Origin: an uncultured Bacteroidales bacterium
GTDB lineage: Bacteria; Bacteroidota; Bacteroidia; Bacteroidales; FEN-979
Direction of reading: 5' to 3'
NCBI GenBank assembly: GCA_903945175.1
Contig: CAJAUM010000114.1
Location: forward strand, 1 to 64,000
Length of the DNA: 64,000 nt
The position numbers and the translations under genes were made by a program. The notes beneath the pieces were generated by a model. The model was not told where the DNA came from, ran no database searches, and was given only the letters and a program-made list of their open reading frames with translations. Shown in pieces: positions 1 through 64,000 of the stretch (the first letter of the stretch is position 1; the number at the start of each line of letters is the position of its first letter).

Positions 1-139
1 CCGGTCAGTTCAAGACTATGTTTGCTGCCGAAAACTTTGCCATCCTGAGATCCATTATCGAAACAGCCATCAAAAACAAACAAGATGTGCTGCAAGCCCT
101 CAATGTAATCGCTCATTATAAATAGGACTGATTAGTTAC
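1..139. mobile_element. Probable right end of an insertion sequence
   Basis: The transposase tail ends at 125, and mtgA-like coding sequence is readable from about 136-142 onward. The sequence ending at 139 reads GTAACTAATCAG on the reverse strand. IS66-family elements commonly begin with GTAA, so 139 is a plausible outer end. The other end is outside the window, so neither the inverted repeat nor a target duplication could be confirmed. Confidence 0.35.
3..125 (+). CDS. Transposase, C-terminal fragment (IS66-like, partial)
   Basis: An open frame enters from the left edge and ends at TAG 123-125. The visible 40 residues contain FAILRSIIETAIKNKQDVL, which resembles the extreme C-terminus of IS66-type transposases (pattern FAxLRSxIxTAxKN). 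Everything upstream lies outside the window, so the catalytic domain cannot be checked. The next gene, mtgA, starts without its own 5' end, which fits an insertion. The IS family is inferred from a short tail and is the weak part of this call. Confidence 0.45.
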   Translation, partial: GQFKTMFAAENFAILRSIIETAIKNKQDVLQALNVIAHYK

Positions 140-222
140 AATATTTTTTAATCATCTATTTTGGATCAACCCTGCTGTTTGTCCTTTTATACCGGTTCGT
201 AAACCCGCCCGTTACGCCGCTC

Positions 223-798
223 ATGGCGATCAGACTTGTTGAGCAGGCCTATAACGGGCAGACCATCAAACTTAAGAAAAGCTGGATTTCACTTGACGCC
301 ATGTCATCGAGTCTTCCTTTGGCTGTGGTTGCCGCGGAAGATAATCTCTTCCTGGAACATTCAGGTTTTGACTTTGAAGCGATTCAGAAAGCGAAGGAAT
401 TCAATCAGAAAAAAAAGGGAAAAAAGATACGGGGCGCCAGTACGATTTCACAGCAGACAGCCAAGAATGTTTTTTTATGGCCGCAGCGCTCTTGGATTCG
501 TAAAGGGCTGGAAGTTTACTTTACGGTTTTGATAGAATTTGTGTGGGGTAAAAAGCGCATCATGGAAATTTACCTTAATGTAATTGAGACGGGCAAAGGT
601 ATATACGGAGTTGAAGCCGCTTCTCAAATCTACTTTGGGAAATCAGCGTCAGACCTCACCCGTCGCGAAGCTGCCCTGATCGCGGCCATCCTTCCAAATC
701 CCTTGAAATGGAATCCCTCCTCTCCATCACCATACATGTATGGCAGACAGCAATGGATTCTTTGGAATATGAACAACATCGGCAAGTTAAGTTATTAA
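223..798 (+). CDS. mtgA: Monofunctional peptidoglycan glycosyltransferase, 5'-truncated
   Basis: This is a GT51 enzyme that polymerises lipid II into glycan strands at the inner membrane. Counted from the ATG at 223, the catalytic motif [12 protein letters not shown] lies at residues 39-50 (E39 is the expected general base). [12 protein letters not shown] is at 71-82, a [10 protein letters not shown] block at 110-119 and [10 protein letters not shown] at 151-160. The C-terminus looks complete. The same frame is open from 136 and encodes a hydrophobic stretch plus RFVNPP, which is the membrane anchor typical of MtgA. That part has no ATG, GTG or TTG after the in-frame stop at 133-135. The natural start therefore seems to have been lost, probably to the adjacent transposon. 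Starting at 223 gives a soluble 191-residue protein without an anchor; CTG 172 is another possible start. It may be a pseudogene. Confidence 0.8.
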
Positions 799-839
799 AT
801 TTCCCACCCAATTTTCGCAGAAATAAGCGTATTATTTTG

Positions 840-847
840 TATTTTTG
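840..847 (+). promoter_or_regulatory. Putative Bacteroidota -7 box for ppdK
   Basis: TATTTTTG matches the Bacteroidota sigma-ABfr -7 consensus TAnnTTTG and lies 26 nt before the ATG at 874. No clear TTTG -33 element is visible. Confidence 0.45.
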
Positions 848-873
848 CGGCTTCAAATTTTTCACTAACCTAA

Positions 874-3693
874 ATGATGTCAATTATGGCAAAACAAGCT
901 AAAGAAAACAAGTACGTCTACTATTTTGGTGGTAAAAAAGCCGAAGGAACGGCCGAAATGAAGAATCTGCTTGGCGGAAAAGGTGCGAACCTCGCCGAGA
1001 TGGTCAACATCGGACTACCTGTCCCTGCCGGTTTCACAATTACTACAGAGGTTTGTACTTACTATCAACAAAACAAAAAATCCTATCCAAAGGAATTAAA
1101 GAAACAGGTTGCCGACAGCCTGAAAGCTACAGAAAAAGAGATGGGGGCCATTTTTGGCGACAAAACCAACCCACTCCTTGTCTCGGTCCGTTCCGGTGCC
1201 CGCGCATCCATGCCAGGGATGATGGAGACTGTTTTAAATGTAGGATTAAATGATATCACCCGTGAAGGTCTCATTAAAAAGACCAAAAATCCACGCTTCG
1301 TATATGACTCACAGCGCCGTCTCATACAGATGTACTCTGATGTAGTGATGGAAAAAGCTGCGGGTATCGAACCCAAGGAAGGACAGGGTGTTCGTGTTCA
1401 GCTTGAAAAGGAGCTGCATAAAATGAAAGAAAAAAGAGGCGCTAAAAGCGATACTGACCTTACGTCAGATGATCTGAAAGCCCTTATTGACATCTATAAG
1501 AAAAAGGTGAAAGATGTTCTTGGCAAACCATTCCCTGAGGATCCGATGGAACAACTCTGGGGAGCAGTTGGAGCAGTATTCTCCAGCTGGAATGGCAAGC
1601 GTGCCATCTCCTATCGTCGTTTCGAAGGCATTCCCGATGAATGGGGAACTGCTGTAAACGTTCAGTCGATGGTATTCGGCAACATGGGCGACACATCGGC
1701 CACCGGGGTTGCTTTTACCCGTAATCCTGCAACAGGCGAAAACTATTTCTACGGCGAATGGTTAGCCAACGCCCAAGGCGAAGATGTGGTTGCCGGTATC
1801 CGTACGCCAAACCCCATCAATGAGATTGGCAAGAATGAGCATACCATGAAGCTTGAATCGTTGGAAACAGCCATGCCTGTTGTTTACAAAGCCCTTTACA
1901 AAATTGAGCGCTCCCTCGAAAAGCATTACCGCAACATGCTCGACATTGAGTTCACCATCCAGGATACCAAACTTTACATGCTCCAGTGCCGTGTTGGAAA
2001 GCGCAATGGTCCTGCAGCTGTGAAAATGGCTTTGGACATGTTCAATGAAAAACTGATCACGAAAGAAGAGGCTGTTTCACGTGTTGAACCAAGCCAGCTT
2101 GATGAACTCCTCCACCCGATCCTTGATCCCAAGGCAGAAAAGAGTACCAAGCCGATGGCGAAGGGTCTTCCTGCTGGTCCCGGTGGATCAACCGGACAGA
2201 TTGTATTCAACTCTGAGGATGCCGTTGCCTGGGCAAAAAAAGGAAAAACCGTGATCCTCGTCCGTGAAGAGACCAACCCCGAAGACATTGAAGGAATGCG
2301 TGCTGCACAGGCCATCCTCACTGCCCGTGGCGGCATGACCTCTCACGCGGCCCTCGTGGCCCGCGGTTGGGGCAAATGCTGCATCGTAGGTGCCGGCGGA
2401 CTGAAGATAGAAGCCTCCAAAAAAACGATGAAAATCGGTGATATCACCCTGAAAGAGGGCGATTTTATCTCCCTGAATGGTTCCAAAGGATACATTTACA
2501 ATGGTCAGCTCCCGATGATCAAGGCTGCCGAAGAGAACCCCGATTTCCAGGCCTTCATGAAACTGTGCGACGCCGTTCGCACCATGAAGATCCGTACCAA
2601 CGCCGACACCCCGGAAGATGCTGCAAAGGCGCGTGCCTTTGGCGCTGAAGGGATTGGATTGTTCCGTACCGAACACATGTTCTATGGCAAGAATGCTGAA
2701 AAGCCCCTTTTCCTCCTTCGCAAGATGATTGCTTCGAAATCGGAAGAAGAGCGTCGCAAAGCGTTGAATGAGCTCTATCCTTTTGTGAAGGAAGACATCA
2801 AGCAGACACTGGCTGCCATGGATGGTTATCCAGTTACCATCCGCACCCTCGATCCTCCCCTGCATGAGTTCATACCTCAAAACGAAGATGCCCGCAAGAA
2901 GATCGCCGATAGTCTGAAAATCTCCAAGGAGGAATTCGACCGCCGCGCCGATGCATTGCATGAAACTAACCCGATGATGGGACACCGTGGCGTTCGCTTG
3001 GGCATCACCTATCCGGAAATCACCGAAATGCAGATTCGCGCCATCTTTGAGGCGACTGCTGAATTGCTGAAGGAGAAGAAAAAGGTGTTCCCCGAGATCA
3101 TGATCCCCGTAACCTGTACCGAAAAGGAGTTGAAACACCAATACGTGATCATCGACACCATCTATGCAGAGGTTTGCAAGAAGTTCAAGATGAAGGAGAT
3201 TCCACATTTGGTCGGAACCATGATCGAGATTCCTCGTGCGGCCCTCACCGCCGATAAAATTGCGGAGACCGCAACATTCTTCTCCTTTGGAACCAACGAC
3301 CTTACCCAGATGACCTTTGGATTTTCACGCGATGACATTGGTGGATTTGTTCCCGAATATGTTGAGCAGAAAATTCTTCCAGTAGATCCATTCGTTGTGA
3401 TCGACTTCGAAGGCGTTGGCCAGCTGATGAAAATGGCCGTTGACAAAGGACGTTCCACCCGCAAAGATCTGAAGATCGGTATCTGCGGCGAACATGGCGG
3501 CGAACCCGCTTCCGTTGAATTCTGCCATTCGCTGGGATTCAATTACGTTAGCTGCTCTCCTTTCCGCGTTCCAATTGCACGTTTGGCTGCAGCCCAGGCT
3601 GTGATCAAACAGAAAAAAGCGGCTGCCGCAAAAAGTGTCATCAAAGCAGTCGCCAAAAAACCTGCCGTAAAAAAGGTCGTAAAGAAAAAGTAA
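874..3693 (+). CDS. ppdK: Pyruvate, phosphate dikinase
   Basis: This cytosolic enzyme interconverts pyruvate, ATP and phosphate with PEP, AMP and pyrophosphate, and is common in anaerobic Bacteroidota. The order is an N-terminal ATP-grasp domain (LLGGKGANLAEM near the start), a central phosphohistidine domain with GGMTSHAAL (H491 is the phosphorylated histidine), and a C-terminal TIM-barrel with GTNDLTQMTFGFSRDD and GICGEHGG (C871 is the expected acid/base cysteine). About 910 residues are family-like. The last 28 residues or so are a basic Lys/Ala/Val tail not needed for the fold. ATG 886 is an alternative start. A -7 box precedes the gene and a strong terminator follows it. Confidence 0.97.
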   Translation: MMSIMAKQAKENKYVYYFGGKKAEGTAEMKNLLGGKGANLAEMVNIGLPVPAGFTITTEVCTYYQQNKKSYPKELKKQVADSLKATEKEMGAIFGDKTNPLLVSVRSGARASMPGMMETVLNVGLNDITREGLIKKTKNPRFVYDSQRRLIQMYSDVVMEKAAGIEPKEGQGVRVQLEKELHKMKEKRGAKSDTDLTSDDLKALIDIYKKKVKDVLGKPFPEDPMEQLWGAVGAVFSSWNGKRAISYRRFEGIPDEWGTAVNVQSMVFGNMGDTSATGVAFTRNPATGENYFYGEWLANAQGEDVVAGIRTPNPINEIGKNEHTMKLESLETAMPVVYKALYKIERSLEKHYRNMLDIEFTIQDTKLYMLQCRVGKRNGPAAVKMALDMFNEKLITKEEAVSRVEPSQLDELLHPILDPKAEKSTKPMAKGLPAGPGGSTGQIVFNSEDAVAWAKKGKTVILVREETNPEDIEGMRAAQAILTARGGMTSHAALVARGWGKCCIVGAGGLKIEASKKTMKIGDITLKEGDFISLNGSKGYIYNGQLPMIKAAEENPDFQAFMKLCDAVRTMKIRTNADTPEDAAKARAFGAEGIGLFRTEHMFYGKNAEKPLFLLRKMIASKSEEERRKALNELYPFVKEDIKQTLAAMDGYPVTIRTLDPPLHEFIPQNEDARKKIADSLKISKEEFDRRADALHETNPMMGHRGVRLGITYPEITEMQIRAIFEATAELLKEKKKVFPEIMIPVTCTEKELKHQYVIIDTIYAEVCKKFKMKEIPHLVGTMIEIPRAALTADKIAETATFFSFGTNDLTQMTFGFSRDDIGGFVPEYVEQKILPVDPFVVIDFEGVGQLMKMAVDKGRSTRKDLKIGICGEHGGEPASVEFCHSLGFNYVSCSPFRVPIARLAAAQAVIKQKKAAAAKSVIKAVAKKPAVKKVVKKK

Positions 3694-3717
3694 CCTTTAG
3701 ATTACCACATTTGAGAA

Positions 3718-3747
3718 GGCTGATCCGGAAACGGATCGGCCTTTTTT
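3718..3747. terminator. Bidirectional intrinsic terminator
   Basis: A 10-bp stem (GGCTGATCCG at 3718-3727 with CGGATCGGCC at 3732-3741, one G-U pair) has a GAAA tetraloop and is followed by T6 at 3742-3747. It sits between the convergent ppdK and HMA genes. The upstream arm is only weakly A-rich, so termination is likely strongest for ppdK. Confidence 0.85.
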
Positions 3748-3753
3748 GTATAA

Positions 3754-4116
3754 TCAATGTTTCGGAGCATCCTTCTTGCAGCAGGCCGGCAGCTTATCGT
3801 AGGCAACTTTGTCACAAGGCACATCATCGGCATCATAACCAAGTTTTGAAATCTTTTTCCGCAATTCTTCAGGAGTGGTGCTCTTTGTGTTGTACTTAAC
3901 GGTCACGATTTTTGTCTCCACATCCAGAGAAACATCCTTCACCCCCTTTTCATAAGCCATACCTCCCTCAATTCTATCTTTGCATTGATTGCACATGGCA
4001 GAGGTCTTGATTTTTATTGTTTCGATTTTTTTGTCCTGCGAAAAGGTATTTTCCGCAAATAACATGGTGCATAGCACGGCCAGGAGAAACCCGGTGAAAA
4101 TTTTTGTTGCTTTCAT
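3754..4116 (-). CDS. Periplasmic heavy-metal-associated (HMA) domain protein
   Basis: A 120-residue secreted protein with a signal peptide (about residues 1-26) and one HMA/CopZ-like ferredoxin fold. The metal-binding motif is MCNQC (C42 and C45). A second cysteine group lies at the C-terminus (C101, C112, C113, then His-rich KH), giving a possible extra site. Copper or another soft metal is the usual ligand of this family. It is the last gene of a minus-strand group with a TonB-dependent receptor and a small Cys-rich protein, so a role in periplasmic metal handling after uptake is inferred. The substrate metal is not shown by sequence. Confidence 0.85.
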   Translation of the reverse strand: MKATKIFTGFLLAVLCTMLFAENTFSQDKKIETIKIKTSAMCNQCKDRIEGGMAYEKGVKDVSLDVETKIVTVKYNTKSTTPEELRKKISKLGYDADDVPCDKVAYDKLPACCKKDAPKH

Positions 4117-4120
4117 AAAT

Positions 4121-4152
4121 TGAAAATTTGAAGATGTGAAAATTTGAAGATT
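4121..4152. repeat. Direct repeat of 16 bp, two copies
   Basis: The unit TGAAAATTTGAAGATG at 4121-4136 is followed immediately by a copy differing in the last base (4137-4152). It lies in the leader of the HMA gene, just before the heptamer array at 4172. Confidence 0.85.
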
Positions 4153-4171
4153 TTATTAATAAGCAATATTC

Positions 4172-4206
4172 GTCATTGGTCATTCGTCATTGGTCATTCG
4201 TCATTT
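4172..4206. repeat. Heptamer array GTCATTS, five copies
   Basis: Five 7-bp units alternate GTCATTG/GTCATTC, the last being GTCATTT. Read with the genes (minus strand) the unit is GACGAAT or GACCAAT, and the array begins inside the stop codon of the TonB receptor (4205-4207). The same unit follows the hydrolase stop at 31779. Confidence 0.95.
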
Positions 4207-6553
4207 ACTTGATTGTCATTCTGATCCCTGCGTAAACCGAAATCCCGATTACGGGGCCCCAGGCCATAGAGGCATCGAAATGGGTATGCCAGGGCTTCCA
4301 GTATTCTGCAATTGGGTCCATCTGCCGGTAATTCGTAAGATTTTCCCCGCCCAGGTAAATATCGAAATATTTAAACTTCCTGGTGATCTGGCCAAGTAAA
4401 TTGAACCACACGGGTGAATTGGCCGGCCGCTGCAAAGCGACAGGCATTTTCTGCGTATCAGGCAGCCTTGCCGGACCATTCAGCTGACCGGTGAGATCAA
4501 ACTTCCATCTCTCGAACTTTGTTGCATAGGAAACAGTCACCAGTCCCTTATAGGCATTGACCATGGCCTTCTTCCTGAGCGTACCGCCCTCCGTAGTCTT
4601 TACGTCGTTGAGCCGGAACGCCGCTGTAATCGATAGCTGGTGAAGCGGTGAAAATATCAGTTGAGCCTGTACTACATTCGCATAGGATTTGCCATCCAGG
4701 TTATAAAAGAATACCGCGGTTGGGAGACTGTCCTGATCCACCACAACCTGTTTGACAAAACTCGTCCGGTAACCATCTACGCTAAACTCGGCTTTGTGAT
4801 CGAAGAGCATGAAATTCCAGGTAAGGTTCAGCCCATAGTTCCATGCTTCCTCATTTGAAAGGCCGGGAGCAAAAAACAGTGCACGCTGACTGATAAATAC
4901 AGCACTGTTTTCGGCCAGGAGATTGGGACTTCTATACCCTTTCCCAACCGAGCCGCGAACCGACAAATCTTTGGTCAGGTTCAGCCGGAGATGAAGCCTC
5001 GGGGTCAGAAAATATCCGAACTGGCTGTTATAATCTCCCCTTAAACCTGCGATCAGCGTAAACTTATCTTTCAAGTCGAAGGTATATTCAAAAAACGCAC
5101 CTCCTGCCCACTCCGACCGGTCCATGATGTAGGTAACCAGTGAATCACCCACCAGGGTAAACAGATCAGCATCGGTAGGTGATACGCTATCAGGCAAATA
5201 CTGATAACGGTATGCAAGCCGGGTCTGTAGAAAATTTTCAGAATAATCATCAATAAAGTAACTGAATCCTGCTGAGATCCTATGCTGATTTTCTTTAAAC
5301 TGGGAGGTGAAAATCAGGTTGGCATTGAGGTTTTGCTCATGTCCATGATAGGTATTGATTCCATAAAAACCATCCTGCTGATGGTTTATACCTGATACTA
5401 TGAGCCCAAGACTTGATTCGGCCCCATTATGAAACATGACTCCATTTTTCCAAAATGCCTCAATGCGATTGGTTTTCACACCAATCCCATACTGTTTGGC
5501 ATTGCTGGTAATGCCATTGGTGTCAAAGTTAAAACTATCCTTATCAAAATCCATTTGCCCGCCATTCCGGTCTTCATAAAGGTATTTGATGCCGAGCCTC
5601 GAAACCCATTTTCCTGCGACAATATAATCCCAGCGATTGAAGCCGGTGAGCGTAGTCACTTTAGGCATATCCATAAAGCCATCGCCATTCCGGTCAAACT
5701 TATAACGAAAATCAGCTGCGTGGATCAATAAGGATGTACTGAGTTTATCGTTGATTTTAATTGCTCCATCCGCATTGGCTTCAAACCGGAGGTTGCTGTT
5801 TCCAAAAAGATTTATAAACAGTTTTTCACTCGTTTCCGGCTTTTTATACTCCACATTGATCTGGCCTGTGATCGATTCATAACCCTGAACCACCGAAGAG
5901 GTACCCTTTGCCACCTGAATGGACTCCATCCACGATCCGGGGATGTAATTCAGGCCATAGGCCGTGGCCAATCCGCGGATCAAAGGGACATTCTCGGTCA
6001 TGATCTGGCTATAGACGCCTGACAATCCGAGGAGCTGGATTTGCCTTGCCCCGGTAACAGCATCGCTGTAAGAAACATCGACCGAGGCATTCGTCTCAAA
6101 ACTTTCGGCCAGGTTGCAGCAGGCCGCCCGCTGAAGCTCTCCGGTTGTTATCACCGTTGTCTGCCTGGCATTGAGCCTTGAAATGAAGGTATTGTCAGGC
6201 TTCCCGCTGATGGTGACTTCCGAAAGGTTTTGAACATCGGGAATAAGCACGATGTTCAGTTTGCTTTTATCAGATGATACGGAAATTGTATCTCCGCGAT
6301 AGCCCATCAGGCTTACCACAAGCCGGGATACTTGCACACCTGATCTGGTAAGTTTGAACCGCCCGTTTTTATCGGTGAAGGTACCGTTGGTGGTACCAAG
6401 CCAGAAAATATTCACCCCAGGCAACCCGATTTTTTTTCCATCGACAGCTTGTTCTGTGACCGTTCCCTGCACTGTTTGGGATTGTGCTCCCTGACCGGTC
6501 AGAACTCCTGCCAACGTAAATACATATGTAATTATCCAAAGAATTTTCATCAT
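4205..6553 (-). CDS. TonB-dependent receptor with carboxypeptidase-D-like domain (metal-associated type)
   Basis: An outer-membrane active transporter of 782 residues. It has a signal peptide (about 1-25), a CarboxypepD_reg-like beta-sandwich (about 28-105, with the usual LPGVNIFWLGTTNG and DKNGRF pattern), a plug domain (about 125-240), and a 22-strand-type barrel to the C-terminus. The plug carries a Cys-Cys pair at 145-146 within ELQRAACCNL. I recall this from a receptor subgroup of Bacteroidota found beside HMA proteins, but cannot verify it here. Flanking genes encode a Cys-rich small protein upstream and an HMA protein downstream, so metal or metallophore import is inferred. No SusD partner is present, arguing against glycan uptake. 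Confidence 0.88.
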   Translation of the reverse strand: MMKILWIITYVFTLAGVLTGQGAQSQTVQGTVTEQAVDGKKIGLPGVNIFWLGTTNGTFTDKNGRFKLTRSGVQVSRLVVSLMGYRGDTISVSSDKSKLNIVLIPDVQNLSEVTISGKPDNTFISRLNARQTTVITTGELQRAACCNLAESFETNASVDVSYSDAVTGARQIQLLGLSGVYSQIMTENVPLIRGLATAYGLNYIPGSWMESIQVAKGTSSVVQGYESITGQINVEYKKPETSEKLFINLFGNSNLRFEANADGAIKINDKLSTSLLIHAADFRYKFDRNGDGFMDMPKVTTLTGFNRWDYIVAGKWVSRLGIKYLYEDRNGGQMDFDKDSFNFDTNGITSNAKQYGIGVKTNRIEAFWKNGVMFHNGAESSLGLIVSGINHQQDGFYGINTYHGHEQNLNANLIFTSQFKENQHRISAGFSYFIDDYSENFLQTRLAYRYQYLPDSVSPTDADLFTLVGDSLVTYIMDRSEWAGGAFFEYTFDLKDKFTLIAGLRGDYNSQFGYFLTPRLHLRLNLTKDLSVRGSVGKGYRSPNLLAENSAVFISQRALFFAPGLSNEEAWNYGLNLTWNFMLFDHKAEFSVDGYRTSFVKQVVVDQDSLPTAVFFYNLDGKSYANVVQAQLIFSPLHQLSITAAFRLNDVKTTEGGTLRKKAMVNAYKGLVTVSYATKFERWKFDLTGQLNGPARLPDTQKMPVALQRPANSPVWFNLLGQITRKFKYFDIYLGGENLTNYRQMDPIAEYWKPWHTHFDASMAWGPVIGISVYAGIRMTIK

Positions 6554-6631
6554 CCGTTGCTTAAAAAATTAACTGATTGGAATCACAGGTCCAGCCGGGG
6601 AATGATAAAACAATGATCCGGGCAAGACAAT

Positions 6632-7123
6632 CTAAGCAATCGAAAGATGGGCAGGAATTTTGGCTTGATGAAGGAAATGGATCAACCTTTTTCCTGAAAG
6701 AGGGGGAGAATAAAACTGAAAAAAGCTGGCTGGTATTGAGATGTTCTCATTGACTGCTGGTTCTTCTAACGGAACTAAATATTGAGGCGTCAGGACTGAA
6801 ATCGATTTAATCACCAGCTTTTCAGTCAATTCAGAAGCAAATTCAAGTCTCAGAAAAGAATTTATGCTGATGCAGCATGGGGAAGCATCTATATTCATCG
6901 GTACCGAAGATGCTTCAGTACCTGTTTGATCGCGATAGGCATATTCGGCCTCTTCCTCTCCACAGCATGAAGAAACGGGAGCATTGAAAAGTCCCGGATA
7001 GACCGTCACATCCATGTTTTGGCTGCTGGTGCATATATGCTGAAGAAATGAGATTCCCATGGTACTGAAAAGGAAAACCATTAATAAAAGAATGACAGCT
7101 ATATGTTTAACTACTTTCATCAT
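6632..7123 (-). CDS. Small Cys-rich secreted protein, HYC_CC_PP-type
   Basis: A 163-residue protein with an N-terminal membrane or signal segment (about residues 5-25). After it come QHIC (H29, C31), SSCCGEEE (C53, C54), SPCC (C83, C84) and a YSPPLSG segment (P140, P141). This spacing matches the pattern after which NCBI names the HYC_CC_PP family of Bacteroidota, whose function is unknown. It is the first gene of the group with the TonB receptor and HMA protein. The paired cysteines suggest metal binding, which is inference. The ATG at 7123 lies just below a good -7 box. Confidence 0.7.
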   Translation of the reverse strand: MMKVVKHIAVILLLMVFLFSTMGISFLQHICTSSQNMDVTVYPGLFNAPVSSCCGEEEAEYAYRDQTGTEASSVPMNIDASPCCISINSFLRLEFASELTEKLVIKSISVLTPQYLVPLEEPAVNENISIPASFFQFYSPPLSGKRLIHFLHQAKIPAHLSIA

Positions 7124-7137
7124 GTTATTGGATCATG

Positions 7138-7145
7138 CAAAGTTA
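7138..7145 (-). promoter_or_regulatory. Putative -7 box for the metal-related operon
   Basis: On the minus strand this reads TAACTTTG, a full match to TAnnTTTG, 14 nt before the ATG of the HYC_CC_PP-type gene. The predicted leader is very short. Confidence 0.5.
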
Positions 7146-7190
7146 CCAAAATTACGGGTTCAGGAGACCTTCAGCGCAAAACAAATTCAG

Positions 7191-8225
7191 ATGGCGGAAT
7201 ATTTCTTATTAACTTGCATAAAAAAAGCCGTGAATAAAATTGGATGGCTCATAGTAATTTTGGCCACTATCCTGGTTTCTTGTAACCAAAATCAGGAAAT
7301 AAATGGATTGCATGTTCGATCCCAGGATTATTTAGGTCAGGTATTGCCGAATGAAAGGCCCAAGGTGTTTGCAGGGGGCATCATCTCAACGGGCATGTCG
7401 GAACGTGATATTTCTATCTCGCATGATGGGAACGAAATTTACTACAGTCTCTCTTCCGGCGACTGGTCAACCATCATGGTGGCCAGGCGGATCAATGGGA
7501 GCTGGTTCGATCCGGTGGTTGCTGAATTTGCCAGGGACACTACCCGTTTTTTCTCAGCGCCGAGTATCTCCCATGACGGGCTGCGCATTCTTTTTTCATC
7601 TTCAGAACGGGGAATGAGAAATCAGCAAATCTGGAAGGCTGAAAGGGAACCGGGCGGGACATGGGGAAAACCCTGTTTGCTTCCTCCGTCGATCAACACC
7701 ACACAGGACGAATTTTATCCCTCCCTTGCAAAAAACGGAAATCTATATTTTTCCAGGCGTGACACCCTGACAAAAAAAACCAGCATCTACTTTTCAAAGT
7801 GGGAGAATGGCGAATTTTCGTTACCGTTACCCTTACCTGCCCCTGTAAACGGGCCAGGGTTTATTTATAATGCCAGCATCGCGCCGGATGAAAGTTTTCT
7901 GGTCGCCTGTGCGGTTGGACGGGATTCGCTCAGCGCTTCAAAGGCCTCGACCTACATGCTTTTTTTTCACAATCCGGATGGGACCTGGAGTAAGGGCATC
8001 GACCTTGTGAAAACACTCCGGCTGCCTTGCAGGGAGGCCATCAGCATGTCGGTGAGTCCCAATGGCACCTATCTATTTTATGCAGCAGCCAATCGCACCC
8101 AGTCATACAAGGATTTTGCCCCCGGATGGGAATTATCCAACTTTCATCGCATCCGGAATCTGCAGGGCAACGGAAGTTCGGATATTTTCTGGTTCAACTT
8201 CAAAAAAGTGATGTTCCGCTTATAG
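7191..8225 (+). CDS. PD40/TolB-like beta-propeller lipoprotein
   Basis: A predicted lipoprotein of 344 residues. The hydrophobic segment IGWLIVILATILVSC ends in a lipobox whose cysteine is residue 31 from ATG 7191. The body contains repeated WD40-like PD40 strands, seen as ISISHDGNEIYYS, PSISHDGLRILFSS, PSLAKNGNLYFSR and ASIAPDESFLVAC. These usually form a propeller in the envelope. The frame extends back to 7059, but that start would overlap the divergent gene and its promoter. ATG 7191 or GTG 7230 (which puts the signal peptide at the extreme N-terminus) is more likely. Exact function is unknown. Confidence 0.75.
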   Translation: MAEYFLLTCIKKAVNKIGWLIVILATILVSCNQNQEINGLHVRSQDYLGQVLPNERPKVFAGGIISTGMSERDISISHDGNEIYYSLSSGDWSTIMVARRINGSWFDPVVAEFARDTTRFFSAPSISHDGLRILFSSSERGMRNQQIWKAEREPGGTWGKPCLLPPSINTTQDEFYPSLAKNGNLYFSRRDTLTKKTSIYFSKWENGEFSLPLPLPAPVNGPGFIYNASIAPDESFLVACAVGRDSLSASKASTYMLFFHNPDGTWSKGIDLVKTLRLPCREAISMSVSPNGTYLFYAAANRTQSYKDFAPGWELSNFHRIRNLQGNGSSDIFWFNFKKVMFRL

Positions 8226-8245
8226 CTGAACCTTGTCGAATCAGG

Positions 8246-9700
8246 TTATTTCACCTGGGCGATGGCATAGGCAAGTGCTTTCTGAATCATTTCAATCGGT
8301 GGAGATTCAATAAAGCCCTTTTCTGTGAGGGACTTGGTAAGTCCACGGGCATGATCAATATCTTTCTTCGCCTTTTGAAAAGCTTCATCCCAGGTCATGT
8401 TGATGCGTGCAACACCATCTTTGATCGCCTGCATGGCTACGTCGGCAGCCTCTTGCGGAAAGACAGCTGCCTCTTCCATATTTGGAACGATATTCTCCAC
8501 ATTGATACCCCGTTTTTCGGCATAATCGGCCAGAGAGTGAGCCGCTGCAATGGCCATTGTATCAGTGATTTTTTTCGCCCGAACCATCAGTGCCCCTTTC
8601 AGAATCCCCGGAAAACCAATCGAATTGTTAACCTGGTTTGGGAAATCACCACGTCCTGTTGCTACGATGAATGCACCCTCCTCTTTGGCAGCATAGGGAT
8701 AAATTTCGGGGACAGGGTTAGCGCAACAGAACACGATCGATTTATCAGCCATACTTTTGATCCATGGGCGCTTGATCACGTCGGGACCAGGAGTTGAGAG
8801 GGATATCAGGACATCGGCATTTTTCATTGCTTCCGCGATGTCAGGAACCTTACCGGGATTCGTCGTTTGACAGAGCTCCCACTTCCGGTAAAACCGTGCA
8901 TCTGATTTAATATCTTCACGGCCAATGTGAAGTGATCCTTTGGTGTCGAACAAGATCATTTTTGCAGGATCCGCCCCATCGGTAATCAACAGCCTGGCAA
9001 TGGTGGTGTTGGATGCACCGGCTCCATTCAGAACAATCCTGACATCACCTATTTTTTTTCCAGCCAGCTTAAGGGCATTGATCACTCCGGCAAGGGTCAC
9101 ACAGGCGGTACCCTGCGCATCGTCGTGCCAAACCGGAATGTCACATTCCTCACGAAGTACGTCCAATACCCTATAACAATTGGGCTGAGAAATATCCTCC
9201 AGGTTAACTGCGCCAAAGCTCGGCTGGCACATCTTCACGAATTCGATGATTTTTTCAGGGTCATTTTTCCCGTCCTTCCCTTTGCTGTCAATGCATAAAG
9301 CAACGGCATCAACACCTCCGAGATACTTCATCAAAAATGCTTTGCCTTCCATCACACCAAGTCCTCCTGAAGGGGTGCAGTCGCCATCGCCCAGCACACG
9401 GGTTGAGTCACTTACCACGGCGACCAGGTTTCCCCGGTTCGTAAGATCGAATGAGGTGTCGTTGTTATCCCGGATATTGGTTGAAACCCTTGACACGCCG
9501 GGAGTGTACCAAACATTAAACCAGTTAAAGCCAGGAACAGGCGCCTTGGGGACGGTTTGTATTTTACCCTGGTAAAATGTATGGGCATCCTCCGAAAGTT
9601 GTTTCAAAAACAATGTCTTCGCCTTAGCAACCTGCTCAGGGGTAAAGGTCGATGGAAAAATTTCGTTGAGGTTCTCTAGCGATACGGATAATTCTTTCAT
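8246..9700 (-). CDS. Malic enzyme (oxaloacetate-decarboxylating malate dehydrogenase)
   Basis: This enzyme oxidatively decarboxylates malate to pyruvate with NAD(P)+, feeding pyruvate to the PPDK encoded nearby. The 484-residue protein has a malic N-domain (FNVWYTPGVSRVS; SDSTRVLGDGDCTPSGGLGVMEGK; WHDDAQGTACVTLAG) and an NAD(P)-binding domain (VLNGAGASNTTIARLL; LISLSTPGPDVIKRPW; CANPVPEIYP). It lacks the phosphotransacetylase-like C-terminal extension of MaeB-type enzymes. Coenzyme preference cannot be read safely from the sequence. It is convergent with the PD40 lipoprotein gene and transcribed alone. Confidence 0.93.
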   Translation of the reverse strand: MKELSVSLENLNEIFPSTFTPEQVAKAKTLFLKQLSEDAHTFYQGKIQTVPKAPVPGFNWFNVWYTPGVSRVSTNIRDNNDTSFDLTNRGNLVAVVSDSTRVLGDGDCTPSGGLGVMEGKAFLMKYLGGVDAVALCIDSKGKDGKNDPEKIIEFVKMCQPSFGAVNLEDISQPNCYRVLDVLREECDIPVWHDDAQGTACVTLAGVINALKLAGKKIGDVRIVLNGAGASNTTIARLLITDGADPAKMILFDTKGSLHIGREDIKSDARFYRKWELCQTTNPGKVPDIAEAMKNADVLISLSTPGPDVIKRPWIKSMADKSIVFCCANPVPEIYPYAAKEEGAFIVATGRGDFPNQVNNSIGFPGILKGALMVRAKKITDTMAIAAAHSLADYAEKRGINVENIVPNMEEAAVFPQEAADVAMQAIKDGVARINMTWDEAFQKAKKDIDHARGLTKSLTEKGFIESPPIEMIQKALAYAIAQVK

Positions 9701-9839
9701 GTGCGTAGTTTTTTGGTAAAGTTATAGAAATATTCCAGAAATAGTTCTGTATTGGCCTGGAAAAAAAACAATCAAAATTACCAATGTTACGATTTTGTTG
9801 TATATTCGCCTTGGTTATTCATCTTAATTTTAATGTATT

Positions 9840-10031
9840 ATGTCAAAAGGAAAAGTAAAATTCTTTAATGAAAGAAAAGGTTTTGGGTTCATCCTGGATG
9901 ATGAAAGCCAGCAAGACGTATTTGTTCATGTAAGTGGACTGATAGACAAAATTCGTGAAAATGACCAGGTTAGTTTCGATCTTACTGAAGACAACCGGGG
10001 GAAAAAGGCCATTAACGTTCGAAGAGACTAG
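9840..10031 (+). CDS. Cold-shock protein (CspA family)
   Basis: A 63-residue OB-fold RNA/DNA-binding chaperone. The RNP1 motif KGFGFI is at residues 13-18 and RNP2 DVFVHV at 26-31, both with the expected aromatics. Length is typical. The gene stands alone, with a hairpin terminator directly downstream and a long AT-rich upstream region where a structured leader could lie. No clear consensus promoter was found. Confidence 0.96.
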   Translation: MSKGKVKFFNERKGFGFILDDESQQDVFVHVSGLIDKIRENDQVSFDLTEDNRGKKAINVRRD

Positions 10032-10051
10032 ATCAATTTCATGGGCATTAA

Positions 10052-10086
10052 AAAAAAGAGCGACGCCACAAGCCTCGCTCTTTTTT
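10052..10086. terminator. Bidirectional intrinsic terminator
   Basis: The stem AAAAAAGAGCGA (10052-10063) pairs with TCGCTCTTTTTT (10075-10086) around an 11-nt loop. A-tract and T-tract flank the GC core, so it can end transcription of the cold-shock gene and of the opposing lipoprotein gene. Confidence 0.85.
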
Positions 10087-10135
10087 ATTGGGTCAATTAA
10101 TAAATACCTCCTGAATAATTGTGTTCCAGGATTGG

Positions 10136-10696
10136 TTAATTGAGGGGTTCTAGGTGCATTTGCAAGGTTCCATTCAAATACATCTGAATCCAGTCAACAG
10201 GTACCGGTCCGTTAAGGGTCCCATATATGCGGAAGTAAAAAGCTGTGCTTCCGAGATAGGGGCGGATATTGGTATTGTTCATGGTAAGGGTTACGGTTTT
10301 TGCAGCAGGAACAGGAACTATAACGGTACCAACCTCCTGAAAAGGATTAAAATCGGAAGTTTGTGATATTTCTCCCCGGGCAGATTGGAGCCAACCAAAA
10401 GTCAGCGTATCAGGTTGAACAATGGTGAGGGTACATTGTGAAAACTCCGTATTTCCAACAACACCGCTGGAGAGTCCATAGGCATTCAGAATACTGTCAA
10501 GATTGGCATTGATAGACCCGGAATATAGCAGTTGTTCTCCACTTTTAAACGTTGATGGCGTAAAGGTGAACGACTGCTGGGGAATCTTATAGGAAACATC
10601 AATGACCGTAAGTTCCTTTAATTTTGAACAGGATGAAAAAAAGAGAACCGGGAAGATGGCCATTGCAAACATTATCAATTGGATTCGAATTTTCAT
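10136..10696 (-). CDS. Hypothetical lipoprotein
   Basis: A 186-residue protein with a lipoprotein signal: hydrophobic FAMAIFPVLFFSSC, with the lipobox Cys at residue 23. The remainder is predominantly beta-strand with no Cys and no motif I recognise. It is made of Thr/Ser/Gly-rich segments such as TVTLTMNNTNIRPYLGS. It follows dnaN on the same strand with a 41-nt gap, so it may be cotranscribed. Function unknown. Confidence 0.65.
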   Translation of the reverse strand: MKIRIQLIMFAMAIFPVLFFSSCSKLKELTVIDVSYKIPQQSFTFTPSTFKSGEQLLYSGSINANLDSILNAYGLSSGVVGNTEFSQCTLTIVQPDTLTFGWLQSARGEISQTSDFNPFQEVGTVIVPVPAAKTVTLTMNNTNIRPYLGSTAFYFRIYGTLNGPVPVDWIQMYLNGTLQMHLEPLN

Positions 10697-10737
10697 GATA
10701 TTTAAATTTAAGTTAACACTAGATTGAAATCAAAAAA

Positions 10738-11862
10738 CTATTTATTCAGCATGACCGGCATGACCAACATCAGGATATCCTCCTCCTTGTTTTCGCTGTT
10801 TACAGGAGTAAGGATCCCTGCCCTGTTGGGCGCAGACATTTCAAGCCGGACTTCATTGGTTTCGATGTTATTCAACATCTCCAGAAGAAATTTTGAATTA
10901 AATCCTATTTCGAGATCTTCACCTTCATAGGAGCAACTGAGCCGCTCCCTTGCTTCGTTTGAAAAATCAATATCTTCGGCGCTGAGCAAAAGCTCCTGTC
11001 CCGAAACCTTGAATCGGATCTGGTGTGTTGATTGGTTTGCGAAGATTGAAACCCGACGGATGGTGGTGAGCAGTGCATGCCGGTCAATCGTCAGTTTATT
11101 CGGATTTTCCTTGGGGATGACGGCATCATAATTCGGATATCTTCCGTCAATCAGGCGGCAAATCAAATGGAAATTTGAAAAGGAGAAGAATGCATTTGTT
11201 TTGTTATATTCGATGGTGACGGGCATCTCCTGGGCGAATAAAAGTCCTTTCAGCAAATTCATCGGTTTTTTGGGAAGAATGAACGAGGCTGAATCGTTCG
11301 ATTTCAGGTCTGTCCGTTTATAACGTACCAGTTTGTGGGCATCGGTTGCCACAAATGTAACATCTTCAGGAGAAAGTTCACAAAAAACGCCGGAAAGGAC
11401 AAGTCTTAATTCATCATTGCCCGTAGCAAACAGTGTTTTGTTTATGGCTTGTGCCATCAAACGGGAATCGAAGGTGATTGCTGTCGTATCTTCCAGCGCG
11501 GGAGTACGGGGATATTCCTCGCTTTTGTGGCCAGAAAGCTTGTATTTTCCATCTCCTGCTGATATTTCAATCATCAGGGTTACCTGGTTTATGTTAAAGG
11601 AAACAGGAATATCGGGAAATGTCTTCAGGGTATCTACCAGAATTTTCGCAGGAATTGCAATACAGCCAGGATTTTCGGCCATATCTGGTTTTACAGTAAC
11701 CCGCATCGTTGTTTCAAGGTCGGAAGAGGTAATGATCAAATCATCATCTGTGAGTTCAAAAAGAAAATCATCCAGGATGGGGAGGGTGTTGTTGGAATTG
11801 ATTACCCCCAGGATGGCCTGAAGGTTTTTTAATAAAATTGTACTGGAGATGATAAATTTCAT
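10738..11862 (-). CDS. dnaN: DNA polymerase III sliding clamp, beta subunit
   Basis: The homodimeric ring that tethers DNA polymerase III to the template. The 374 residues span three DnaN domains; recognisable blocks include TLPILDDFLFEL near the N-terminus, IAIPAKILVDTLKTFPD, and SGVFCELSPEDVTFVATDAHKLVRY in the middle. The C-terminus has the usual region VNSENKEEDILMLVMPVML. Length is typical. A consensus promoter lies 27 nt upstream of the ATG. The gene is not beside dnaA, as is common in this phylum. Confidence 0.96.
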   Translation of the reverse strand: MKFIISSTILLKNLQAILGVINSNNTLPILDDFLFELTDDDLIITSSDLETTMRVTVKPDMAENPGCIAIPAKILVDTLKTFPDIPVSFNINQVTLMIEISAGDGKYKLSGHKSEEYPRTPALEDTTAITFDSRLMAQAINKTLFATGNDELRLVLSGVFCELSPEDVTFVATDAHKLVRYKRTDLKSNDSASFILPKKPMNLLKGLLFAQEMPVTIEYNKTNAFFSFSNFHLICRLIDGRYPNYDAVIPKENPNKLTIDRHALLTTIRRVSIFANQSTHQIRFKVSGQELLLSAEDIDFSNEARERLSCSYEGEDLEIGFNSKFLLEMLNNIETNEVRLEMSAPNRAGILTPVNSENKEEDILMLVMPVMLNK

Positions 11863-11888
11863 GGCAGTGTTTTTTTATGAAAATTGTT

Positions 11889-11919
11889 CAAATATACGAC
11901 TAATAATCTGTTCCGGCAA
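11889..11919 (-). promoter_or_regulatory. Putative promoter of dnaN
   Basis: On the minus strand, TTG (11917-11919) and TATATTTG (11889-11896) are separated by 20 nt. This matches the Bacteroidota -33/-7 arrangement. Confidence 0.55.
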
Positions 11920-11934
11920 TATTATTTATATTCA

Positions 11935-12585
11935 TTATAACTTATCTGGATCGGTCTTTTTCTTACTGAATTCGAATTTTCGCTCCTCCCCTTTAAGCAA
12001 TCGCTGTATGTTTTTGCGATGGGTTAGCGGAATAAATAGAGCAACTATCAAGGATAACCCGACCAAACCGGGATGGCGGATGCCCATCACAAAAATCACC
12101 ACCAAAGGAAAAACCATGGATGCAATGATAGAGGAGAGAGAAACATAATGGGTGATTGCCAGGACAAGAATGAAAACCACAAGGACCAGAAGCAGCGCAA
12201 GGGGAAAAAGGGATATTCCTGCACCTGCAATGGTGCCGACTCCTTTACCTCCTTTAAATCCTGAATAAACCGGAAAAACATGACCCAACACCGCTGCAAT
12301 GGCCATCCCGATTCTGACGTACACCATCATCTCTGAGGATAAGTCCGGAACAGGCAGCCACACGGCAAGCTGAACAGCAAGCCAGCCTTTGAAGACATCG
12401 ACCAGCATCACCGGGATGCCTGCTTTATATCCCAGGACCCTGATGACATTGGTTGCGCCCGCATTTCCGCTTCCGTGCTGCCTGACATCGACACCATAAA
12501 GCAGTTTGCCAATCCAAACGGCAGATGAAACGGATCCCAACAAGTAGGCCGCAAGGATCTCCAAAACGATATAAATTGCTGTCAT
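11935..12585 (-). CDS. plsY: Acyl-phosphate:glycerol-3-phosphate acyltransferase
   Basis: An inner-membrane enzyme that makes lysophosphatidic acid from acyl-phosphate and glycerol-3-phosphate. The multi-pass protein shows the three PlsY motifs: GSGNAGATN, GFKGGKGVGT and, near the C-terminus, THRKNIQRLLKGEE. Length from ATG 12585 is 216 residues, as usual. A start at 12612 would add nine residues ahead of the first membrane segment and is less likely. It follows the 1509-residue gene on the same strand. Confidence 0.94.
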   Translation of the reverse strand: MTAIYIVLEILAAYLLGSVSSAVWIGKLLYGVDVRQHGSGNAGATNVIRVLGYKAGIPVMLVDVFKGWLAVQLAVWLPVPDLSSEMMVYVRIGMAIAAVLGHVFPVYSGFKGGKGVGTIAGAGISLFPLALLLVLVVFILVLAITHYVSLSSIIASMVFPLVVIFVMGIRHPGLVGLSLIVALFIPLTHRKNIQRLLKGEERKFEFSKKKTDPDKL

Positions 12586-12644
12586 CTTTAAGAAAATTTG
12601 TTTATCACCCAATCAGGATGCAAAGTAAAATAAATTCCGGATAC

Positions 12645-15600
12645 CTATTGATCATCGACATTTTGAAATTTTCTGAGAAATTCCCGCTTCTTCCGGTCTG
12701 TTGCAAGGGTGTATGCAAATCCCCTGGCCAGTTTGCTAACCCTTTTCTGTTCAGATTTGGATTGGGCCTCCTTCCTGATGATGTCATTGAAAACAAGGTC
12801 AGATGAAAGCGCCTGCAGCACATTGTTGCGGAAATTGAAGAAAAACCAGTCATCTTTGGTTATTTCAATATAAAATGTAAATTCGTCGCCATTTCGTTTC
12901 TTTGTAAACTCAATGGTTCCTTTCGCATAACGGTTCAACTGGGTTTTTCCCACACTGGCGATCCCTATATTGCCATATGAAACATACGATTTTGTCAGGG
13001 TATCCCATTTCATCCATAAATCGGCCAAAAACATTGTGTGCTCGAGCGCTTCCGGGATTTTTTTATATTTCCCGAGAAGTTCCTGTTCGTTTTTCAACCT
13101 GACAAACTCTGCACTGTCAAGCAGGTTTTCCATGACCATGGCATAGGGTGTCCGCATCAGGTTGATCCCGCCAAGATTGGTCGATTCAATCTGGTTGGTG
13201 AACCGATCCAATCCCTTTTCGGAAAATGGGAAATCAATGGCCATGGCCATATGTATTCTGGTCGAATCGGGTATAATGAAATAATCAATTGTGCCGAAAT
13301 TTTGCATGTTCATTGCTCCCGGGTCAAGGCTTAAATTGAGTTTACCTTCACCCCGAACCATACAATATCCTGTATTCAGTGCCAGGTAATTGCCATTTTC
13401 CGTAAGGTTTTTCAGTTTCTCGGGTTTGGAAATACGGAATTCAGCCGTAGGAACATTATATTCGATCATGCCCTCGGCCGAAACAATGGTGGAATCACTG
13501 AAGCTGATTTTTCTCCTGAAAATGGAGGGGCTGATCTTCACCTCCGTATTAAAAAACATCAATCCCAGGGTGATGGGTTCCTGTGCCATGTTTTTCAAAG
13601 GCAGGATAACAGGGATTTGCACATGGTTCGGATTGATCGGACTGCTAAATTTAACCCATTCCGGACGTTCTTGAAAACAATCAGTAATCAGGTGAAAACC
13701 CCCATCGAAAATCAACCTTTTTTCTGCAGCCTGGATTGACACCTCCCCTTTGAATGCGAATTGGGGGCTCAGTTTAAAATCCGAAGAATCACTGATAACG
13801 CCCTTTGCAACAGTATGAAGGACGGTATCCTCTTCCACGCTGATACGATCAAAATGGATCTTTTCAAGCGTTCCCTCCCTGTCCTTGTAATCATAATCAC
13901 CCCGGCCTGTATAATTTTTCCTGGAGGCGATTGAAATCTCTGCGTTATAAAATTGATGGAATTTTGATTTTGTATTGGCAATGATGATGGCATGGTTCAG
14001 GATCTGCATTTGGGCATTCTTTAAAATAATCACCTTTCCTGAATCCGGATAAATAGCTGCATCAGCTACTTTAATAATCTTCACATCCTTGGCGTTGATA
14101 ACATTGGTGCGTAAATTATAGGTTGCATTGGCTGCGAAAAATTTCAGGGAATCCTGCAAAGGATGAACCGATATGAACTCAGCGCCGGTATAGGCCTGGT
14201 TGATGAGTTGCGACAAACTCAGTGAATCCGACATATACTTCATGCTCTGTTCGTTGGCAAGCAAAATCTCTTCACTGTCGATAAGCCAGTCAAACCGGTC
14301 CATCGAACACACATATTTGTTAATGGGAAATTCCACTTTGGAAATTCCGACATTTGATTTGAATTCTCCTTTTCGTTTGTCGAAATCGAAATGCGTCTGA
14401 TAATTTTTGGTGGAAATTGTAAGATCGGCCAGGTCGTACGATTTTATCCGGAAATTGGCTATGAGTGCATCAAATGTTCTTCGTTTAAAAGTAAATCCAC
14501 GTGAATCCATTTCGGCATCCTTAATCTTAACATCTCCATTTCCGCTGAGTTTTCGTGGGGTAAGGGAAAGACTGCCTTTAAAAGTAGACTGTTCGTTGTA
14601 CATGGCCATCTCTCTGGAAGTACTGGTAACTACAAGCGAATCCTTGTATGGAAGCCAAAATTCCTTCACAGAATCACCATATACAGTGGGGTATTCAACG
14701 GGCCCCTCCACCTCTGTCATCCTGACGTTATTGGCAAGGGTCTTCATCGAATCAGGCAAAAAAGTGTAATCAGTTGAAAGGGAAGTTGAATTAAGATAGC
14801 GGAGTGTTCCATTGCCTCTCAATCCCTTGTCGCTCAAATCGATTTTCGAAATAAAAATCCCCTTCCCTCCATATGCCGGGAACCCTGATGAATCGGTAAT
14901 TTGCTCCAATCCCAGGGAATAGTCCGGTCGAACCTTTAGCGGCTTTGCGATAACCGGAAAGATGCCGGCAGAGGTGAGAGCACCAGTGAAATTCAAACTA
15001 TCCGTGGCAACCACATCCAGACTGTGGATGGTAAAGGGTTGAACCTCAAAGAAAAAGTTCTCCTTCTTATAAACACCTTTTTGAATGTACCCTTTGTTCC
15101 AAAAAACTAAGGCATTGTTGCGGTTGGTGAAGATTGGAAATTGAATCAGTGCTTTCAAACCCGATTTATTTCCAGGTTCATCAATTAACAGATCACCACT
15201 GAGTTTGGTGATGGCTGTATTGACCTTCACAATCGGGAAGGAGCCTGATTTAGGATCCCAGGTTTTACTTTTCACATAAAAAATCATGGAATCGACAAAA
15301 GGCATGTTGATCTTGAATGCATTATACTCGAATGAACAATCACGCGTGTAGAAATCAAAAAGACCGGCTACCATTTTTCCTGAAAAAACGAAGTCCATAT
15401 CCTTTTTCAGCACCACTTCCGAATTCTTCGGATAAACATAAACCTGTTGAGAATCACTCAGAACAACCATCGGAACTCCCTGTATTTTGAAGTCAAAGGT
15501 TTCAAGGTTCAGCACGCCGTTGGCAGCGTTGGTCACGAAAGAATTAAAATAAATCACATCATAATCCGCTTTGGCATCACGCGCTTTTACATAATTATAC

Positions 15601-17174
15601 AGCTTATTCTTAATATGGGCCACCTTCGTATCAAAGTCATATACCAAAAATCCCCTGGTGGCCAGATTCAGCAACTGAACCTCAACCTGTTCAGCCGGTT
15701 TATTCATATACCGGGTCAATTCATCCAGGGTAAATTCTTTCGTTTTGCTTTTGTCCGTGAAAAATTTAATCAGGTTCAGCGGGTTAATCTCATCGAGTCC
15801 CTTGAGTTTTTCATAGCGATGCTGGGAGTAATAACTGCTTGATTCAAAAACTGCTTTGCTCTCTTTTGAAGGGCCCTTCATCATTTCAAAGCTAATCCTT
15901 GGCTCTCCTACATTCCAATAAAGTGCTTCACAATAAATTTCAATTTTATGAAAAGAATCAAACCATGGACTGGTGATGGTCATGCGCTCATCCTTTGTAA
16001 AGGAGAGCTCCTTATTTGCATTGGTAGCCGTTTTATTATCCAGGTATTTCATCTGGAGTCCGGGATGAAATATCGAATCATTGTCATGATAAATCGTGAC
16101 TGAAGCCATGCCTGAATTGATGCGGTCGGGCCGGATGATAAAGGTTTGTGAAGATGCAACAATGAAATCCCGGCCATCCTTTTTAAAATAAAGCCTGGCG
16201 TGGGTTGTCAGACCTCCCGATCCGATGATCCTGCTTCCTTCAATTGAAAACCCGCCGAGATAATCAATATTACTGAACAGCCTGGGAATGGCTATCGTTT
16301 TATCATAAGAAAAAAATCGGGGATAGGAGGCCTTTTCCTCCGTGACATCGGCGAGAACCTTATCCACATATCTTCCGGTAATGGGTGAAGGAAAATATTT
16401 CTTATGTGTAAAACTCACCGAATCGGCGGTGAATTTCGAAAACTGCATTTGAATCTCGTACTGTGAGAGACTTGCAAAAATTTTATTCGGATCCTCCCCA
16501 GCCCGTTTCCAATTTACCTTTCCCTCGTTGCCTTTCCACCGTGTAGTCAAAGGATAGTATGACCCGCTGGTTTCATATACATTCAGACTGTCATCATTTG
16601 CATAACAGGCAAGATCAGACTTGGGGAAATCGATCCTCGGAACAGTATCAAAGGAAAACTGGTAGGCAGGAGTTTTAATTCTCCATTTTGTAGTCGGTGA
16701 TTTATAGATCAGGTTCTCCGCAAAGAGGTGGGAGGTGGACTCAAGAAAGGCGTAGAATTTCCGGTTGTTTTTATCAGCAAGCAGTTTAATAAGAATATCC
16801 GACCATGGCGCAAAACGGGACTCGGGCTGATAGGTATTTATATAGATGTTAAGGGCATTGATGTAATTGAAGAAATCGGGATAGGGTCTGATTTTTTTTC
16901 GTGCCATTTCGTTGATTATCAAATAGATAATCTTTTTTTGTACGGAGTTAAACTTCTCCTCGTTCCATTTCCCATAAAATTCTTTCAGAGAGGGGGCAAT
17001 GATCTTCTGCTCATTGTCGGCCAGCTTCCCGAATATGGAATTTAATTCTGTCGAAAATTTTGCGGAATCACCTGAAAAATACAATCGTTTTTGGCCATAG
17101 ATAACCAGCGACAAAATGGTGAAGAGCCCCACCATCATCAATTTCCTGATACCCTGGAAATAGCCTTTCCTCAT
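12645..17174 (-). CDS. Very large secreted protein of unknown function (1509 aa)
   Basis: An N-terminal hydrophobic segment ending near residue 28 (LFTILSLVIYGQ) indicates export. The rest is rich in short beta-strands with recurring phrases of the type KGxxxISDSSDFKLSPQFAFKG, suggesting a repetitive beta structure. There are few cysteines and no membrane segments. Early in the protein is an alpha-helical region (NEMARKKIRPYPDFFNYINALNIYINTY). Near residue 470 there is a stretch like a small helical domain (FTLDELTRYMNKPAEQVEVQLLNLATRGFLV). The C-terminus is basic. I believe similar giants occur across Bacteroidales but know no function. The start overlaps the prmA stop by 4 nt, so translation is coupled. 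An AsmA/TamB-like lipid-transport role is possible but not shown. Confidence 0.75.
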   Translation of the reverse strand: MRKGYFQGIRKLMMVGLFTILSLVIYGQKRLYFSGDSAKFSTELNSIFGKLADNEQKIIAPSLKEFYGKWNEEKFNSVQKKIIYLIINEMARKKIRPYPDFFNYINALNIYINTYQPESRFAPWSDILIKLLADKNNRKFYAFLESTSHLFAENLIYKSPTTKWRIKTPAYQFSFDTVPRIDFPKSDLACYANDDSLNVYETSGSYYPLTTRWKGNEGKVNWKRAGEDPNKIFASLSQYEIQMQFSKFTADSVSFTHKKYFPSPITGRYVDKVLADVTEEKASYPRFFSYDKTIAIPRLFSNIDYLGGFSIEGSRIIGSGGLTTHARLYFKKDGRDFIVASSQTFIIRPDRINSGMASVTIYHDNDSIFHPGLQMKYLDNKTATNANKELSFTKDERMTITSPWFDSFHKIEIYCEALYWNVGEPRISFEMMKGPSKESKAVFESSSYYSQHRYEKLKGLDEINPLNLIKFFTDKSKTKEFTLDELTRYMNKPAEQVEVQLLNLATRGFLVYDFDTKVAHIKNKLYNYVKARDAKADYDVIYFNSFVTNAANGVLNLETFDFKIQGVPMVVLSDSQQVYVYPKNSEVVLKKDMDFVFSGKMVAGLFDFYTRDCSFEYNAFKINMPFVDSMIFYVKSKTWDPKSGSFPIVKVNTAITKLSGDLLIDEPGNKSGLKALIQFPIFTNRNNALVFWNKGYIQKGVYKKENFFFEVQPFTIHSLDVVATDSLNFTGALTSAGIFPVIAKPLKVRPDYSLGLEQITDSSGFPAYGGKGIFISKIDLSDKGLRGNGTLRYLNSTSLSTDYTFLPDSMKTLANNVRMTEVEGPVEYPTVYGDSVKEFWLPYKDSLVVTSTSREMAMYNEQSTFKGSLSLTPRKLSGNGDVKIKDAEMDSRGFTFKRRTFDALIANFRIKSYDLADLTISTKNYQTHFDFDKRKGEFKSNVGISKVEFPINKYVCSMDRFDWLIDSEEILLANEQSMKYMSDSLSLSQLINQAYTGAEFISVHPLQDSLKFFAANATYNLRTNVINAKDVKIIKVADAAIYPDSGKVIILKNAQMQILNHAIIIANTKSKFHQFYNAEISIASRKNYTGRGDYDYKDREGTLEKIHFDRISVEEDTVLHTVAKGVISDSSDFKLSPQFAFKGEVSIQAAEKRLIFDGGFHLITDCFQERPEWVKFSSPINPNHVQIPVILPLKNMAQEPITLGLMFFNTEVKISPSIFRRKISFSDSTIVSAEGMIEYNVPTAEFRISKPEKLKNLTENGNYLALNTGYCMVRGEGKLNLSLDPGAMNMQNFGTIDYFIIPDSTRIHMAMAIDFPFSEKGLDRFTNQIESTNLGGINLMRTPYAMVMENLLDSAEFVRLKNEQELLGKYKKIPEALEHTMFLADLWMKWDTLTKSYVSYGNIGIASVGKTQLNRYAKGTIEFTKKRNGDEFTFYIEITKDDWFFFNFRNNVLQALSSDLVFNDIIRKEAQSKSEQKRVSKLARGFAYTLATDRKKREFLRKFQNVDDQ

Positions 17175-17998
17175 TTTACAAATTTAGCGCCAATCCAGTC
17201 ATTGTTTGATTTATGGCTGAAATAACGCAAACCGGCCTGTTCTGCGACCGACCTGATCTGCTCCAAATCACGCGCATAAAAACCACTTAGCAAAAGTATC
17301 CCGCCAGGATTTAAAATCCTTGTATATGCAGGAATATCAGAAAGCAGAACATTGCGGTTGATGTTCGCAATTACAAGATCAAATTCCGGCAGGGGAATGG
17401 CGGTAACATCACCCTGAAGAACCAAAACTGAGGCCGAATCATTCTTTTCCATGTTGTCAAGTGCATTGGCAAAAGCCCAGTCATCGTTGTCGATGGCCAC
17501 CACCTGCTTCGCATGCATTTTAAAGGCAAGAATGGCCAACACGCCTGTTCCGCAACCCATATCAAGTATGCGTTTACCGCTCAAATCCTCCATCATCAGC
17601 AGTTCAAGCATGAGGGAAGTTGTTTCGTGATGTGCTGTCCCGAACGACATCTTCGGTTCGATCACAATGTCATATTGAATTCCCGGCACAGCTGGGTGAA
17701 ATGGAGCCCGAACCTGGCATTTACCTGCTATTGTAACCGGTTCATAGGCACTTTCCCAAATCGCGTTCCAGTTTTGGGCTACAATTTTCTGCAATCCGGA
17801 GATGATGCCATGGTTATCGTGCAACTGCTTCAGGTATTCATTGATCAGGGGTTCATCGAAAACATCTTCACGAATAAAACCCTGGAACCCTGATTCCGAT
17901 TCCAAAAAACTCTCAAAACCCATACCTGCGAGTTGAGCCATGGCAATTTCGGGGTCAAAATCACCGAAATTTGCCATATTGACTTCAAAATAGTCCAT
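17171..17998 (-). CDS. prmA: Ribosomal protein L11 methyltransferase
   Basis: A SAM-dependent enzyme that trimethylates ribosomal protein L11 in the cytosol. The 275 residues contain an N-terminal substrate-recognition domain. The catalytic Rossmann domain has motif I ILDMGCGTGVLAI, the acidic end of strand 2 VVAIDNDDWA, and the PrmA-type catalytic motif IANINRNVL. FGTAHHETT before motif I is also family-typical. Its start lies 2 nt from the tpiA stop and its stop overlaps the next gene, so the three form one transcription unit. Confidence 0.93.
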   Translation of the reverse strand: MDYFEVNMANFGDFDPEIAMAQLAGMGFESFLESESGFQGFIREDVFDEPLINEYLKQLHDNHGIISGLQKIVAQNWNAIWESAYEPVTIAGKCQVRAPFHPAVPGIQYDIVIEPKMSFGTAHHETTSLMLELLMMEDLSGKRILDMGCGTGVLAILAFKMHAKQVVAIDNDDWAFANALDNMEKNDSASVLVLQGDVTAIPLPEFDLVIANINRNVLLSDIPAYTRILNPGGILLLSGFYARDLEQIRSVAEQAGLRYFSHKSNNDWIGAKFVK

Positions 17999-18000
17999 GA

Positions 18001-18759
18001 TTACAGTGCTGATACAATTTGCATGAATTCATCGGTCTTCAGTGAAGCGCCACCGATCAAACCACCATCCACATCGGGCTGGGCAAATAGTTCTCCGGCA
18101 TTTTTCCCATTGCAGCTTCCGCCGTATAAAATGGTTGTCTCATCAGCTGTCTTGGCATCATATTTTTTTGCTACCAACCCCCTGATGTAGGCATGCATCT
18201 CCTGCGCCTGTTCCTTACTCGCTGTTACGCCCGTGCCAATGGCCCACACCGGTTCATAGGCAATAACCACATTCCGGAACGCTTCAGTGGTAAGATGAAA
18301 CAGTGATTCGACCAGCTGGTCATTGACTACTTTAAAATGCTGATTTGCTTCTCTTTCTGATAAAATTTCTCCACAGCAAAATATGGGACGGATACCGTGC
18401 TTCAGCAGCGCATCGACCTTCTTCATCAGAAATTGGTGGGTCTCATTGAAATATTTCCGTCGTTCGGAATGTCCGATGATGCAATAGGCGACATTCAGTT
18501 CTTTCAGCATCAGCGGGCTGATTTCACCTGTAAAGGCCCCCGAATCCTCCGGATAAATATTTTGGGCCCCGACAGTAAAATTTGATTCAAAGGCAACATC
18601 CATGGCCATTTCAATGTACAATGCCGGCGGGCAAAGAACAACCTCTGCATTGGTTAACGTGACTTCATCAAGGGCATCTGCGATCTCGGTGATCAGCGTC
18701 TCAGCTTCGGAAAAAGTTTTATTCATTTTCCAGTTTCCTGCAACAATCTTCTTTCTCAT
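18001..18759 (-). CDS. tpiA: Triosephosphate isomerase
   Basis: A glycolytic enzyme interconverting dihydroxyacetone phosphate and glyceraldehyde-3-phosphate. The 252-residue TIM barrel has substrate lysine K11 in GNWKMN, the electrophilic histidine H97 in IIGHSERR, and catalytic base E169 in AYEPVWAIGTG, followed by the phosphate-gripping loop. Length is normal. The leader between this gene and the permease upstream is occupied by a 72-bp octamer array. Confidence 0.98.
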   Translation of the reverse strand: MRKKIVAGNWKMNKTFSEAETLITEIADALDEVTLTNAEVVLCPPALYIEMAMDVAFESNFTVGAQNIYPEDSGAFTGEISPLMLKELNVAYCIIGHSERRKYFNETHQFLMKKVDALLKHGIRPIFCCGEILSEREANQHFKVVNDQLVESLFHLTTEAFRNVVIAYEPVWAIGTGVTASKEQAQEMHAYIRGLVAKKYDAKTADETTILYGGSCNGKNAGELFAQPDVDGGLIGGASLKTDEFMQIVSAL

Positions 18760-18797
18760 TTTATAATTATTTTGGTGATTAGGTTAGTTTAACTTCA

Positions 18798-18869
18798 GGT
18801 AACAAGGTAACAAGGTAACAAGGTAACAGGGTAACAAGGTAACAAGGTAACAAGGTAACAGGGTAACAT
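18798..18869. repeat. Octamer array GGTAACAR, nine copies
   Basis: Nine 8-bp units GGTAACAN follow each other without interruption. The last base runs A A A G A A A G T, so the array has a 32-bp higher-order period. It starts 2 nt beyond the stop codon of the permease (18872-18874, minus strand) and lies in the tpiA leader. The same unit occurs at 35405. Confidence 0.97.
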
Positions 18870-18871
18870 TA

Positions 18872-19951
18872 TCAATGCAATCTGATCCTTGGATCAAGCA
18901 AACCATAGATGATGTCCACAAAAAAATTAATGACAATCAGGATGATGGAGATAAAGAGGACGGCACCCATCACCACCGGAAAATCATATTTTTCAAGTGC
19001 ATTTACGATCACCACCCCAATACCTTTCCAGTCGAACACAAATTCAACAAAGACTGCTCCTGCCAGAAGTGAAGCAAGCCATCCGGAGATGGCTGTGACT
19101 ACAGGGTTCAATGCATTTTTAAGGGCATGTTTCAGAATGATCCTGGATTTGCTTAATCCTTTTGCCCTTGCCGTTCTGATGTAATCCTGGGTCATCACCT
19201 CCAGCAGGGAATTTCGCGTAAGTTCAACAATAATGGCCAGCGGACGGATTCCGAGGGTGATGGCTGGAAGAATCAGGTTTTTGAGTTCAAGGAAGCTGCC
19301 TTGTCCAAAATCATCTACCCCATAAAGGCTGCCTGACATATTCAGTCCGGTGAACCGGACAAGCACAAATGCAAAGATCCACGCATTGAGAATGGCTACG
19401 AAAAATGAGGGCAATGACATTCCAAGCACAGAAAAAACAAGGGAGAGGCGGTCGATGAGACTGTTCTTGTAGATGGCACATACAATGCCGACAGCTATTC
19501 CGATCACGATGGCGAAGGCCATGGCAACACATGCCAAAATGATCGTATTCACAAAACCTTCAGCCAGGATTTCTGACACATTCCTCTTTGACTGATACGA
19601 CCGGCGGAGGTAGGGCTCCTTCAGAACAAGCGCAGAACTTCCGAAAGAGATGATTTTCAGGGTTTTGTCATATTTGGCCGGATCAAGAAACCAAAAATTC
19701 TCAGCATCTTTAACATTGTGAAGTGAAAGTGGTGAAAGATCATTCAGATAATTTAAAAACTGGATTGTCAATGGTTTGTCACGGCCCAGATCTTTATTTA
19801 TGGCCTCCACTGAAGCATTATCTGCGCGCTGCCCAAGCATCATACGTGCCGGATCTCCCGGCAGGACATTGAAAAGCAGGAAAACCACCATGATAACCCC
19901 GAAAAGGACAAGAATACCGTACCAGAATCGTTTTAGAATGAATTGGCCCAT
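18872..19951 (-). CDS. ABC transporter permease, DppB/OppB family (orphan)
   Basis: An inner-membrane permease of the peptide/nickel importer type, 359 residues. It has the family's N-terminal segment FGVIMVVFLLFNVLPGDPARMMLG. A large periplasmic loop of about 100 residues follows, then five further membrane segments. The cytoplasmic coupling motif is in the EVMTQDYIRTARAKGLSKSR region (EAA loop). The C-terminus DPRIRLH is typical. No DppC, ATPase or binding protein is encoded nearby, so partners must lie elsewhere. It sits between the BT_3928 gene and tpiA on one strand. Confidence 0.88.
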   Translation of the reverse strand: MGQFILKRFWYGILVLFGVIMVVFLLFNVLPGDPARMMLGQRADNASVEAINKDLGRDKPLTIQFLNYLNDLSPLSLHNVKDAENFWFLDPAKYDKTLKIISFGSSALVLKEPYLRRSYQSKRNVSEILAEGFVNTIILACVAMAFAIVIGIAVGIVCAIYKNSLIDRLSLVFSVLGMSLPSFFVAILNAWIFAFVLVRFTGLNMSGSLYGVDDFGQGSFLELKNLILPAITLGIRPLAIIVELTRNSLLEVMTQDYIRTARAKGLSKSRIILKHALKNALNPVVTAISGWLASLLAGAVFVEFVFDWKGIGVVIVNALEKYDFPVVMGAVLFISIILIVINFFVDIIYGLLDPRIRLH

Positions 19952-19968
19952 AGGAATGCTACAATTTC

Positions 19969-21078
19969 TTACTTCGACATGTACTTCTGCCTGATTTCAT
20001 CGTATGCCGGAAAATCGCGGAATCCCCATTTAGCAAGTACGATGCCATCTTTCAAAAGAATGAGTCCGGGGTTGGAACGGACCATGGTTTTAAGCACCAC
20101 ATCATCGGCGAGGTAATAGTCAAATGCAGTTCCATGGGCCATTCTGAATTGTTTGATTTCACCGGGAAAGGAATTGGTGAGGCAGATGAAGGAATATCCA
20201 TCCTGCGTGGCTTTTTTATACAGCGGGAGGATCCTGTGAAAACCATCCTGGTCAGTCATGCCAAGGTTATAGGCCACTAAAACAAACTGAAAATCAGGAT
20301 TATTCAAAATGCTGGATGTAAAATCAATTCCATGCTGATCTTCTGCACGCAGCACCAACCCCTGATTTTTATTCGGATCAACCACGCGCTGGCTTTTAAA
20401 GATCCAGTTGGCCAGCCATACAGAATCATTCCATGGGTAATTCGGCGAGATAAACTCCTTTTCCTCCCCGGTCAGTTTGTTTTTATAGGTAACGTGAAAT
20501 GTTACCGGCCATGTTTCGGTCCTATTAACACGATTACCCACCTTCCATGCCATAAAATCGATTATCGGCAGGTGCCGGTAGCAATAAATTGACAAGGCGG
20601 AGAAGGCAACCGCAGAAATAAACAACATGGTAAAATCACCCCACGATGGTAAAAGGCTTTTAAATTTCTTCCGCCAGATAAAAATGGGAACTACAAAACC
20701 CATCAGAATAACATTTTTGATGAATGTTTGTATATTGGTAATTTTCAATGCCTCCCCAAAACATCCACAATCGGGGACCAGGTTGTAAACCGCATCGAAA
20801 AATGTAAGTATTGTAAAGTAAATCATCATGAGCAATAAAATCCAAGCCATTTTACGGATCCAAAAATTGAACAGGAGGCTCACGCCGATTAAAAATTCAA
20901 GTGCACATAAAAATATAGTCAGGTAGAGGCTGAACGGGATGAACCAGGGAATGTTAAAGGCAAGAAAGTAATCCTCCATCCTGTAAACGGTTCCCAATGG
21001 ATCAATTCCCTTCACAAAACCTGAGTAAACAAATACAAGTCCAACGAGGATGCGGAAAAAAGTTCTTAAAATTCTCAT
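19969..21078 (-). CDS. BT_3928-type MauE/DoxX membrane protein with thioredoxin-like domain
   Basis: A 369-residue protein. The N-terminal half has four membrane segments of the DoxX/MauE type, including VYSGFVKGIDPLGT and the cysteine motif DCGCFGEA (C104, C106). The C-terminal half (about 190-369) resembles a thioredoxin-fold domain (FVLVAYNLGMTDQDGF; LLKDGIVLAKWGF) but has no CXXC pair. The architecture matches what is called the BT_3928 family. A redox or disulfide-related membrane role is inferred from MauE. It is divergent from folP, a gene order I associate with this family in Bacteroidales. Confidence 0.8.
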   Translation of the reverse strand: MRILRTFFRILVGLVFVYSGFVKGIDPLGTVYRMEDYFLAFNIPWFIPFSLYLTIFLCALEFLIGVSLLFNFWIRKMAWILLLMMIYFTILTFFDAVYNLVPDCGCFGEALKITNIQTFIKNVILMGFVVPIFIWRKKFKSLLPSWGDFTMLFISAVAFSALSIYCYRHLPIIDFMAWKVGNRVNRTETWPVTFHVTYKNKLTGEEKEFISPNYPWNDSVWLANWIFKSQRVVDPNKNQGLVLRAEDQHGIDFTSSILNNPDFQFVLVAYNLGMTDQDGFHRILPLYKKATQDGYSFICLTNSFPGEIKQFRMAHGTAFDYYLADDVVLKTMVRSNPGLILLKDGIVLAKWGFRDFPAYDEIRQKYMSK

Positions 21079-21131
21079 ACTCCTTTGAATATTTCTGAGG
21101 CTAAAATTAACAATTTTCTGGGTTTTGGTCG

Positions 21132-21139
21132 TACTTTTG
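21132..21139 (+). promoter_or_regulatory. Putative -7 box for folP
   Basis: TACTTTTG matches TAnnTTTG and lies 20 nt before ATG 21160. It supports 21160 over the upstream ATG 21085, which would place the promoter inside the gene. Confidence 0.45.
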
Positions 21140-21159
21140 GCACCGTTTTTAATAAAGAA

Positions 21160-21984
21160 ATGAACAAACTTTTTTGTAACACCAAAGAATTGGATCTATC
21201 CATCCCTCAGGTGATGGGGATTTTGAATATCACGCCCGATTCGTTTTTCGATGGAGGGAGATATGAGGCCTGCGATGCACAGTTGCACCAGGCAGAAAAG
21301 ATGTTGAATGATGGAGCAGCGATTATCGATATTGGAGCGGTGTCAACCCGTCCAGGAGCTCCGGAAGTGAGTGAAGTCCTGGAAATTGAACGACTGCTTC
21401 CGCCACTGAAATCCATACGCAACCATTTTCCCGGATGTTTAATTTCTGTTGATACATACCGGCCTGCGGTAGCCAAAGCAGCAGTTGATGAAGGAGCTGA
21501 TATCATTAATGACATCTATGGCGGCCGTTTTGAAACAGGTATGTTTGAAACCATTGCTTCACTCAAGGTGCCGTACATCCTGATGCATATGAAAGGAACC
21601 CCACAAACCATGCAGCAGGAACCAGAATACAACAATGTCGTCATGGAGGTCAGCTATTTTTTTGAGCAGAGAATTGCCCTATGCCGGGAGAAAGGGATCC
21701 GGCAGGTGCTGATTGACCCTGGTTTTGGTTTCGGAAAAACAGCCGACCATAATTTCGCACTGCTGTCGCACCTGGACGCGTTAAAATCAATGGGATATCC
21801 CATTGTTGCAGGCCTTTCACGTAAATCGATGATCACCCGTGTGCTGAAAATCAATCCGGAAAACGCTAAAAACGGCACAACCGTATTGAATACCATTGCA
21901 TTGATAAAAGGGGCCGACATCCTGCGGGTGCATGATGTGAAGGAGGCCATGGAAGCGATCAGGCTGGTGCAAATGGTCAGTTAG
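21160..21984 (+). CDS. folP: Dihydropteroate synthase
   Basis: A cytosolic folate-pathway enzyme joining p-aminobenzoate to the pterin pyrophosphate, and the target of sulfonamides. The 274-residue TIM barrel shows MGILNITPDSFFDGG, DIGAVSTRPGA, ISVDTYRP, DIINDIYGG and LIDPGFGFGK, the standard pterin and pABA loops. Start 21160 is chosen because the extra residues from ATG 21085 are not family-like and cover the putative promoter. It precedes dacA with a repeat-filled spacer. Confidence 0.96.
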   Translation: MNKLFCNTKELDLSIPQVMGILNITPDSFFDGGRYEACDAQLHQAEKMLNDGAAIIDIGAVSTRPGAPEVSEVLEIERLLPPLKSIRNHFPGCLISVDTYRPAVAKAAVDEGADIINDIYGGRFETGMFETIASLKVPYILMHMKGTPQTMQQEPEYNNVVMEVSYFFEQRIALCREKGIRQVLIDPGFGFGKTADHNFALLSHLDALKSMGYPIVAGLSRKSMITRVLKINPENAKNGTTVLNTIALIKGADILRVHDVKEAMEAIRLVQMVS

Positions 21985-21995
21985 CCGAAATTTGT

Positions 21996-22003
21996 TACCT
22001 TTG
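21996..22003 (+). promoter_or_regulatory. Putative -7 box for dacA
   Basis: TACCTTTG matches TAnnTTTG 12 nt after the folP stop. The predicted transcript would begin about where the GTGACGC repeats begin, so these lie in the dacA 5' leader. Confidence 0.5.
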
Positions 22004-22010
22004 GAAAAAC

Positions 22011-22057
22011 GTGACGCAGGAAGCGTGACGCGTGACGCGTGACGCAAAAAACGTGAC
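22011..22057. repeat. Heptamer array GCGTGAC, interrupted
   Basis: GTGACGC at 22011, then three perfect GCGTGAC units (22023-22043), then GTGAC at 22053. Copies of the same unit occur at 36310 and, with the same orientation relative to the genes, at 58718. Confidence 0.92.
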
Positions 22058-22071
22058 AATTTGAAAATTTT

Positions 22072-22854
22072 ATGCTGTTAGTCGGGCTTTTCAGTCTTCG
22101 CATTGTTGATATCATCGATATTATTTTATTTGCCATTCTCCTTTATGAAATATACAACCTCGTAAAAGGAACTGCAGGGATAAGAATTTTTATCGGTATT
22201 ATCGCCATCTATATCATCTGGAAAGTTGTGAAAGCTTTGCAGATGCAATTGCTTACCGAGATTTTGGGACAGTTTATCAGCGTTGGCGTCATTGCCCTGA
22301 TTGTTGTATTTCAACCTGAAATAAGGCAATTCCTTCTGATGGTCGGGAATACCAGGATCATTAAAAATCAAAGGCAACGGTTTCTGTTCTGGCGGTTTAA
22401 AATCAACAATCCTGTCAATCTGAATATTGATAAAATTGTAAAAGCCTGCCAGAAAATGGCTGAGACCAAAACAGGGGCCCTGATTGTCATTACGCAACAA
22501 AATGAGCTGGTGCAATACGTAGCAACCGGCCAACCCATTGATTGCAAAATTTCGGAGGTCATGCTTGAAACGATCTTCTTTAAAAACAGTCCATTGCATG
22601 ACGGGGCGGTGGTCATAACCGGTGATCATATTCGCGCTGCACGTTGCATTCTTCCCGTTTCAAACAAAGGAATCATACCCTCCTACTATGGTTTGCGCCA
22701 CCGTGCTGCTGTTGGAATCACCGAGAAATCGGATGCCATCGCCATTGTCGTTTCAGAAGAACGAGGTGGAATTGCGTACAGTTATGAAGGCCATTTATAT
22801 GAATACGTTTCACCAGCAACGCTGTCGACTGCGCTTGAAAATTTGTTCAAATAA
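22072..22854 (+). CDS. dacA: Diadenylate cyclase (CdaA type)
   Basis: A membrane enzyme that makes c-di-AMP from two ATP. The N-terminus has about three membrane segments (residues 8-26, 38-55, 68-82). The DAC domain follows, with the catalytic DGA at 177-179 (SPLHDGAVVI) and RHR at 209-211 (GLRHRAAVGIT), plus the SEERGGIAY segment. Length, 260 residues, is typical of Bacteroidota CdaA. It is downstream of folP, as I recall for related genomes. Confidence 0.95.
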   Translation: MLLVGLFSLRIVDIIDIILFAILLYEIYNLVKGTAGIRIFIGIIAIYIIWKVVKALQMQLLTEILGQFISVGVIALIVVFQPEIRQFLLMVGNTRIIKNQRQRFLFWRFKINNPVNLNIDKIVKACQKMAETKTGALIVITQQNELVQYVATGQPIDCKISEVMLETIFFKNSPLHDGAVVITGDHIRAARCILPVSNKGIIPSYYGLRHRAAVGITEKSDAIAIVVSEERGGIAYSYEGHLYEYVSPATLSTALENLFK

Positions 22855-22863
22855 TTTGGAATA

Positions 22864-23436
22864 TCAACGTTTCCGGGGCTTTTTAATTTTCGCTGAAGAA
22901 TCGGCGATCCGCAGACTATCGGCCTTTCTTTTTTCTTCAAATTCTTTCACCAGCATGTCAGGTGTTTTTCCCAGGTTCATCAAGGCCAGTTTTGCATCAT
23001 TTGTAAAATCACTCGACGGGTATTTTTCAATAAACAGAATGTAGGTTTCTCGCGCCCGGTCAAGGTCCTGCATCAGGTTCTCATAGATGAACGCCTTAAA
23101 GAACATGCACATGGGGGCTTTCGGCGCACCGGGATAATTCTGAATATATTGATCGAAAAATTTGAGTGACTTCGGGCCATCTCCTGAATTCATAGCAATA
23201 TTTGCTGCTTTGAACACATACCCGGGTGACAATGAGTCGTTTGGATAATTCTTAACAAAATCCCCGTAAAAGGTTAGCAGGCTATCGGCTTTTTCTTTAT
23301 TAAAGCTCACAACCTCAGGAGAAAAGATACTTTTTTCCAGGTTATCGATCCGGCTGATTATTTTTTCCTTCGAAGGTTTACATCCGGCCATTAACCCAAT
23401 TGAAACCATTAAAACAAAAAGGATGTGTTTATTCAT
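22864..23436 (-). CDS. TPR-like lipoprotein
   Basis: A 190-residue lipoprotein with signal peptide LFVLMVSIGLMAGC (lipobox Cys at 19). Helical repeat pairs follow, of TPR type: SPGYVFKAANIAMNSGDGPKS, KFFDQYIQNYPGAPKA and ARETYILFIEKYPSSDFTN. The YP-S/G-A turn is typical of BamD/YbgF-like repeats. The C-terminal 30 residues are charged. It lies downstream of def on the same strand and is probably cotranscribed. A scaffold role in the envelope is inferred. Confidence 0.8.
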   Translation of the reverse strand: MNKHILFVLMVSIGLMAGCKPSKEKIISRIDNLEKSIFSPEVVSFNKEKADSLLTFYGDFVKNYPNDSLSPGYVFKAANIAMNSGDGPKSLKFFDQYIQNYPGAPKAPMCMFFKAFIYENLMQDLDRARETYILFIEKYPSSDFTNDAKLALMNLGKTPDMLVKEFEEKRKADSLRIADSSAKIKKPRKR

Positions 23437-23481
23437 ATCGTTGATTTTTCTGATTTTTTCCTGATTAGGAGAAGAGGCATC

Positions 23482-24054
23482 CTATCTTCTCCTTTTTTTT
23501 ATTTGTGGGAACAGCATCTTGTAGGCTACTTCAACATTCCCTTTGCTGATATCAGTTAGCCGCCTTTTGAGCAACATCTTTTTAAGGGAAGGAATGCGGT
23601 CAACAAACACAATGCCTTCAATATGGTCATACTCATGCTGGATGATTCGGGCAATCACGCCGTCGAAGCGTTCATCGTGTTCAACAAAATTTTCATCCAT
23701 ATACTTCAAATAAATGACCGGCTTACGCAGGATGTCTTCCCTCAAACCGGGGAAACTCAGACATCCTTCGTTGAATGAAAACTCATCTCCCTCCTCTTTA
23801 TAAATCCTTAGATTCAGAAATGCTTTTTTAAAATGTTCCGACTCCGGGTATTTCTCAGCAAACGCAGAAGCATCAATCACAATAAGACGGATTGACCGGT
23901 TCACCTGAGGAGCAGCCAATCCTACGCCATCCGACTGGTACATGGTTTCCCACATATTCCCGATAAGCTCTTTCAGACCTGGATAATCCACAGGGATCTC
24001 CTCTGCTACTTTCTTTAATACCGGATGGCCATATGCAACAACAGGCAAAATCAT
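23482..24054 (-). CDS. def: Peptide deformylase
   Basis: A metalloenzyme that removes the N-formyl group from nascent proteins. The three motifs are present: GVGLAAPQV (43-51), EGCLSFP (96-102, metal ligand C98) and HEYDH (140-144, the other two ligands and the catalytic Glu). Length is 190 residues with a basic C-terminal tail PQIKKRRR. It sits between ruvX and the TPR lipoprotein gene on the same strand. Confidence 0.97.
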   Translation of the reverse strand: MILPVVAYGHPVLKKVAEEIPVDYPGLKELIGNMWETMYQSDGVGLAAPQVNRSIRLIVIDASAFAEKYPESEHFKKAFLNLRIYKEEGDEFSFNEGCLSFPGLREDILRKPVIYLKYMDENFVEHDERFDGVIARIIQHEYDHIEGIVFVDRIPSLKKMLLKRRLTDISKGNVEVAYKMLFPQIKKRRR

Positions 24055-24079
24055 AAATTCTATTTTAATTATTTTTCCG

Positions 24080-24493
24080 CTACTTCGCTATCTCCATGTA
24101 TGACTGCAATATAATCGTGGCGCTCACCGTATCGACCAGCGCCTTATCCTGCCTGACTTTTTTCTTCATTCCGGCTTCACGGATAGCACGTGTGGCCATG
24201 ATCGATGTGAAACGTTCGTCGGCACGCACCACCGGGATCTCCGGGAAAGCCGCTTTGAGTTTAATTACAAAAGGCTCAATGTATACCGAAGATTCTGATG
24301 GGGAATTGTTCATCTGTTTTGGCTCACCCACAACAAAAAGCTCAACTGCATTTTGCCGCAGGTAATCCCTTAAATAATCCAGAACATCCATTGACCTTAC
24401 TGCTGTCAAACCTGTTGCAATGATCTTCAATTCATCAGTAACGGCAAGGCCTGTTCTCTTCTGTCCATAATCAATTGCAAGAATCCTGCCCAT
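24080..24493 (-). CDS. ruvX: Putative pre-16S rRNA nuclease / Holliday junction resolvase, YqgF family
   Basis: An RNase-H-fold nuclease of 137 residues. The N-terminus GRILAIDYGQKRTGLAVTDE provides the first catalytic Asp in DYG. VVGEPKQMN supplies the Glu region, RADERFTS the second acidic motif, and KALVDTVSATIILQSYME the C-terminal Asp. The start is set at ATG 24493 because a divergent-facing -7 box overlaps the possible upstream start at 24520. It probably forms an operon with def and the TPR lipoprotein. Confidence 0.92.
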   Translation of the reverse strand: MGRILAIDYGQKRTGLAVTDELKIIATGLTAVRSMDVLDYLRDYLRQNAVELFVVGEPKQMNNSPSESSVYIEPFVIKLKAAFPEIPVVRADERFTSIMATRAIREAGMKKKVRQDKALVDTVSATIILQSYMEIAK

Positions 24494-24509
24494 ACCTTGA
24501 ATTTTGGGG

Positions 24510-24517
24510 CAAAGGTA
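24510..24517 (-). promoter_or_regulatory. Putative -7 box for ruvX-def
   Basis: The minus strand reads TACCTTTG, 16 nt ahead of ATG 24493. It is back to back with the dapD box at 24538. Confidence 0.5.
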
Positions 24518-24537
24518 CAAAGATTTGAAATTTTAGC

Positions 24538-24545
24538 TAATTTTG
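24538..24545 (+). promoter_or_regulatory. Putative -7 box for dapD
   Basis: TAATTTTG matches TAnnTTTG and lies 29 nt before ATG 24575. It lies inside a frame that could start at 24497, which supports 24575 as the true start. Confidence 0.45.
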
Positions 24546-24574
24546 GAAAACAGAAATCGCGTGAATTCATAAAC

Positions 24575-25390
24575 ATGACAAACCTCAAGCAAATTATCGA
24601 ATCCGCCTGGGATGATCGGGAATGCCTGAAACAACCCGTTACCAGGGAAGCAATTTGCGAAGTGATCAAACAACTTGACCTTGGCAACCTCAGGGTCGCC
24701 AGCCAGGAGGAGGGGAAATGGGTTACCCATGAATGGATCAAAAAGGCCGTTATTCTTTATTTCCCTATCCGCAAGATGGAATTGACTGAGATTGGCCCTT
24801 TTCAATTCTATGATAAAATTCCGCTCAAGACCAATTGGGACAAACTGGGTGTCCGTGTTGTACCTCACGCTATTGCACGTTACGGATCCTATATCGCTGA
24901 AGGGGTCGTTATGATGCCCTCATATATTAATATTGGCGCGCATATTGAGACAGGAACCATGATCGACACCTGGGCAACGGTAGGGTCATGTGCCCAAATC
25001 GGCAAACATTGCCACCTGAGCGGCGGGGTTGGGATTGGGGGCGTACTGGAACCTGTTCAGGCAGCTCCGGTGATCATTGAAGACCACTGCTTCCTCGGCT
25101 CCCGAAGCATTGTGGTTGAGGGTGTTCATGTTGGCCGGGAGGCCGTGCTGGGGGCCAATGTCGTACTTACCGGATCGACCAGAATCATTGATGTTTCGGG
25201 GAGCGCTCCTGTTGAATACAAAGGAGATGTTCCTCCACGGTCCGTCGTTATTCCCGGTACACTTCCGAAGACATTTCCTGCAGGTGTTTACCAGGTTCCC
25301 TGCGCCCTGATCATTGGCCAGCGCAAAGCGTCGACAGACCTGAAAACATCATTAAACCAGGCATTGCGAGAATTTGATGTACCAGTATAG
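24575..25390 (+). CDS. dapD: 2,3,4,5-tetrahydropyridine-2,6-dicarboxylate N-succinyltransferase
   Basis: An enzyme of the succinylase branch of lysine and diaminopimelate synthesis; it transfers succinyl from succinyl-CoA. The 271-residue protein has an N-terminal helical domain (LKQIIESAWDDRECLK). A left-handed beta-helix of hexapeptide repeats follows (IGAHIETGTMIDTWATVGSCAQIGK; LSGGVGIGGVLEP; EDHCFLGSRSIVVEGV). Length matches the family. No other dap gene is in the window. The GT9 gene starts directly after its stop. Confidence 0.95.
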   Translation: MTNLKQIIESAWDDRECLKQPVTREAICEVIKQLDLGNLRVASQEEGKWVTHEWIKKAVILYFPIRKMELTEIGPFQFYDKIPLKTNWDKLGVRVVPHAIARYGSYIAEGVVMMPSYINIGAHIETGTMIDTWATVGSCAQIGKHCHLSGGVGIGGVLEPVQAAPVIIEDHCFLGSRSIVVEGVHVGREAVLGANVVLTGSTRIIDVSGSAPVEYKGDVPPRSVVIPGTLPKTFPAGVYQVPCALIIGQRKASTDLKTSLNQALREFDVPV

Positions 25391-26374
25391 ATGAAAAAAA
25401 TACTGATTATTCAAACCGCCTCCATCGGAGATGTCATATTGGCAACTCCGGTTGCAGAAAAGTTGCACCACCATTTTCCTGGCGCACACATTGATTTCCT
25501 GTTAAAAAAAGGGACAGAAAGCCTCTTTACCGGGCACCCATTTCTTCACGATGTGTTGGTATGGGATAAGCAATCGCATGCCTACCTCAATTTTGACAAG
25601 CTCATGCACCGGGTGTGGCATGAAAAATATGACCTCGTGGTGAATATGCAGCGGTTTTTCCTGACGGGACTGATGACTGCTTTTTCGCGGGCCGGGATAC
25701 GAACAGGTTTCGATAAAAACCCTTTATCCTTTTGCTTCACCAGGAAAATCCCTCACAAAATCGGCCATGGCATCCATGAAACCCGACGCAATTTATCACT
25801 GGTCAGGGACCTTACGGATGATTTGGATACCAAGCCACGGATTTATCCACGTGAATCGGATTTAAATCATGTGGCCCCCTTCAAATCCGGGTTATATTAT
25901 ACGTTGTCACCTGCTTCACTCTGGTTCACGAAACAATTTCCTGTTGAAAAGTGGGCTTCTTTGGCCAAACAGATTTCTTCAGATGCTACCATTTACCTTC
26001 TGGGATCTCCAGGTGATCAAAAACTTGGCGATGAAATCCTCTCCCAATCCGGCCATCCGGGGATAAAAAATCTTTCAGGAAAACTGACGTTTCTTCAATC
26101 AGCCGCACTGATGATGGATGCCCGGATGAATTTCACCAATGATTCAGCCCCTATGCATCTGGCATCGGCCGTAAATGCACCTGTTACGGCCATTTACTGT
26201 TCAACTGTTCCTGAATTCGGATTTGGCCCGCTTTCAGATGACGCCAGGATAGTGGAAAATCTGGAGAAATTGCCATGCAGACCCTGCGGACTTCACGGTT
26301 ACACCGCCTGTCCGGAAAAACATTTCAAGTGTGCTTTTGGCATCAGAAATGAACAACTAACCTCACAATTGTAG
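25391..26374 (+). CDS. Glycosyltransferase family 9 (heptosyltransferase-like)
   Basis: A GT-B enzyme of 327 residues related to LPS heptosyltransferases. N-terminal KILIIQTASIGDVILATPVAEKL matches the ADP-heptose transferase start. The C-terminal donor site includes FTNDSAPMHLASAVNAPVTAIYC, the family's (T/N)DSGPMHLA-type loop. Cysteines near the end (PCRPCGLHGYTACPEKHFKC) form the CxxC-G-like cluster found in many GT9 proteins. Donor sugar not determined. The ATG abuts the dapD stop with no gap. Confidence 0.9.
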   Translation: MKKILIIQTASIGDVILATPVAEKLHHHFPGAHIDFLLKKGTESLFTGHPFLHDVLVWDKQSHAYLNFDKLMHRVWHEKYDLVVNMQRFFLTGLMTAFSRAGIRTGFDKNPLSFCFTRKIPHKIGHGIHETRRNLSLVRDLTDDLDTKPRIYPRESDLNHVAPFKSGLYYTLSPASLWFTKQFPVEKWASLAKQISSDATIYLLGSPGDQKLGDEILSQSGHPGIKNLSGKLTFLQSAALMMDARMNFTNDSAPMHLASAVNAPVTAIYCSTVPEFGFGPLSDDARIVENLEKLPCRPCGLHGYTACPEKHFKCAFGIRNEQLTSQL

Positions 26375-26424
26375 ATCAGGCCCCGTGATTTTTTAACAAC
26401 TGGCGCCCTTGTGCAATTTGTCAC

Positions 26425-26432
26425 TACCTTTG
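26425..26432 (+). promoter_or_regulatory. Putative -7 box for the threonylcarbamoyl-AMP synthase gene
   Basis: TACCTTTG matches TAnnTTTG, 61 nt upstream of ATG 26494. Confidence 0.45.
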
Positions 26433-26493
26433 CACGTTTTTAGATTGAAATATATCCTGTCATCAATGACAGGAATTGATTACATTTTGAAAT

Positions 26494-27066
26494 ATGTCAA
26501 CCATCGATAACGAAATTCAGCATTGCTTAACTGTTTTGCGCAGTGGAGGTACAATTTTGTACCCGACTGATACCATCTGGGGAATAGGTTGCGATGCAAC
26601 CAATAGCATGGCTGTCGACAAGGTTTATCGGCTGAAAAGAAAGATGGAGCGCAAAAGTCTGATTATTTTAATTGACGAAGCTGAAAAAATAGAAGATTTT
26701 GTATCTGTCATTCCCGAAAACGCATGGGACCTGCTCGAACATGTTGACACCCCGTTGACCATTATTTACCCAGGCGCTAAAAATCTGGCTTACAATGTCA
26801 TCGCAGTAGATCATTCCGTTGCCATTCGTGTTGTAAATAACGAATTCTGCAAAAGACTGATAAAACAGTTTGGGAAGCCCATTGTTTCCACTTCAGCCAA
26901 TATTTCCGGCAATAAGCCTCCCAGGGGTTTTAAAAGCATCTCACGGGAGATCGTTGACGGCGTAGATTATGTGGTTAATGAGTCACTTGATCAGCTTCAG
27001 CAAGTTAAAGCCTCCCGAATCATCAAACTGAATCTGAACGGAGAATTCCGGATTATCCGTCATTAA
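26494..27066 (+). CDS. tsaC: L-threonylcarbamoyladenylate synthase
   Basis: A YrdC/Sua5-fold enzyme making threonylcarbamoyl-AMP for the t6A modification of tRNAs reading ANN codons. The 190-residue protein has the standard blocks GGTILYPTDTIWGIGCDATN, KVYRLKRKMERKSLIILI, PLTIIYPG, VAIRVVNNEFC and GKPIVSTSANISG. It lacks the Sua5 C-terminal domain, so it is the short TsaC/YwlC type. A TonB receptor gene starts 18 nt downstream. Confidence 0.95.
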   Translation: MSTIDNEIQHCLTVLRSGGTILYPTDTIWGIGCDATNSMAVDKVYRLKRKMERKSLIILIDEAEKIEDFVSVIPENAWDLLEHVDTPLTIIYPGAKNLAYNVIAVDHSVAIRVVNNEFCKRLIKQFGKPIVSTSANISGNKPPRGFKSISREIVDGVDYVVNESLDQLQQVKASRIIKLNLNGEFRIIRH

Positions 27067-27084
27067 CCTCTCATTTTTCCTCCC

Positions 27085-29448
27085 TTGATAAAAAAAATAA
27101 TTTTTCCCTTACTGATTTTATTCCTGGTTTTTTATGAGACTCAGGCGAATGTTGATCCGAATAGCAAACCCCTGAGGCATTCCATCAGCGGGAAAATCAG
27201 GGACCTTCACAGTGGTGAGGCGTTGCTGGGAGCCACCATTTTTGTTAAAGAGCTGAAAACCGGTGCTGTAAGCGATTTATATGGCAACTATTCTCTTACG
27301 TTGGATGAAGGGAATTACACGTTGGTATATTCCTACATCGGTTACCAAACCATTGAAAAATCAATTTTACTCAACAACGATCTGAAAATTTCCATTGAAC
27401 TTGATCCACAGCAGCACCAGTTAAAGGAGGTGGAGATTACCAGTGAAAAAAATGACAAGAATGTTGTAAAACCCGAGATGAGTACATTTCGCATGGATAT
27501 TAAAACCATACAGCGGATTCCTGCACTGATGGGAGAAGTGGATATCATCAAAGCCATCCAGTTACTCCCCGGAGTGCAGTCGGCGGGAGAGGGTTCCAGT
27601 GGTTTTAGTGTTCGGGGCGGCTCACCCGATCAAAATCTGATCCTCCTGGATGAGGCAACGGTGTATAATGCTTCTCACCTGATGGGTTTTTTCTCTGTAT
27701 TCAACAATGATGCGATAAAGGATGTTAAACTCTACAAAGGGGATATACCGGCGAATTACGGAGGGAGACTTGCTTCGGTACTTGATGTGCGCATGAACGA
27801 TGGCAATTCCAAGAAGTTTGAGATCAATGGCGGCATCGGAATTATTGCGAGCAGGCTCACGGTCGAAGGTCCTATTGTGAAGGACCGGGCTTCGTTCATC
27901 CTTTCAGGAAGGCGTACCTATGCGGATATTTTCCTTCCGCTTTCATCCAATAAGGCGCTCCAAAACAACAGTCTCTATTTTTATGATCTGAATGCAAAGG
28001 CAAACTACAGGATTAACGACAATAACCAGATTTTTTTGTCAGGCTATTTTGGCAGGGATGTGTTTAAAAACAACTTTGCAGGAATGAAATGGGGCAATGA
28101 GACGGCCACGCTCAGGTGGAATCACCTCTTTACGAAACAGTTGTTCTCGAATTTTTCGCTCATCTACAGCAACTACCTGTATAATCTCGGAACACCTGCC
28201 GGGAACAGCAATTCATTTGATTGGAATTCAAACCTCCGGGATCTCGGGGTGAAAGCCGACTTCAGCTATTACCTGAACACGAAAAACACCATTAAATTCG
28301 GAGCTTCCGTTATTTATCACATGTTCAACCCCGGTCAGGCCAAAGGAACAGGAGAAAAGACGGTGTTCGCCGATGTAAAAGTGCCAAACAACTATGCTTT
28401 TGAAACGGGCGTTTATGGCAACAATGAACAAAAAATCGGGGAGCACGTCACAGTCAAATACGGATTGCGCCTATCCATGTTTCAGAACATTGGCCCCGGA
28501 ACGGTTTTTCATTACGATTCAACCTACACGGCTACCGATTCATCGGTTTACAATGCAGGGGTAATTTACAACACCTATATCGGGGTTGAACCGCGCCTTG
28601 GATTGCTCTACGATTTCAACAGCAAACATTCGGTAAAAGCCAGTTATGCAAGGACAAACCAGTACCTTCAACTTGCTCAGAATTCTACCGTCGGAACACC
28701 ACTCGACATTTGGTTTCCCTCCAGTCCGAATGTCAAACCCCAAATTGCCGATCAGATCGCTGTGGGCTATTTCCGGAATTTTCGCAAAAACACCATTGAG
28801 ACCTCTGTTGAGGCCTATTATAAGTGGATGAAGAATGTGGTCGATTTCAAGGATTTCGCCCAGTTGCTGCTCAACAATAAACTGGAAGGCGAGATTCGAA
28901 ATGGAAAAGCATGGTCCTATGGCATTGAGTTTCTTGTCAGGCTCAATGAAGAAAAAATCAATGGATGGATCAGTTACACCTATTCCCGGACATTTCGTCA
29001 GATCAATGATATAAATGACAACAACCCCTATCCTGCCCCATACGATAAGCCCAACAACATCTCGATTGTATTGAACTATGTGATCAGCAAGCGTTTTACG
29101 GTCTCTGCCAACTGGGTTTATGCAACGGGAGCCCCGGTGACCTTCCCTACCGGACGGGCGGAGATTGGTGGAAAAATCGTACCCATCTATTCTGACCGGA
29201 ATCAATACCGGTATCAGGATTACCATCGCCTCGACGTGTCACTCACCTTCTTCAGCAAACAAGTACCCGGCAGAAAGTTCAACTGGGACCTGAATTTTTC
29301 AGTGTACAATGCATACAATCGTCACAACACCTGGTCTATCAACTTTACCCAGGACAACCTGGATCCGAATGTTACCTATGCCGAAAAGGTCTACCTCTTC
29401 GGCATAATACCGTCAATCACATTTAATTTCCACTTCAACAATGATTAG
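27085..29448 (+). CDS. TonB-dependent receptor with carboxypeptidase-D-like domain
   Basis: An outer-membrane receptor of 787 residues. It has a signal peptide (about 1-21), CarboxypepD_reg-like domain (about 33-115; SGKIRDLHSGEALLGATIFV), plug (about 125-240 with LPGVQSAGEGSSGFSVRGGSPDQNL), and a barrel to the C-terminus ending in Phe-rich FNFHFNND. Only TTG at 27085 gives a start that includes the signal peptide; no in-frame ATG or GTG is nearby. The stop overlaps the DUF4249 gene by 8 nt. That pairing is common in Bacteroidota and suggests a receptor plus surface lipoprotein for an unknown substrate. Confidence 0.9.
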   Translation: MIKKIIFPLLILFLVFYETQANVDPNSKPLRHSISGKIRDLHSGEALLGATIFVKELKTGAVSDLYGNYSLTLDEGNYTLVYSYIGYQTIEKSILLNNDLKISIELDPQQHQLKEVEITSEKNDKNVVKPEMSTFRMDIKTIQRIPALMGEVDIIKAIQLLPGVQSAGEGSSGFSVRGGSPDQNLILLDEATVYNASHLMGFFSVFNNDAIKDVKLYKGDIPANYGGRLASVLDVRMNDGNSKKFEINGGIGIIASRLTVEGPIVKDRASFILSGRRTYADIFLPLSSNKALQNNSLYFYDLNAKANYRINDNNQIFLSGYFGRDVFKNNFAGMKWGNETATLRWNHLFTKQLFSNFSLIYSNYLYNLGTPAGNSNSFDWNSNLRDLGVKADFSYYLNTKNTIKFGASVIYHMFNPGQAKGTGEKTVFADVKVPNNYAFETGVYGNNEQKIGEHVTVKYGLRLSMFQNIGPGTVFHYDSTYTATDSSVYNAGVIYNTYIGVEPRLGLLYDFNSKHSVKASYARTNQYLQLAQNSTVGTPLDIWFPSSPNVKPQIADQIAVGYFRNFRKNTIETSVEAYYKWMKNVVDFKDFAQLLLNNKLEGEIRNGKAWSYGIEFLVRLNEEKINGWISYTYSRTFRQINDINDNNPYPAPYDKPNNISIVLNYVISKRFTVSANWVYATGAPVTFPTGRAEIGGKIVPIYSDRNQYRYQDYHRLDVSLTFFSKQVPGRKFNWDLNFSVYNAYNRHNTWSINFTQDNLDPNVTYAEKVYLFGIIPSITFNFHFNND

Positions 29449-30286
29449 GAAAATCCTGCAAATTGTTTTGCTCGCGTTGCTGACCGGAGCCTGCACCGAA
29501 AAAATCGATATAACCCTCGATAGCACCTATACGCGGTTGGTTGTAGACGGTAATATTGAATCGGATACCGGAGCATATGCCATTGCGCTTACAAAGTCAG
29601 CAGATTATTTTTCCAATGAACCTGTGCCAAGGGTGGTAAATGCACTTGTATGGATCAGTTCCGGTACGAATACGTTTTTACTGCACGAATCGAAAAAAGG
29701 CATCTCAGGGATATATGAAACCGACTCGAATTTTGCAGGATATACAGGTAATACATACACCCTTCATGTTGAACTGCCTGAAGAAATTGCCGGAAAATCG
29801 AGATTTGAAGCCTCCTCCTTCATGCCGTCTGTGACGCACCTCGATTCCATCGAAGCGGTGTTTAAACCTGAAATGGGTCGAAAAGGAATATGGATCATTA
29901 AATTGTGGGCCCAGGAGCCGGGTAATGAATCAAATTTCTATATGTTCAACCTCTATAAGAATGGCAAACTGCTTACCGATACCATTACAAAAAAGGTTGT
30001 TTCCGAAGATAAATTTTTCAATGGGAGTTATATGAATGGGGTGCCTGTTATGTATATAAACAATGATCATCCGTGGGAAACGATCTATCCGGGCGATACC
30101 ATCATGCTGCAGATGTCGGGCATTACCAAAGAATATTTTGAGTTTATTAATGAGGTCAAGCAATCCGGATTTAACATTCCTTTTTTCAGCGGTCCGCCTG
30201 CAAATGTGAATGGAAATGTGAATAATGGTGGAGTTGGTTTTTTTGCTGCCTATTCAAATAGCTTTGCAAAAGCGGTGGTAAAATAG
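29441..30286 (+). CDS. DUF4249-type lipoprotein
   Basis: A 281-residue lipoprotein; LQIVLLALLTGAC places the lipobox Cys at 18. The text TRLVVDGNIESDTGAYAIALTKSADYF near the N-terminus is characteristic of DUF4249 proteins, which follow TonB-dependent receptor genes in Bacteroidota. The rest is beta-rich. It overlaps the receptor gene by 8 nt, so the two are coupled. It is likely an outer-membrane partner of that receptor; ligand unknown. Confidence 0.85.
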   Translation: MIRKILQIVLLALLTGACTEKIDITLDSTYTRLVVDGNIESDTGAYAIALTKSADYFSNEPVPRVVNALVWISSGTNTFLLHESKKGISGIYETDSNFAGYTGNTYTLHVELPEEIAGKSRFEASSFMPSVTHLDSIEAVFKPEMGRKGIWIIKLWAQEPGNESNFYMFNLYKNGKLLTDTITKKVVSEDKFFNGSYMNGVPVMYINNDHPWETIYPGDTIMLQMSGITKEYFEFINEVKQSGFNIPFFSGPPANVNGNVNNGGVGFFAAYSNSFAKAVVK

Positions 30287-30344
30287 TCAAATGCCGGAAT
30301 AAATGCTTAAGCTGCTCAACTGGTTCAACCAAACACATATCAAG

Positions 30345-31781
30345 ATGAAAAAAAATCATACTGTCTTTTTGATTTTCCAGTTTATCGTGCTGGCTCTTTT
30401 ATTGCAAACATCAGTTCTTGCACAGGATCGCTTAAAAAACCTTCCCGGGGCGTGGGCCGGGACCTTAACGTTTCAGGGTATCGAACTCCGGCTGGTCATG
30501 AACGTTTCGTTCAATGAAGGTGATAGTATGATTGTCACGTTCGACAGCCCTGATCAGGGCGCAAAGGATATTCCTACCAGCAAAGTCATCCTCAGGGAGG
30601 ACTCCATTCTTGTTTCATCAAAAATAATCGGCGGAAAATTCAGCGGCAAAATCAATGCAGATTACAGCGCGATGGCCGGAACCTGGTGGCAGGGAGGAAA
30701 AACCTTTCCACTGAATATGGTTAAGCAGGAAAAACCGGTCGCCCTCCATCGTCCACAGGAGCCAAAACCTCCCTATCCTTACCGTTCACAGGAGATTACC
30801 TTTAAAAACACAACTGGTGGCTTTGAACTTGCCGGCACCCTCACCCTACCCGAAAAAGTTGGCCGCCACCCTGCTGTCATCCTGATCACAGGTTCAGGCC
30901 CACAAAACCGGGATGAAGAATTGCTTGGGCATAAGCCTTTTTTGGTAATCTCCGATTATCTGACCAGACAGGGAATTGCAGTTCTCCGGTATGATGATCG
31001 CGGAATTGCCAAATCGGGCGGAGTATTCAAAACAGCCACTACGCTCGACTTTGCGACAGATGCCGAATCGGCCCTTGATTTTTTAAAGCATCAACCGGAA
31101 ATTGATACGAACATGATCGGGTTCATAGGCCATAGCGAAGGGGGAATTATTGCACCCATCGTCGCTTCCCGCCGGCCAGATGTGGCTTTCATTATTCTGA
31201 TGGCTGGCCCCGGGCTTACCGGAGCGCAAATCGTGCTGTTGCAGTCAGAACTCATCAGCAAAGCAGAGGGGATGGATGAAAAAAGCATCAAATCCAATGG
31301 AAAATTGAACAGAGACATCTTTTCAGCGCTGAAGAAAAATCAGGACAATGCCAGGGCTGAAAAAAAAATCAGGGCCTTGTTTGATGCTGCTGATAAAAAA
31401 AATGCATCCGATACCGGTTATCAAAAACTGACGGATCAGGAAGTAGCCTCTCAAATAGAGAATGTTACCTCACCCTGGTTTCGTTGTTTTCTAACGCTCA
31501 ATCCGGAAGTATACCTTTCTCAGGTAAGATGCCCGTTGTTGGCCATCAACGGTAGTCTTGACCTGCAGGTTCCTCCTAAAGAGAACCTTCAAGCCATCGA
31601 AAAAGCGCTGATTTTTGGCGGGAACTCCCATTATCTGATCGAAGAACTTCCGGGATTAAACCATCTTTTCCAGACAGCCACAACCGGAAGCCCTACCGAA
31701 TATGCAAAAATCGAGGAGACCATTTCACCGGCAGCCCTTGACGTTATGGGAAACTGGATACGAGGGACGAGGGACGAATGA
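30345..31781 (+). CDS. Secreted alpha/beta hydrolase
   Basis: A 478-residue exported serine hydrolase. The signal peptide covers about residues 1-26 from ATG 30345; a start at 30303 would add 14 residues before it. A beta-rich N-terminal domain (to about 150) precedes the hydrolase fold. That has the oxyanion region LITGSGPQNRDEE, nucleophile motif GFIGHSEGG, acidic residue in INGSLDLQVPP and histidine in LPGLNHLFQ. The architecture resembles Bacteroidota esterases or acyl-aminoacyl peptidase-like enzymes of unknown substrate. The last codons (RGTRDE) are encoded by GACGAAT-type repeat units. Confidence 0.88.
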   Translation: MKKNHTVFLIFQFIVLALLLQTSVLAQDRLKNLPGAWAGTLTFQGIELRLVMNVSFNEGDSMIVTFDSPDQGAKDIPTSKVILREDSILVSSKIIGGKFSGKINADYSAMAGTWWQGGKTFPLNMVKQEKPVALHRPQEPKPPYPYRSQEITFKNTTGGFELAGTLTLPEKVGRHPAVILITGSGPQNRDEELLGHKPFLVISDYLTRQGIAVLRYDDRGIAKSGGVFKTATTLDFATDAESALDFLKHQPEIDTNMIGFIGHSEGGIIAPIVASRRPDVAFIILMAGPGLTGAQIVLLQSELISKAEGMDEKSIKSNGKLNRDIFSALKKNQDNARAEKKIRALFDAADKKNASDTGYQKLTDQEVASQIENVTSPWFRCFLTLNPEVYLSQVRCPLLAINGSLDLQVPPKENLQAIEKALIFGGNSHYLIEELPGLNHLFQTATTGSPTEYAKIEETISPAALDVMGNWIRGTRDE

Positions 31782-31793
31782 CGAATGACGAAT
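31766..31793. repeat. Heptamer array GACGAAT, four copies, overlapping a stop codon
   Basis: GACGAGG then three perfect GACGAAT units. The hydrolase stop codon TGA (31779-31781) lies inside the array. The unit is the same as that at 4172 when read in the direction of the upstream gene. Confidence 0.93.
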
Positions 31794-31800
31794 TACTCTG

Positions 31801-33903
31801 TTACTTAATTACCTGCATCCGTTTTGCATCCAACACCCTGCCTTCGCTGATCAGACGGTAGATATATAAACCATTCTGAAGCGGGGAGGTATTCACCTGA
31901 ATCTGCGTGGTTCCCGGCTTTACCTGAAGAATTGAAAGTGTCCGGCCTGTTATATCTGTGATTTCCAACATCATTGACTGGTCAACAGCGGATAATGCAA
32001 TGGTCGCAAAATCATTGGCAGGATTGGGAAAATTCTGTCCCAGTTTAGCCTGACTTTTATTCCCAATTTCGGAAACGCCAACCCCTTCCATGAACCAATC
32101 GTATGTTTTGGTGATCACATCGTTTCTAACTTCTGCATTCTGTACCATTTCAAGTCCAACGCCGAAATAGACAACCTTGGCCTCCTCCTTTGTGGATTTG
32201 ACAGCACAAATCTTGGTGCCTGCCGTATTATAATAAAATATGGCAGAGGCATTTTGAAGCGGGGTGATTTGATCAGGATACATGTTGCCTCCATAAACAT
32301 CGACAATATTTGAGGTGGCGGTGGTTCCATAGATCGGATCAGCTGTATTGGCAATCAATTTATTATTTGCCGAAGTGCCATCCGCTACATAGGTTGCTTT
32401 CAGATAGTTTGTGTAAAGGTCCTGGGTCACCGGAGTGCCATGGTTGCCATCAGCTCCACTCATGATATCCCAGCCCACATCCTGCCCTGCTACCAGCAAG
32501 TTCCCGCCATTATCCACAAACGCTTTAACTGCAAGTGCCTCAGGGTCAGTAAAAGCCGGGAAAGTCCATGCACAATTATAAAATACACTTAAAACATCGG
32601 TAAGAATCCCGGCAGCACCAGCCTGGACAAACAGATTTGATTTCATAACGGCCATGTCCTCACATCCTGCCGCTGCCAGACCTGCAATATAAACATCCTG
32701 ATGAAGGGTTGCATAGTTATCGCCTGCCGCATTCACCAGCAATGTACCTACATTCGACATCAGCTGAACGGCCATATATTTGGTCGGTGCATTTAAATTG
32801 TTTACAGAGGAGAGTTCAAATGTAAAGGTTTCAAAACCTGAAGAGGAACCGGGTGTGACATGAAGTACCAGGGGCTCGGGGGTTCCTTTTACAAGATTGA
32901 CAATGGCACTGTCAGAAAATGTTTGTCCGTTAATTTCAAAATCCGATGTCCATCCTGACGGTGGGGTTGAAACCAATTTGATTTTGAAAGGCTGGGTTCC
33001 ATCCAGGTTACTGTTGGCAAACAGGTTAAAATTCGTAGTCAAAGCTGGCTGCCCAAGTTTCATCGTACCCTCGGAGGTGCTAATGTCACCGATATAGAGG
33101 TTGGTGCCATCGATTGCCGGGACCACATCGCCTGTGAGAATTTCCTGGTGCCCCTGTGCAACATATACAGCAATTTCGCAGTTTTCAACGACACAGGGAA
33201 CACTGTTATAACCTGCCGGGATTGTATATACATAGGTTTTTTCGACCAATGATCCCTGCGTGGTGGTGGTTACTTCATCGCCCCATTGTCCGGTGATAAA
33301 ATACCGCAGCATCTCCATATGTTCATAATTATTCCCGGCTCCGCCATTTGTCTGGGGACCGAATACATGATTCTGGATCAGCGCCACATTGATGTAATTG
33401 GAGGGGGTGGCACTGCTGGCTGTATAGTATAATTCAACATGCACAGTCAATTCACGGGAGGTGGAATTGAAGGAGGTTTCAACGCCTACATTTACCGGGG
33501 AGGGTTGTTGCAGGATGACTTCCGAATTTGCTGTCCAGTCCCCACGTCCCAATGCGGTCGTTGTACCTGTAAAAACATGGCGGTTGACGGTGCCTGAAGG
33601 ATACCCGGTCAACCCTGTCTGACCTGCAAGTGCATCGCCGAACGGCGTGCGGTAATCGGGATCACCCGCACCGGGAGTAGCAAATGAACCCTGGTGAATG
33701 GCAACAACAACAGCTCTTCCGGGATGATTTGCCAGAATGCTTGCTGAAATTGCATGGCCTTCGGGACAATACTGGCAGTGAATTCCTGTGTACTCTTCCA
33801 GTACAATATTTTTATTCAGGGGTTGGGTCGTGACCAGTGTTTGAGCCTGCACGGTAATGAAGCCGGCAAGAACAATGAATAAAGCAATTATAATTCTTTT
33901 CAT
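31801..33903 (-). CDS. Omp28-related T9SS cargo protein with thioredoxin-like N-terminus
   Basis: A 700-residue secreted protein. The signal peptide (about 1-21) is followed by a thioredoxin-like Omp28 domain starting VLEEYTGIHCQYCPEGH, with a CXXC pair at C43 and C46. A long beta-rich middle contains a section like a gliding/peptidase-associated domain (VDNGGNLLVAGQDVGWDIM). The last 85 residues are a type A T9SS sorting domain (LGQNFPNPANDFATI ... GLYIYRLISEG). It should be exported by the type IX system to the cell surface. Start 33903 is preferred over 33990 because it begins the signal peptide. Confidence 0.88.
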   Translation of the reverse strand: MKRIIIALFIVLAGFITVQAQTLVTTQPLNKNIVLEEYTGIHCQYCPEGHAISASILANHPGRAVVVAIHQGSFATPGAGDPDYRTPFGDALAGQTGLTGYPSGTVNRHVFTGTTTALGRGDWTANSEVILQQPSPVNVGVETSFNSTSRELTVHVELYYTASSATPSNYINVALIQNHVFGPQTNGGAGNNYEHMEMLRYFITGQWGDEVTTTTQGSLVEKTYVYTIPAGYNSVPCVVENCEIAVYVAQGHQEILTGDVVPAIDGTNLYIGDISTSEGTMKLGQPALTTNFNLFANSNLDGTQPFKIKLVSTPPSGWTSDFEINGQTFSDSAIVNLVKGTPEPLVLHVTPGSSSGFETFTFELSSVNNLNAPTKYMAVQLMSNVGTLLVNAAGDNYATLHQDVYIAGLAAAGCEDMAVMKSNLFVQAGAAGILTDVLSVFYNCAWTFPAFTDPEALAVKAFVDNGGNLLVAGQDVGWDIMSGADGNHGTPVTQDLYTNYLKATYVADGTSANNKLIANTADPIYGTTATSNIVDVYGGNMYPDQITPLQNASAIFYYNTAGTKICAVKSTKEEAKVVYFGVGLEMVQNAEVRNDVITKTYDWFMEGVGVSEIGNKSQAKLGQNFPNPANDFATIALSAVDQSMMLEITDITGRTLSILQVKPGTTQIQVNTSPLQNGLYIYRLISEGRVLDAKRMQVIK

Positions 33904-33931
33904 GATTATTTGTTTGAGATGAATAGTCAGG

Positions 33932-33939
33932 CAAATATA
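33932..33939 (-). promoter_or_regulatory. Putative -7 box for the Omp28-like gene
   Basis: The minus strand reads TATATTTG, 28 nt before ATG 33903. A TTG lies 23 nt further upstream. Confidence 0.45.
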
Positions 33940-34009
33940 TACAAATTTAAACAGGCACGCGCCAATCCTGTCTGTAAAAAAATGGCTCATTCCATTTCTG
34001 ATTTATCCA

Positions 34010-34017
34010 TATCTTTG
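34010..34017 (+). promoter_or_regulatory. Putative -7 box for purB
   Basis: TATCTTTG matches TAnnTTTG, 33 nt before ATG 34051. Confidence 0.45.
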
Positions 34018-34050
34018 CTTTAGATAAAACGTTTTACCCATTGCGATCGT

Positions 34051-35400
34051 ATGGAAAAATCTATTGAGGCCATTTCACCGGTCGACGGCCGGTATCGACC
34101 CGTTACTGAGCCGCTGGCATCCTACTTTTCCGAAGGTGCCATTATCCGTTACAGGATCCTGGTTGAGGTGGAATATTTCATTGCCATCTGCAAAATTCCA
34201 CTGCCTCAGCTGAAAGGTTTTGATAAAAAAATGTTTCAGAAACTCCGGCATCTCTATGAGAAATTTGATCCGGGAGATGCACTTCGTGTCAAGGAAATTG
34301 AACAGGTTACGAACCATGATGTCAAGGCGATTGAGTACTATTTAAAAGAGCAGTTTGATATACTCGGACTGGGTGCATTTAAGGAATTCATTCATTTCGG
34401 ACTTACCTCACAGGACATTAACAACACTGCTTTTCCACTGGCGATGCGCGATGCATACCGCGATCTCGTGGAGCCTGCGATTGAAAACATCTATGGAGAG
34501 GTGCTCGCACATTCAAAAGAATGGCAGCAAATACCGATGCTGGCACGTACCCATGGACAGCCTGCTTCACCAACAACGGTCGGCAAAGAGCTTTATGTAT
34601 TTGCTGAAAGGCTAGGAATGCAGCTTGCGTTGATTGAAACCATTCCCCAATCTGCAAAATTCGGTGGAGCTACCGGAAACTTCAATGCGCACCACGTAGC
34701 CTATCCCTCCATTGACTGGGTCAAGTTTGCCAATAAATTTGTCAATGAGACCCTTGGGCTGGAGCGCTGCCAGACAACCACACAGATTGAGCATTACGAC
34801 AACATGGCTGCCTTTTTTGATAATCTTAAGCGGATCAATACCATCCTCATTGACCTCGACCGTGATCTCTGGACCTACATTTCGATGGATTATTTCAAAC
34901 AAAAGGTCAAGACAAGTGAAACCGGATCATCCACCATGCCGCATAAAGTCAATCCCATTGATTTTGAAAATTCTGAAGGGAATCTGGGGATCGCAAATGC
35001 ACTTTTTGAACATTTTTCGGCAAAACTTCCCATCTCCCGGATGCAGCGAGACCTCACCGATTCAACAGTGATCAGGAACATCGGTGTTCCCCTGGCCCAT
35101 TCATTGATCGCCTACAAATCACTTTTAAAAGGTATAAGCAAGCTGATTTTAAATGAGACAAAACTCAAAGCCGACCTGGAGGAAAACTGGGCTGTTGTTA
35201 CTGAAGCCATCCAGACCATCCTTCGACGCGAAGGCTATCCCAATCCCTATGAATCGCTCAAGGATCTTACACGAGGACAGGGAGCGATAACAAAGATTTC
35301 TATCCACAAATTTATCGATGCATTGAAAGTTTCTAAAAAGGTAAAGGATGAACTGAAGGCGATCACACCGTTAAACTATATCGGGGTGATTGATTTTTAG
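34051..35400 (+). CDS. purB: Adenylosuccinate lyase
   Basis: A purine-pathway enzyme that releases fumarate from SAICAR and adenylosuccinate. The 449-residue protein of the fumarase/aspartase superfamily has the signature loop GSSTMPHKVNPIDFENSEGN (the mobile catalytic Ser is near residue 293). TSQDINNTAFPLAMRD and ARTHGQPASPTTVGKE are the other conserved segments. The N-terminal SPVDGRY start is typical. An octamer repeat begins 4 nt after its stop. Confidence 0.97.
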   Translation: MEKSIEAISPVDGRYRPVTEPLASYFSEGAIIRYRILVEVEYFIAICKIPLPQLKGFDKKMFQKLRHLYEKFDPGDALRVKEIEQVTNHDVKAIEYYLKEQFDILGLGAFKEFIHFGLTSQDINNTAFPLAMRDAYRDLVEPAIENIYGEVLAHSKEWQQIPMLARTHGQPASPTTVGKELYVFAERLGMQLALIETIPQSAKFGGATGNFNAHHVAYPSIDWVKFANKFVNETLGLERCQTTTQIEHYDNMAAFFDNLKRINTILIDLDRDLWTYISMDYFKQKVKTSETGSSTMPHKVNPIDFENSEGNLGIANALFEHFSAKLPISRMQRDLTDSTVIRNIGVPLAHSLIAYKSLLKGISKLILNETKLKADLEENWAVVTEAIQTILRREGYPNPYESLKDLTRGQGAITKISIHKFIDALKVSKKVKDELKAITPLNYIGVIDF

Positions 35401-35404
35401 AAAA

Positions 35405-35436
35405 GGTAACAGGGTAACAGGGTAACAGGGTAATGA
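35405..35436. repeat. Octamer array GGTAACAG, three copies plus a degenerate fourth
   Basis: Three perfect GGTAACAG units at 35405-35428 are followed by GGTAATGA (35429-35436), whose ATG is the start codon of the next gene. The unit is the same as the 72-bp array at 18798. Confidence 0.95.
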
Positions 35437-36305
35437 AGGTTTCAGGGTTTACTTTTGTACGCAATGCCATTAAATTCGACTATCCCGTTGTAGAATCGAT
35501 CAGGTCGGTTTTGCCTCTATGCGACGAATTTATTGTTGCTGTTGGGAACTCTGAAGATGAAACCCGGAACCTCGTCCGCTCCATTGGAGACCCTAAGATC
35601 AAGATTATTGACACCATCTGGGATGACACCCTGCGAGAAGGCGGACAGGTACTGGCGCTTGAAACGGACAAGGCATTTGATGCCATTGCCAATGACAGCA
35701 CCTGGGCCTTTTACATTCAGGCGGATGAGGTGGTTCATGAGAAGTACCTGCCCGAAATAAAGGCAGCAATGAAAAAGTGGGAATATGAGCCAAAAGTGGA
35801 GGGTCTGGTGTTCAATTACACCCATTTCTGGGGATCCTATCAATATACCGGAGACTCCCGTCAATGGTATCGTCGCGAGGTGAGGGTCATTCGCAATGAC
35901 AAGCAGATCAGATCCTATCTGGATGCACAGGGCTTCAGGAAAAACGGGAAAAAGTTATTGGTTGCACCTGTTGACGTCTGTATCTATCACTATGGATGGG
36001 TGAAACCACCCCAGGCCCAGCAAGCCAAGCAGCAAACATTTCACCGCTATTGGCATACTGACAAGTGGATCGAAAAAACGACATCTAAGTCTGAGGTTTA
36101 TGACTATTCAGGTATAGATTTTCTTTCACATTTCACCTCAACGCATCCCCGGGTGATGGTTGAAAGAATTACAAACCAGCACTGGGAATTCAATCCACGC
36201 CAATCAAAAAGCAGACATTCATTTATTTCAGCCATCCTTCATTGTATTGAAAAAAAAACGGGTTGGAGGATTGGAGAATACAGGAATTACAGGATTTGGA
36301 GGTAA
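35433..36305 (+). CDS. Glycosyltransferase, GT2-like
   Basis: A 290-residue GT-A type protein. The N-terminus VSGFTFVRNAIKFDYPVVESIRSVLP, then EFIVAVGNSEDET, resembles GT2 nucleotide-binding strands. FYIQADEVVHEKY carries the acidic metal-binding position (xDE instead of DxD). There are no membrane segments. It lacks neighbouring LPS genes, so the acceptor is unknown. The start codon lies within the tail of a repeat array. Confidence 0.78.
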   Translation: MKVSGFTFVRNAIKFDYPVVESIRSVLPLCDEFIVAVGNSEDETRNLVRSIGDPKIKIIDTIWDDTLREGGQVLALETDKAFDAIANDSTWAFYIQADEVVHEKYLPEIKAAMKKWEYEPKVEGLVFNYTHFWGSYQYTGDSRQWYRREVRVIRNDKQIRSYLDAQGFRKNGKKLLVAPVDVCIYHYGWVKPPQAQQAKQQTFHRYWHTDKWIEKTTSKSEVYDYSGIDFLSHFTSTHPRVMVERITNQHWEFNPRQSKSRHSFISAILHCIEKKTGWRIGEYRNYRIWR

Positions 36306-36309
36306 AATC

Positions 36310-36337
36310 GTGACGCGTGACGCGTAATGCGTGACAA
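36310..36337. repeat. Heptamer array GTGACGC, four copies
   Basis: GTGACGC, GTGACGC, GTAATGC and GTGACAA, beginning 4 nt after the stop of the glycosyltransferase. It is a cyclic permutation of the GCGTGAC unit at 22023 and 58718. The next promoter box follows 18 nt later. Confidence 0.9.
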
Positions 36338-36355
36338 AATTCACCATTTCTTTTT

Positions 36356-36363
36356 TATCTTTG
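36356..36363 (+). promoter_or_regulatory. Putative -7 box for the DUF5606 gene
   Basis: TATCTTTG matches TAnnTTTG, 17 nt before ATG 36381. Confidence 0.5.
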
Positions 36364-36380
36364 CATAAAACTATCACACC

Positions 36381-36827
36381 ATGGATTTAAGTAAGATTTT
36401 ATCAATTGCAGGAAAAAACGGGTTGTTTAAAGTTGTATCGCAGGCAAAGAACGCCGTAATTGTTGAGTCGCTTGTCGACGGTAAAAGGTTTCCTGCATTT
36501 GGCAACGAAAAGATCAGTTCGCTGGAGGAGATCAGCGTATTTACAACAGGCGATGATATCTCCCTGAAAGATGTTTTCAAAGCTTTTCATACTTCACTTG
36601 AAGGGAAGCCCGCAATTGACAGCAAGTCGGATAACGCGAGCCTGAAGAATTTTTTCCTGGAAATGGTTCCCGATTTTGACCAGGAACGGGTATATGTTTC
36701 TGATATTAAAAAGATGATTTCATGGTATAACATGCTCCTGGAGCATAACCTGCTTGACTTTACTGAAGAACACCCCAAAGAAGAACCGGCAGCGAATGAA
36801 CCTGAAAGTTCCGAGGTGGAACAATAA
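36381..36827 (+). CDS. DUF5606 family protein
   Basis: A 148-residue cytosolic protein. The opening MDLSKILSIAGKNGLFKVVSQAKNA and FGNEKISSLEEISVFT match what I know as the Bacteroidota DUF5606 family, of unknown function. The conserved region covers about residues 1-128. The tail is acidic and Pro-rich (EEHPKEEPAANEPESSEVEQ). A second Pro/Glu/Ser-rich reading (36835-36906) continues in another frame after the stop, so the tail may have been longer in an ancestor. Confidence 0.85.
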   Translation: MDLSKILSIAGKNGLFKVVSQAKNAVIVESLVDGKRFPAFGNEKISSLEEISVFTTGDDISLKDVFKAFHTSLEGKPAIDSKSDNASLKNFFLEMVPDFDQERVYVSDIKKMISWYNMLLEHNLLDFTEEHPKEEPAANEPESSEVEQ

Positions 36828-36940
36828 AAAAATTGAGCCTGCACAAGCTGGAGAACCAATACCCATTGAGGAATCCAATTCAGCATCAACAAAAGGATCA
36901 AATTGAAAATAATTATCAATCCGAACATTAAAAACAATTT

Positions 36941-37615
36941 ATGAAGAATCTTTGCAAAATAAGTTTGTTAATCACCCTGATGATCACGTTAAGTATGAGT
37001 GCCATGGCAGGCAAGAAAGTGGTTCGTTTCAGCTGTTCCGAAGCGGATGCGAAAATTTATTTTAACGGCAAACAGATGGGCACCGGTCAGCTCGAAATAG
37101 TGATCCTTTCTAACGAATGTGTTACAGTTAAAGTTGAAAAAACCAGCTTCCTGACTACCGTTATTGAATTTTGCAACAAATCTAACTTTGCACCGCCTCC
37201 TAAGACCTACTATTGCGAAATGGAAAAGGACGATGCCTATGACGCCTCTGAAGCAACAGATATTTCAAACATTGATATCGAGATCAGAACAAAAAAAACC
37301 GAACTTGATGCATGGAAGCTAATTAGCCAGATCATCACCTCCTATTTTGATGTAATTGAAGTCACCGACCGTGAAACCGGATATCTCCGCACATCATGGA
37401 TCGTGCAAACATTCAAGCAAAAGACTGTACGCACGCGAATGATCGTAAAACTTGGATCCACCGATCCTTTAACCTATAAAATTAAACTGGTGAGCGAACT
37501 TGCCAATTCCCCTCAAACCAGCGTAAAAAGTGATGAATTATTCAAGGAATGGGATCGTGTACTGCGTAAGTATAAAGAGGTAATCCATGAAGTCCAAACA
37601 CGTCTGGGAAGTTAA
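36941..37615 (+). CDS. Hypothetical secreted protein
   Basis: A 224-residue protein with a signal peptide (about 1-23, ending SMSAMAG). The N-terminal third looks like a small PEGA-like beta domain (KVVRFSCSEADAKIYFNGKQMGTGQLEI). A C-terminal alpha/beta part begins near DAWKLISQIITSYFDVIEVTDRETGYLRTSW, the kind of fold seen in LptE/DUF-type envelope proteins. No catalytic motif is seen. It precedes pyrK by 11 nt on the same strand. Confidence 0.65.
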   Translation: MKNLCKISLLITLMITLSMSAMAGKKVVRFSCSEADAKIYFNGKQMGTGQLEIVILSNECVTVKVEKTSFLTTVIEFCNKSNFAPPPKTYYCEMEKDDAYDASEATDISNIDIEIRTKKTELDAWKLISQIITSYFDVIEVTDRETGYLRTSWIVQTFKQKTVRTRMIVKLGSTDPLTYKIKLVSELANSPQTSVKSDELFKEWDRVLRKYKEVIHEVQTRLGS

Positions 37616-37634
37616 TTCATGCATTCATGCATTT
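37615..37634. repeat. Two-copy octamer ATTCATGC at a gene junction
   Basis: ATTCATGC is repeated twice and followed by ATTT. It begins with the last base of the preceding stop codon and contains the pyrK start codon. With only two copies it is weak. Confidence 0.6.
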
Positions 37635-38403
37635 CACTAAACAGGTACAGGATCTCCGTGTAATTAGTTATTCCCGGCTAAACCCGCGGCATTTTGTGCT
37701 TGAGCTCCTTGCTCCTGATCCATTGCCTGTAATTCTGCCTGGTCAATTTGCACAAGTACTTGTTGAGGACTCTCCATCCACCTTCCTCCGCCGTCCCTTC
37801 TCCATTCATGCCGTAGATGTTGCAAAAAACACCTTTCGTCTTCTGATTCAGATAAAAGGGGAGGGCACCCGGCACCTCAGCAGGTTGCACGTGGGTGATT
37901 CCCTGAATGTATTGTATCCGCTGGGGAACACATTTACGCTGCCCACCACCAAAGAGGTGCTCCTCGTTGGCGGGGGATGCGGAGTTGCGCCATTGCTGAT
38001 CCTGGCTCAATTCCTGAATCAAAACAAGGTCCATCCAACCATACTGGTCGGATTCCGCACCAAAGAAGAGGTCTCCGAAATTGAAGAATATGCAAAGTAC
38101 GGGAAGGTGCTTATCACCACAGATGATGGCAGCGAAGGAGAAAAAGGGCTTGTGGTTGACCATTCTATCTTTAACCGTGAATCGTTGGAGTTTAAGAAAA
38201 TTTATTGTTGTGGCCCTGATGCCATGATGAAAGCGGTGGCTAAAATTGCCCGTTTGCATCGGGTTGACTGTGAAGTTTCGCTGGAAAATACAATGGCCTG
38301 CGGATTCGGTGTTTGTCTTTGCTGCATTACCCCTACCGATAAAGGGAATGAGCGCGTTTGTGTTGAAGGACCCGTGTTTAATATAAACAGATTGAAATGG
38401 TGA
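37627..38403 (+). CDS. pyrK: Dihydroorotate dehydrogenase electron-transfer subunit
   Basis: An FAD and [2Fe-2S] protein that passes electrons from PyrD to NAD+. The 258-residue protein has an FAD-binding barrel ([12 protein letters not shown]), an NAD-binding region ([18 protein letters not shown]) and a C-terminal cluster motif C225-x4-C230-x2-C233-x11-C245. The 3' end overlaps pyrD by 7 nt, so the two subunits are translationally coupled and form a class 1B enzyme. Confidence 0.95.
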
Positions 38404-39317
38404 CCCCCGATCTATCCGTCAATATTGCAGGAATGCATTTCAAAAACCCGGTAACCACGGCCTCAGGAACTTTTGGCTATGGCGATGAGTTTCTTGACTT
38501 CATGGACCTTGGCAGGCTTGGCGGGATATTTGTGAAGGCGGTGACTGGCAAAAACCGTGATGGGAATGGTTATCCCCGCATGGCAGAAACTGCCTCGGGT
38601 ATGTTAAATTCTGTGGGACTCCAAAACAAAGGCGTCGATCATTTCTGCCACGAAATTTACCCCAGGATCAGGGATTTCAATACGCATATCATTGTAAATG
38701 TATCAGGATCAACCATTGAAGAGTATGTGGCCGTTGCTGAACGGATCAATGAATTGGAGAAAATTCCTGCCATTGAACTGAACATCTCCTGTCCAAATGT
38801 AAAATACGGCGGAATGGCCTTTGGAACTATCCCCTCGATGGCAACCGAGGTAACAGCTGAAGTCCGCAAAGTCTATAAAAAAGTGTTGATGGTGAAACTT
38901 TCACCCAACGTCACCAGCATCACCGACCTGGCTAAAGCCGCAGTGGATGGCGGTGCAGATGTGATCACCCTCATCAATACATTGTTGGGAATGGCCATTG
39001 ATGCCGAACGTCGCCGACCCATTTTGTCGACCATCACCGGAGGATTATCAGGCCCCGCCATCAAACCCGTTGCTTTGCGCATGGTATGGCAGGTTCATAA
39101 AGCCGTCAGCGTTCCGATCATTGGGCTTGGAGGCATCATGAACGCCACCGATGCCATTGAATTTATTTTAGCGGGCGCCTCTGCCATCCAGGTTGGCACG
39201 GCTAATTTCGTCGACCCCGTGGCCTCGGTTAAAATTGCTGAGGGCATTGAAGCTTACATGAAACGGCATAAAATTGAAGCAATGACAAGCCTTATCGGGG
39301 CATTGCGAACAGAATAG
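38397..39317 (+). CDS. pyrD: Dihydroorotate dehydrogenase, class 1B catalytic subunit
   Basis: An FMN-dependent TIM-barrel enzyme of pyrimidine synthesis. The 306 residues include [23 protein letters not shown], and the active-site region [18 protein letters not shown] with the class 1 catalytic cysteine. [31 protein letters not shown] is the phosphate/FMN-binding end. It pairs with PyrK directly upstream. Confidence 0.97.
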
Positions 39318-39357
39318 TCTCCCCTTCATTTTTTCAATCCACTAACATGATTCTGCT

Positions 39358-41925
39358 ATGAAACTTAACTACTCCAATAAGATCATATTCGGTGGATGCC
39401 TCATCTCCATATTGGCCCTGGTTGTTTTCCTGTTAACTCCTTTATCCCCTTTGAAAAATGTTTTATCTCCCGAAAAATGGACTCCCCCCGCCCTCGAACC
39501 CAATGACTGGATGGCGATGCAACGGCTTTATCCTCACGATCGCATAAGGCCTTCCTCATTTCAATCAGCAACGCTTCAAGCCCAACGTTTGATGCAGCAG
39601 GCCTCCGTGCGCAATAATCCATGGACATTCTCCGGCCCTGATAACATCGGGGGCAGAATCAGCGACATTGAATCACCTGCCGGCAGCCCTTCAACGATCT
39701 ATGTTGGTGCTTCTACGGGAGGAATTTTGAAGACCACCAACCTGGGGGCAACCTGGACAAACCTCTTCGATGATGTCCCGGTTATTTCTGTCGGCGACTT
39801 TGCCATCGACCCGAACAATGATCAGATTTTATATTGCGGGACCGGAGAGGCCAATTCAGCCAGTTTTAGTTTCCTGGGCAATGGCATGTATAAATCGGTG
39901 GATGCGGGTGCGTCGTGGCAGCACATTGGCCTGACCAATTCTGCCTACATCGGCCGTGTTGTGGTTGATTATTCCAATTCGCAGCGGGTTTTTGTGGCTG
40001 CCTGCGGCAATCTCTTCACTGCCAATGATGAACGCGGTGTATATCGAAGCGAAAATGGAGGCCAGACATGGCAAAGGGTTTTATATCTTACTGATTCAAC
40101 TTCGGCAATTGACCTTGTGCAGCATCCGACCAATCCCCAGATCCTTTATGCCTCCATGTGGGAACGAATCCGCGGACTCACATACCGGCAGTCATTCGGA
40201 CAAACCTCGGGGATATGGAAAAGCACCGATGGAGGAACAACATGGAGTGAGATGACGAGCGGACTGCCGACCGGAATCAATGTTGGCAGAATAGGCATTG
40301 CCATTGCGAAATCAAACCCGGATATCCTTTATGCTTTTTATGACCTGGCTAATTATGATGTGGCAGTCTATAAATCCTTAAATGGAGGCCAATCCTGGAG
40401 CCGCACAAACGATGGGGCCTTGAACAGCATGAACAGTAATTTTGGCTGGTATTTTGGTCAGATCAGGGTCGATCCGGAAAATGCAAACAGGGTTTATGTC
40501 ATGGGGGTCTATCTTTTCCGAACAGATAATGGTGGAAATTCCTGGACAGACATCTCTTCAAATGATATTCACGTAGATCATCATGCCATGATCTTTGACG
40601 AGGTGAACAACAGGGTGATTGAAGGAAATGACGGGGGGTTATACATCAGCGAAAACTATGGAAACAACTGGACCAAAATCAACAACCTTCCATTGACCCA
40701 ATTTTACGCCATTGATATCGATTATAAGATTCCTGCCCGCATATACGGTGGAACACAGGATAACAACACCATCCGCACGATGACTGGTGGAACCAGCGAT
40801 TGGGAGGCGATTCTCGGAGGGGACGGCATGTACACGCTGGTTGACTACACCAATTCCAATGTCATTTATGCTGAATACCAGTGGGGAAATCTCTATCGGT
40901 CCACCAATGGAGGGTCAAACATGACCTATATTTCCGGACCGATGGTTGGCGACCGGGTCAACTGGTCAGCCCCCCTGGCCATGCATCCTGTGACTCCTGC
41001 AACACTCTATTTCGGAACGTACCGTGTCTGGAAATCGACGAACAGGGGGAGTTCATGGCAGGCTGTCAGCGAAGACCTGACCGCTGGGATCAACCAGTAT
41101 TTCTACACCATCACCACCATCGAGGTGTCAAAGATTAATCCATCCAATGTGCTTGCCGGGACAGGAGATGGAAAAGTACATATCTCAACCGATGACGGGG
41201 TGTCCTGGCAGAATATTTCCGCTGGTTTGCCCAACCGCTGGATAACAAAGGTTGCCTTTGATCCATTCGATGAACAAACGATCTATGTTACCCTTTCCGG
41301 ATTCCGTTGGGATGAGCCACTGCCTCATGTATACAAATCGACAAACCTTGGAGAATCCTGGACGGAAATATCGGGCAATCTCCCGGAATTCCCTGTCAAT
41401 GACATTGCCCTGGATCCTGATGTACCCGGAAAAATAATCGTAGGTACCGATGCCGGAGTATATGGGACAAGCGATGGTGGACAAACCTGGTCCTGGATCT
41501 GGAACGGACTCCCTGCTGTTCCGGTTTGTGCCCTGAAAATTCATGCGCCCACGCGAACCATCGTTGCAGGAACCTATGGGTTATCAACATATAAGGCAAA
41601 TCTGGATGATATTATGACTGGGATTCCGGCACAGAAAACAAACAACACAATTGCCCTTTCTGTCAGCCCCAACCCGGTTTCAACCCGTGCATCCATCACC
41701 TTTCATTTGCCCGCTGCGGATGACATCAAGGTCTATGTTTATGGGATGAATGGAGCGTTGTTGCAGGTGCTATTCTCAGGTAATCTGGCTGGTGGCACGC
41801 AAACCATAACATGGAACCCGGAAAGATCAATCAACGGAAAAAATAATGAAATCCGCGCGGGGTTGTACCTGGTTAAAATCGAAGGGAATCGTTATACTGC
41901 GGCTACGAAAGTCGTGAAGTATTGA
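39358..41925 (+). CDS. BNR/sortilin-repeat T9SS cargo protein
   Basis: An 855-residue exported protein with a signal anchor near residues 10-28. It carries many BNR/Asp-box-like repeats of the form GxYKSxDxGxSWxxI (KTTNLGATWTNL, KSVDAGASWQHI, RSENGGQTWQRV, KSTDGGTTWSEM and more). These form one or two sialidase/VPS10-like propellers. The final 80 residues are a type A T9SS sorting domain (SVSPNPVSTRASITF ... AGLYLVKIEGN). Xyloglucanase-like and other glycosidases use this fold, but no catalytic residues are assigned. It probably acts at the cell surface. Confidence 0.85.
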   Translation: MKLNYSNKIIFGGCLISILALVVFLLTPLSPLKNVLSPEKWTPPALEPNDWMAMQRLYPHDRIRPSSFQSATLQAQRLMQQASVRNNPWTFSGPDNIGGRISDIESPAGSPSTIYVGASTGGILKTTNLGATWTNLFDDVPVISVGDFAIDPNNDQILYCGTGEANSASFSFLGNGMYKSVDAGASWQHIGLTNSAYIGRVVVDYSNSQRVFVAACGNLFTANDERGVYRSENGGQTWQRVLYLTDSTSAIDLVQHPTNPQILYASMWERIRGLTYRQSFGQTSGIWKSTDGGTTWSEMTSGLPTGINVGRIGIAIAKSNPDILYAFYDLANYDVAVYKSLNGGQSWSRTNDGALNSMNSNFGWYFGQIRVDPENANRVYVMGVYLFRTDNGGNSWTDISSNDIHVDHHAMIFDEVNNRVIEGNDGGLYISENYGNNWTKINNLPLTQFYAIDIDYKIPARIYGGTQDNNTIRTMTGGTSDWEAILGGDGMYTLVDYTNSNVIYAEYQWGNLYRSTNGGSNMTYISGPMVGDRVNWSAPLAMHPVTPATLYFGTYRVWKSTNRGSSWQAVSEDLTAGINQYFYTITTIEVSKINPSNVLAGTGDGKVHISTDDGVSWQNISAGLPNRWITKVAFDPFDEQTIYVTLSGFRWDEPLPHVYKSTNLGESWTEISGNLPEFPVNDIALDPDVPGKIIVGTDAGVYGTSDGGQTWSWIWNGLPAVPVCALKIHAPTRTIVAGTYGLSTYKANLDDIMTGIPAQKTNNTIALSVSPNPVSTRASITFHLPAADDIKVYVYGMNGALLQVLFSGNLAGGTQTITWNPERSINGKNNEIRAGLYLVKIEGNRYTAATKVVKY

Positions 41926-41937
41926 TTTTAAAATTTA

Positions 41938-43008
41938 TCAGCTGATCACGTTGACCTCAGGTTCCAGCTGGATGCCAAATTTCTGAACAACAGAATCCAT
42001 GATTTGATTTGCAAGTTCAAGGATGTCCGTCCCTGTGGCAGTTCCATAATTTACAAGCACCAGCGGTTGACCGGGATGAACACCTGCATCATGAATACGG
42101 TATCCTTTCCATCCGCATTGTTCAATAAGCCAGGCTGCCGGGATTTTAACCAGATCGGAAGAAACGAGCTTCTCTGGTACCTGTTGGTAAAATGGCATCG
42201 CGGGAAAACGTTCCTGAAGCGAAATCAATAATTTTTTTTCAATCACAGGGTTTTTAAAAAAGCTGCCTGCATTCCCAGCTATGGCAGGGTCGGGCAATTT
42301 CCGGCGCCTGATTTGGCAAATTGCTTCCCTAACATCACTGATCACGGGAATAGTTACAGCCATCTGTTCAAGTTCCCCCCTGATATCCCCGTAATCCAAT
42401 CTGAAGTGATAAGATCCAAACACCTTGTCATCAGGTAAATCACTGACTTTCTGTAACTTAAATGTAACATTGAGGATGATAACCTTTCCTTTGAGCGCAT
42501 TTTTAAAAATGCTGTCACGATAACCAAACTGGCATTCGGCATTGGTGAGGCGTTTTTGTTTTCCGGTTTCAATCTCAATTACCTGAACCGACTGAATCAC
42601 ATCGCTGACCTCCACTCCATAAGCTCCGATATTTTGAATGGGAGCTGCGCCCACCTTACCCGGAATCAATGAAAGGTTTTCGATTCCCGCCCATCCGCGG
42701 TCAACGCAATATTGAACAAAGTCATCCCAGTTTTCACCTGCTTCGGCAGTAACAACCACATGATCGTCATAATCTTCCTTCAGCTCTATTCCTTTGGAAT
42801 TGATCTTTATGACAATACCGGGGAAACTCCGCGTAAACAAAATATTACTGCCGCCACCGAGGAAAAGAATTGGCATGTGGATCATATGGCGGTAATTAAG
42901 TAGGGTCAAAACCTCCGTATGGGTCTTCGCTTCTACGAAATACCGTGCTTCTACCTCCATGCCAAACGTATGGTGCGTTTTGAGAGATACCTTTTGGTCT
43001 AGATGCAT
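41938..43008 (-). CDS. murB: UDP-N-acetylenolpyruvoylglucosamine reductase
   Basis: An FAD enzyme completing UDP-N-acetylmuramate for peptidoglycan. The 356-residue E. coli-type MurB has an N-terminal FAD domain (LKTHHTFGMEVEARYF; LFLGGGSNILFT; IPGKVGAAPIQNIGAYGVEV) and the catalytic Ser motif AGSFFKNPV. The C-terminal domain includes the QCGWKGYRIHDAGVHPGQPLVLVN segment. It is divergent from a glycosyltransferase gene. Confidence 0.96.
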   Translation of the reverse strand: MHLDQKVSLKTHHTFGMEVEARYFVEAKTHTEVLTLLNYRHMIHMPILFLGGGSNILFTRSFPGIVIKINSKGIELKEDYDDHVVVTAEAGENWDDFVQYCVDRGWAGIENLSLIPGKVGAAPIQNIGAYGVEVSDVIQSVQVIEIETGKQKRLTNAECQFGYRDSIFKNALKGKVIILNVTFKLQKVSDLPDDKVFGSYHFRLDYGDIRGELEQMAVTIPVISDVREAICQIRRRKLPDPAIAGNAGSFFKNPVIEKKLLISLQERFPAMPFYQQVPEKLVSSDLVKIPAAWLIEQCGWKGYRIHDAGVHPGQPLVLVNYGTATGTDILELANQIMDSVVQKFGIQLEPEVNVIS

Positions 43009-43051
43009 TTGTTGAAAAAAGCCAAAATTAGTTCAAATGGACGAGATATTC

Positions 43052-43059
43052 TACATTTG
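43052..43059 (+). promoter_or_regulatory. Putative -7 box for the GT4 gene
   Basis: TACATTTG matches TAnnTTTG and lies 37 nt before ATG 43096. It falls inside a frame open from 43003, which argues for the later start. Confidence 0.45.
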
Positions 43060-43095
43060 TGGATCCAAAATCGTAAATCCAAAACCGCAAACCTG

Positions 43096-44235
43096 ATGCC
43101 TTCTGCCATAGTTTCCGTCATCAACGACCTGACCACCGATCAGCGTGTCGACCGCACATGCCAGGCATTGGTAAAAGCAGGCTACGACGTGCTGCTCATT
43201 GGCAGGAGACGAAGGAATAGCCAAACTTTGAAGCCACGCACCTACACCGTACACCGCATGAGACTTCTTTTTGAAAAGGGAGCATTTTTTTATGCTGAAT
43301 ATAATTTCATCCTTTTTTTCTTTCTTCTCTTTCACAAATATGATTTGCTTGTTTCAAATGATCTCGATACCCTTCCTGCAAATTACTTTGCAAACCTGGT
43401 TAAATATCCCTTCACAAAATTCAAAAATCGTAAATCACCCCTGCACCTCCACGACTGTCATGAATACTACCGGGGCGTACCTGAACTCGTTGGCCGGAAA
43501 AATGTCACCCGCATATGGAAATGGTTCGAAGACCTTATTTTTCCCAGGTTGCAAAAGGTAATCGCAGTTAATCAATCGATAGCCGATCTTTATTCCAAAG
43601 AATATGGAAACAAAATCGGGATAGTGCGCAATGTCCCGTTCAGACAATCCTTGTCAGAAAAGATGGACAAATCAGCGCTTAACATCCGTGAATATCAGAA
43701 AATCGTGCTGTATCAGGGAGCTGTGAATGTTGATCGCGGGCTTGAGGAGGCCATCCTTGCCATGAAACATCTTAAAACCGATGCCATCCTTGTCATTGCC
43801 GGTATTGGCGATATTTTTGAACCGCTGAAAAAATTCACAGAGGAGCGGGGGCTGTCTGAAAAGGTAAGATTTATGGGAGAAATTCCCTTCCAGGAGTTAA
43901 GGGCCCTCACCCGGATTGCAGACATTGGATTGTCGATTGAAAAGGATGTCAGCATAAATTATCATTATTGTCTGCCCAATAAATTTCTCGATTACATCCA
44001 GGCCAATGTACCAGTGCTGGTTTCACCCTTCCCTGAGATGAAATTAATCGTTGACCAGTATGCGATAGGCGAATATATTGACAGCCACGAACCAGAGTTA
44101 CTGGCACAAAAATTTGATTCGATGCTTAACAACCGGGAAAGGGAGGCCACTTACAAGCAAAACCTTATCAAAGCCGCAGAAGATCTCTGTTGGGAAAACG
44201 AAGAAAAAACGTTACTTTTGATGTTAGAACATTGA
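43096..44235 (+). CDS. Glycosyltransferase family 4
   Basis: A GT-B enzyme of 379 residues. The N-terminus SAIVSVINDLTTDQRVDRTCQALVKAGYDVLLIG is typical of Bacteroidota GT4 proteins. Donor-site blocks are KIVLYQGAVNVDRGLEEAILAMKHL and GLSIEKDVSINYHYCLPNKFLDYIQANVPVL, the latter with the family's E-x7-E-like region altered. ATG 43096 is preferred over 43003 because the earlier codons include a promoter box and a repeat-like leader (AAATCGTAAATC). It is followed without a gap by a second glycosyltransferase. Confidence 0.85.
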   Translation: MPSAIVSVINDLTTDQRVDRTCQALVKAGYDVLLIGRRRRNSQTLKPRTYTVHRMRLLFEKGAFFYAEYNFILFFFLLFHKYDLLVSNDLDTLPANYFANLVKYPFTKFKNRKSPLHLHDCHEYYRGVPELVGRKNVTRIWKWFEDLIFPRLQKVIAVNQSIADLYSKEYGNKIGIVRNVPFRQSLSEKMDKSALNIREYQKIVLYQGAVNVDRGLEEAILAMKHLKTDAILVIAGIGDIFEPLKKFTEERGLSEKVRFMGEIPFQELRALTRIADIGLSIEKDVSINYHYCLPNKFLDYIQANVPVLVSPFPEMKLIVDQYAIGEYIDSHEPELLAQKFDSMLNNREREATYKQNLIKAAEDLCWENEEKTLLLMLEH

Positions 44236-45362
44236 CATCTCCAACCATACATATCATTTCATTCGACATCCCCTTTCCGGCCAATTACGGTGGGGTAATT
44301 GATGTTTACTACAAAATCAAGGCATTGCATGGGGCTGGGATCAGGATTCACCTCCATTGCTTTGAGTATAACCGAAAACCAGCATCAGAACTGGAAAAGT
44401 ATTGTACTTCTGTTCATTATTATCCCCGAAATACAGGACTGTTGGCTAATATAAGCTTGAAACCTTATATCGTGGTCAGCCGGATGTCAACGGCGCTGAT
44501 GGAAAACCTGTTGAAAGACCATCACCCGATCCTGTTTGAGGGACTACATTCCTGCGGTTTCATTGGAGACAAAAGATTGAAGGGGCGCTTCCTTATATAC
44601 CGTGAAAGCAATATAGAGCATCACTACTATTATCATCTCTTTCAAGCTGAAAAATCTCCGGGCAAAAAATTATTTTTTCTTGCTGAAAGCATCCGGCTTC
44701 ATCTCTTTCAGAAAACGCTTCGCCATGCCTCGGTCATGCTGACAGTTTCAAAGGAAGATACAAAATACCTTTCGGCCCATTTTCCGGGAAACCGGGTGGT
44801 CTACCTGCCCAGTTTTCATAACCACGATGAGGTGAGAATCATTCCCGGCAGGGGTAGATATGCACTTTACCAGGGGAAATTATCGGTTCCGGAGAACAGC
44901 ACTGCTGCAGAATTTCTTATAAAACAGGTGTGGGAAAATTCCTTTCCTGAACTGGTTATTGCGGGCCTTGATCCGCCTGAATGGCTGGTCAGGATGGCAG
45001 CAGGAAGACCAAACATCCGCTTTGTTGTAAATCCTTCGGATGAGGAGATGTTGGGGTTGATTCAGGAAGCGCATGTAAATATCATGGTCACATTTCAGTC
45101 AACCGGGCTCAAACTTAAACTCCTCAATGCACTTTTTAATGGTCGCTTCTGCCTCGTAAATCCGCAAATGGTGAATGGGACCTCTCTGGATACCCTTTGT
45201 AATATTGCTCCGGATCATACCAGCCTCAAAAATGAACTGCAGCATCTTTTCAAGCAGGAATTTGATGAAGATATGATCAAACAGAGAAATAGAATCCTGA
45301 TGAAAAGTTATTCAAATCAAAATAATTGTAAATTACTCACCGAGATATTAACTTTGTGTTGA
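44190..45362 (+). CDS. Glycosyltransferase, GT4-like
   Basis: A 390-residue protein with THIHI-like strand SPTIHIISFDIPFPANYGGVIDVYYKIKALH at the N-terminus and a C-terminal GT-B donor region (YALYQGKLSVPENSTAAEFLI; VNIMVTFQSTGLKLKLLNALFNGRFCLVN). The ATG at 44190 overlaps the previous gene by 46 nt. A TTG at 44232, overlapping that gene's stop as TTGA, is equally or more likely and would shorten the protein by 14 residues. It forms a two-gene glycosylation unit with the GT4 gene upstream; acceptor unknown. Confidence 0.75.
   Translation: MGKRRKNVTFDVRTLTSPTIHIISFDIPFPANYGGVIDVYYKIKALHGAGIRIHLHCFEYNRKPASELEKYCTSVHYYPRNTGLLANISLKPYIVVSRMSTALMENLLKDHHPILFEGLHSCGFIGDKRLKGRFLIYRESNIEHHYYYHLFQAEKSPGKKLFFLAESIRLHLFQKTLRHASVMLTVSKEDTKYLSAHFPGNRVVYLPSFHNHDEVRIIPGRGRYALYQGKLSVPENSTAAEFLIKQVWENSFPELVIAGLDPPEWLVRMAAGRPNIRFVVNPSDEEMLGLIQEAHVNIMVTFQSTGLKLKLLNALFNGRFCLVNPQMVNGTSLDTLCNIAPDHTSLKNELQHLFKQEFDEDMIKQRNRILMKSYSNQNNCKLLTEILTLC
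45326..45356 (+). promoter_or_regulatory. Putative promoter of the universal stress protein gene
   Basis: TTG (45326-45328) and TAACTTTG (45349-45356) are separated by 20 nt, and the ATG follows at 45400. The box lies within the 3' end of the preceding gene. Confidence 0.5.
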
Positions 45363-45399
45363 TGTTTAACGTACTTTTAAACGGTAAAAGCAATCCGAT

Positions 45400-46275
45400 A
45401 TGAAAAAAATCCTTGTACCTGTTGATTTTTCAAACCATACTGATATCTCCTGCCGGTATGCCATCGAATTTGCCAAGGCAACCGGTGCAGAGATTAAATT
45501 GTTTCATACCTACTTTGATCAGATCATCATCGCCGACACCAGTTTCCCCGATACCCTCGACATGAGTACCATTTACAATGAGGAGCTGATGAAGGAAATT
45601 TTCCGTCATGCACAACACAATATGCAGGAACTGGAAGAAAAATTAACCAGCCTCATCGCAAAAGAGGCATTGGTGAATATCACGCTGACAACTACTGTAA
45701 CCGGCGGAGAACTTGAGCATGAACTCAAGGGAATCTGCACCGAATTCCATCCCGATCTGGTCGTTATGGGGACAACAGGAAAAGGCAATAACATCAATGT
45801 GTGGGGGAAAGTCTCCACTTTTATCATCGACCATGCAAAGGTTCCTGTTCTCACAGTTCCTGACATTAAAAATTTTCGCGGATTCGAAACAATCATGTTT
45901 GCCGCAGACCTTTCAGAACAGAATGCAGTTACGATTTCAGAGCTGATGACCCTATTTTCGTCCTTTTCAATAAAGCTGCATGTTGTTCACTTCATTACTA
46001 AAACAAAGCAAACTGATAGCTTTGATAAAATGAAAGGTCTTCAGATGAAATTCGGGAAGGAGGAAAAATCCGGAAAGATAAATTTTGAAGTTATAGAGGT
46101 AGCCGTTGATAACCAGTCAGCAGTCGATCAATACGTAAAAGAAAAAAATATTGACATGATCGCGTTTCAGCCTCACAAACACAGTCTGCTCTATATGTTT
46201 TTCACAAAAAACATCACCAAGAAGAACCTATTTGCTGCCAACGTCCCCATGCTGGCTGTCCCCTCAAAAACCTGA
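45400..46275 (+). CDS. Universal stress protein, tandem UspA domains
   Basis: A 291-residue cytosolic protein. Domain 1 (about 1-150) starts KKILVPVDFSNHTDISCRYA. It carries an ATP-type motif, LVVMGTTGKGNNINVWGKVS, followed by VPVLTVP. Domain 2 (about 157-291) begins TIMFAADLSEQNAVTISEL and is more degenerate (AFQPHKHSLLYMFFTKNITKK). The tandem arrangement and length are usual for Bacteroidota Usp proteins. Role under stress is general; no specific partner is indicated. Confidence 0.9.
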   Translation: MKKILVPVDFSNHTDISCRYAIEFAKATGAEIKLFHTYFDQIIIADTSFPDTLDMSTIYNEELMKEIFRHAQHNMQELEEKLTSLIAKEALVNITLTTTVTGGELEHELKGICTEFHPDLVVMGTTGKGNNINVWGKVSTFIIDHAKVPVLTVPDIKNFRGFETIMFAADLSEQNAVTISELMTLFSSFSIKLHVVHFITKTKQTDSFDKMKGLQMKFGKEEKSGKINFEVIEVAVDNQSAVDQYVKEKNIDMIAFQPHKHSLLYMFFTKNITKKNLFAANVPMLAVPSKT

Positions 46276-46278
46276 TTT

Positions 46279-47772
46279 TTAATTGGTTTTCACCAGTTTG
46301 TAATTTTCGTAACGGAACACCATCCAATGCCGGTTTTCAAATCCATTGCCCTTGGTTTGAACCAAGTCGAATTCAGTCTGCAATGAATTGATTTTCAATT
46401 CCCCAAGACAATGTCCAAAATGGGGTCCATAAAATTTAAGTGCCGAAAGAAAATAGTAAGAGACATCAAAACCCTGGAATGCCAGTCGTGACGGGTCAGA
46501 TTTGTAACGTGTTTGAAAATGTCGGACAAACTTCTTTACATCGGGATCATCATAATCGATCGCATTGGCTGATACAACGTGGGTCTTCAGCGCAACCAGG
46601 TATTCCGTTTCCAATTCATCCATGGCTGACCAATCAGGGAGACCAACCAGGGTAAGGTTATATTCATTGCGCAATTCATACAACCTCCGTGTAAGATCAA
46701 GGGTATAGGCCGGGTTATCAGAAAAGAAAACCAGGTAATTGTCTTTTTCCTTCGAGAGCCTGCCAATCACAGCAGCCTGTCCCTCAACAATCTGGGCATT
46801 CAATTTCCGCTCCTGGCACTCCTTTTTGAGGCGATCAGGGGCATCCTTGTCATTGTATTGGCCATTGCGCACAATCAACACCTGGCCACGATAAAATTCA
46901 GCGGAGATAAAGTCTGCAAGTTGCTCCAGCTGTGCCTTCTTTGAAGGGCGCACCTTGAAAACGAACGGATTGCCTGCCACCAGATCGGTTCGTTCTGAAA
47001 TCGGGTTTACAATGTTGATTTTATTTCTTTCAGCAAACGCAGCCACCATCTGGAAGTTTCTGTGATACAGCACGCCAATCATCAGATCCATCGACTTCAA
47101 TTCAGGTTTCTGCAGAAAGAGCCTTGTTTTGGCTGTGTCTTTGTCGACATCATACACATATAGTTTTATCTTGAGCCCGGATTTTTTCAAAGAATCCAGG
47201 GCCAAAAGGAATCCTTCATAAAATGGCAAAAATTGAAAGGATTTTGAAGTTTCAAAAATATCTGGGGCCGGACTTTCTGCATTAATCTGGGCAACTTCCG
47301 ACAGGAAAAGGGGTAACATCAAGGCCACACGGTAAACTGACTTTGCGGTGGTGCTGTCTTGTCCGCAAGGCAACTCAATATGCTCAACAGTATCTAACCG
47401 CACTGGTGCTTCCTGGCTTATCTTGACGCTCTCCTTGGTAGCAGGTTTTTCTTTTGCAACCGGCGGTTTCGTTTTCACCTCGGCTGATTTCTGCCCAGCC
47501 ATTGGAATCCGAATCTTCTGATCAGCTTTGATTCCCTCCTTAACCGCTGGATTCTCCCTGATCAGGTCATTCACCTCCACACCGTATGCTTTGGAGATCA
47601 TATACAGCGTTTGTCCACGCTTCACTGTATGGATGTAATAATCTTTCCCCTCAACTTTTTCAACAACTGTCGAGCGGATTTGCTTCAGTTGTTCCACTGT
47701 TGTCTGACCCTTCAATCCAACAGGAATCAGGATCAAAAGAAAAAATACAAAGATCTTCAAATCAATTTTCAT
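46279..47772 (-). CDS. LysM domain protein with periplasmic-binding (LivK-like) domain
   Basis: A 497-residue exported protein. The signal peptide (about 1-22) is followed by a LysM domain (about 46-90; YYIHTVKRGQTLYMISKAYGVEVNDLI), a Lys/Pro-rich linker (about 92-130), and a type I periplasmic-binding fold (VYRVALMLPLFLSEVAQIN; MIGVLYHRNFQMVAAFAERNKINIVNPIS). Such proteins occur next to guaA in Bacteroidota; the ligand is unknown. Start 47772 is chosen because codons upstream of it only read through a heptamer array (giving a false LLPIAYC repeat). Confidence 0.88.
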   Translation of the reverse strand: MKIDLKIFVFFLLILIPVGLKGQTTVEQLKQIRSTVVEKVEGKDYYIHTVKRGQTLYMISKAYGVEVNDLIRENPAVKEGIKADQKIRIPMAGQKSAEVKTKPPVAKEKPATKESVKISQEAPVRLDTVEHIELPCGQDSTTAKSVYRVALMLPLFLSEVAQINAESPAPDIFETSKSFQFLPFYEGFLLALDSLKKSGLKIKLYVYDVDKDTAKTRLFLQKPELKSMDLMIGVLYHRNFQMVAAFAERNKINIVNPISERTDLVAGNPFVFKVRPSKKAQLEQLADFISAEFYRGQVLIVRNGQYNDKDAPDRLKKECQERKLNAQIVEGQAAVIGRLSKEKDNYLVFFSDNPAYTLDLTRRLYELRNEYNLTLVGLPDWSAMDELETEYLVALKTHVVSANAIDYDDPDVKKFVRHFQTRYKSDPSRLAFQGFDVSYYFLSALKFYGPHFGHCLGELKINSLQTEFDLVQTKGNGFENRHWMVFRYENYKLVKTN

Positions 47773-47786
47773 TCTAAATAAATTGG

Positions 47787-47821
47787 GCAATAGGCAATAG
47801 GCAATAGGCAATAGGCATTGG
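47787..47821. repeat. Heptamer array GCAATAG, four copies plus a degenerate fifth
   Basis: Four perfect GCAATAG units (47787-47814) then GCATTGG (47815-47821). The array abuts the guaA stop codon at 47822-47824 (minus strand) and fills the leader of the LysM gene. In the direction of transcription the unit reads CTATTGC. Confidence 0.95.
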
Positions 47822-49351
47822 TCACTCCCACTCAATTGTAGCCGGCGGCTTTGAACTGATATCATAAACCACCCTGTTAACTCCCTTTACCTTATTGATG
47901 ATATCGTTACTCACCTTGGCCAGAAATTCATAAGGAAGATGTGCCCAATCAGCCGTCATGCCATCGGTGGATGTTACAGCCCGCAAGGCGATCACATTTT
48001 CATACGTCCGCTCATCCCCCATCACACCTACAGATTGCACCGGCAATAAAACTGCAAATGCCTGCCAAACAGTATGATATAAACCATGTGAATGCAATCC
48101 GGAGATAAAAACGTCATCAACCTCCTGGAGCAGACTCACCTTTTCACGGTCGATGTCACTGAGGATGCGCACAGCCAGTCCAGGACCCGGAAATGGATGG
48201 CGGTCAATAAACCCGGAATCCAGTCCCAGGGTTTTTCCTACTTTTCGAACCTCATCCTTGAACAGGCTGTTTAAAGGTTCGACAATCTTCAATTTCATAT
48301 AATCGGGCAACCCGCCCACATTGTGATGTGATTTGATGGTAGCCGATGGTCCCTTCACAGAATGGGATTCGATTACATCAGGGTATATCGTTCCCTGAGC
48401 CAGCCATTTGATATTCTGGATTTTATGTGCCTCAATATCAAACACATCAATAAAGGTCTTTCCAATGATTTTTCGCTTTTGTTCAGGATCAATGACCCCT
48501 TGGAGTGCATCCAGGAAAAGATCGCGGGCATCGACGCCCACTACATTCAAATCCAGCGTTTTATAGCGTTCCAGCACCTGATTGAATTCATTTTTCCTGA
48601 GTAACCCATTGTCAACAAATATGCAGTAGAGTTGTTTACCAATGGCCTTATTGAGCAACATGGCCGTAACCGACGAATCAACCCCGCCCGAAAGGCCAAG
48701 CACCACCTTGTCATCTCCCAGCTTATGCTTTAAGGCTGCAACGGTGGTCTCTACAAACGATTCAGGAGTCCACGTTTGATGGCATCCGCAGATATCCACC
48801 ACGAAATTTTTCAAAAGTTTTAATCCTTCTGTAGTGTGGTAAACTTCAGGGTGAAACTGAATTCCATAAGATTGTTCACCGGTAATTTGATATCCGGCGA
48901 ATTGCACGTCGGAGGTGCTTGCTATCACTTTAAACTGTTCCGGGATGGTTAAAATGGTATCGGCATGTGACATCCATACTTGCGTACCAGGCGTCATCCC
49001 TCTTAAAAGTTCGTTTTTTTCATCAATAAAGGCCAGATTGGCCCGGCCATATTCACGGATTTTTGAGGGAGCCACCATGCCTCCTGAAGTTTGGGCCAAA
49101 TACTGCGCACCATAGCACACACCAAGCAAAGGGATCTCTCCCCTGACGTGTGTAAGATCAGGGAATGGAGCATCTTTATCTCTTACAGAATATGGACTGC
49201 CTGACAGGATCACCCCCTTGAAATGGGTATCTGGCGACGGAAATTTATTAAAAGGATGAATTTCACAATACACATTCAATTCGCGCACCCTGCGTGCAAT
49301 GAGTTGGGTGTACTGGGAACCGAAATCCAGAATCAGAATGGTTTCTTGCAT
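47822..49351 (-). CDS. guaA: GMP synthase (glutamine-hydrolysing)
   Basis: This enzyme converts XMP to GMP using glutamine and ATP. The 509 residues hold a class I amidotransferase domain (nucleophile C79 in [13 protein letters not shown]; His/Glu in [11 protein letters not shown]). A PP-loop ATP pyrophosphatase domain ([15 protein letters not shown]) and a C-terminal dimerisation domain ending PPATIEWE follow. It is complete. A consensus promoter lies just upstream, and the transcript may be nearly leaderless. Confidence 0.97.
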
Positions 49352-49355
49352 GGGA

Positions 49356-49384
49356 CAAATATAAAGAAAATATTACCGGATCAA
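49356..49384 (-). promoter_or_regulatory. Putative promoter of guaA
   Basis: On the minus strand TTG (49382-49384) and TATATTTG (49356-49363) are 18 nt apart. The -7 box is only 4 nt from the ATG, so transcription would begin at about the start codon. It overlaps the end of the M23 gene. Confidence 0.5.
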
Positions 49385-51103
49385 TGTCGCTTTATAAAGC
49401 GTGGAATTTCCGACTGCATCTGCGACCATCAAAACAAACTGGTTCTTCCCAGGTTGCATATATTCATCAAATGCATAAGTGAGCAGGCGATTTTTTTCAT
49501 CATAATCCATCAGGATCCATTTTCCATTGAGTGTGCCCCGGTAGGTTTTTATCCCCGACAGATTATCAGAGATCTTAATCATGATTGACGATTGCTTCTT
49601 CACCTTTTTATTCGGAAAAATGTTGATTGGTCTGATGGCTGGGGGATCTGTATCCACCGCTACCGTAAAATTTCCAAAATCGCGGATCCTGGTGGTCACC
49701 CAGCCATTTTCATAGGTCCCGCCCCTGCTGCTGAATTTGTTTCCCGCCTCCACGGCCACAATCACCGCTTTGCTGAAAAGATGCTCAGGCAGTGATTCCG
49801 CCTTGATTGACAAAGTGCAGTAAGTGTGCAAAGGGGTATATCGGTTTTGCAAATGGTGAACATAGGCATAAGAGCCATTCACAGGAGGTGTGACGACATA
49901 TTCGAATGGAAGCTCTTCGTATAAGGCCTCTTTGGGAACAGTAAATTTTAAGTTGCTCCGATCAAACTGATTGTCCGATTTATAGGTAAACATTTGTGCC
50001 GGGAATTTATCCGCCGGCGTCAGGCGTCCGCTCTCATTTGACGGAGGATGGCTCTTTACCCAAAAAACCAGTGTTGCTTTGTTTTTGAACGCGTCATTTA
50101 CGGTGTATTGAATTTTATGTAACTTACTGTCCGTAAAGTTAAGAACACCCCGGTTTTTAACCTCGGTGTAAACGCCCAATTTATTGTTAGGTGCCACATA
50201 GGCACGATTTATCTTCCGCCTGTTCTGAACAAAGGCTGGATAATCCATCAGGCTGTTGGCATAGCGGGTTTCTGCAAAAGCAAACTGTTCAATATTCTGA
50301 GAAAAAACTTTCACTCCATCCACTGTGAGATCGATGCCATCTACCCCGGTCTTTAACCCGCCTTCAGCATTGTCGGATGTTTCAATACCAAAAATGATGT
50401 TCCCCGAGACCTTAACCGTATCTGAAATTTTAAGTTTGTAACTTCCGTTTGATCCGGTCACTGGAATGAGTACGGCCTGACCTGCGAAATTCACCGTTGC
50501 ATTTTCACCAAACGGATATATCTTCACCCAGGCAATCTTTGGCGGAATCCCATCCTGTTTCAAAAATCCAAAATCCAATGGATCGATAATCTCCTGAGTC
50601 TGCGTTTCACGAATCTCAAAATGCAGATGCGGTCCGCCCGAAGCGCCCGAATTACCTGAATAGGCAACCACGTCGCCCTTTTTCACCTTCAGTAAGCCCT
50701 GCGGAACCTCCACATCCATGGCAAAAGATTCCAATTTGTATTGCCTCGCCTTGACCCAATTGGCTATTGCTCCCGAAAAACCTTTCAGATGGGCGTACAA
50801 TGAGGTATATCCATTCGGATGGGTAATATACAGCGCCTTGCCAAATCCGCCTGGAGAAACATTTACCCGTGAAACATATCCATCGGCAACGGCATAAATG
50901 GGCTTTCCCTGAACTCCCTGTGTGCGGATATCAATGCCTGAATGAAAATGGTTCTTGCGGATCTCGGCAAATGACCCGGACAGTGATACCGGAAAATTGA
51001 CGGGAGAACGAAAATAGTTGACCGGATATTTTTGCTGACCATGCATGGTAATCAATGGAACGATCAGAAACATACACAGCAGGAGAATTCGGTCTTGTTT
51101 CAT
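49373..51103 (-). CDS. M23 family metallopeptidase
   Basis: A 576-residue exported zinc peptidase of the LytM/lysostaphin type. The signal peptide (about 1-22) is followed directly by the catalytic domain. Zinc ligands are H54 and D58 in HFHSGIDI, and the HxH motif is H159-x-H161 in GPHLHFEIRE. Most of the C-terminal 400 residues are beta-sandwich-like and lack motifs I know. It probably cuts peptidoglycan cross-links. It starts 2 nt after the stop of the ComB-DPP III gene, so both are cotranscribed. Confidence 0.92.
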   Translation of the reverse strand: MKQDRILLLCMFLIVPLITMHGQQKYPVNYFRSPVNFPVSLSGSFAEIRKNHFHSGIDIRTQGVQGKPIYAVADGYVSRVNVSPGGFGKALYITHPNGYTSLYAHLKGFSGAIANWVKARQYKLESFAMDVEVPQGLLKVKKGDVVAYSGNSGASGGPHLHFEIRETQTQEIIDPLDFGFLKQDGIPPKIAWVKIYPFGENATVNFAGQAVLIPVTGSNGSYKLKISDTVKVSGNIIFGIETSDNAEGGLKTGVDGIDLTVDGVKVFSQNIEQFAFAETRYANSLMDYPAFVQNRRKINRAYVAPNNKLGVYTEVKNRGVLNFTDSKLHKIQYTVNDAFKNKATLVFWVKSHPPSNESGRLTPADKFPAQMFTYKSDNQFDRSNLKFTVPKEALYEELPFEYVVTPPVNGSYAYVHHLQNRYTPLHTYCTLSIKAESLPEHLFSKAVIVAVEAGNKFSSRGGTYENGWVTTRIRDFGNFTVAVDTDPPAIRPINIFPNKKVKKQSSIMIKISDNLSGIKTYRGTLNGKWILMDYDEKNRLLTYAFDEYMQPGKNQFVLMVADAVGNSTLYKATLIR

Positions 51104-51105
51104 GT

Positions 51106-53835
51106 TTAGCGGGCTTGTAAAAAGGAATATTTTTTTGAATAGTGCATCATCTGGGTTGCGAAATCGTCGGGGTAACTGATTTTTACATCTGTTATGGTCT
51201 CCCCTTTCATCACCAGGGAATATTCAGGATTTATGAAACCGGCATAGGGCGCAATATTGAGCTTTGCGTAACGCGCAAGCACCTCCTGATGCAGCACAGG
51301 GTCAACCTGTACAGCGTAACGCTCAACCAACTCTTTTGCAGCCTTGTAATCCCCCTCTGAGGTGATCCGCTGAATAATTTTCAGCAACTCACCAAATTGC
51401 CACCTCAGGCTATCATAATCATTGATCCGGAAGTAAGTTTTCCCTTCTTTCGTCATCTTTTCAATGATTTTCTTGTCCCTGGAATTTTCAAAAATCCAAT
51501 GGGCGATCAGGGCCCTGTCGCGCATATGTGACTCCTCGATCGATTTTCCGGGCTGGATGCGGACCAGCTGGGTCATTAAACCATTGCGGATAAAATTGTC
51601 ATACGCGGCTTTGGCAACTTCATAATTTTCAACAAGCCCGAGATTCACCAGTTCCGGATCTTTGATATAGTACAACGCAAACAAATCGGCACGGGCCTCT
51701 TCGATCGTGGAGTGATAGTTCTTCAGCGCATCAGCTTCCACACCCCGTTTCAGCTGACCGGAACCGTGGCCCAGACATTCATGAAGGTCGGTGGTCAGGT
51801 TACCTGCAAGATGGCCGTATGTTCGCGACCGCTCGATCTCCTCACTGGAATAAACGAACTCTTCGAGGAATCCATTGCCCTGAGAGGCCTGGTCATAGGC
51901 ATAGGTGATATTGTCGATGGTCACCGATTTGGAACCATGCTCTTTTCTGATCCAGTTGGCATTGGGAAGGTTGATGCCGATCGGTGTAGTTGGATCACAT
52001 TCACCTCCCAGCTGGGCCACCGTGATCACTTTGGCACTCACCCCTTTGACCACCTTTTTTCTGAACCCGGGATCAACCGGCGAATGATCTTCGAAATACT
52101 GGGCGTTATCACTGAGAATCTGCGGTCTCCTGGAAGCCTCTACATCCTTGAAATTGACGATCGATTCCCAAGAACCTTTTATGGCCATGGGATCACCATA
52201 CACTTCAATAAACCCATTGACAAAATCAACCAGAGAATTCAAATCCTTTACCCAGGCAATGTTGTAGGCATCCCAGTCTGCCAGACTGCCGGTTTTATAA
52301 AAGCCAATCAGCTTTTTAACAACTGCATGCTGCTCACGGGTCTCCGTCACAGACAGTGCATGCTCCAGCCAGTAAACGATTTGTTCGATGGCAGGGGAAT
52401 AGCTCCCCCCCACCCTGTATATTTCTTCAACGATCGTTCCGTTCTCCTTGACCAGCCGGGAATTAAGACCAAAAGAAACCCTGGTATCCTTTCTGTTATT
52501 TTTTGCCTCCTGTTTCAGGTTGGCATAAAAAGTTTCCACCTCTGCCTGATTCACCTCTGCATAAAAATTCGAAGCTGAACTTAACACCAGATCCTTGGAG
52601 GGGTCAAGACACACCCGTTTGGGGGCTGTTTCAGGACTAAACAGTAAGGGAGAAATTTCTGACAGGAACTGCTCCTGATCCTGGCCTGGGGACAATGGAA
52701 GCAACGCAGGATTTGTCCCCTTTAACAATTCAGCAAAATAGACCTGCGTAAACTCAGGGAAGAACTTATCAGTGGAATAATGATGATGGATGCCATTGCA
52801 AAACCAAACCCGTTTGAGGTGAACTTCAAACTTTTTAAACGCTTCATTGTTACGATCACCGCTATAATCAATATAAATGGCCTCTAAGGTTTTACGAATC
52901 AACAGGTTATATTTATAATTCTGATCATAGATGATGTCACGGCCGCAAAGTGCTGCCTGGCTGAGATAATAGACAAGCTTTTTTTGTTTAAGATCAAGTT
53001 TCTCAAAACCAGGCACCTGATATCGCAATATTTTTGCGTCAGCGAACTGTTCTGCAAGAAATGTAAAATCTTCCATTCCCCTCTCATTCCCTGTTTTACC
53101 AGCTACATTGACAATTTCTTTCCCTTCAAAAACAGGGACTACCTTTGTTTGATCCAGCATGAAGGAGTAGGGAATCACATCATCAAGTTCCAGCTTTTTA
53201 AGGCGGTGACGGTGGGCTGCCTTTTCAATATAGTTCAGGATATCGGGACGGGCAAGGTGCCATAAATCAAGCGCTGCGGCTGCCGAATCACAATGCGTTA
53301 CAAAACCCGGGTGGTTCAGCAGCTTTTCAACCAGTGCCCCGGCAAAAATCGTATCTTCAAGGCAAAATTTATTTTTCCACCCCGAACATAGGATCACCAC
53401 ATTCTTTTCCTGGGTGTTTAGCCAATTTGTCAATGCCGACAAGTTGATGAAGGCACCAATGGCGATTTTTTCTGCTTTGCGGGCGGTTTCAAGTGCCCGC
53501 GTCCCATTGGTTGTGCAATAAACCAGTGTTTTACCGCCAATGGCTTCACGCGAGAAATTAAAGGCAGAATTTCCAAAATCCGCAAAGTCCAGTTTCTTTC
53601 CATCCTGCTCCGAAGCAACCATGAAGCCCTGCTCTTTCATTGATTTCGCCTCTTCCAGTGTCGCTACAGGAATAATATTTCTTACGCCATTGTCAAACGC
53701 AGCGCAAATGGAGGTGGTGGCGCGCAAAATATCAACAAGAACGACAATAAAATTCTCTTTGGTCTGTATTTCAGAAAAGAGTTTCGGTGAAAAGCATACC
53801 TCTATGCAACGGGATGAATTAGCTTGATCTTTCAT
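51106..53835 (-). CDS. Fusion of 2-phosphosulfolactate phosphatase (ComB) and dipeptidyl-peptidase III (M49)
   Basis: One 909-residue frame encodes two enzymes. Residues 1-246 are a full ComB domain (VVLVDILRATTSICAAFDNG at 31-50; YCTTNGTRALETARKA; ILCSGWKNKFCLEDTIFAGAL), a phosphatase of the sulfolactate/coenzyme M pathway. Residues 254-909 are an M49 peptidase with the zinc motif HECLGH (685-690) and EEARAD (712-717). They show the Bacteroidota-type opening FADAKILRYQVPGFEKLDLKQKKLVYYLSQAALCGRDII. The linker is under 10 residues. ATG codon 254 (53074-53076) could be an internal start, as AGAGGGGA lies just before it. No signal peptide is present, so both parts are predicted cytosolic. The start overlaps the LRR gene's stop as TAATG. 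Confidence 0.88.
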   Translation of the reverse strand: MKDQANSSRCIEVCFSPKLFSEIQTKENFIVVLVDILRATTSICAAFDNGVRNIIPVATLEEAKSMKEQGFMVASEQDGKKLDFADFGNSAFNFSREAIGGKTLVYCTTNGTRALETARKAEKIAIGAFINLSALTNWLNTQEKNVVILCSGWKNKFCLEDTIFAGALVEKLLNHPGFVTHCDSAAAALDLWHLARPDILNYIEKAAHRHRLKKLELDDVIPYSFMLDQTKVVPVFEGKEIVNVAGKTGNERGMEDFTFLAEQFADAKILRYQVPGFEKLDLKQKKLVYYLSQAALCGRDIIYDQNYKYNLLIRKTLEAIYIDYSGDRNNEAFKKFEVHLKRVWFCNGIHHHYSTDKFFPEFTQVYFAELLKGTNPALLPLSPGQDQEQFLSEISPLLFSPETAPKRVCLDPSKDLVLSSASNFYAEVNQAEVETFYANLKQEAKNNRKDTRVSFGLNSRLVKENGTIVEEIYRVGGSYSPAIEQIVYWLEHALSVTETREQHAVVKKLIGFYKTGSLADWDAYNIAWVKDLNSLVDFVNGFIEVYGDPMAIKGSWESIVNFKDVEASRRPQILSDNAQYFEDHSPVDPGFRKKVVKGVSAKVITVAQLGGECDPTTPIGINLPNANWIRKEHGSKSVTIDNITYAYDQASQGNGFLEEFVYSSEEIERSRTYGHLAGNLTTDLHECLGHGSGQLKRGVEADALKNYHSTIEEARADLFALYYIKDPELVNLGLVENYEVAKAAYDNFIRNGLMTQLVRIQPGKSIEESHMRDRALIAHWIFENSRDKKIIEKMTKEGKTYFRINDYDSLRWQFGELLKIIQRITSEGDYKAAKELVERYAVQVDPVLHQEVLARYAKLNIAPYAGFINPEYSLVMKGETITDVKISYPDDFATQMMHYSKKYSFLQAR

Positions 53836-56420
53836 TAATTTTTAAAAAATATCACCTCACATCCGGCGTGAGCCTCTTTAAATTTCTTTACGCTTTTTTC
53901 ACTGACCTTATTGTTGATGATTACTTTCTCCAGTTTATGCATTCCTTCAAGCACATCCAAACTGTTCACCCGGGTATTGGTAAATTCCATCACCCGTAAA
54001 TTGACAAGCTTTTGGAGGTACTTTAAATTTTTAACCTGGGTGCCGCTGAATTTCAGGATCTGCAATTGCATCATATTCTGCAACGGCATGAGATCCTCCA
54101 CCTGGGTATTTGAAAAATCAAGTTCAATGAGATTGGGCAATCCTGTGATGGGCGTCAGGTCGGTAATCGGATTCTTTGGAATTCGCAATGCCTTAAGTTT
54201 TGGCATATGGCTGACCGGGTCAAGTTTGGTGATTGACGTTCCTGAAAACTGGAGTTCCGTCAGTCGCGTTAAATTCTGCAGCGGAATGAGATCGGCAATC
54301 TGAAAGTTTTCAGCGATAACAATTTTTGCAAGCCATATAATCTGCTGGAGCTGTATTTTATCCGGAGTTCCCTTCATCGCCGCCTGCTGAAGAAGTACAT
54401 CCTTCCAGGCAGGGCTCAGATTGTTCCACCATTGGGTATTTTCAATGGTTTGAAACACCAACATACAACCAGGATTCTTGTCTGCAAACTTGTCTGCCTC
54501 CGCTGCATCCACAGGTGTGTTATCTGCATACACAAACTGAAGGTTGGTTAATTTATACAATGGACTCAGATCAGCCACAGAGGTGTTGTCAATATTCAGC
54601 ATCCCGAGGCTTGTGATCCCTGATAATGGCTGCAAATTGGCAATTTTTGTATTCGATGCATTCAGCACCTTTAATTCTGTTAAATCTTTTAACGGATCCA
54701 GCGATGTGATCCCTGTGCTCTGGCATTGCAAATTCCGGAGGAGAATCAGTTTACTGATGGGCTGCAAAGAGGTGACCGACATACGCCCAATAATGTTGAT
54801 GCTGTCAAGAAGTGCAAGTCGATGGAGTTGCTCCGTGCTGGGAGGATTGTCAAGTTTGATATAAAAATTGAACAGGTTTTGCCATTCCGGTGTCATTTCG
54901 TTCCACCATGCAGCCAGTTCCTTTGAGGCGTAAACGAGTGATGCATCCGGATGTTTCTTAAGAAAATTCAGAGCCTCCGTTTGGCTGATCCGCGAATTAT
55001 TGCAATAAACCCGCTGTAATCCGGCGATGTTATCCAAAGGGGCCAGACTACTGACTCCGGTACTATCGCTCATTAAAATTCGCAGGTTTGAGAGGCTTTT
55101 AAGGGCCTCGAGGTTGTCAACCGGCGTAGATGAAATATTGAGCATTTCAAGATTCGCAAGTGTCGCGATAACCGAAATATCCTGAATTTTAGTGTGGTTT
55201 ATCCGTAAGTCAGTAATGGAGGTCATCTCCCTTAAAGGTTCCAGTGAACTCACTTTTGTATTGCTGATATCAAGCATGGCAAGCGACTGAAATGTCGGTA
55301 TTACCAAAAGATCAGCGACGGATGTCCCCTTCATGCGCAACTGGTTTATAAGCAGACAGTATCGCAATGGGTCAAGCGAGCTGGTGCTTGTGTTCGAAAT
55401 ATCAAGTATTTCAAGTTTGTTCAGGTTCCGCAATGGCATCAGGTCGCTAACCGGTGTGCCTGCAATATTTACAGAGGTAAGATCGGAGAGTTTGCTCAGG
55501 GGTTCAAGGTTTGAAACAGCTGAATTTCCAGATAGATCAACGCTTCCGGAATGAACGATCTGACCAAGGAACTGATAAAATTCTGATCCCATGATGGGCG
55601 TCTTATTCCCTCCGACCATGGCAACAGAGTCGTTAAAGTTCTCAATCTGATCCATGGGCAAAGTCCCCTCCAACTTCATATCTTTTGCCAATATCGACTT
55701 CCAGCCCTGTGAAAGTCCATTCCACCAGTTGCGCAAATCGTCCTTTTCATTCAACTTGGTTGTATAAATGCTTACAATTTTCAACTGTTGCTTCACAGAG
55801 TCGAAATTGATCTCGATGTAACGAACCTTGTTGGAGTTTACCGAGTCTCCGTTGATGGTCACTGCCTGCAGGCTCCGGTTGGCCGTTACCTTGAAATAGG
55901 TCAACCCCTGCTGGTCGGCCTCTACACTAACCTCCTGAATGGCATATTGAAATTTTGCATTCCTGAAAAAGAAGTCCACATCACTCAGGTAGGCTGGCAT
56001 ATCCTTATACAGCGGGACCAGGCGGTTTTCATCCAGGTCATCCTCAACCTGCACCTCTTCATCCCAGCACCATTTAAGATAACTCTGTGAGATGATCTGC
56101 TGCTTTTCATTTACCGAATTGCGCTTGTCACCAAGAAAATTCAGCGAACTTTCGAAAAATTTCACCAGCGGGATCACCTGCAGCTTGAACGTATCAATCT
56201 TGTTCGCCTCAATTCTTCCAGCCTTCGATTTTAGCGGATCATTCTTGCCTGAAGCCCCTGTCTTCTTCTTGGTGGAAGATTTTCCCTGCTTCTGCTTTGT
56301 AGTGGAAACTGTTTTCTTTTGGGCGCTCCCTGCTTTGGAGGATGCAGTCTTGTTTTGTGCAAAAACCGGCACCAGGCCAATGGATAACGCCAGTAGCATT
56401 AATATAAAAATCTTCCTCAT
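53835..56420 (-). CDS. Secreted three-module leucine-rich-repeat protein
   Basis: An 861-residue exported protein. The signal peptide (about 1-21) is followed by a Lys/Ser/Thr-rich segment (24-70) and a globular domain (about 77-225). Three modules then each begin with a WWN...W helix (NWWNGLSQGW at 231, AWWNEMTPEW at 504, QWWNNLSPAW at 663). Each runs through LRRs of about 22 residues (LxxLxxLxxLxISxTxVxxLxPL) and closes with a cap like EADKFADKNPGCMLVF. The LRRs resemble the SDS22/internalin type, suggesting protein binding at the envelope. It is the last of four secreted-protein genes in a row and overlaps the fusion gene by 1 nt. Function unknown. Confidence 0.85.
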   Translation of the reverse strand: MRKIFILMLLALSIGLVPVFAQNKTASSKAGSAQKKTVSTTKQKQGKSSTKKKTGASGKNDPLKSKAGRIEANKIDTFKLQVIPLVKFFESSLNFLGDKRNSVNEKQQIISQSYLKWCWDEEVQVEDDLDENRLVPLYKDMPAYLSDVDFFFRNAKFQYAIQEVSVEADQQGLTYFKVTANRSLQAVTINGDSVNSNKVRYIEINFDSVKQQLKIVSIYTTKLNEKDDLRNWWNGLSQGWKSILAKDMKLEGTLPMDQIENFNDSVAMVGGNKTPIMGSEFYQFLGQIVHSGSVDLSGNSAVSNLEPLSKLSDLTSVNIAGTPVSDLMPLRNLNKLEILDISNTSTSSLDPLRYCLLINQLRMKGTSVADLLVIPTFQSLAMLDISNTKVSSLEPLREMTSITDLRINHTKIQDISVIATLANLEMLNISSTPVDNLEALKSLSNLRILMSDSTGVSSLAPLDNIAGLQRVYCNNSRISQTEALNFLKKHPDASLVYASKELAAWWNEMTPEWQNLFNFYIKLDNPPSTEQLHRLALLDSINIIGRMSVTSLQPISKLILLRNLQCQSTGITSLDPLKDLTELKVLNASNTKIANLQPLSGITSLGMLNIDNTSVADLSPLYKLTNLQFVYADNTPVDAAEADKFADKNPGCMLVFQTIENTQWWNNLSPAWKDVLLQQAAMKGTPDKIQLQQIIWLAKIVIAENFQIADLIPLQNLTRLTELQFSGTSITKLDPVSHMPKLKALRIPKNPITDLTPITGLPNLIELDFSNTQVEDLMPLQNMMQLQILKFSGTQVKNLKYLQKLVNLRVMEFTNTRVNSLDVLEGMHKLEKVIINNKVSEKSVKKFKEAHAGCEVIFFKN

Positions 56421-56426
56421 GCAAAT

Positions 56427-57260
56427 TTAATTTACGTGTGTGTAGTGCTGCATCAAATCCTCCTTCTCCTTTTCGTTCACACGGAGCACATTGGAAATCA
56501 GCCAACCTGAATTTACACTGTTGCGATTAAAATAGGAGACTTCGAAGTACCAATTCGGAACCTGGAATATGTGAAATTTGACATTGTTTACTGCAACAAA
56601 GTCAAGGTTCCCGTTTTTCATCTCCATTACAAAAAGGGCAGTCATATCCGGTACATAATCACGTTCCAGATAAAAATCCAGGTTCTCCGTTTCTTTGAAA
56701 GCCTTATGAAGGTTCATAAAATCGAGTTCGTGGCTCATCGGGTGTATGAAATACTTCAGGTTGGAGGTATCGCTAAGGTGTGTAAACCAGGATTCAAAAC
56801 GGTCGAAATAGACATTTGAAATCACCCATTTGTATCCGTTCGACTGCTTCTCGATTTTCAGGTAAAGAATCAGGTTCACCTTCTCCTTCTTATAGGTAAA
56901 GGTCGCTGTAACTTCAGCAAACCAACCCTTTGCATAAAAATCAAGAAAAGCGGGATTCTTTTTGTTCAGCGCATCATCAATAAAAACAAATTTTACATCA
57001 GAACCGATCACAGCACTTGAATTATCAAAAAGGATATTCAGGTAGCTCTTCCTGGCCTTGAGATCACGGTAACCCTGATTGCCCGGATAAAAACGTTTGC
57101 CCTGAATATCCTCCTCCCCGTTGAACCGAAGAAAAAATTGATTTACCTGCTTGGTCTGAGCGTAAAATATTGATTCGTCACCGGTCAGCGATCCGATCGA
57201 ACCCTGTGAAAATCCCATTATCGGCAACCACAATAGAACAATCCATGTGAATTTTCTCAT
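56427..57260 (-). CDS. Hypothetical secreted protein (277 aa)
   Basis: It has a signal peptide (about 1-19, IVLLWLPIMGFSQG) and then an alpha/beta domain with many aromatics (VNQFFLRFNGEEDIQGKRF; SVNSGWLISNVLRVNE). A phrase of the form YKWVISNVYFDRFESWF recurs twice in similar form (WLISNV). There are no cysteines and no catalytic motif I know. It lies between the 192-residue gene and the LRR gene with gaps of 15 and 6 nt, so all are probably cotranscribed. Confidence 0.7.
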   Translation of the reverse strand: MRKFTWIVLLWLPIMGFSQGSIGSLTGDESIFYAQTKQVNQFFLRFNGEEDIQGKRFYPGNQGYRDLKARKSYLNILFDNSSAVIGSDVKFVFIDDALNKKNPAFLDFYAKGWFAEVTATFTYKKEKVNLILYLKIEKQSNGYKWVISNVYFDRFESWFTHLSDTSNLKYFIHPMSHELDFMNLHKAFKETENLDFYLERDYVPDMTALFVMEMKNGNLDFVAVNNVKFHIFQVPNWYFEVSYFNRNSVNSGWLISNVLRVNEKEKEDLMQHYTHVN

Positions 57261-57275
57261 AGATGAGGCTGGTAA

Positions 57276-57854
57276 TTACTTTGAGGTTTCCTTCACCCTG
57301 ATATCTCCCAGCATCACATCCCAGAAACCAATGAGGCGTCCACCAATCTGAGTCTCTTTGCGCTTGACATATACCGTGATATCTTTTTTAGTGGTATCTT
57401 CATAAACCAGTCCCTTTTCCTTGTCATATGCCTGGAAACGCTGATATATGGTAATTACCCCAACATAGGTTCCATCGGGTTGCCTTACGAGATCACTCAC
57501 ATACTGGATCTTGTACCAGTCGATGGTCACCTTGTCGTAATTCAGTTGCATCAGGCGGTCAAAATATTCCCTGATCTTGTAGTAGTTTACATCCTGTTTG
57601 CCAAGCGAAGAAACACCTATTTCACTGTTTTCCATGAACAATTCAACAGCGCGTTCAATGACCCGCTGTGCATCCGACCATGGGGTCTTTTTATCTCCGA
57701 TTATGCTGATATATTTACTCAGGTCGCGAACCTTCTCTAGGGCGAGACTGTCGATGGCCTGTTTGCGCTGGGGCGAAAGATTATCCTGTGCGGCCACCCG
57801 GTTCGACACCGCGAACAGGCATGCCATTATGATCAATGAAAGAAGCTTTCTCAT
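57276..57854 (-). CDS. Hypothetical secreted protein (192 aa), related to the LRR protein's N-terminal domain
   Basis: It has a signal peptide (about 1-22, ending NRVAAQ) and a single domain. By eye its central part (SKYISIIGDKKTPWSDAQRVI; WYKIQYVSDLVRQPDGTYVGVITIYQRFQAY) lines up with residues 88-215 of the LRR protein (SLNFLGDKRNSVNEKQQII; QYAIQEVSVEADQQGLTYFKVTA). The order of conserved positions is the same. This suggests a domain duplicated inside the operon. Function unknown. Confidence 0.7.
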   Translation of the reverse strand: MRKLLSLIIMACLFAVSNRVAAQDNLSPQRKQAIDSLALEKVRDLSKYISIIGDKKTPWSDAQRVIERAVELFMENSEIGVSSLGKQDVNYYKIREYFDRLMQLNYDKVTIDWYKIQYVSDLVRQPDGTYVGVITIYQRFQAYDKEKGLVYEDTTKKDITVYVKRKETQIGGRLIGFWDVMLGDIRVKETSK

Positions 57855-57859
57855 AGTCG

Positions 57860-58678
57860 TTATTTTTTAATTAAATCGAGTCCTTTGATTTTTCCATTTG
57901 CATCATTCATGATGGCATCAATGGCATTCCTATTCGCCTTCGTATCCCTGATTAAATTAAGATACCTTTTGATGGTTGTAGGCTTGTCGTAATCCACCAT
58001 GGAGCCTTCACGACTAATGATGATCAGCACCGGAACATCCTCTGATGAAAAGAGCTGAAGGGTCTTTTGGATCGTTGCATCTGCCTGACTCAGATTTCCG
58101 GCACTGGCTGCACTGGCAATGGCAGCAAAGGAATTCTCCAGTTGTGCTTTAACGGGTAAACTACCTGCTGCGCCAAAGGTTCGCATATCCTTAATTTTTT
58201 TCTCCAGACGGGCAATCAGCTCGTCGAGTTCACTGTCCTGAAGATTTTGCGCCTTAATTGCATTTAATTCCCGTTCAAGCTGGTCTGCAGTTTTTTCATC
58301 CTTATTCAACAACAAATCATACAAGGCAGCTCGGGCCACATCCACTTTTTGAGCTTTAATTTTTTGCTCATTGGCCAATGCTGTTTTAAGCTTTTGCTGA
58401 GCTTCAATGATCATCTCATTCAGAATGGGATCATTGTAATTTTTATCCATGATCTCTGCTACGACTCGTTTTTGCTCATCGTACGAAAGTGTGGAGGTTC
58501 CATTGATGATCGACTGCAATTGCTTTTTTGCATTTTCGATTTGCGCCTTCCGTTCTTTTTTCGACAATTTGCCAGTCGACTTACAACCTTCCGTTCCTGC
58601 AACAACCAGTGCCATCATCATGATGATGACGAGATGCTGCCAGCGGATCGCTTTGATTTTGCTTATTATTTCTGACAT
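57860..58678 (-). CDS. Hypothetical coiled-coil lipoprotein
   Basis: 272 residues. A charged start and hydrophobic LVIIMMMALVVAGTEGC give a lipoprotein signal (Cys at 32). The next 130 residues are strongly helical and Lys/Gln/Glu-rich (KKERKAQIENAKKQLQSII; EQKIKAQKVDVARAALYDLL), a likely coiled coil. A compact C-terminal part contains VPVLIIISREGSMVDYDKP. It is the first gene of the four-gene secreted cluster. A composite repeat region separates it from gcvT. Confidence 0.7.
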   Translation of the reverse strand: MSEIISKIKAIRWQHLVIIMMMALVVAGTEGCKSTGKLSKKERKAQIENAKKQLQSIINGTSTLSYDEQKRVVAEIMDKNYNDPILNEMIIEAQQKLKTALANEQKIKAQKVDVARAALYDLLLNKDEKTADQLERELNAIKAQNLQDSELDELIARLEKKIKDMRTFGAAGSLPVKAQLENSFAAIASAASAGNLSQADATIQKTLQLFSSEDVPVLIIISREGSMVDYDKPTTIKRYLNLIRDTKANRNAIDAIMNDANGKIKGLDLIKK

Positions 58679-58686
58679 ACTTTTAA

Positions 58687-58745
58687 GATTTACGATTTAT
58701 GATTTATGATTTTTTTTGTCACGCGTCACACGTCACGTGTCACGT
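58687..58745. repeat. Composite heptamer arrays GATTTAY and GTCACGY
   Basis: GATTTAC, GATTTAT, GATTTAT (58687-58707) then GATTTT, followed by GTCACGC, GTCACAC, GTCACGT, GTCACGT (58718-58745). On the gene strand these read ACGTGAC/GCGTGAC, then AAATCATAAATC. The array starts 8 nt after the gcvT stop. Confidence 0.93.
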
Positions 58746-58753
58746 TCTTATGG

Positions 58754-59842
58754 TTATGGTTTATAAAAAGGAAACTTCACTACCCTGGCCCTGAGTATTT
58801 TATCCCTTATTTTAATGTGAATTTCACTGCCTTCCTTTGATAATGCGGAGGGGACGTAGCCCATTCCGACAGGTATTTTTACAGAGGGGCCCATGGTTCC
58901 GGAGGTAACTTCGCCGATCCTTTTACCATGTGCGTCAACAACCTCATATTCATGGCGGGGAATGCCTTTATCGACCATTTCAAAACCCACCAGCTTATGT
59001 GCCGTTCCCTCCTGCTTCTGCTTCAGCAGGGCCGCCTTATTGATAAAATTTTTGTAGTCAGCAAATTTGGTAATCCAGCCCAATCCTGCCTCAATGGGCG
59101 ATGTTGTATCGTTGATGTCATTTCCGTAAAGGCAATATCCCATTTCAAGGCGCAACGTATCGCGTGCAGCAAGACCGATCGGCTTGATCCCATATTCCTT
59201 CCCTGCTTCAAATACCGCTTCCCATATTTTTGGGGCATCCTCGTTTGCCATATAAATTTCACATCCGCCTGATCCTGTGTATCCCGTTGTGGCAAAAATA
59301 ACATCGGGAACCCCGGCAAAGGTTAATTTTTTAAAGGTATAGTACTCCATGTCGGTCACAGTCGTGTTTGTGAGCGTTTGCATGGCCTTCAACGCCAGCG
59401 GCCCCTGGATGGCAAGCTGAGAAATTTCATCAGAAGCATTATACAGGGTGGCCCCCATTTTATTCTGTTTGTTGCACCAGGCCCAGTCCTTGTCAATATT
59501 GGCGGCATTCACTACCAGAAGATAGGTAAGGTCATCCACTTTGTAAACCAATAAATCATCTACGATTCCACCCGTTTCATTCGGAAAACAGGAATATTGA
59601 ACCTTGCCGGGAACCAGTTTTGATGCATCATTGGAGGTAACCCACTGAATGAAATCAAGCGCCTTTGGACCTTTTACCCAAAATTCGCCCATGTGTGAAA
59701 CATCAAAAACCCCAATCCCCTTTCGAACAGTTTCATGCTCTGCAATAACACCTTCATACTGTAATGGCATGTTGTAGCCTGCAAACGGGACCATCTTCGC
59801 CCCCATTGCTTCGTGAAACTTTGTGAATGCTGTATTTTTCAT
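58754..59842 (-). CDS. gcvT: Aminomethyltransferase (glycine cleavage T protein)
   Basis: The tetrahydrofolate-dependent T protein of glycine cleavage. The 362 residues include [57 protein letters not shown] and [20 protein letters not shown] with the catalytic Asp region, and a C-terminal barrel ending FPFYKP. Length is typical. No gcvH or gcvP is in the window. Confidence 0.97.
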
Positions 59843-59927
59843 GGAAAAAAATTAATATTAGGACCTTTGTTAAAACACAATACGTGTAACGCAGTAAAAT
59901 TAGGAAAAATTGCGCGATTGGCGGCTG

Positions 59928-59958
59928 AATGTTCATATATTACACCAAATGTTCATAT
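59928..59958. repeat. Direct repeat AATGTTCATAT, two copies 20 bp apart
   Basis: AATGTTCATAT occurs at 59928-59938 and 59948-59958, a spacing of about two helical turns, in the gcvT-miaA intergenic region. The core GTTCATAT also occurs at 61542 upstream of the molybdoenzyme. It may be an operator pair. Confidence 0.5.
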
Positions 59959-59977
59959 GTTCCGACCATTTATTTTT

Positions 59978-59985
59978 TAATTTTG
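59978..59985 (+). promoter_or_regulatory. Putative -7 box upstream of the relic ORF and miaA
   Basis: TAATTTTG matches TAnnTTTG. It lies 5 nt before the relic ORF's ATG at 59990 and 73 nt before the miaA ATG. Confidence 0.45.
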
Positions 59986-59989
59986 ACAC

Positions 59990-60061
59990 ATGTTAATAAC
60001 CCGTGAAAATACACCACGCTGGCTCATCTTCGTGATCGACCTTGCCATACTTTTTTTATGA
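59990..60061 (+). pseudogene. N-terminal relic of a CapD-type polysaccharide biosynthesis protein
   Basis: A 23-codon frame encodes MLITRENTPRWLIFVIDLAI followed by LFL and a stop. The PRWxxFxIDL pattern with a following hydrophobic run is how membrane-bound nucleoside-diphosphate-sugar epimerase/dehydratases of Bacteroidota start. The rest of that gene is missing, and miaA begins at the stop (ATGA overlap, 60058-60061). It could be the scar of a deletion, or a leader peptide. Identification from 23 residues is tentative. Confidence 0.45.
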
Positions 60062-61023
60062 GGAACTTGACAAGTAATGCCCCAATGGGTTTGCTTACGA
60101 TTCTTGGACCGACGGCAACCGGTAAAACTTCACTTGCAGCTCACCTGGCATTCGAACTCAACGGGGAGATCATCAGCGCTGATTCACGGCAGGTTTACCG
60201 GGGAATGGATATAGGAACCGGGAAGGATTACGGAGATTATATTGTAAATGATACGCCTGTTCCTTTTCATCTCATCGATATTGTTGATCCGGGTTATGAA
60301 TACAATATCTTCGAATTTCAGCATGATTTTCTGAAGGCCTATCATGACATCATCAGCAGGAAGAAGATTCCGATCCTCTGCGGTGGTTCAGGGATGTATC
60401 TCGAAGCGGTAATTAAAGGTTATCAGCTGACAAAGGCTGAACGTGATGAGAGATTTTTAAACAGCCTTGGGAAAAAAACTGAGGATCAGCTGATTGAAAT
60501 TCTCAAATCATTTAAAACACCGCACAACATCACTGACTTTGAAGACCGTCCTCGCCTGCTTAAGGCCATCATGGTAGCCCGCTCCTCCAACCAATGCTTA
60601 TTGAAAAAACAACCTGGATCAGATCCAGATGGTACTTGCAACGATCAGCCTTTCCCGAAAATCGATTCCACCATTTTTGGCATCGATTACCCTCGCGGAC
60701 TGGTAAAAGCCAGGATAAAGAAGCGTCTGGAATACCGGCTGGAACATGGCATGATCGGAGAGGTTGAACAATTGCTGGCCACCGGGATTACCCCCGAACG
60801 CCTCATGAAATATGGACTTGAGTATAAATTCGTGGTCCTCTACCTCACCGGGAAAATATCCCGTACCGACCTGTTTAATGAACTGAACATCGCCATCCGC
60901 CAGTTTGCAAAACGTCAGATGACCTGGTTTCGCCGGATGGAACGACAGGGGATAGAGATCCATTGGATCGACGGACGGTTACCCCTCGAAAAAAAACTGC
61001 AAGATATCAGGATCCTGTGTTGA
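60058..61023 (+). CDS. miaA: tRNA dimethylallyltransferase
   Basis: This enzyme prenylates A37 of tRNAs reading UNN codons. The 321-residue protein has the P-loop ILGPTATGKTSLAAHLA, the catalytic block ISADSRQVYRGMDIGTGK, the GGSGMYLEAVIKG motif, and a C-terminal QFAKRQMTWFRR tRNA-binding region. ATG 60085 (giving MGLLTILGPTATGKT) is an alternative start. It is convergent with the ModE-like gene. Confidence 0.95.
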   Translation: MRNLTSNAPMGLLTILGPTATGKTSLAAHLAFELNGEIISADSRQVYRGMDIGTGKDYGDYIVNDTPVPFHLIDIVDPGYEYNIFEFQHDFLKAYHDIISRKKIPILCGGSGMYLEAVIKGYQLTKAERDERFLNSLGKKTEDQLIEILKSFKTPHNITDFEDRPRLLKAIMVARSSNQCLLKKQPGSDPDGTCNDQPFPKIDSTIFGIDYPRGLVKARIKKRLEYRLEHGMIGEVEQLLATGITPERLMKYGLEYKFVVLYLTGKISRTDLFNELNIAIRQFAKRQMTWFRRMERQGIEIHWIDGRLPLEKKLQDIRILC

Positions 61024-61103
61024 TTTGAATCCCCGCGAACGCTGACCTCATTGCTTGCGGCGGGATTCTTCAATAAGTGCCACGAAAAAAGACTTGGAAA
61101 ACT

Positions 61104-61127
61104 CGTTATTCCCAATTATGAATAACG
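61104..61127. promoter_or_regulatory. Perfect inverted repeat CGTTATTC-N8-GAATAACG
   Basis: Perfect 8-bp arms at 61104-61111 and 61120-61127 with an 8-nt centre. There is no T-run after either arm, so it is a poor terminator. The CGTTAT/ATAACG half-sites recall the inverted repeats bound by ModE regulators, and a ModE-like gene ends 23 nt away. This is an operator candidate by inference only. Confidence 0.4.
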
Positions 61128-61149
61128 TGGTAAATTAGTGAAATAACTT

Positions 61150-61482
61150 TTAAAACGCGTTAGATTGTTTTGTGAGAAATGTCACAAAGTTTTGTGCGAT
61201 ATGATTGTACTTGACCACGATTTTTCGTCCTGCTTCTGTCAACTTTGCACAGCCACCCCCTATTCCTCCCTGTCGTAATTCGACCAGCGGAGCAGGTGCC
61301 AATAGGTTCATAGAACGGATTGCGTAGTAGGCTTTGCGATAAGACAACCCCATGACTGAAGCCGCTTTTCTTAGAGAACCGTGCGTTTCAATCATTTCGA
61401 GGAGTTCAACTCTTCCGGATCCCAGGAAGTTTTCCCCGTCAATTTCAATCCAAAGTCTACCGGTCACCTTCATTTTTTTCAT
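61150..61482 (-). CDS. ModE-like winged-helix regulator (DNA-binding domain only)
   Basis: A 110-residue protein matching the N-terminal LysR-type winged helix of ModE. It shows the pattern LWIEIDGENFLGSGRVELLEMIETHGSLRKAASVMGLSYRKAYYAIRSMN, with the helix-turn-helix SLRKAASVMGLSYRKAY, then a RQGGIGGGCAKLTEAGRKIV wing typical of the family. It lacks the molybdate-binding MOP domains, so it may sense something else or act constitutively. It faces away from the molybdoenzyme operon and probably controls it. Start ATG 61482; ATG 61473 is possible. Confidence 0.85.
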   Translation of the reverse strand: MKKMKVTGRLWIEIDGENFLGSGRVELLEMIETHGSLRKAASVMGLSYRKAYYAIRSMNLLAPAPLVELRQGGIGGGCAKLTEAGRKIVVKYNHIAQNFVTFLTKQSNAF

Positions 61483-61553
61483 TGTTTCCCAAAATTGAAT
61501 CTCTTATTCTACAAATCTAGTAATTAATTTTTTACATATTTGTTCATATTTAT

Positions 61554-61589
61554 AAAACTAGATAGTTGAATTTATACCTGAAAACTAGA
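61554..61589. promoter_or_regulatory. Direct repeat AAAACTAGA in the molybdoenzyme promoter region
   Basis: AAAACTAGA occurs at 61554-61562 and 61581-61589, with a GTTCATAT at 61542-61549 just upstream. The 122-nt gap between the regulator and the molybdoenzyme holds these elements. An operator function is a guess. Confidence 0.3.
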
Positions 61590-61604
61590 ACTAAATCAGA
61601 TTAA

Positions 61605-63851
61605 ATGAATCGAAGGAATTTTATCAGGATTTCAACGCTCAGTGCAGGGGGTGCGATGCTAGGCACGATAGGATTCGGCGGAGGGAAGGAGCCATCGATG
61701 CTGGAACGGCTTACTGGAAAAGTGCATGCTGAAGGTTCAAGATATCAGCGAACACCGACCTACTGCGAAATCTGTTTCTGGAAGTGCGCCGGCTGGGTAT
61801 ACAAAAACGACCAGGGGGAAATCTGGAAGATCATCGGCAACGAAAATGACCCTCACTGCAATGGCCGGTTATGTCCCCGCGGAACTGGTGGGGTTGGCAT
61901 GTACTTTGACCAGGACCGTTTGAAAACTCCTTTAATCCGTACAGGACCAAAAGGAAAACAGGAATTTAAACGAGTCAGCTGGGATGAAGCGCTCGATTTC
62001 GTTGCCAAAAAACTTGACTTCATCGGAAAAAAATACGGCCCTGAAACGGTTGCCCTCATCACCCACGGATCGGGGGGAAAACTGCTAACCACATTGATGA
62101 AGGCCTATGGTTCTGATTCAATTGCCGGTCCCTCCTATGCACAATGCAAGGGTCCGCGCGAAGTTGCTTTCGGACTGACATTTGGAGCCGGACTCGAGTC
62201 TCCTGAACCAACCGATATCCGCGACACCCGTTGCCTGGTTCTCATTGGCAGCCACCTTGGAGAGAACATGCATAACACCCAGGTGCAGGAAATGGCTGAT
62301 GCGATTGACCGCGGCGCCACCATCATCACTGTTGATCCACGCTTCTCAACAGTTGCAAGCAAGTCCAAATTCTGGCTTCCCATAAAACCTTCCACCGACA
62401 TTGCCCTGCTGCTGGCTTGGACGAACGTCATCATCAGCAATGGATGGTATGACAGGGATTATGTTGAAAAATATACGACAGGATTTGATAAGCTGAAAGA
62501 GTATATTCAGCCTTTTACCCCTGAATGGGCCTACGGCATAACGACACTTAATCCCAACATGATCCGCGACACCGCGAAGGAGATGGCCAATGCCTCCCCT
62601 GCGGTAATCATACACCCTGGCAGGCATGTCACCTGGTATGGGGATGACACCCAGCGTTCGCGGGCTATTGCTATCCTGAATGCCTTGCTTGGTTCTTGGG
62701 GCCGCCGCGGCGGATTTTATCTCCCTGAGCTGAAAGAAATTCCTGAATACCCGCATCCGCCTTTTCCTCCGGTGAAGAAATCGTGGCGCGACATTCTAGG
62801 CGATCAATATCCCTTTGCCGAACTGCCACTGGCCAATGCCATTGTTGACGGTTCGATCCCGGGAAATTTAAAAGACTTTCAATATCGCGGTTGGATCGTC
62901 AATGGCAGCAACCTGAACATGACCATGCCTGACACTCGCAAGACACTCGAAGCCATTCAACAGCTCGAACTGCTTGTTGTCATTGACACCATGCCGATGG
63001 AAATTACCGGTTGGGCCGATGTAATCCTTCCCGAATGCACCTACCTGGAACGTTATGACGTACTCAGGAACGACCACAACCGGGAACCCGTGATCGCCCT
63101 GCGCATGCCGGCAACCGAACCAAAATACGATACGAAGCCCGACTGGTGGATTGCAAAAGAACTTGCAGCCAAAATGGGACTCGGTAACTATTTTGACTGG
63201 AAAACCTTCGATGAATTCCTGGATTACAAGTTGAAACGGATGGGATCATCCCTGGAGGAGATGAAAAAGATCGGCGTAAAAAAATATGAACGTACTTCCG
63301 GCGACCTCTATTTTTCGGCCGATAATCCACCTGCCTTTGATACTCCATCCGGAAAGATTGAGCTCTATTCGACCCAGCTGGAGCAGGCCGGGTTTGATCC
63401 GCTGCCACGGTATACTCCCCATGAAGAACCGCCCGAAGGATATTACCGGCTGAATTACGGAAGAACTCAATCCCATACCTTCAGCCGTACTTCGAATAAC
63501 CCTAATTTATCGGCCATCATGCCGGAAAACCTGGTATGGGTCAATCCCAAGGTCGCCGCCAACTGGCAATTGAAAGAGGGCCAGGAGGTGTGGCTGAAAA
63601 ACCAGGACGGCGCTGCCACCAATTTTCCAGCAAAGGTCAGGATTACAGAACGGATCCGCTGGGACTCGGTTTATATAGTCCATGGTTTCGGTCACACGAA
63701 TCCATTGCTTTCAAGGGCTTTTGGAAAAGGAGCGAGCGATTCAGCCCTGATTACCAAAGTTTTGATTGATCCGGTGATGGGCGGAACCGGGATGAGGGGA
63801 AACTTCGTCACATTTTTAACTGAAAACCCGGATAAGGAGGTGAAGGCATGA
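61605..63851 (+). CDS. Molybdopterin oxidoreductase, polysulfide/thiosulfate reductase catalytic subunit type
   Basis: A 748-residue periplasmic molybdoenzyme of the PsrA/PhsA branch. A Tat signal (NRRNFIRIS, residues 2-10) is followed by a [4Fe-4S] motif C54-x2-C57-x3-C61-x28-C90. The molybdenum-ligand position is Cys181 in [15 protein letters not shown], not Sec or Ser. A C-terminal molybdopterin-guanine-dinucleotide-binding domain ([24 protein letters not shown]) completes it. It is the first gene of an operon continuing with a ferredoxin subunit. Substrate (polysulfide, thiosulfate, tetrathionate or arsenate) cannot be fixed from sequence. Confidence 0.9.
63834..63850 (+). promoter_or_regulatory. 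Strong Shine-Dalgarno for the ferredoxin subunit
   Basis: AAGGAGG (63834-63840) lies 7 nt before ATG 63848, an almost perfect ribosome-binding site. Such sites are uncommon in Bacteroidota and rare in this window. Confidence 0.7.
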
Positions 63852-64000
63852 GATTCGCAATGGCCATTGATACCAAAAAATGTGTCGGCTGCAGCGATTG
63901 TGTCGTTGCCTGCCAAACAGAGAATGCTGTTCCTATTGGTTACTGCCGCGATTGGATTGTTGAGGTGAACGACGGGACCTATCCGCAACTTGAAATGGAG
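63848..64000 (+). CDS. 4Fe-4S ferredoxin subunit of the molybdoenzyme (PsrB-like, partial)
   Basis: The gene runs off the right edge; 51 residues are visible. [20 protein letters not shown] and the following ACQTEN give C-x2-C-x2-C-x3-C, the first [4Fe-4S] motif of PsrB/NrfC/DmsB-type electron-transfer subunits. It starts within the stop codon of the catalytic subunit (ATGA, 63848-63851). A membrane anchor (PsrC/NrfD) would be expected next, outside the window. Confidence 0.88.

Follow-up and report, generated by a model that had tools for sequence, protein, structure and literature searches.

Stop-proximal arrays of 7- and 8-bp units in a Bacteroidales genome and its relatives

In Xanthomonas and Nostoc, heptamer arrays with the units GGGAATC or GGGGA(C/T)T adjoin or overlap stop codons, according to the part of the description available to us (PMC4692102). 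In the available sections of another study (PMC4679880), arrays of the heptamer TAACTGA are reported from Beggiatoaceae, some Cyanobacteria and five Bacteroidetes; they are dispersed and partly mixed with other heptamers, can overlap gene ends only slightly when in the stop-bearing orientation, and are matched by shorter, repeat-free spacers in close relatives in the cases compared. The same source relates the work of Mrazek et al. (2007) on long simple sequence repeats with units of 5-11 nt, in which heptamers were commonest and slippage was proposed. As far as their accessible text goes, short satellite families at many loci per species, with a suggested transposition mechanism, are outlined for prokaryotes in PMC6749651, and heptanucleotide and octanucleotide elements, in tandem and at many loci, for Geobacter metallireducens in PMC2700814.

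The arrays studied here belong to a known kind of repeat, represented by stop-proximal heptamer arrays in Xanthomonas and Nostoc, but draw on a shared stock of units that is unusually rich. Like these, they adjoin or overlap stop codons (31 of 44 codirectional arrays, 16.6 expected), but the available description of Xanthomonas and Nostoc concerns one G-rich quadruplex-forming unit, whereas here many 7- and 8-mer families occur, octamers are common, and a quadruplex motif is present in just 18 of 212 arrays in four genomes. With the TAACTGA arrays, as described in the accessible sections, they share dispersal, mixing of heptamers, limited overlap with gene ends and shorter repeat-free spacers in relatives. 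That system, however, is described there as having a single unit, placed mostly just before start codons in its main genome (Beggiatoaceae), whereas here 12 of 44 codirectional arrays lie within 10 nt of a start and 31 of 44 near a stop; TAACTGA itself is absent from the 23 canonical units of the 464-kb sample described below. Long simple sequence repeats are similar in unit size, above-chance length and prevalence of heptamers (39 of 69 arrays in that sample), but they are a statistical class, and shared vocabularies and orthologous turnover are not part of that account in the form available to us. The families of PMC6749651 and PMC2700814 are likewise short, tandem and multi-locus within one species, with other units and in other lineages, and the accessible portions do not mention stop-codon placement for them. 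Unlike REP-type palindromic elements with their Y1 transposase, the present arrays show no general hairpin formation by RNA folding, and this genome has no match to PF01797 (Y1, RAYT-type). The original prediction had noted the lack of a described function; none is established, but the kind of repeat itself had already been described, judging from the available parts of PMC4692102 and PMC4679880. What the present case adds is a large number of unit families, variation within them that is limited to certain positions, and turnover at the level of junctions.

The window, that is the whole 64-kb stretch of DNA analysed, holds the following arrays, which were located with TRF, with stop distances taken from TRF edges and from our own simple gene caller:

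4120..4153, no strand assigned: TTGAAAAT x4.2 (alternatively a 16-mer x1.9), directly before the start of gene 3754-4116 (-)
4168..4205, minus strand: ATTCGTC/ATTGGTC (sense GACGAAT/GACCAAT) x5.4, overlapping the stop of gene 4205-6553 (-) by 1 nt (distance -1)
18797..18868, plus strand: AGGTAACA x9.0, antisense to gene 18872-19951 (-) and 3 nt behind its stop
22010..22057, plus strand: CGTGACG x5.1 (22010-22045, as a 14-mer to 22057), 25 nt behind the stop of gene 21085-21984 (+)
31760..31793, plus strand: ACGAGGG, then GACGAAT x3.0, between convergent genes; by TRF edges 31773-31793, distance -9, with the stop TGA of gene 30303-31781 (+) inside the array
35405..35433, plus strand: GGTAACAG x3.6, 4 nt behind the stop of purB (34051-35400, +) and reaching the start codon of the next gene
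36309..36335, plus strand: CGTGACG x3.9, 3 nt behind the stop of gene 35433-36305 (+)
47786..47817, no strand assigned: GGCAATA x4.6, 4 nt behind the stop of gene 47822-49351 (-)
58682..58712, no strand assigned: TTTATGA/TTTACGA x4.4, before the start of gene 57860-58678 (-)
58718..58744, minus strand: GTCACGC (sense GCGTGAC) x3.9, 9 nt behind the stop of gene 58754-59842 (-)

Eight arrays at gene junctions had been predicted, seven between codirectional genes and one (31766) between convergent ones. All eight were recovered with TRF and gene calls, placed as described, and seven of them overlap the upstream stop or lie within 9 nt of it, the array at 22010 being 25 nt away. The list itself needed correction in two places, as the array given as 58687-58745 is two arrays with different units (TTTATGA at 58682-58712 and GTCACGC at 58718-58744), and a further array at 4120-4153 was missing. 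The recurrence of the GACGAAT, GCGTGAC and GGTAACAR units was correctly recognized, and so was the constraint on period, with 7 and 8 accompanied by the higher-order periods 14, 16, 21, 24 and 32.

The initial observation is confirmed. The ten window arrays of period 6-10 exceed chance, as fifty Markov-2 shuffles of 64 kb hold ten in total. A 464-kb sample of the same genome, composed of the window and five extra contigs (400 kb), contains 69 such arrays, compared with 1 in 1.39 Mb of its shuffle control; array density is biased upward here because the extra contigs were picked from those named in the list of GGTAACAR matches, and contig C15 alone is unusually rich, with 37.5 arrays per 100 kb. 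Period 7 accounts for 39 and period 8 for 28 of these arrays (67 of 69 together). In the congener G018 heptamer arrays prevail over octamer arrays (43 vs 19), while in another, G003, octamers outnumber heptamers (24 vs 19).

The excess near stop codons was evaluated against random placement in the same gaps (2000 replicates), and no replicate reached the 31 of 44 codirectional arrays that overlap a stop or lie within 10 nt of it; when contig C15 is left out, 23 of 29 are stop-proximal. In three congeners the corresponding values were 18 of 55 (11.3 expected; 16/2000 replicates), 12 of 30 (6.5; 7/2000) and 6 of 16 (3.9; 230/2000). Proximity to stops is thus strong in this species and weaker in the congeners, where arrays are also found in 5′ leaders and divergent gaps. 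An equal presence in divergent gaps had been named as evidence against a link to stop codons; the enrichment at stops was found, yet there is no shortage of arrays in the divergent gaps of G018 (8 in 32 gaps) or G003 (7 in 16). When random placement was restricted to at least 20 nt from the start codon, the stop excess persisted in all four genomes (20/28 vs 10.0, 14/37 vs 7.6, 9/19 vs 2.2 and 5/9 vs 1.4), so avoidance of start signals is not the whole explanation. Among 80 purB loci, mostly of Bacteroidota, 8 of 29 arrays were stop-proximal vs 4.9 expected (66/2000), and an excess in this wider set is not clear. The PurB protein of this genome shares no more than 70% identity with named records. 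TAnnTTTG is a promoter-like motif; it occurs 14 times in 12135 bp before arrays and 22 times in 12076 bp after them, without being clearly limited to the downstream segment, and a promoter-related position was not retained as a candidate.

Comparison of orthologous junctions indicates what the arrays add. For 53 array-bearing cells, each with at least two array-free orthologous spacers, the median spacer was 117 nt, or 67 nt after subtraction of the arrays, and 68.5 nt in array-free orthologues. The spacer exceeded the array-free median in 45 of the 53 cells (Wilcoxon 2.8e-8), while spacers minus arrays were not clearly different from array-free ones (0.088). Arrays are therefore extra DNA within otherwise kept spacers. 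In a survey of 34 junctions and 257 cells, arrays were present in 61 and absent from 196. Their occurrence differs between junctions, from many species to none, beyond what spacer length predicts: the heterogeneity statistic was 32.8 vs 25.3 under a spacer-length-weighted null (0/2000 replicates), and 16 junctions were never hit vs 9.4 expected (1/2000). Two of the never-hit junctions (0/13 and 0/14 species) have spacers conserved almost throughout. Arrays occur in 6 of 11 species compared at the junction of the 36309..36335 array, and in 4 of 4 at that of 58718..58744. Near-identical units were shared by 24 of 92 same-junction pairs (0.261), against 0.105 when units were permuted within species; units are thus partially inherited at a junction, yet turning over.

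It had been suggested that position is more constrained than sequence. This is borne out insofar as the same orthologous junctions carry arrays in different species, mostly with different units, but the sequence is not free. (C/G)GTNA is present in the unit of 55 of the 67 period-7/8 arrays of this genome, compared with 8.8 in shuffled units, and the units belong to a vocabulary that is common to one family but hardly occurs in the rest of the order.

We consider the arrays to be, probably, intergenic minisatellites of period 7 and 8 that undergo expansion and dispersal and persist chiefly where they are tolerated, immediately behind coding sequences; most likely they are tolerated and not selected for. 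Units would grow and shrink through replication slippage or unequal exchange, and the higher-order periods fit expansion, while unit variants could move between loci by copying. Purifying selection would purge arrays striking coding sequence or the initiation signals of the following gene, so survivors would be found chiefly between the stop codon and the next gene, reaching slightly into the last dispensable codons. An array entering a gene end would supply an in-register stop, because many units contain TGA or TAA. Gene ends themselves stay in place in 34 of 37 stop-proximal cases. In the window, the first units of the 31760..31793 array encode the final residues of gene 30303-31781 (+), and the C-terminal end of the 18872-19951 (-) protein agrees with that of 14 of 14 orthologues lacking an array. 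The stop excess that persists away from starts, the divergent gaps of G018 and G003 and the counts of TAnnTTTG, all given above, speak against this interpretation.

One and the same unit is present at many unlinked loci, for which slippage alone is not enough as an explanation. A specific copying or transposition machinery could carry 7-8 bp units to new junctions, where TGA/TAA microhomology would often make the stop codon the seed, a scenario that we regard as rather unlikely. It is favoured by GGTAACARx2 at 172 positions in this genome (reversed control 0), the first 100 matches listed being spread over 17 contigs, and by GTCATTSx3 at 167. In two unit families, variation recurs at a small set of positions from locus to locus: the 198 GGTRACAR units (21 loci, of which contig C15 has 16) hold positions 2, 3, 5 and 7 at 98-99%, with positions 4 and 8 split between A and G, and the 124 CGTCATT units (19 loci) vary mainly at positions 1, 4 and 6. 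Identical-unit pairs are commoner within this genome (0.095, without C15) than between it and three congeners (0.008-0.028). Of 32 arrays 1-10 nt behind a stop and with a stop codon in the sense unit, 15 had the gene stop in register with their units, vs 4.4 expected; such register, however, can also result where an array in fact overlaps the gene end but its degenerate first unit escapes TRF. Neither carrier sequence nor fixed ends were seen in the printed array flanks. A composite mobile element (GGTRACAR, then AGTAATGG, an A-run and a 7-mer block), its block order judged by eye from flanks, was rejected: the one joining text searched occurs three times, all on C15, and in 0 of 18 congeners, so these blocks are a local arrangement. 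Nor is a Y1 transposase or a reverse transcriptase required as a spreader, since neither is present in all array-bearing genomes; the former is matched in 14 of the 19 genomes in the genus but not in this one, while the array-bearing genomes G011 and G013 lack a match to the latter. An active dispersal of satellites across the family, in which a shared, drifting vocabulary with the (C/G)GTNA core would be written preferentially onto the very ends of reading frames, frequently in register with the stop codon, and junctions would be refilled as species diverge, likewise seems unlikely.

Selection for a function in RNA or protein synthesis, with arrays kept behind genes as three-frame stops, spacers or binding sites, is improbable. 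A period of 7 or 8 would shift the frame with each unit and give stops in all three, and in 64 of 67 arrays of this genome the unit contains a stop codon on either strand, compared with 42.1 after shuffling, but such enrichment was not seen in the congeners G018, G003 and G017. In four genomes, arrays overlapping or within 10 nt of a stop carry stop codons in the sense strand only in 41 cases and in antisense only in 14; the bias resides in arrays overlapping the gene end (34 vs 7) and is not significant at 1-10 nt behind the stop (29 vs 19, p 0.19). Confinement to overlaps is expected if the first in-frame stop simply terminates the reading frame, and three-frame stops as a selected function were rejected on this basis. 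The (C/G)GTNA core also favours a function, as does TCGTAAA, which at 1-10 nt before start codons is in sense orientation 16 times and antisense 2 times; against a function, most orthologous junctions (196 of 257 cells) lack arrays. The sense strands of 135 codirectional arrays show no general folding excess over shuffles (median z 0.27, mean -0.32; 22 of 135 below -2), which speaks against hairpins or terminators, and the rarity of the quadruplex motif given above against a quadruplex role.

An artefact, whether from repeats arising by chance, from misplaced gene ends or from misassembly of the bin, which could be suspected from the draft state of the genome (155 contigs), arrays at some contig ends (C73:6-165), the richness of contig C15 and the simple gene caller, is very improbable and already largely refuted, as shuffles give almost no arrays, 34 of 37 stop-proximal gene ends finish within 3 residues of the array-free orthologue median, and independent assemblies have arrays at the same orthologous junctions.

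If the minisatellite interpretation is true, a family of some twenty close species would offer a natural experiment on the origin, spread and turnover of satellites at fixed slots, and would bear on the high frequency of period 7 among bacteria. Caution would also be needed, as such spacers would break short-read assemblies and change the C-terminal residues of annotated proteins. Orthologous spacers with and without arrays would allow function to be tested directly. Within single junctions, 66 array pairs were found, and the 11 that share a unit family, too few to build on, comprise 9 inverted and 2 direct pairs.

Tandem Repeats Finder recovered in the window the eight arrays of the original prediction and a few more. 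Using a period of 6-10 and about three or more copies (threshold 2.75) as array criteria, 10 arrays were counted in the window, versus 10 summed over fifty shuffled versions of it (second-order Markov). The sample of the same genome (G000) was extended to 464 kb, comprising the window and 400 kb from five contigs drawn from the list of contigs matching GGTAACAR, and is therefore non-random. Gene ends were taken from a self-written simple caller, in which starts are approximate and genes shorter than about 50 codons are missed. The 69 arrays found were restricted in their periods, with 39 arrays of period 7, 28 of period 8 and one each of periods 6 and 9; without a period limit, 7 and 8 remained dominant, accompanied by multiples such as 14, 16, 21, 24 and 32. 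They were located between codirectional (44), convergent (7) or divergent (3) genes, within called genes (14) and at an edge (1). One G000 contig, C15 (loci L083-L086), carried 37.5 arrays per 100 kb, compared to 7.0-15.6 on the other sampled contigs, with some arrays inside called genes; it could be a region of a special kind or come from another strain in the bin. Long arrays were also observed at or near contig starts (G000:C73:6-165, G014:C337:6-90 and G008:C235:17-199); arrays seem to interrupt short-read assembly, so that their real number may be higher.

In regard to the proposed placement of arrays right after stop codons, 31 of the 44 codirectional arrays of G000 overlapped the upstream stop or lay within 10 nt of it, where random placement in the same gaps predicts 16.6 and reached 31 in 0 of 2000 replicates, and 12 of the 44 were no more than 10 nt away from the following start. 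With C15 left out, 23 of 29 were stop-proximal. The enrichment extended as an excess to the congeners G018 (18/55, 11.3 expected) and G003 (12/30, 6.5 expected), but was not significant in G017 (6/16, 3.9 expected). When random arrays were held at least 20 nt away from the start, the stop excess persisted in all four genomes (20/28 vs 10.0, 14/37 vs 7.6, 9/19 vs 2.2 and 5/9 vs 1.4). At 80 named purB loci, mostly from Bacteroidota, 838 kb contained 62 arrays, with 8 of 29 codirectional ones stop-proximal (4.9 expected). In G000, divergent gaps were array-poor, with 3 arrays in 39 gaps, which did not hold for G018 (8 in 32) or G003 (7 in 16). Ahead of start codons, at 1-10 nt, TCGTAAA was found 16 times in sense and twice in antisense (sample of 37 sources), perhaps reflecting tolerance of an A-rich leader there.

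Among 131 array-stop pairs at distances up to 30 nt, the sense unit held a stop codon in 77, and in 38 of these the gene stop was in register with the array (10.6 expected), an excess that is partly automatic, because a reading frame entering a stop-bearing array terminates there. Arrays 1-10 nt past the stop were in register in 15 of 32 cases (4.4 expected), and those 11-30 nt past it in 1 of 11 (1.5 expected). The strand bias of the stop codon was strong in arrays overlapping the gene end (34 vs 7); at 1-10 nt it did not reach significance (29 vs 19, p 0.19).

Orthologous junctions were compared in the purB and dppB-like neighbourhoods and in longer stretches of congeners, with both flanking orthologues required to be adjacent, resulting in 34 junctions with at least 4 species each and 257 cells (one junction in one species), 61 of them array-bearing. 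For the 53 array-bearing cells with two or more array-free orthologues, spacers had a median length of 117 nt, or 67 nt once arrays were subtracted, compared to 68.5 nt in the array-free orthologues; arrays are additions to the spacers. Gene ends were kept, as the protein end differed from the array-free median by at most 3 residues in 34 of 37 stop-proximal cases with orthologues, and where an array overlaps the gene end, it encodes the last residues (e.g., 31773 in the window). Furthermore, arrays recurred in particular junctions more than spacer length predicts (0/2000 replicates; 34 junctions), with 16 of the 34 array-free in every species (9.4 expected). Arrays were present in 6 of 11 species past 35433-36305 and in 4 of 4 past 58754-59842, while none occurred in 13 and 14 species at two junctions whose spacers, roughly 60-70 nt long, appear conserved along almost their whole length. 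Where two species both carried arrays at a junction (92 pairs), their units were near-identical in a fraction of 0.261, compared to 0.105 when units were permuted within species; units at a junction are inherited in part and for the most part turned over. At the junction 18872-19951/19969-21078, orthologues in G008, G018, G012 and G003 showed inverted pairs spanning the spacer, with TTTACGA units past the stop and TCGTAAA units ahead of the next start.

The motif (C/G)GTNA was present in the unit of 55 of 67 period-7/8 arrays of G000 (8.8 in shuffled units), in 10 of its 21 distinct units (2.5) and in 25/62, 15/43 and 13/22 congener arrays (5.8, 4.5 and 2.4), counts that are not independent, since units share descent. 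Variation was found chiefly at positions 4 and 8 (A/G) in GGTRACAR (198 units from 21 loci, of which C15 carries 16) and chiefly at positions 1, 4 and 6 in the CGTCATT family (124 units from 19 loci); single arrays contained mixtures of variants. Units were shared between genomes. GGTAACARx2 had 172 positions in G000 (reversed control zero) and was found in 7/61 genomes (genus 6/19, rest of family 1/18, order 0/24). Searches of 90 genomes gave ATTTACGx3 in 26 (12/19, 14/24, 0/47), GCGTGACx3 in 13 (9/19, 3/24, 1/47) and GTCATTSx3 in 17 (11/19, 5/24, 1/47). Reversed patterns gave zero for ATTTACGx3 and GCGTGACx3, and matches in one genome each for GGTAACARx2 (3, among the 61 genomes) and GTCATTSx3 (8). 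Abundance was very uneven between species, with 338 ATTTACGx3 positions in G001 and 4 in G000. Given this reach and these differences, the vocabulary has a long history in the family and is amplified species by species.

As to the mechanism, units probably expand via slippage or unequal exchange, their variants probably spread from locus to locus, and selection probably clears arrays where they are harmful. Such a scenario does not account for the residual stop preference beyond start avoidance, nor for the means by which a single unit comes to occupy many unlinked loci; neither reverse transcriptases nor Y1 transposases were found in every array-bearing genome examined.

In published reports, Xanthomonas and Nostoc have heptamer arrays near or over stop codons, without known function, whose flanking genes are the same from one related species to another (PMC4692102), and TAACTGA arrays are described, five Bacteroidetes included (PMC4679880), with Mrazek et al. 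2007 cited there for slippage and for the finding that long repeats are most often heptamers. Satellite transposition is suggested for some prokaryotes (PMC6749651), and heptanucleotide and octanucleotide elements are listed in Geobacter (PMC2700814). Our literature search, with most subscription papers outside its reach, found no account of the host family's unit vocabulary; since similar arrays are published, we regard those studied here as a variant of an already described kind. Placement of the host in Bacteroidota is inferred from the relatives of purB and from a SusC-like receptor. As a separate observation, PurB (purB, 34051-35400) shares 64-68% identity with three records that carry the label Deltaproteobacteria (L003, L006 and L010), as close to them as to Bacteroidota records, which may reflect either inter-phylum transfer or mislabelled bins.
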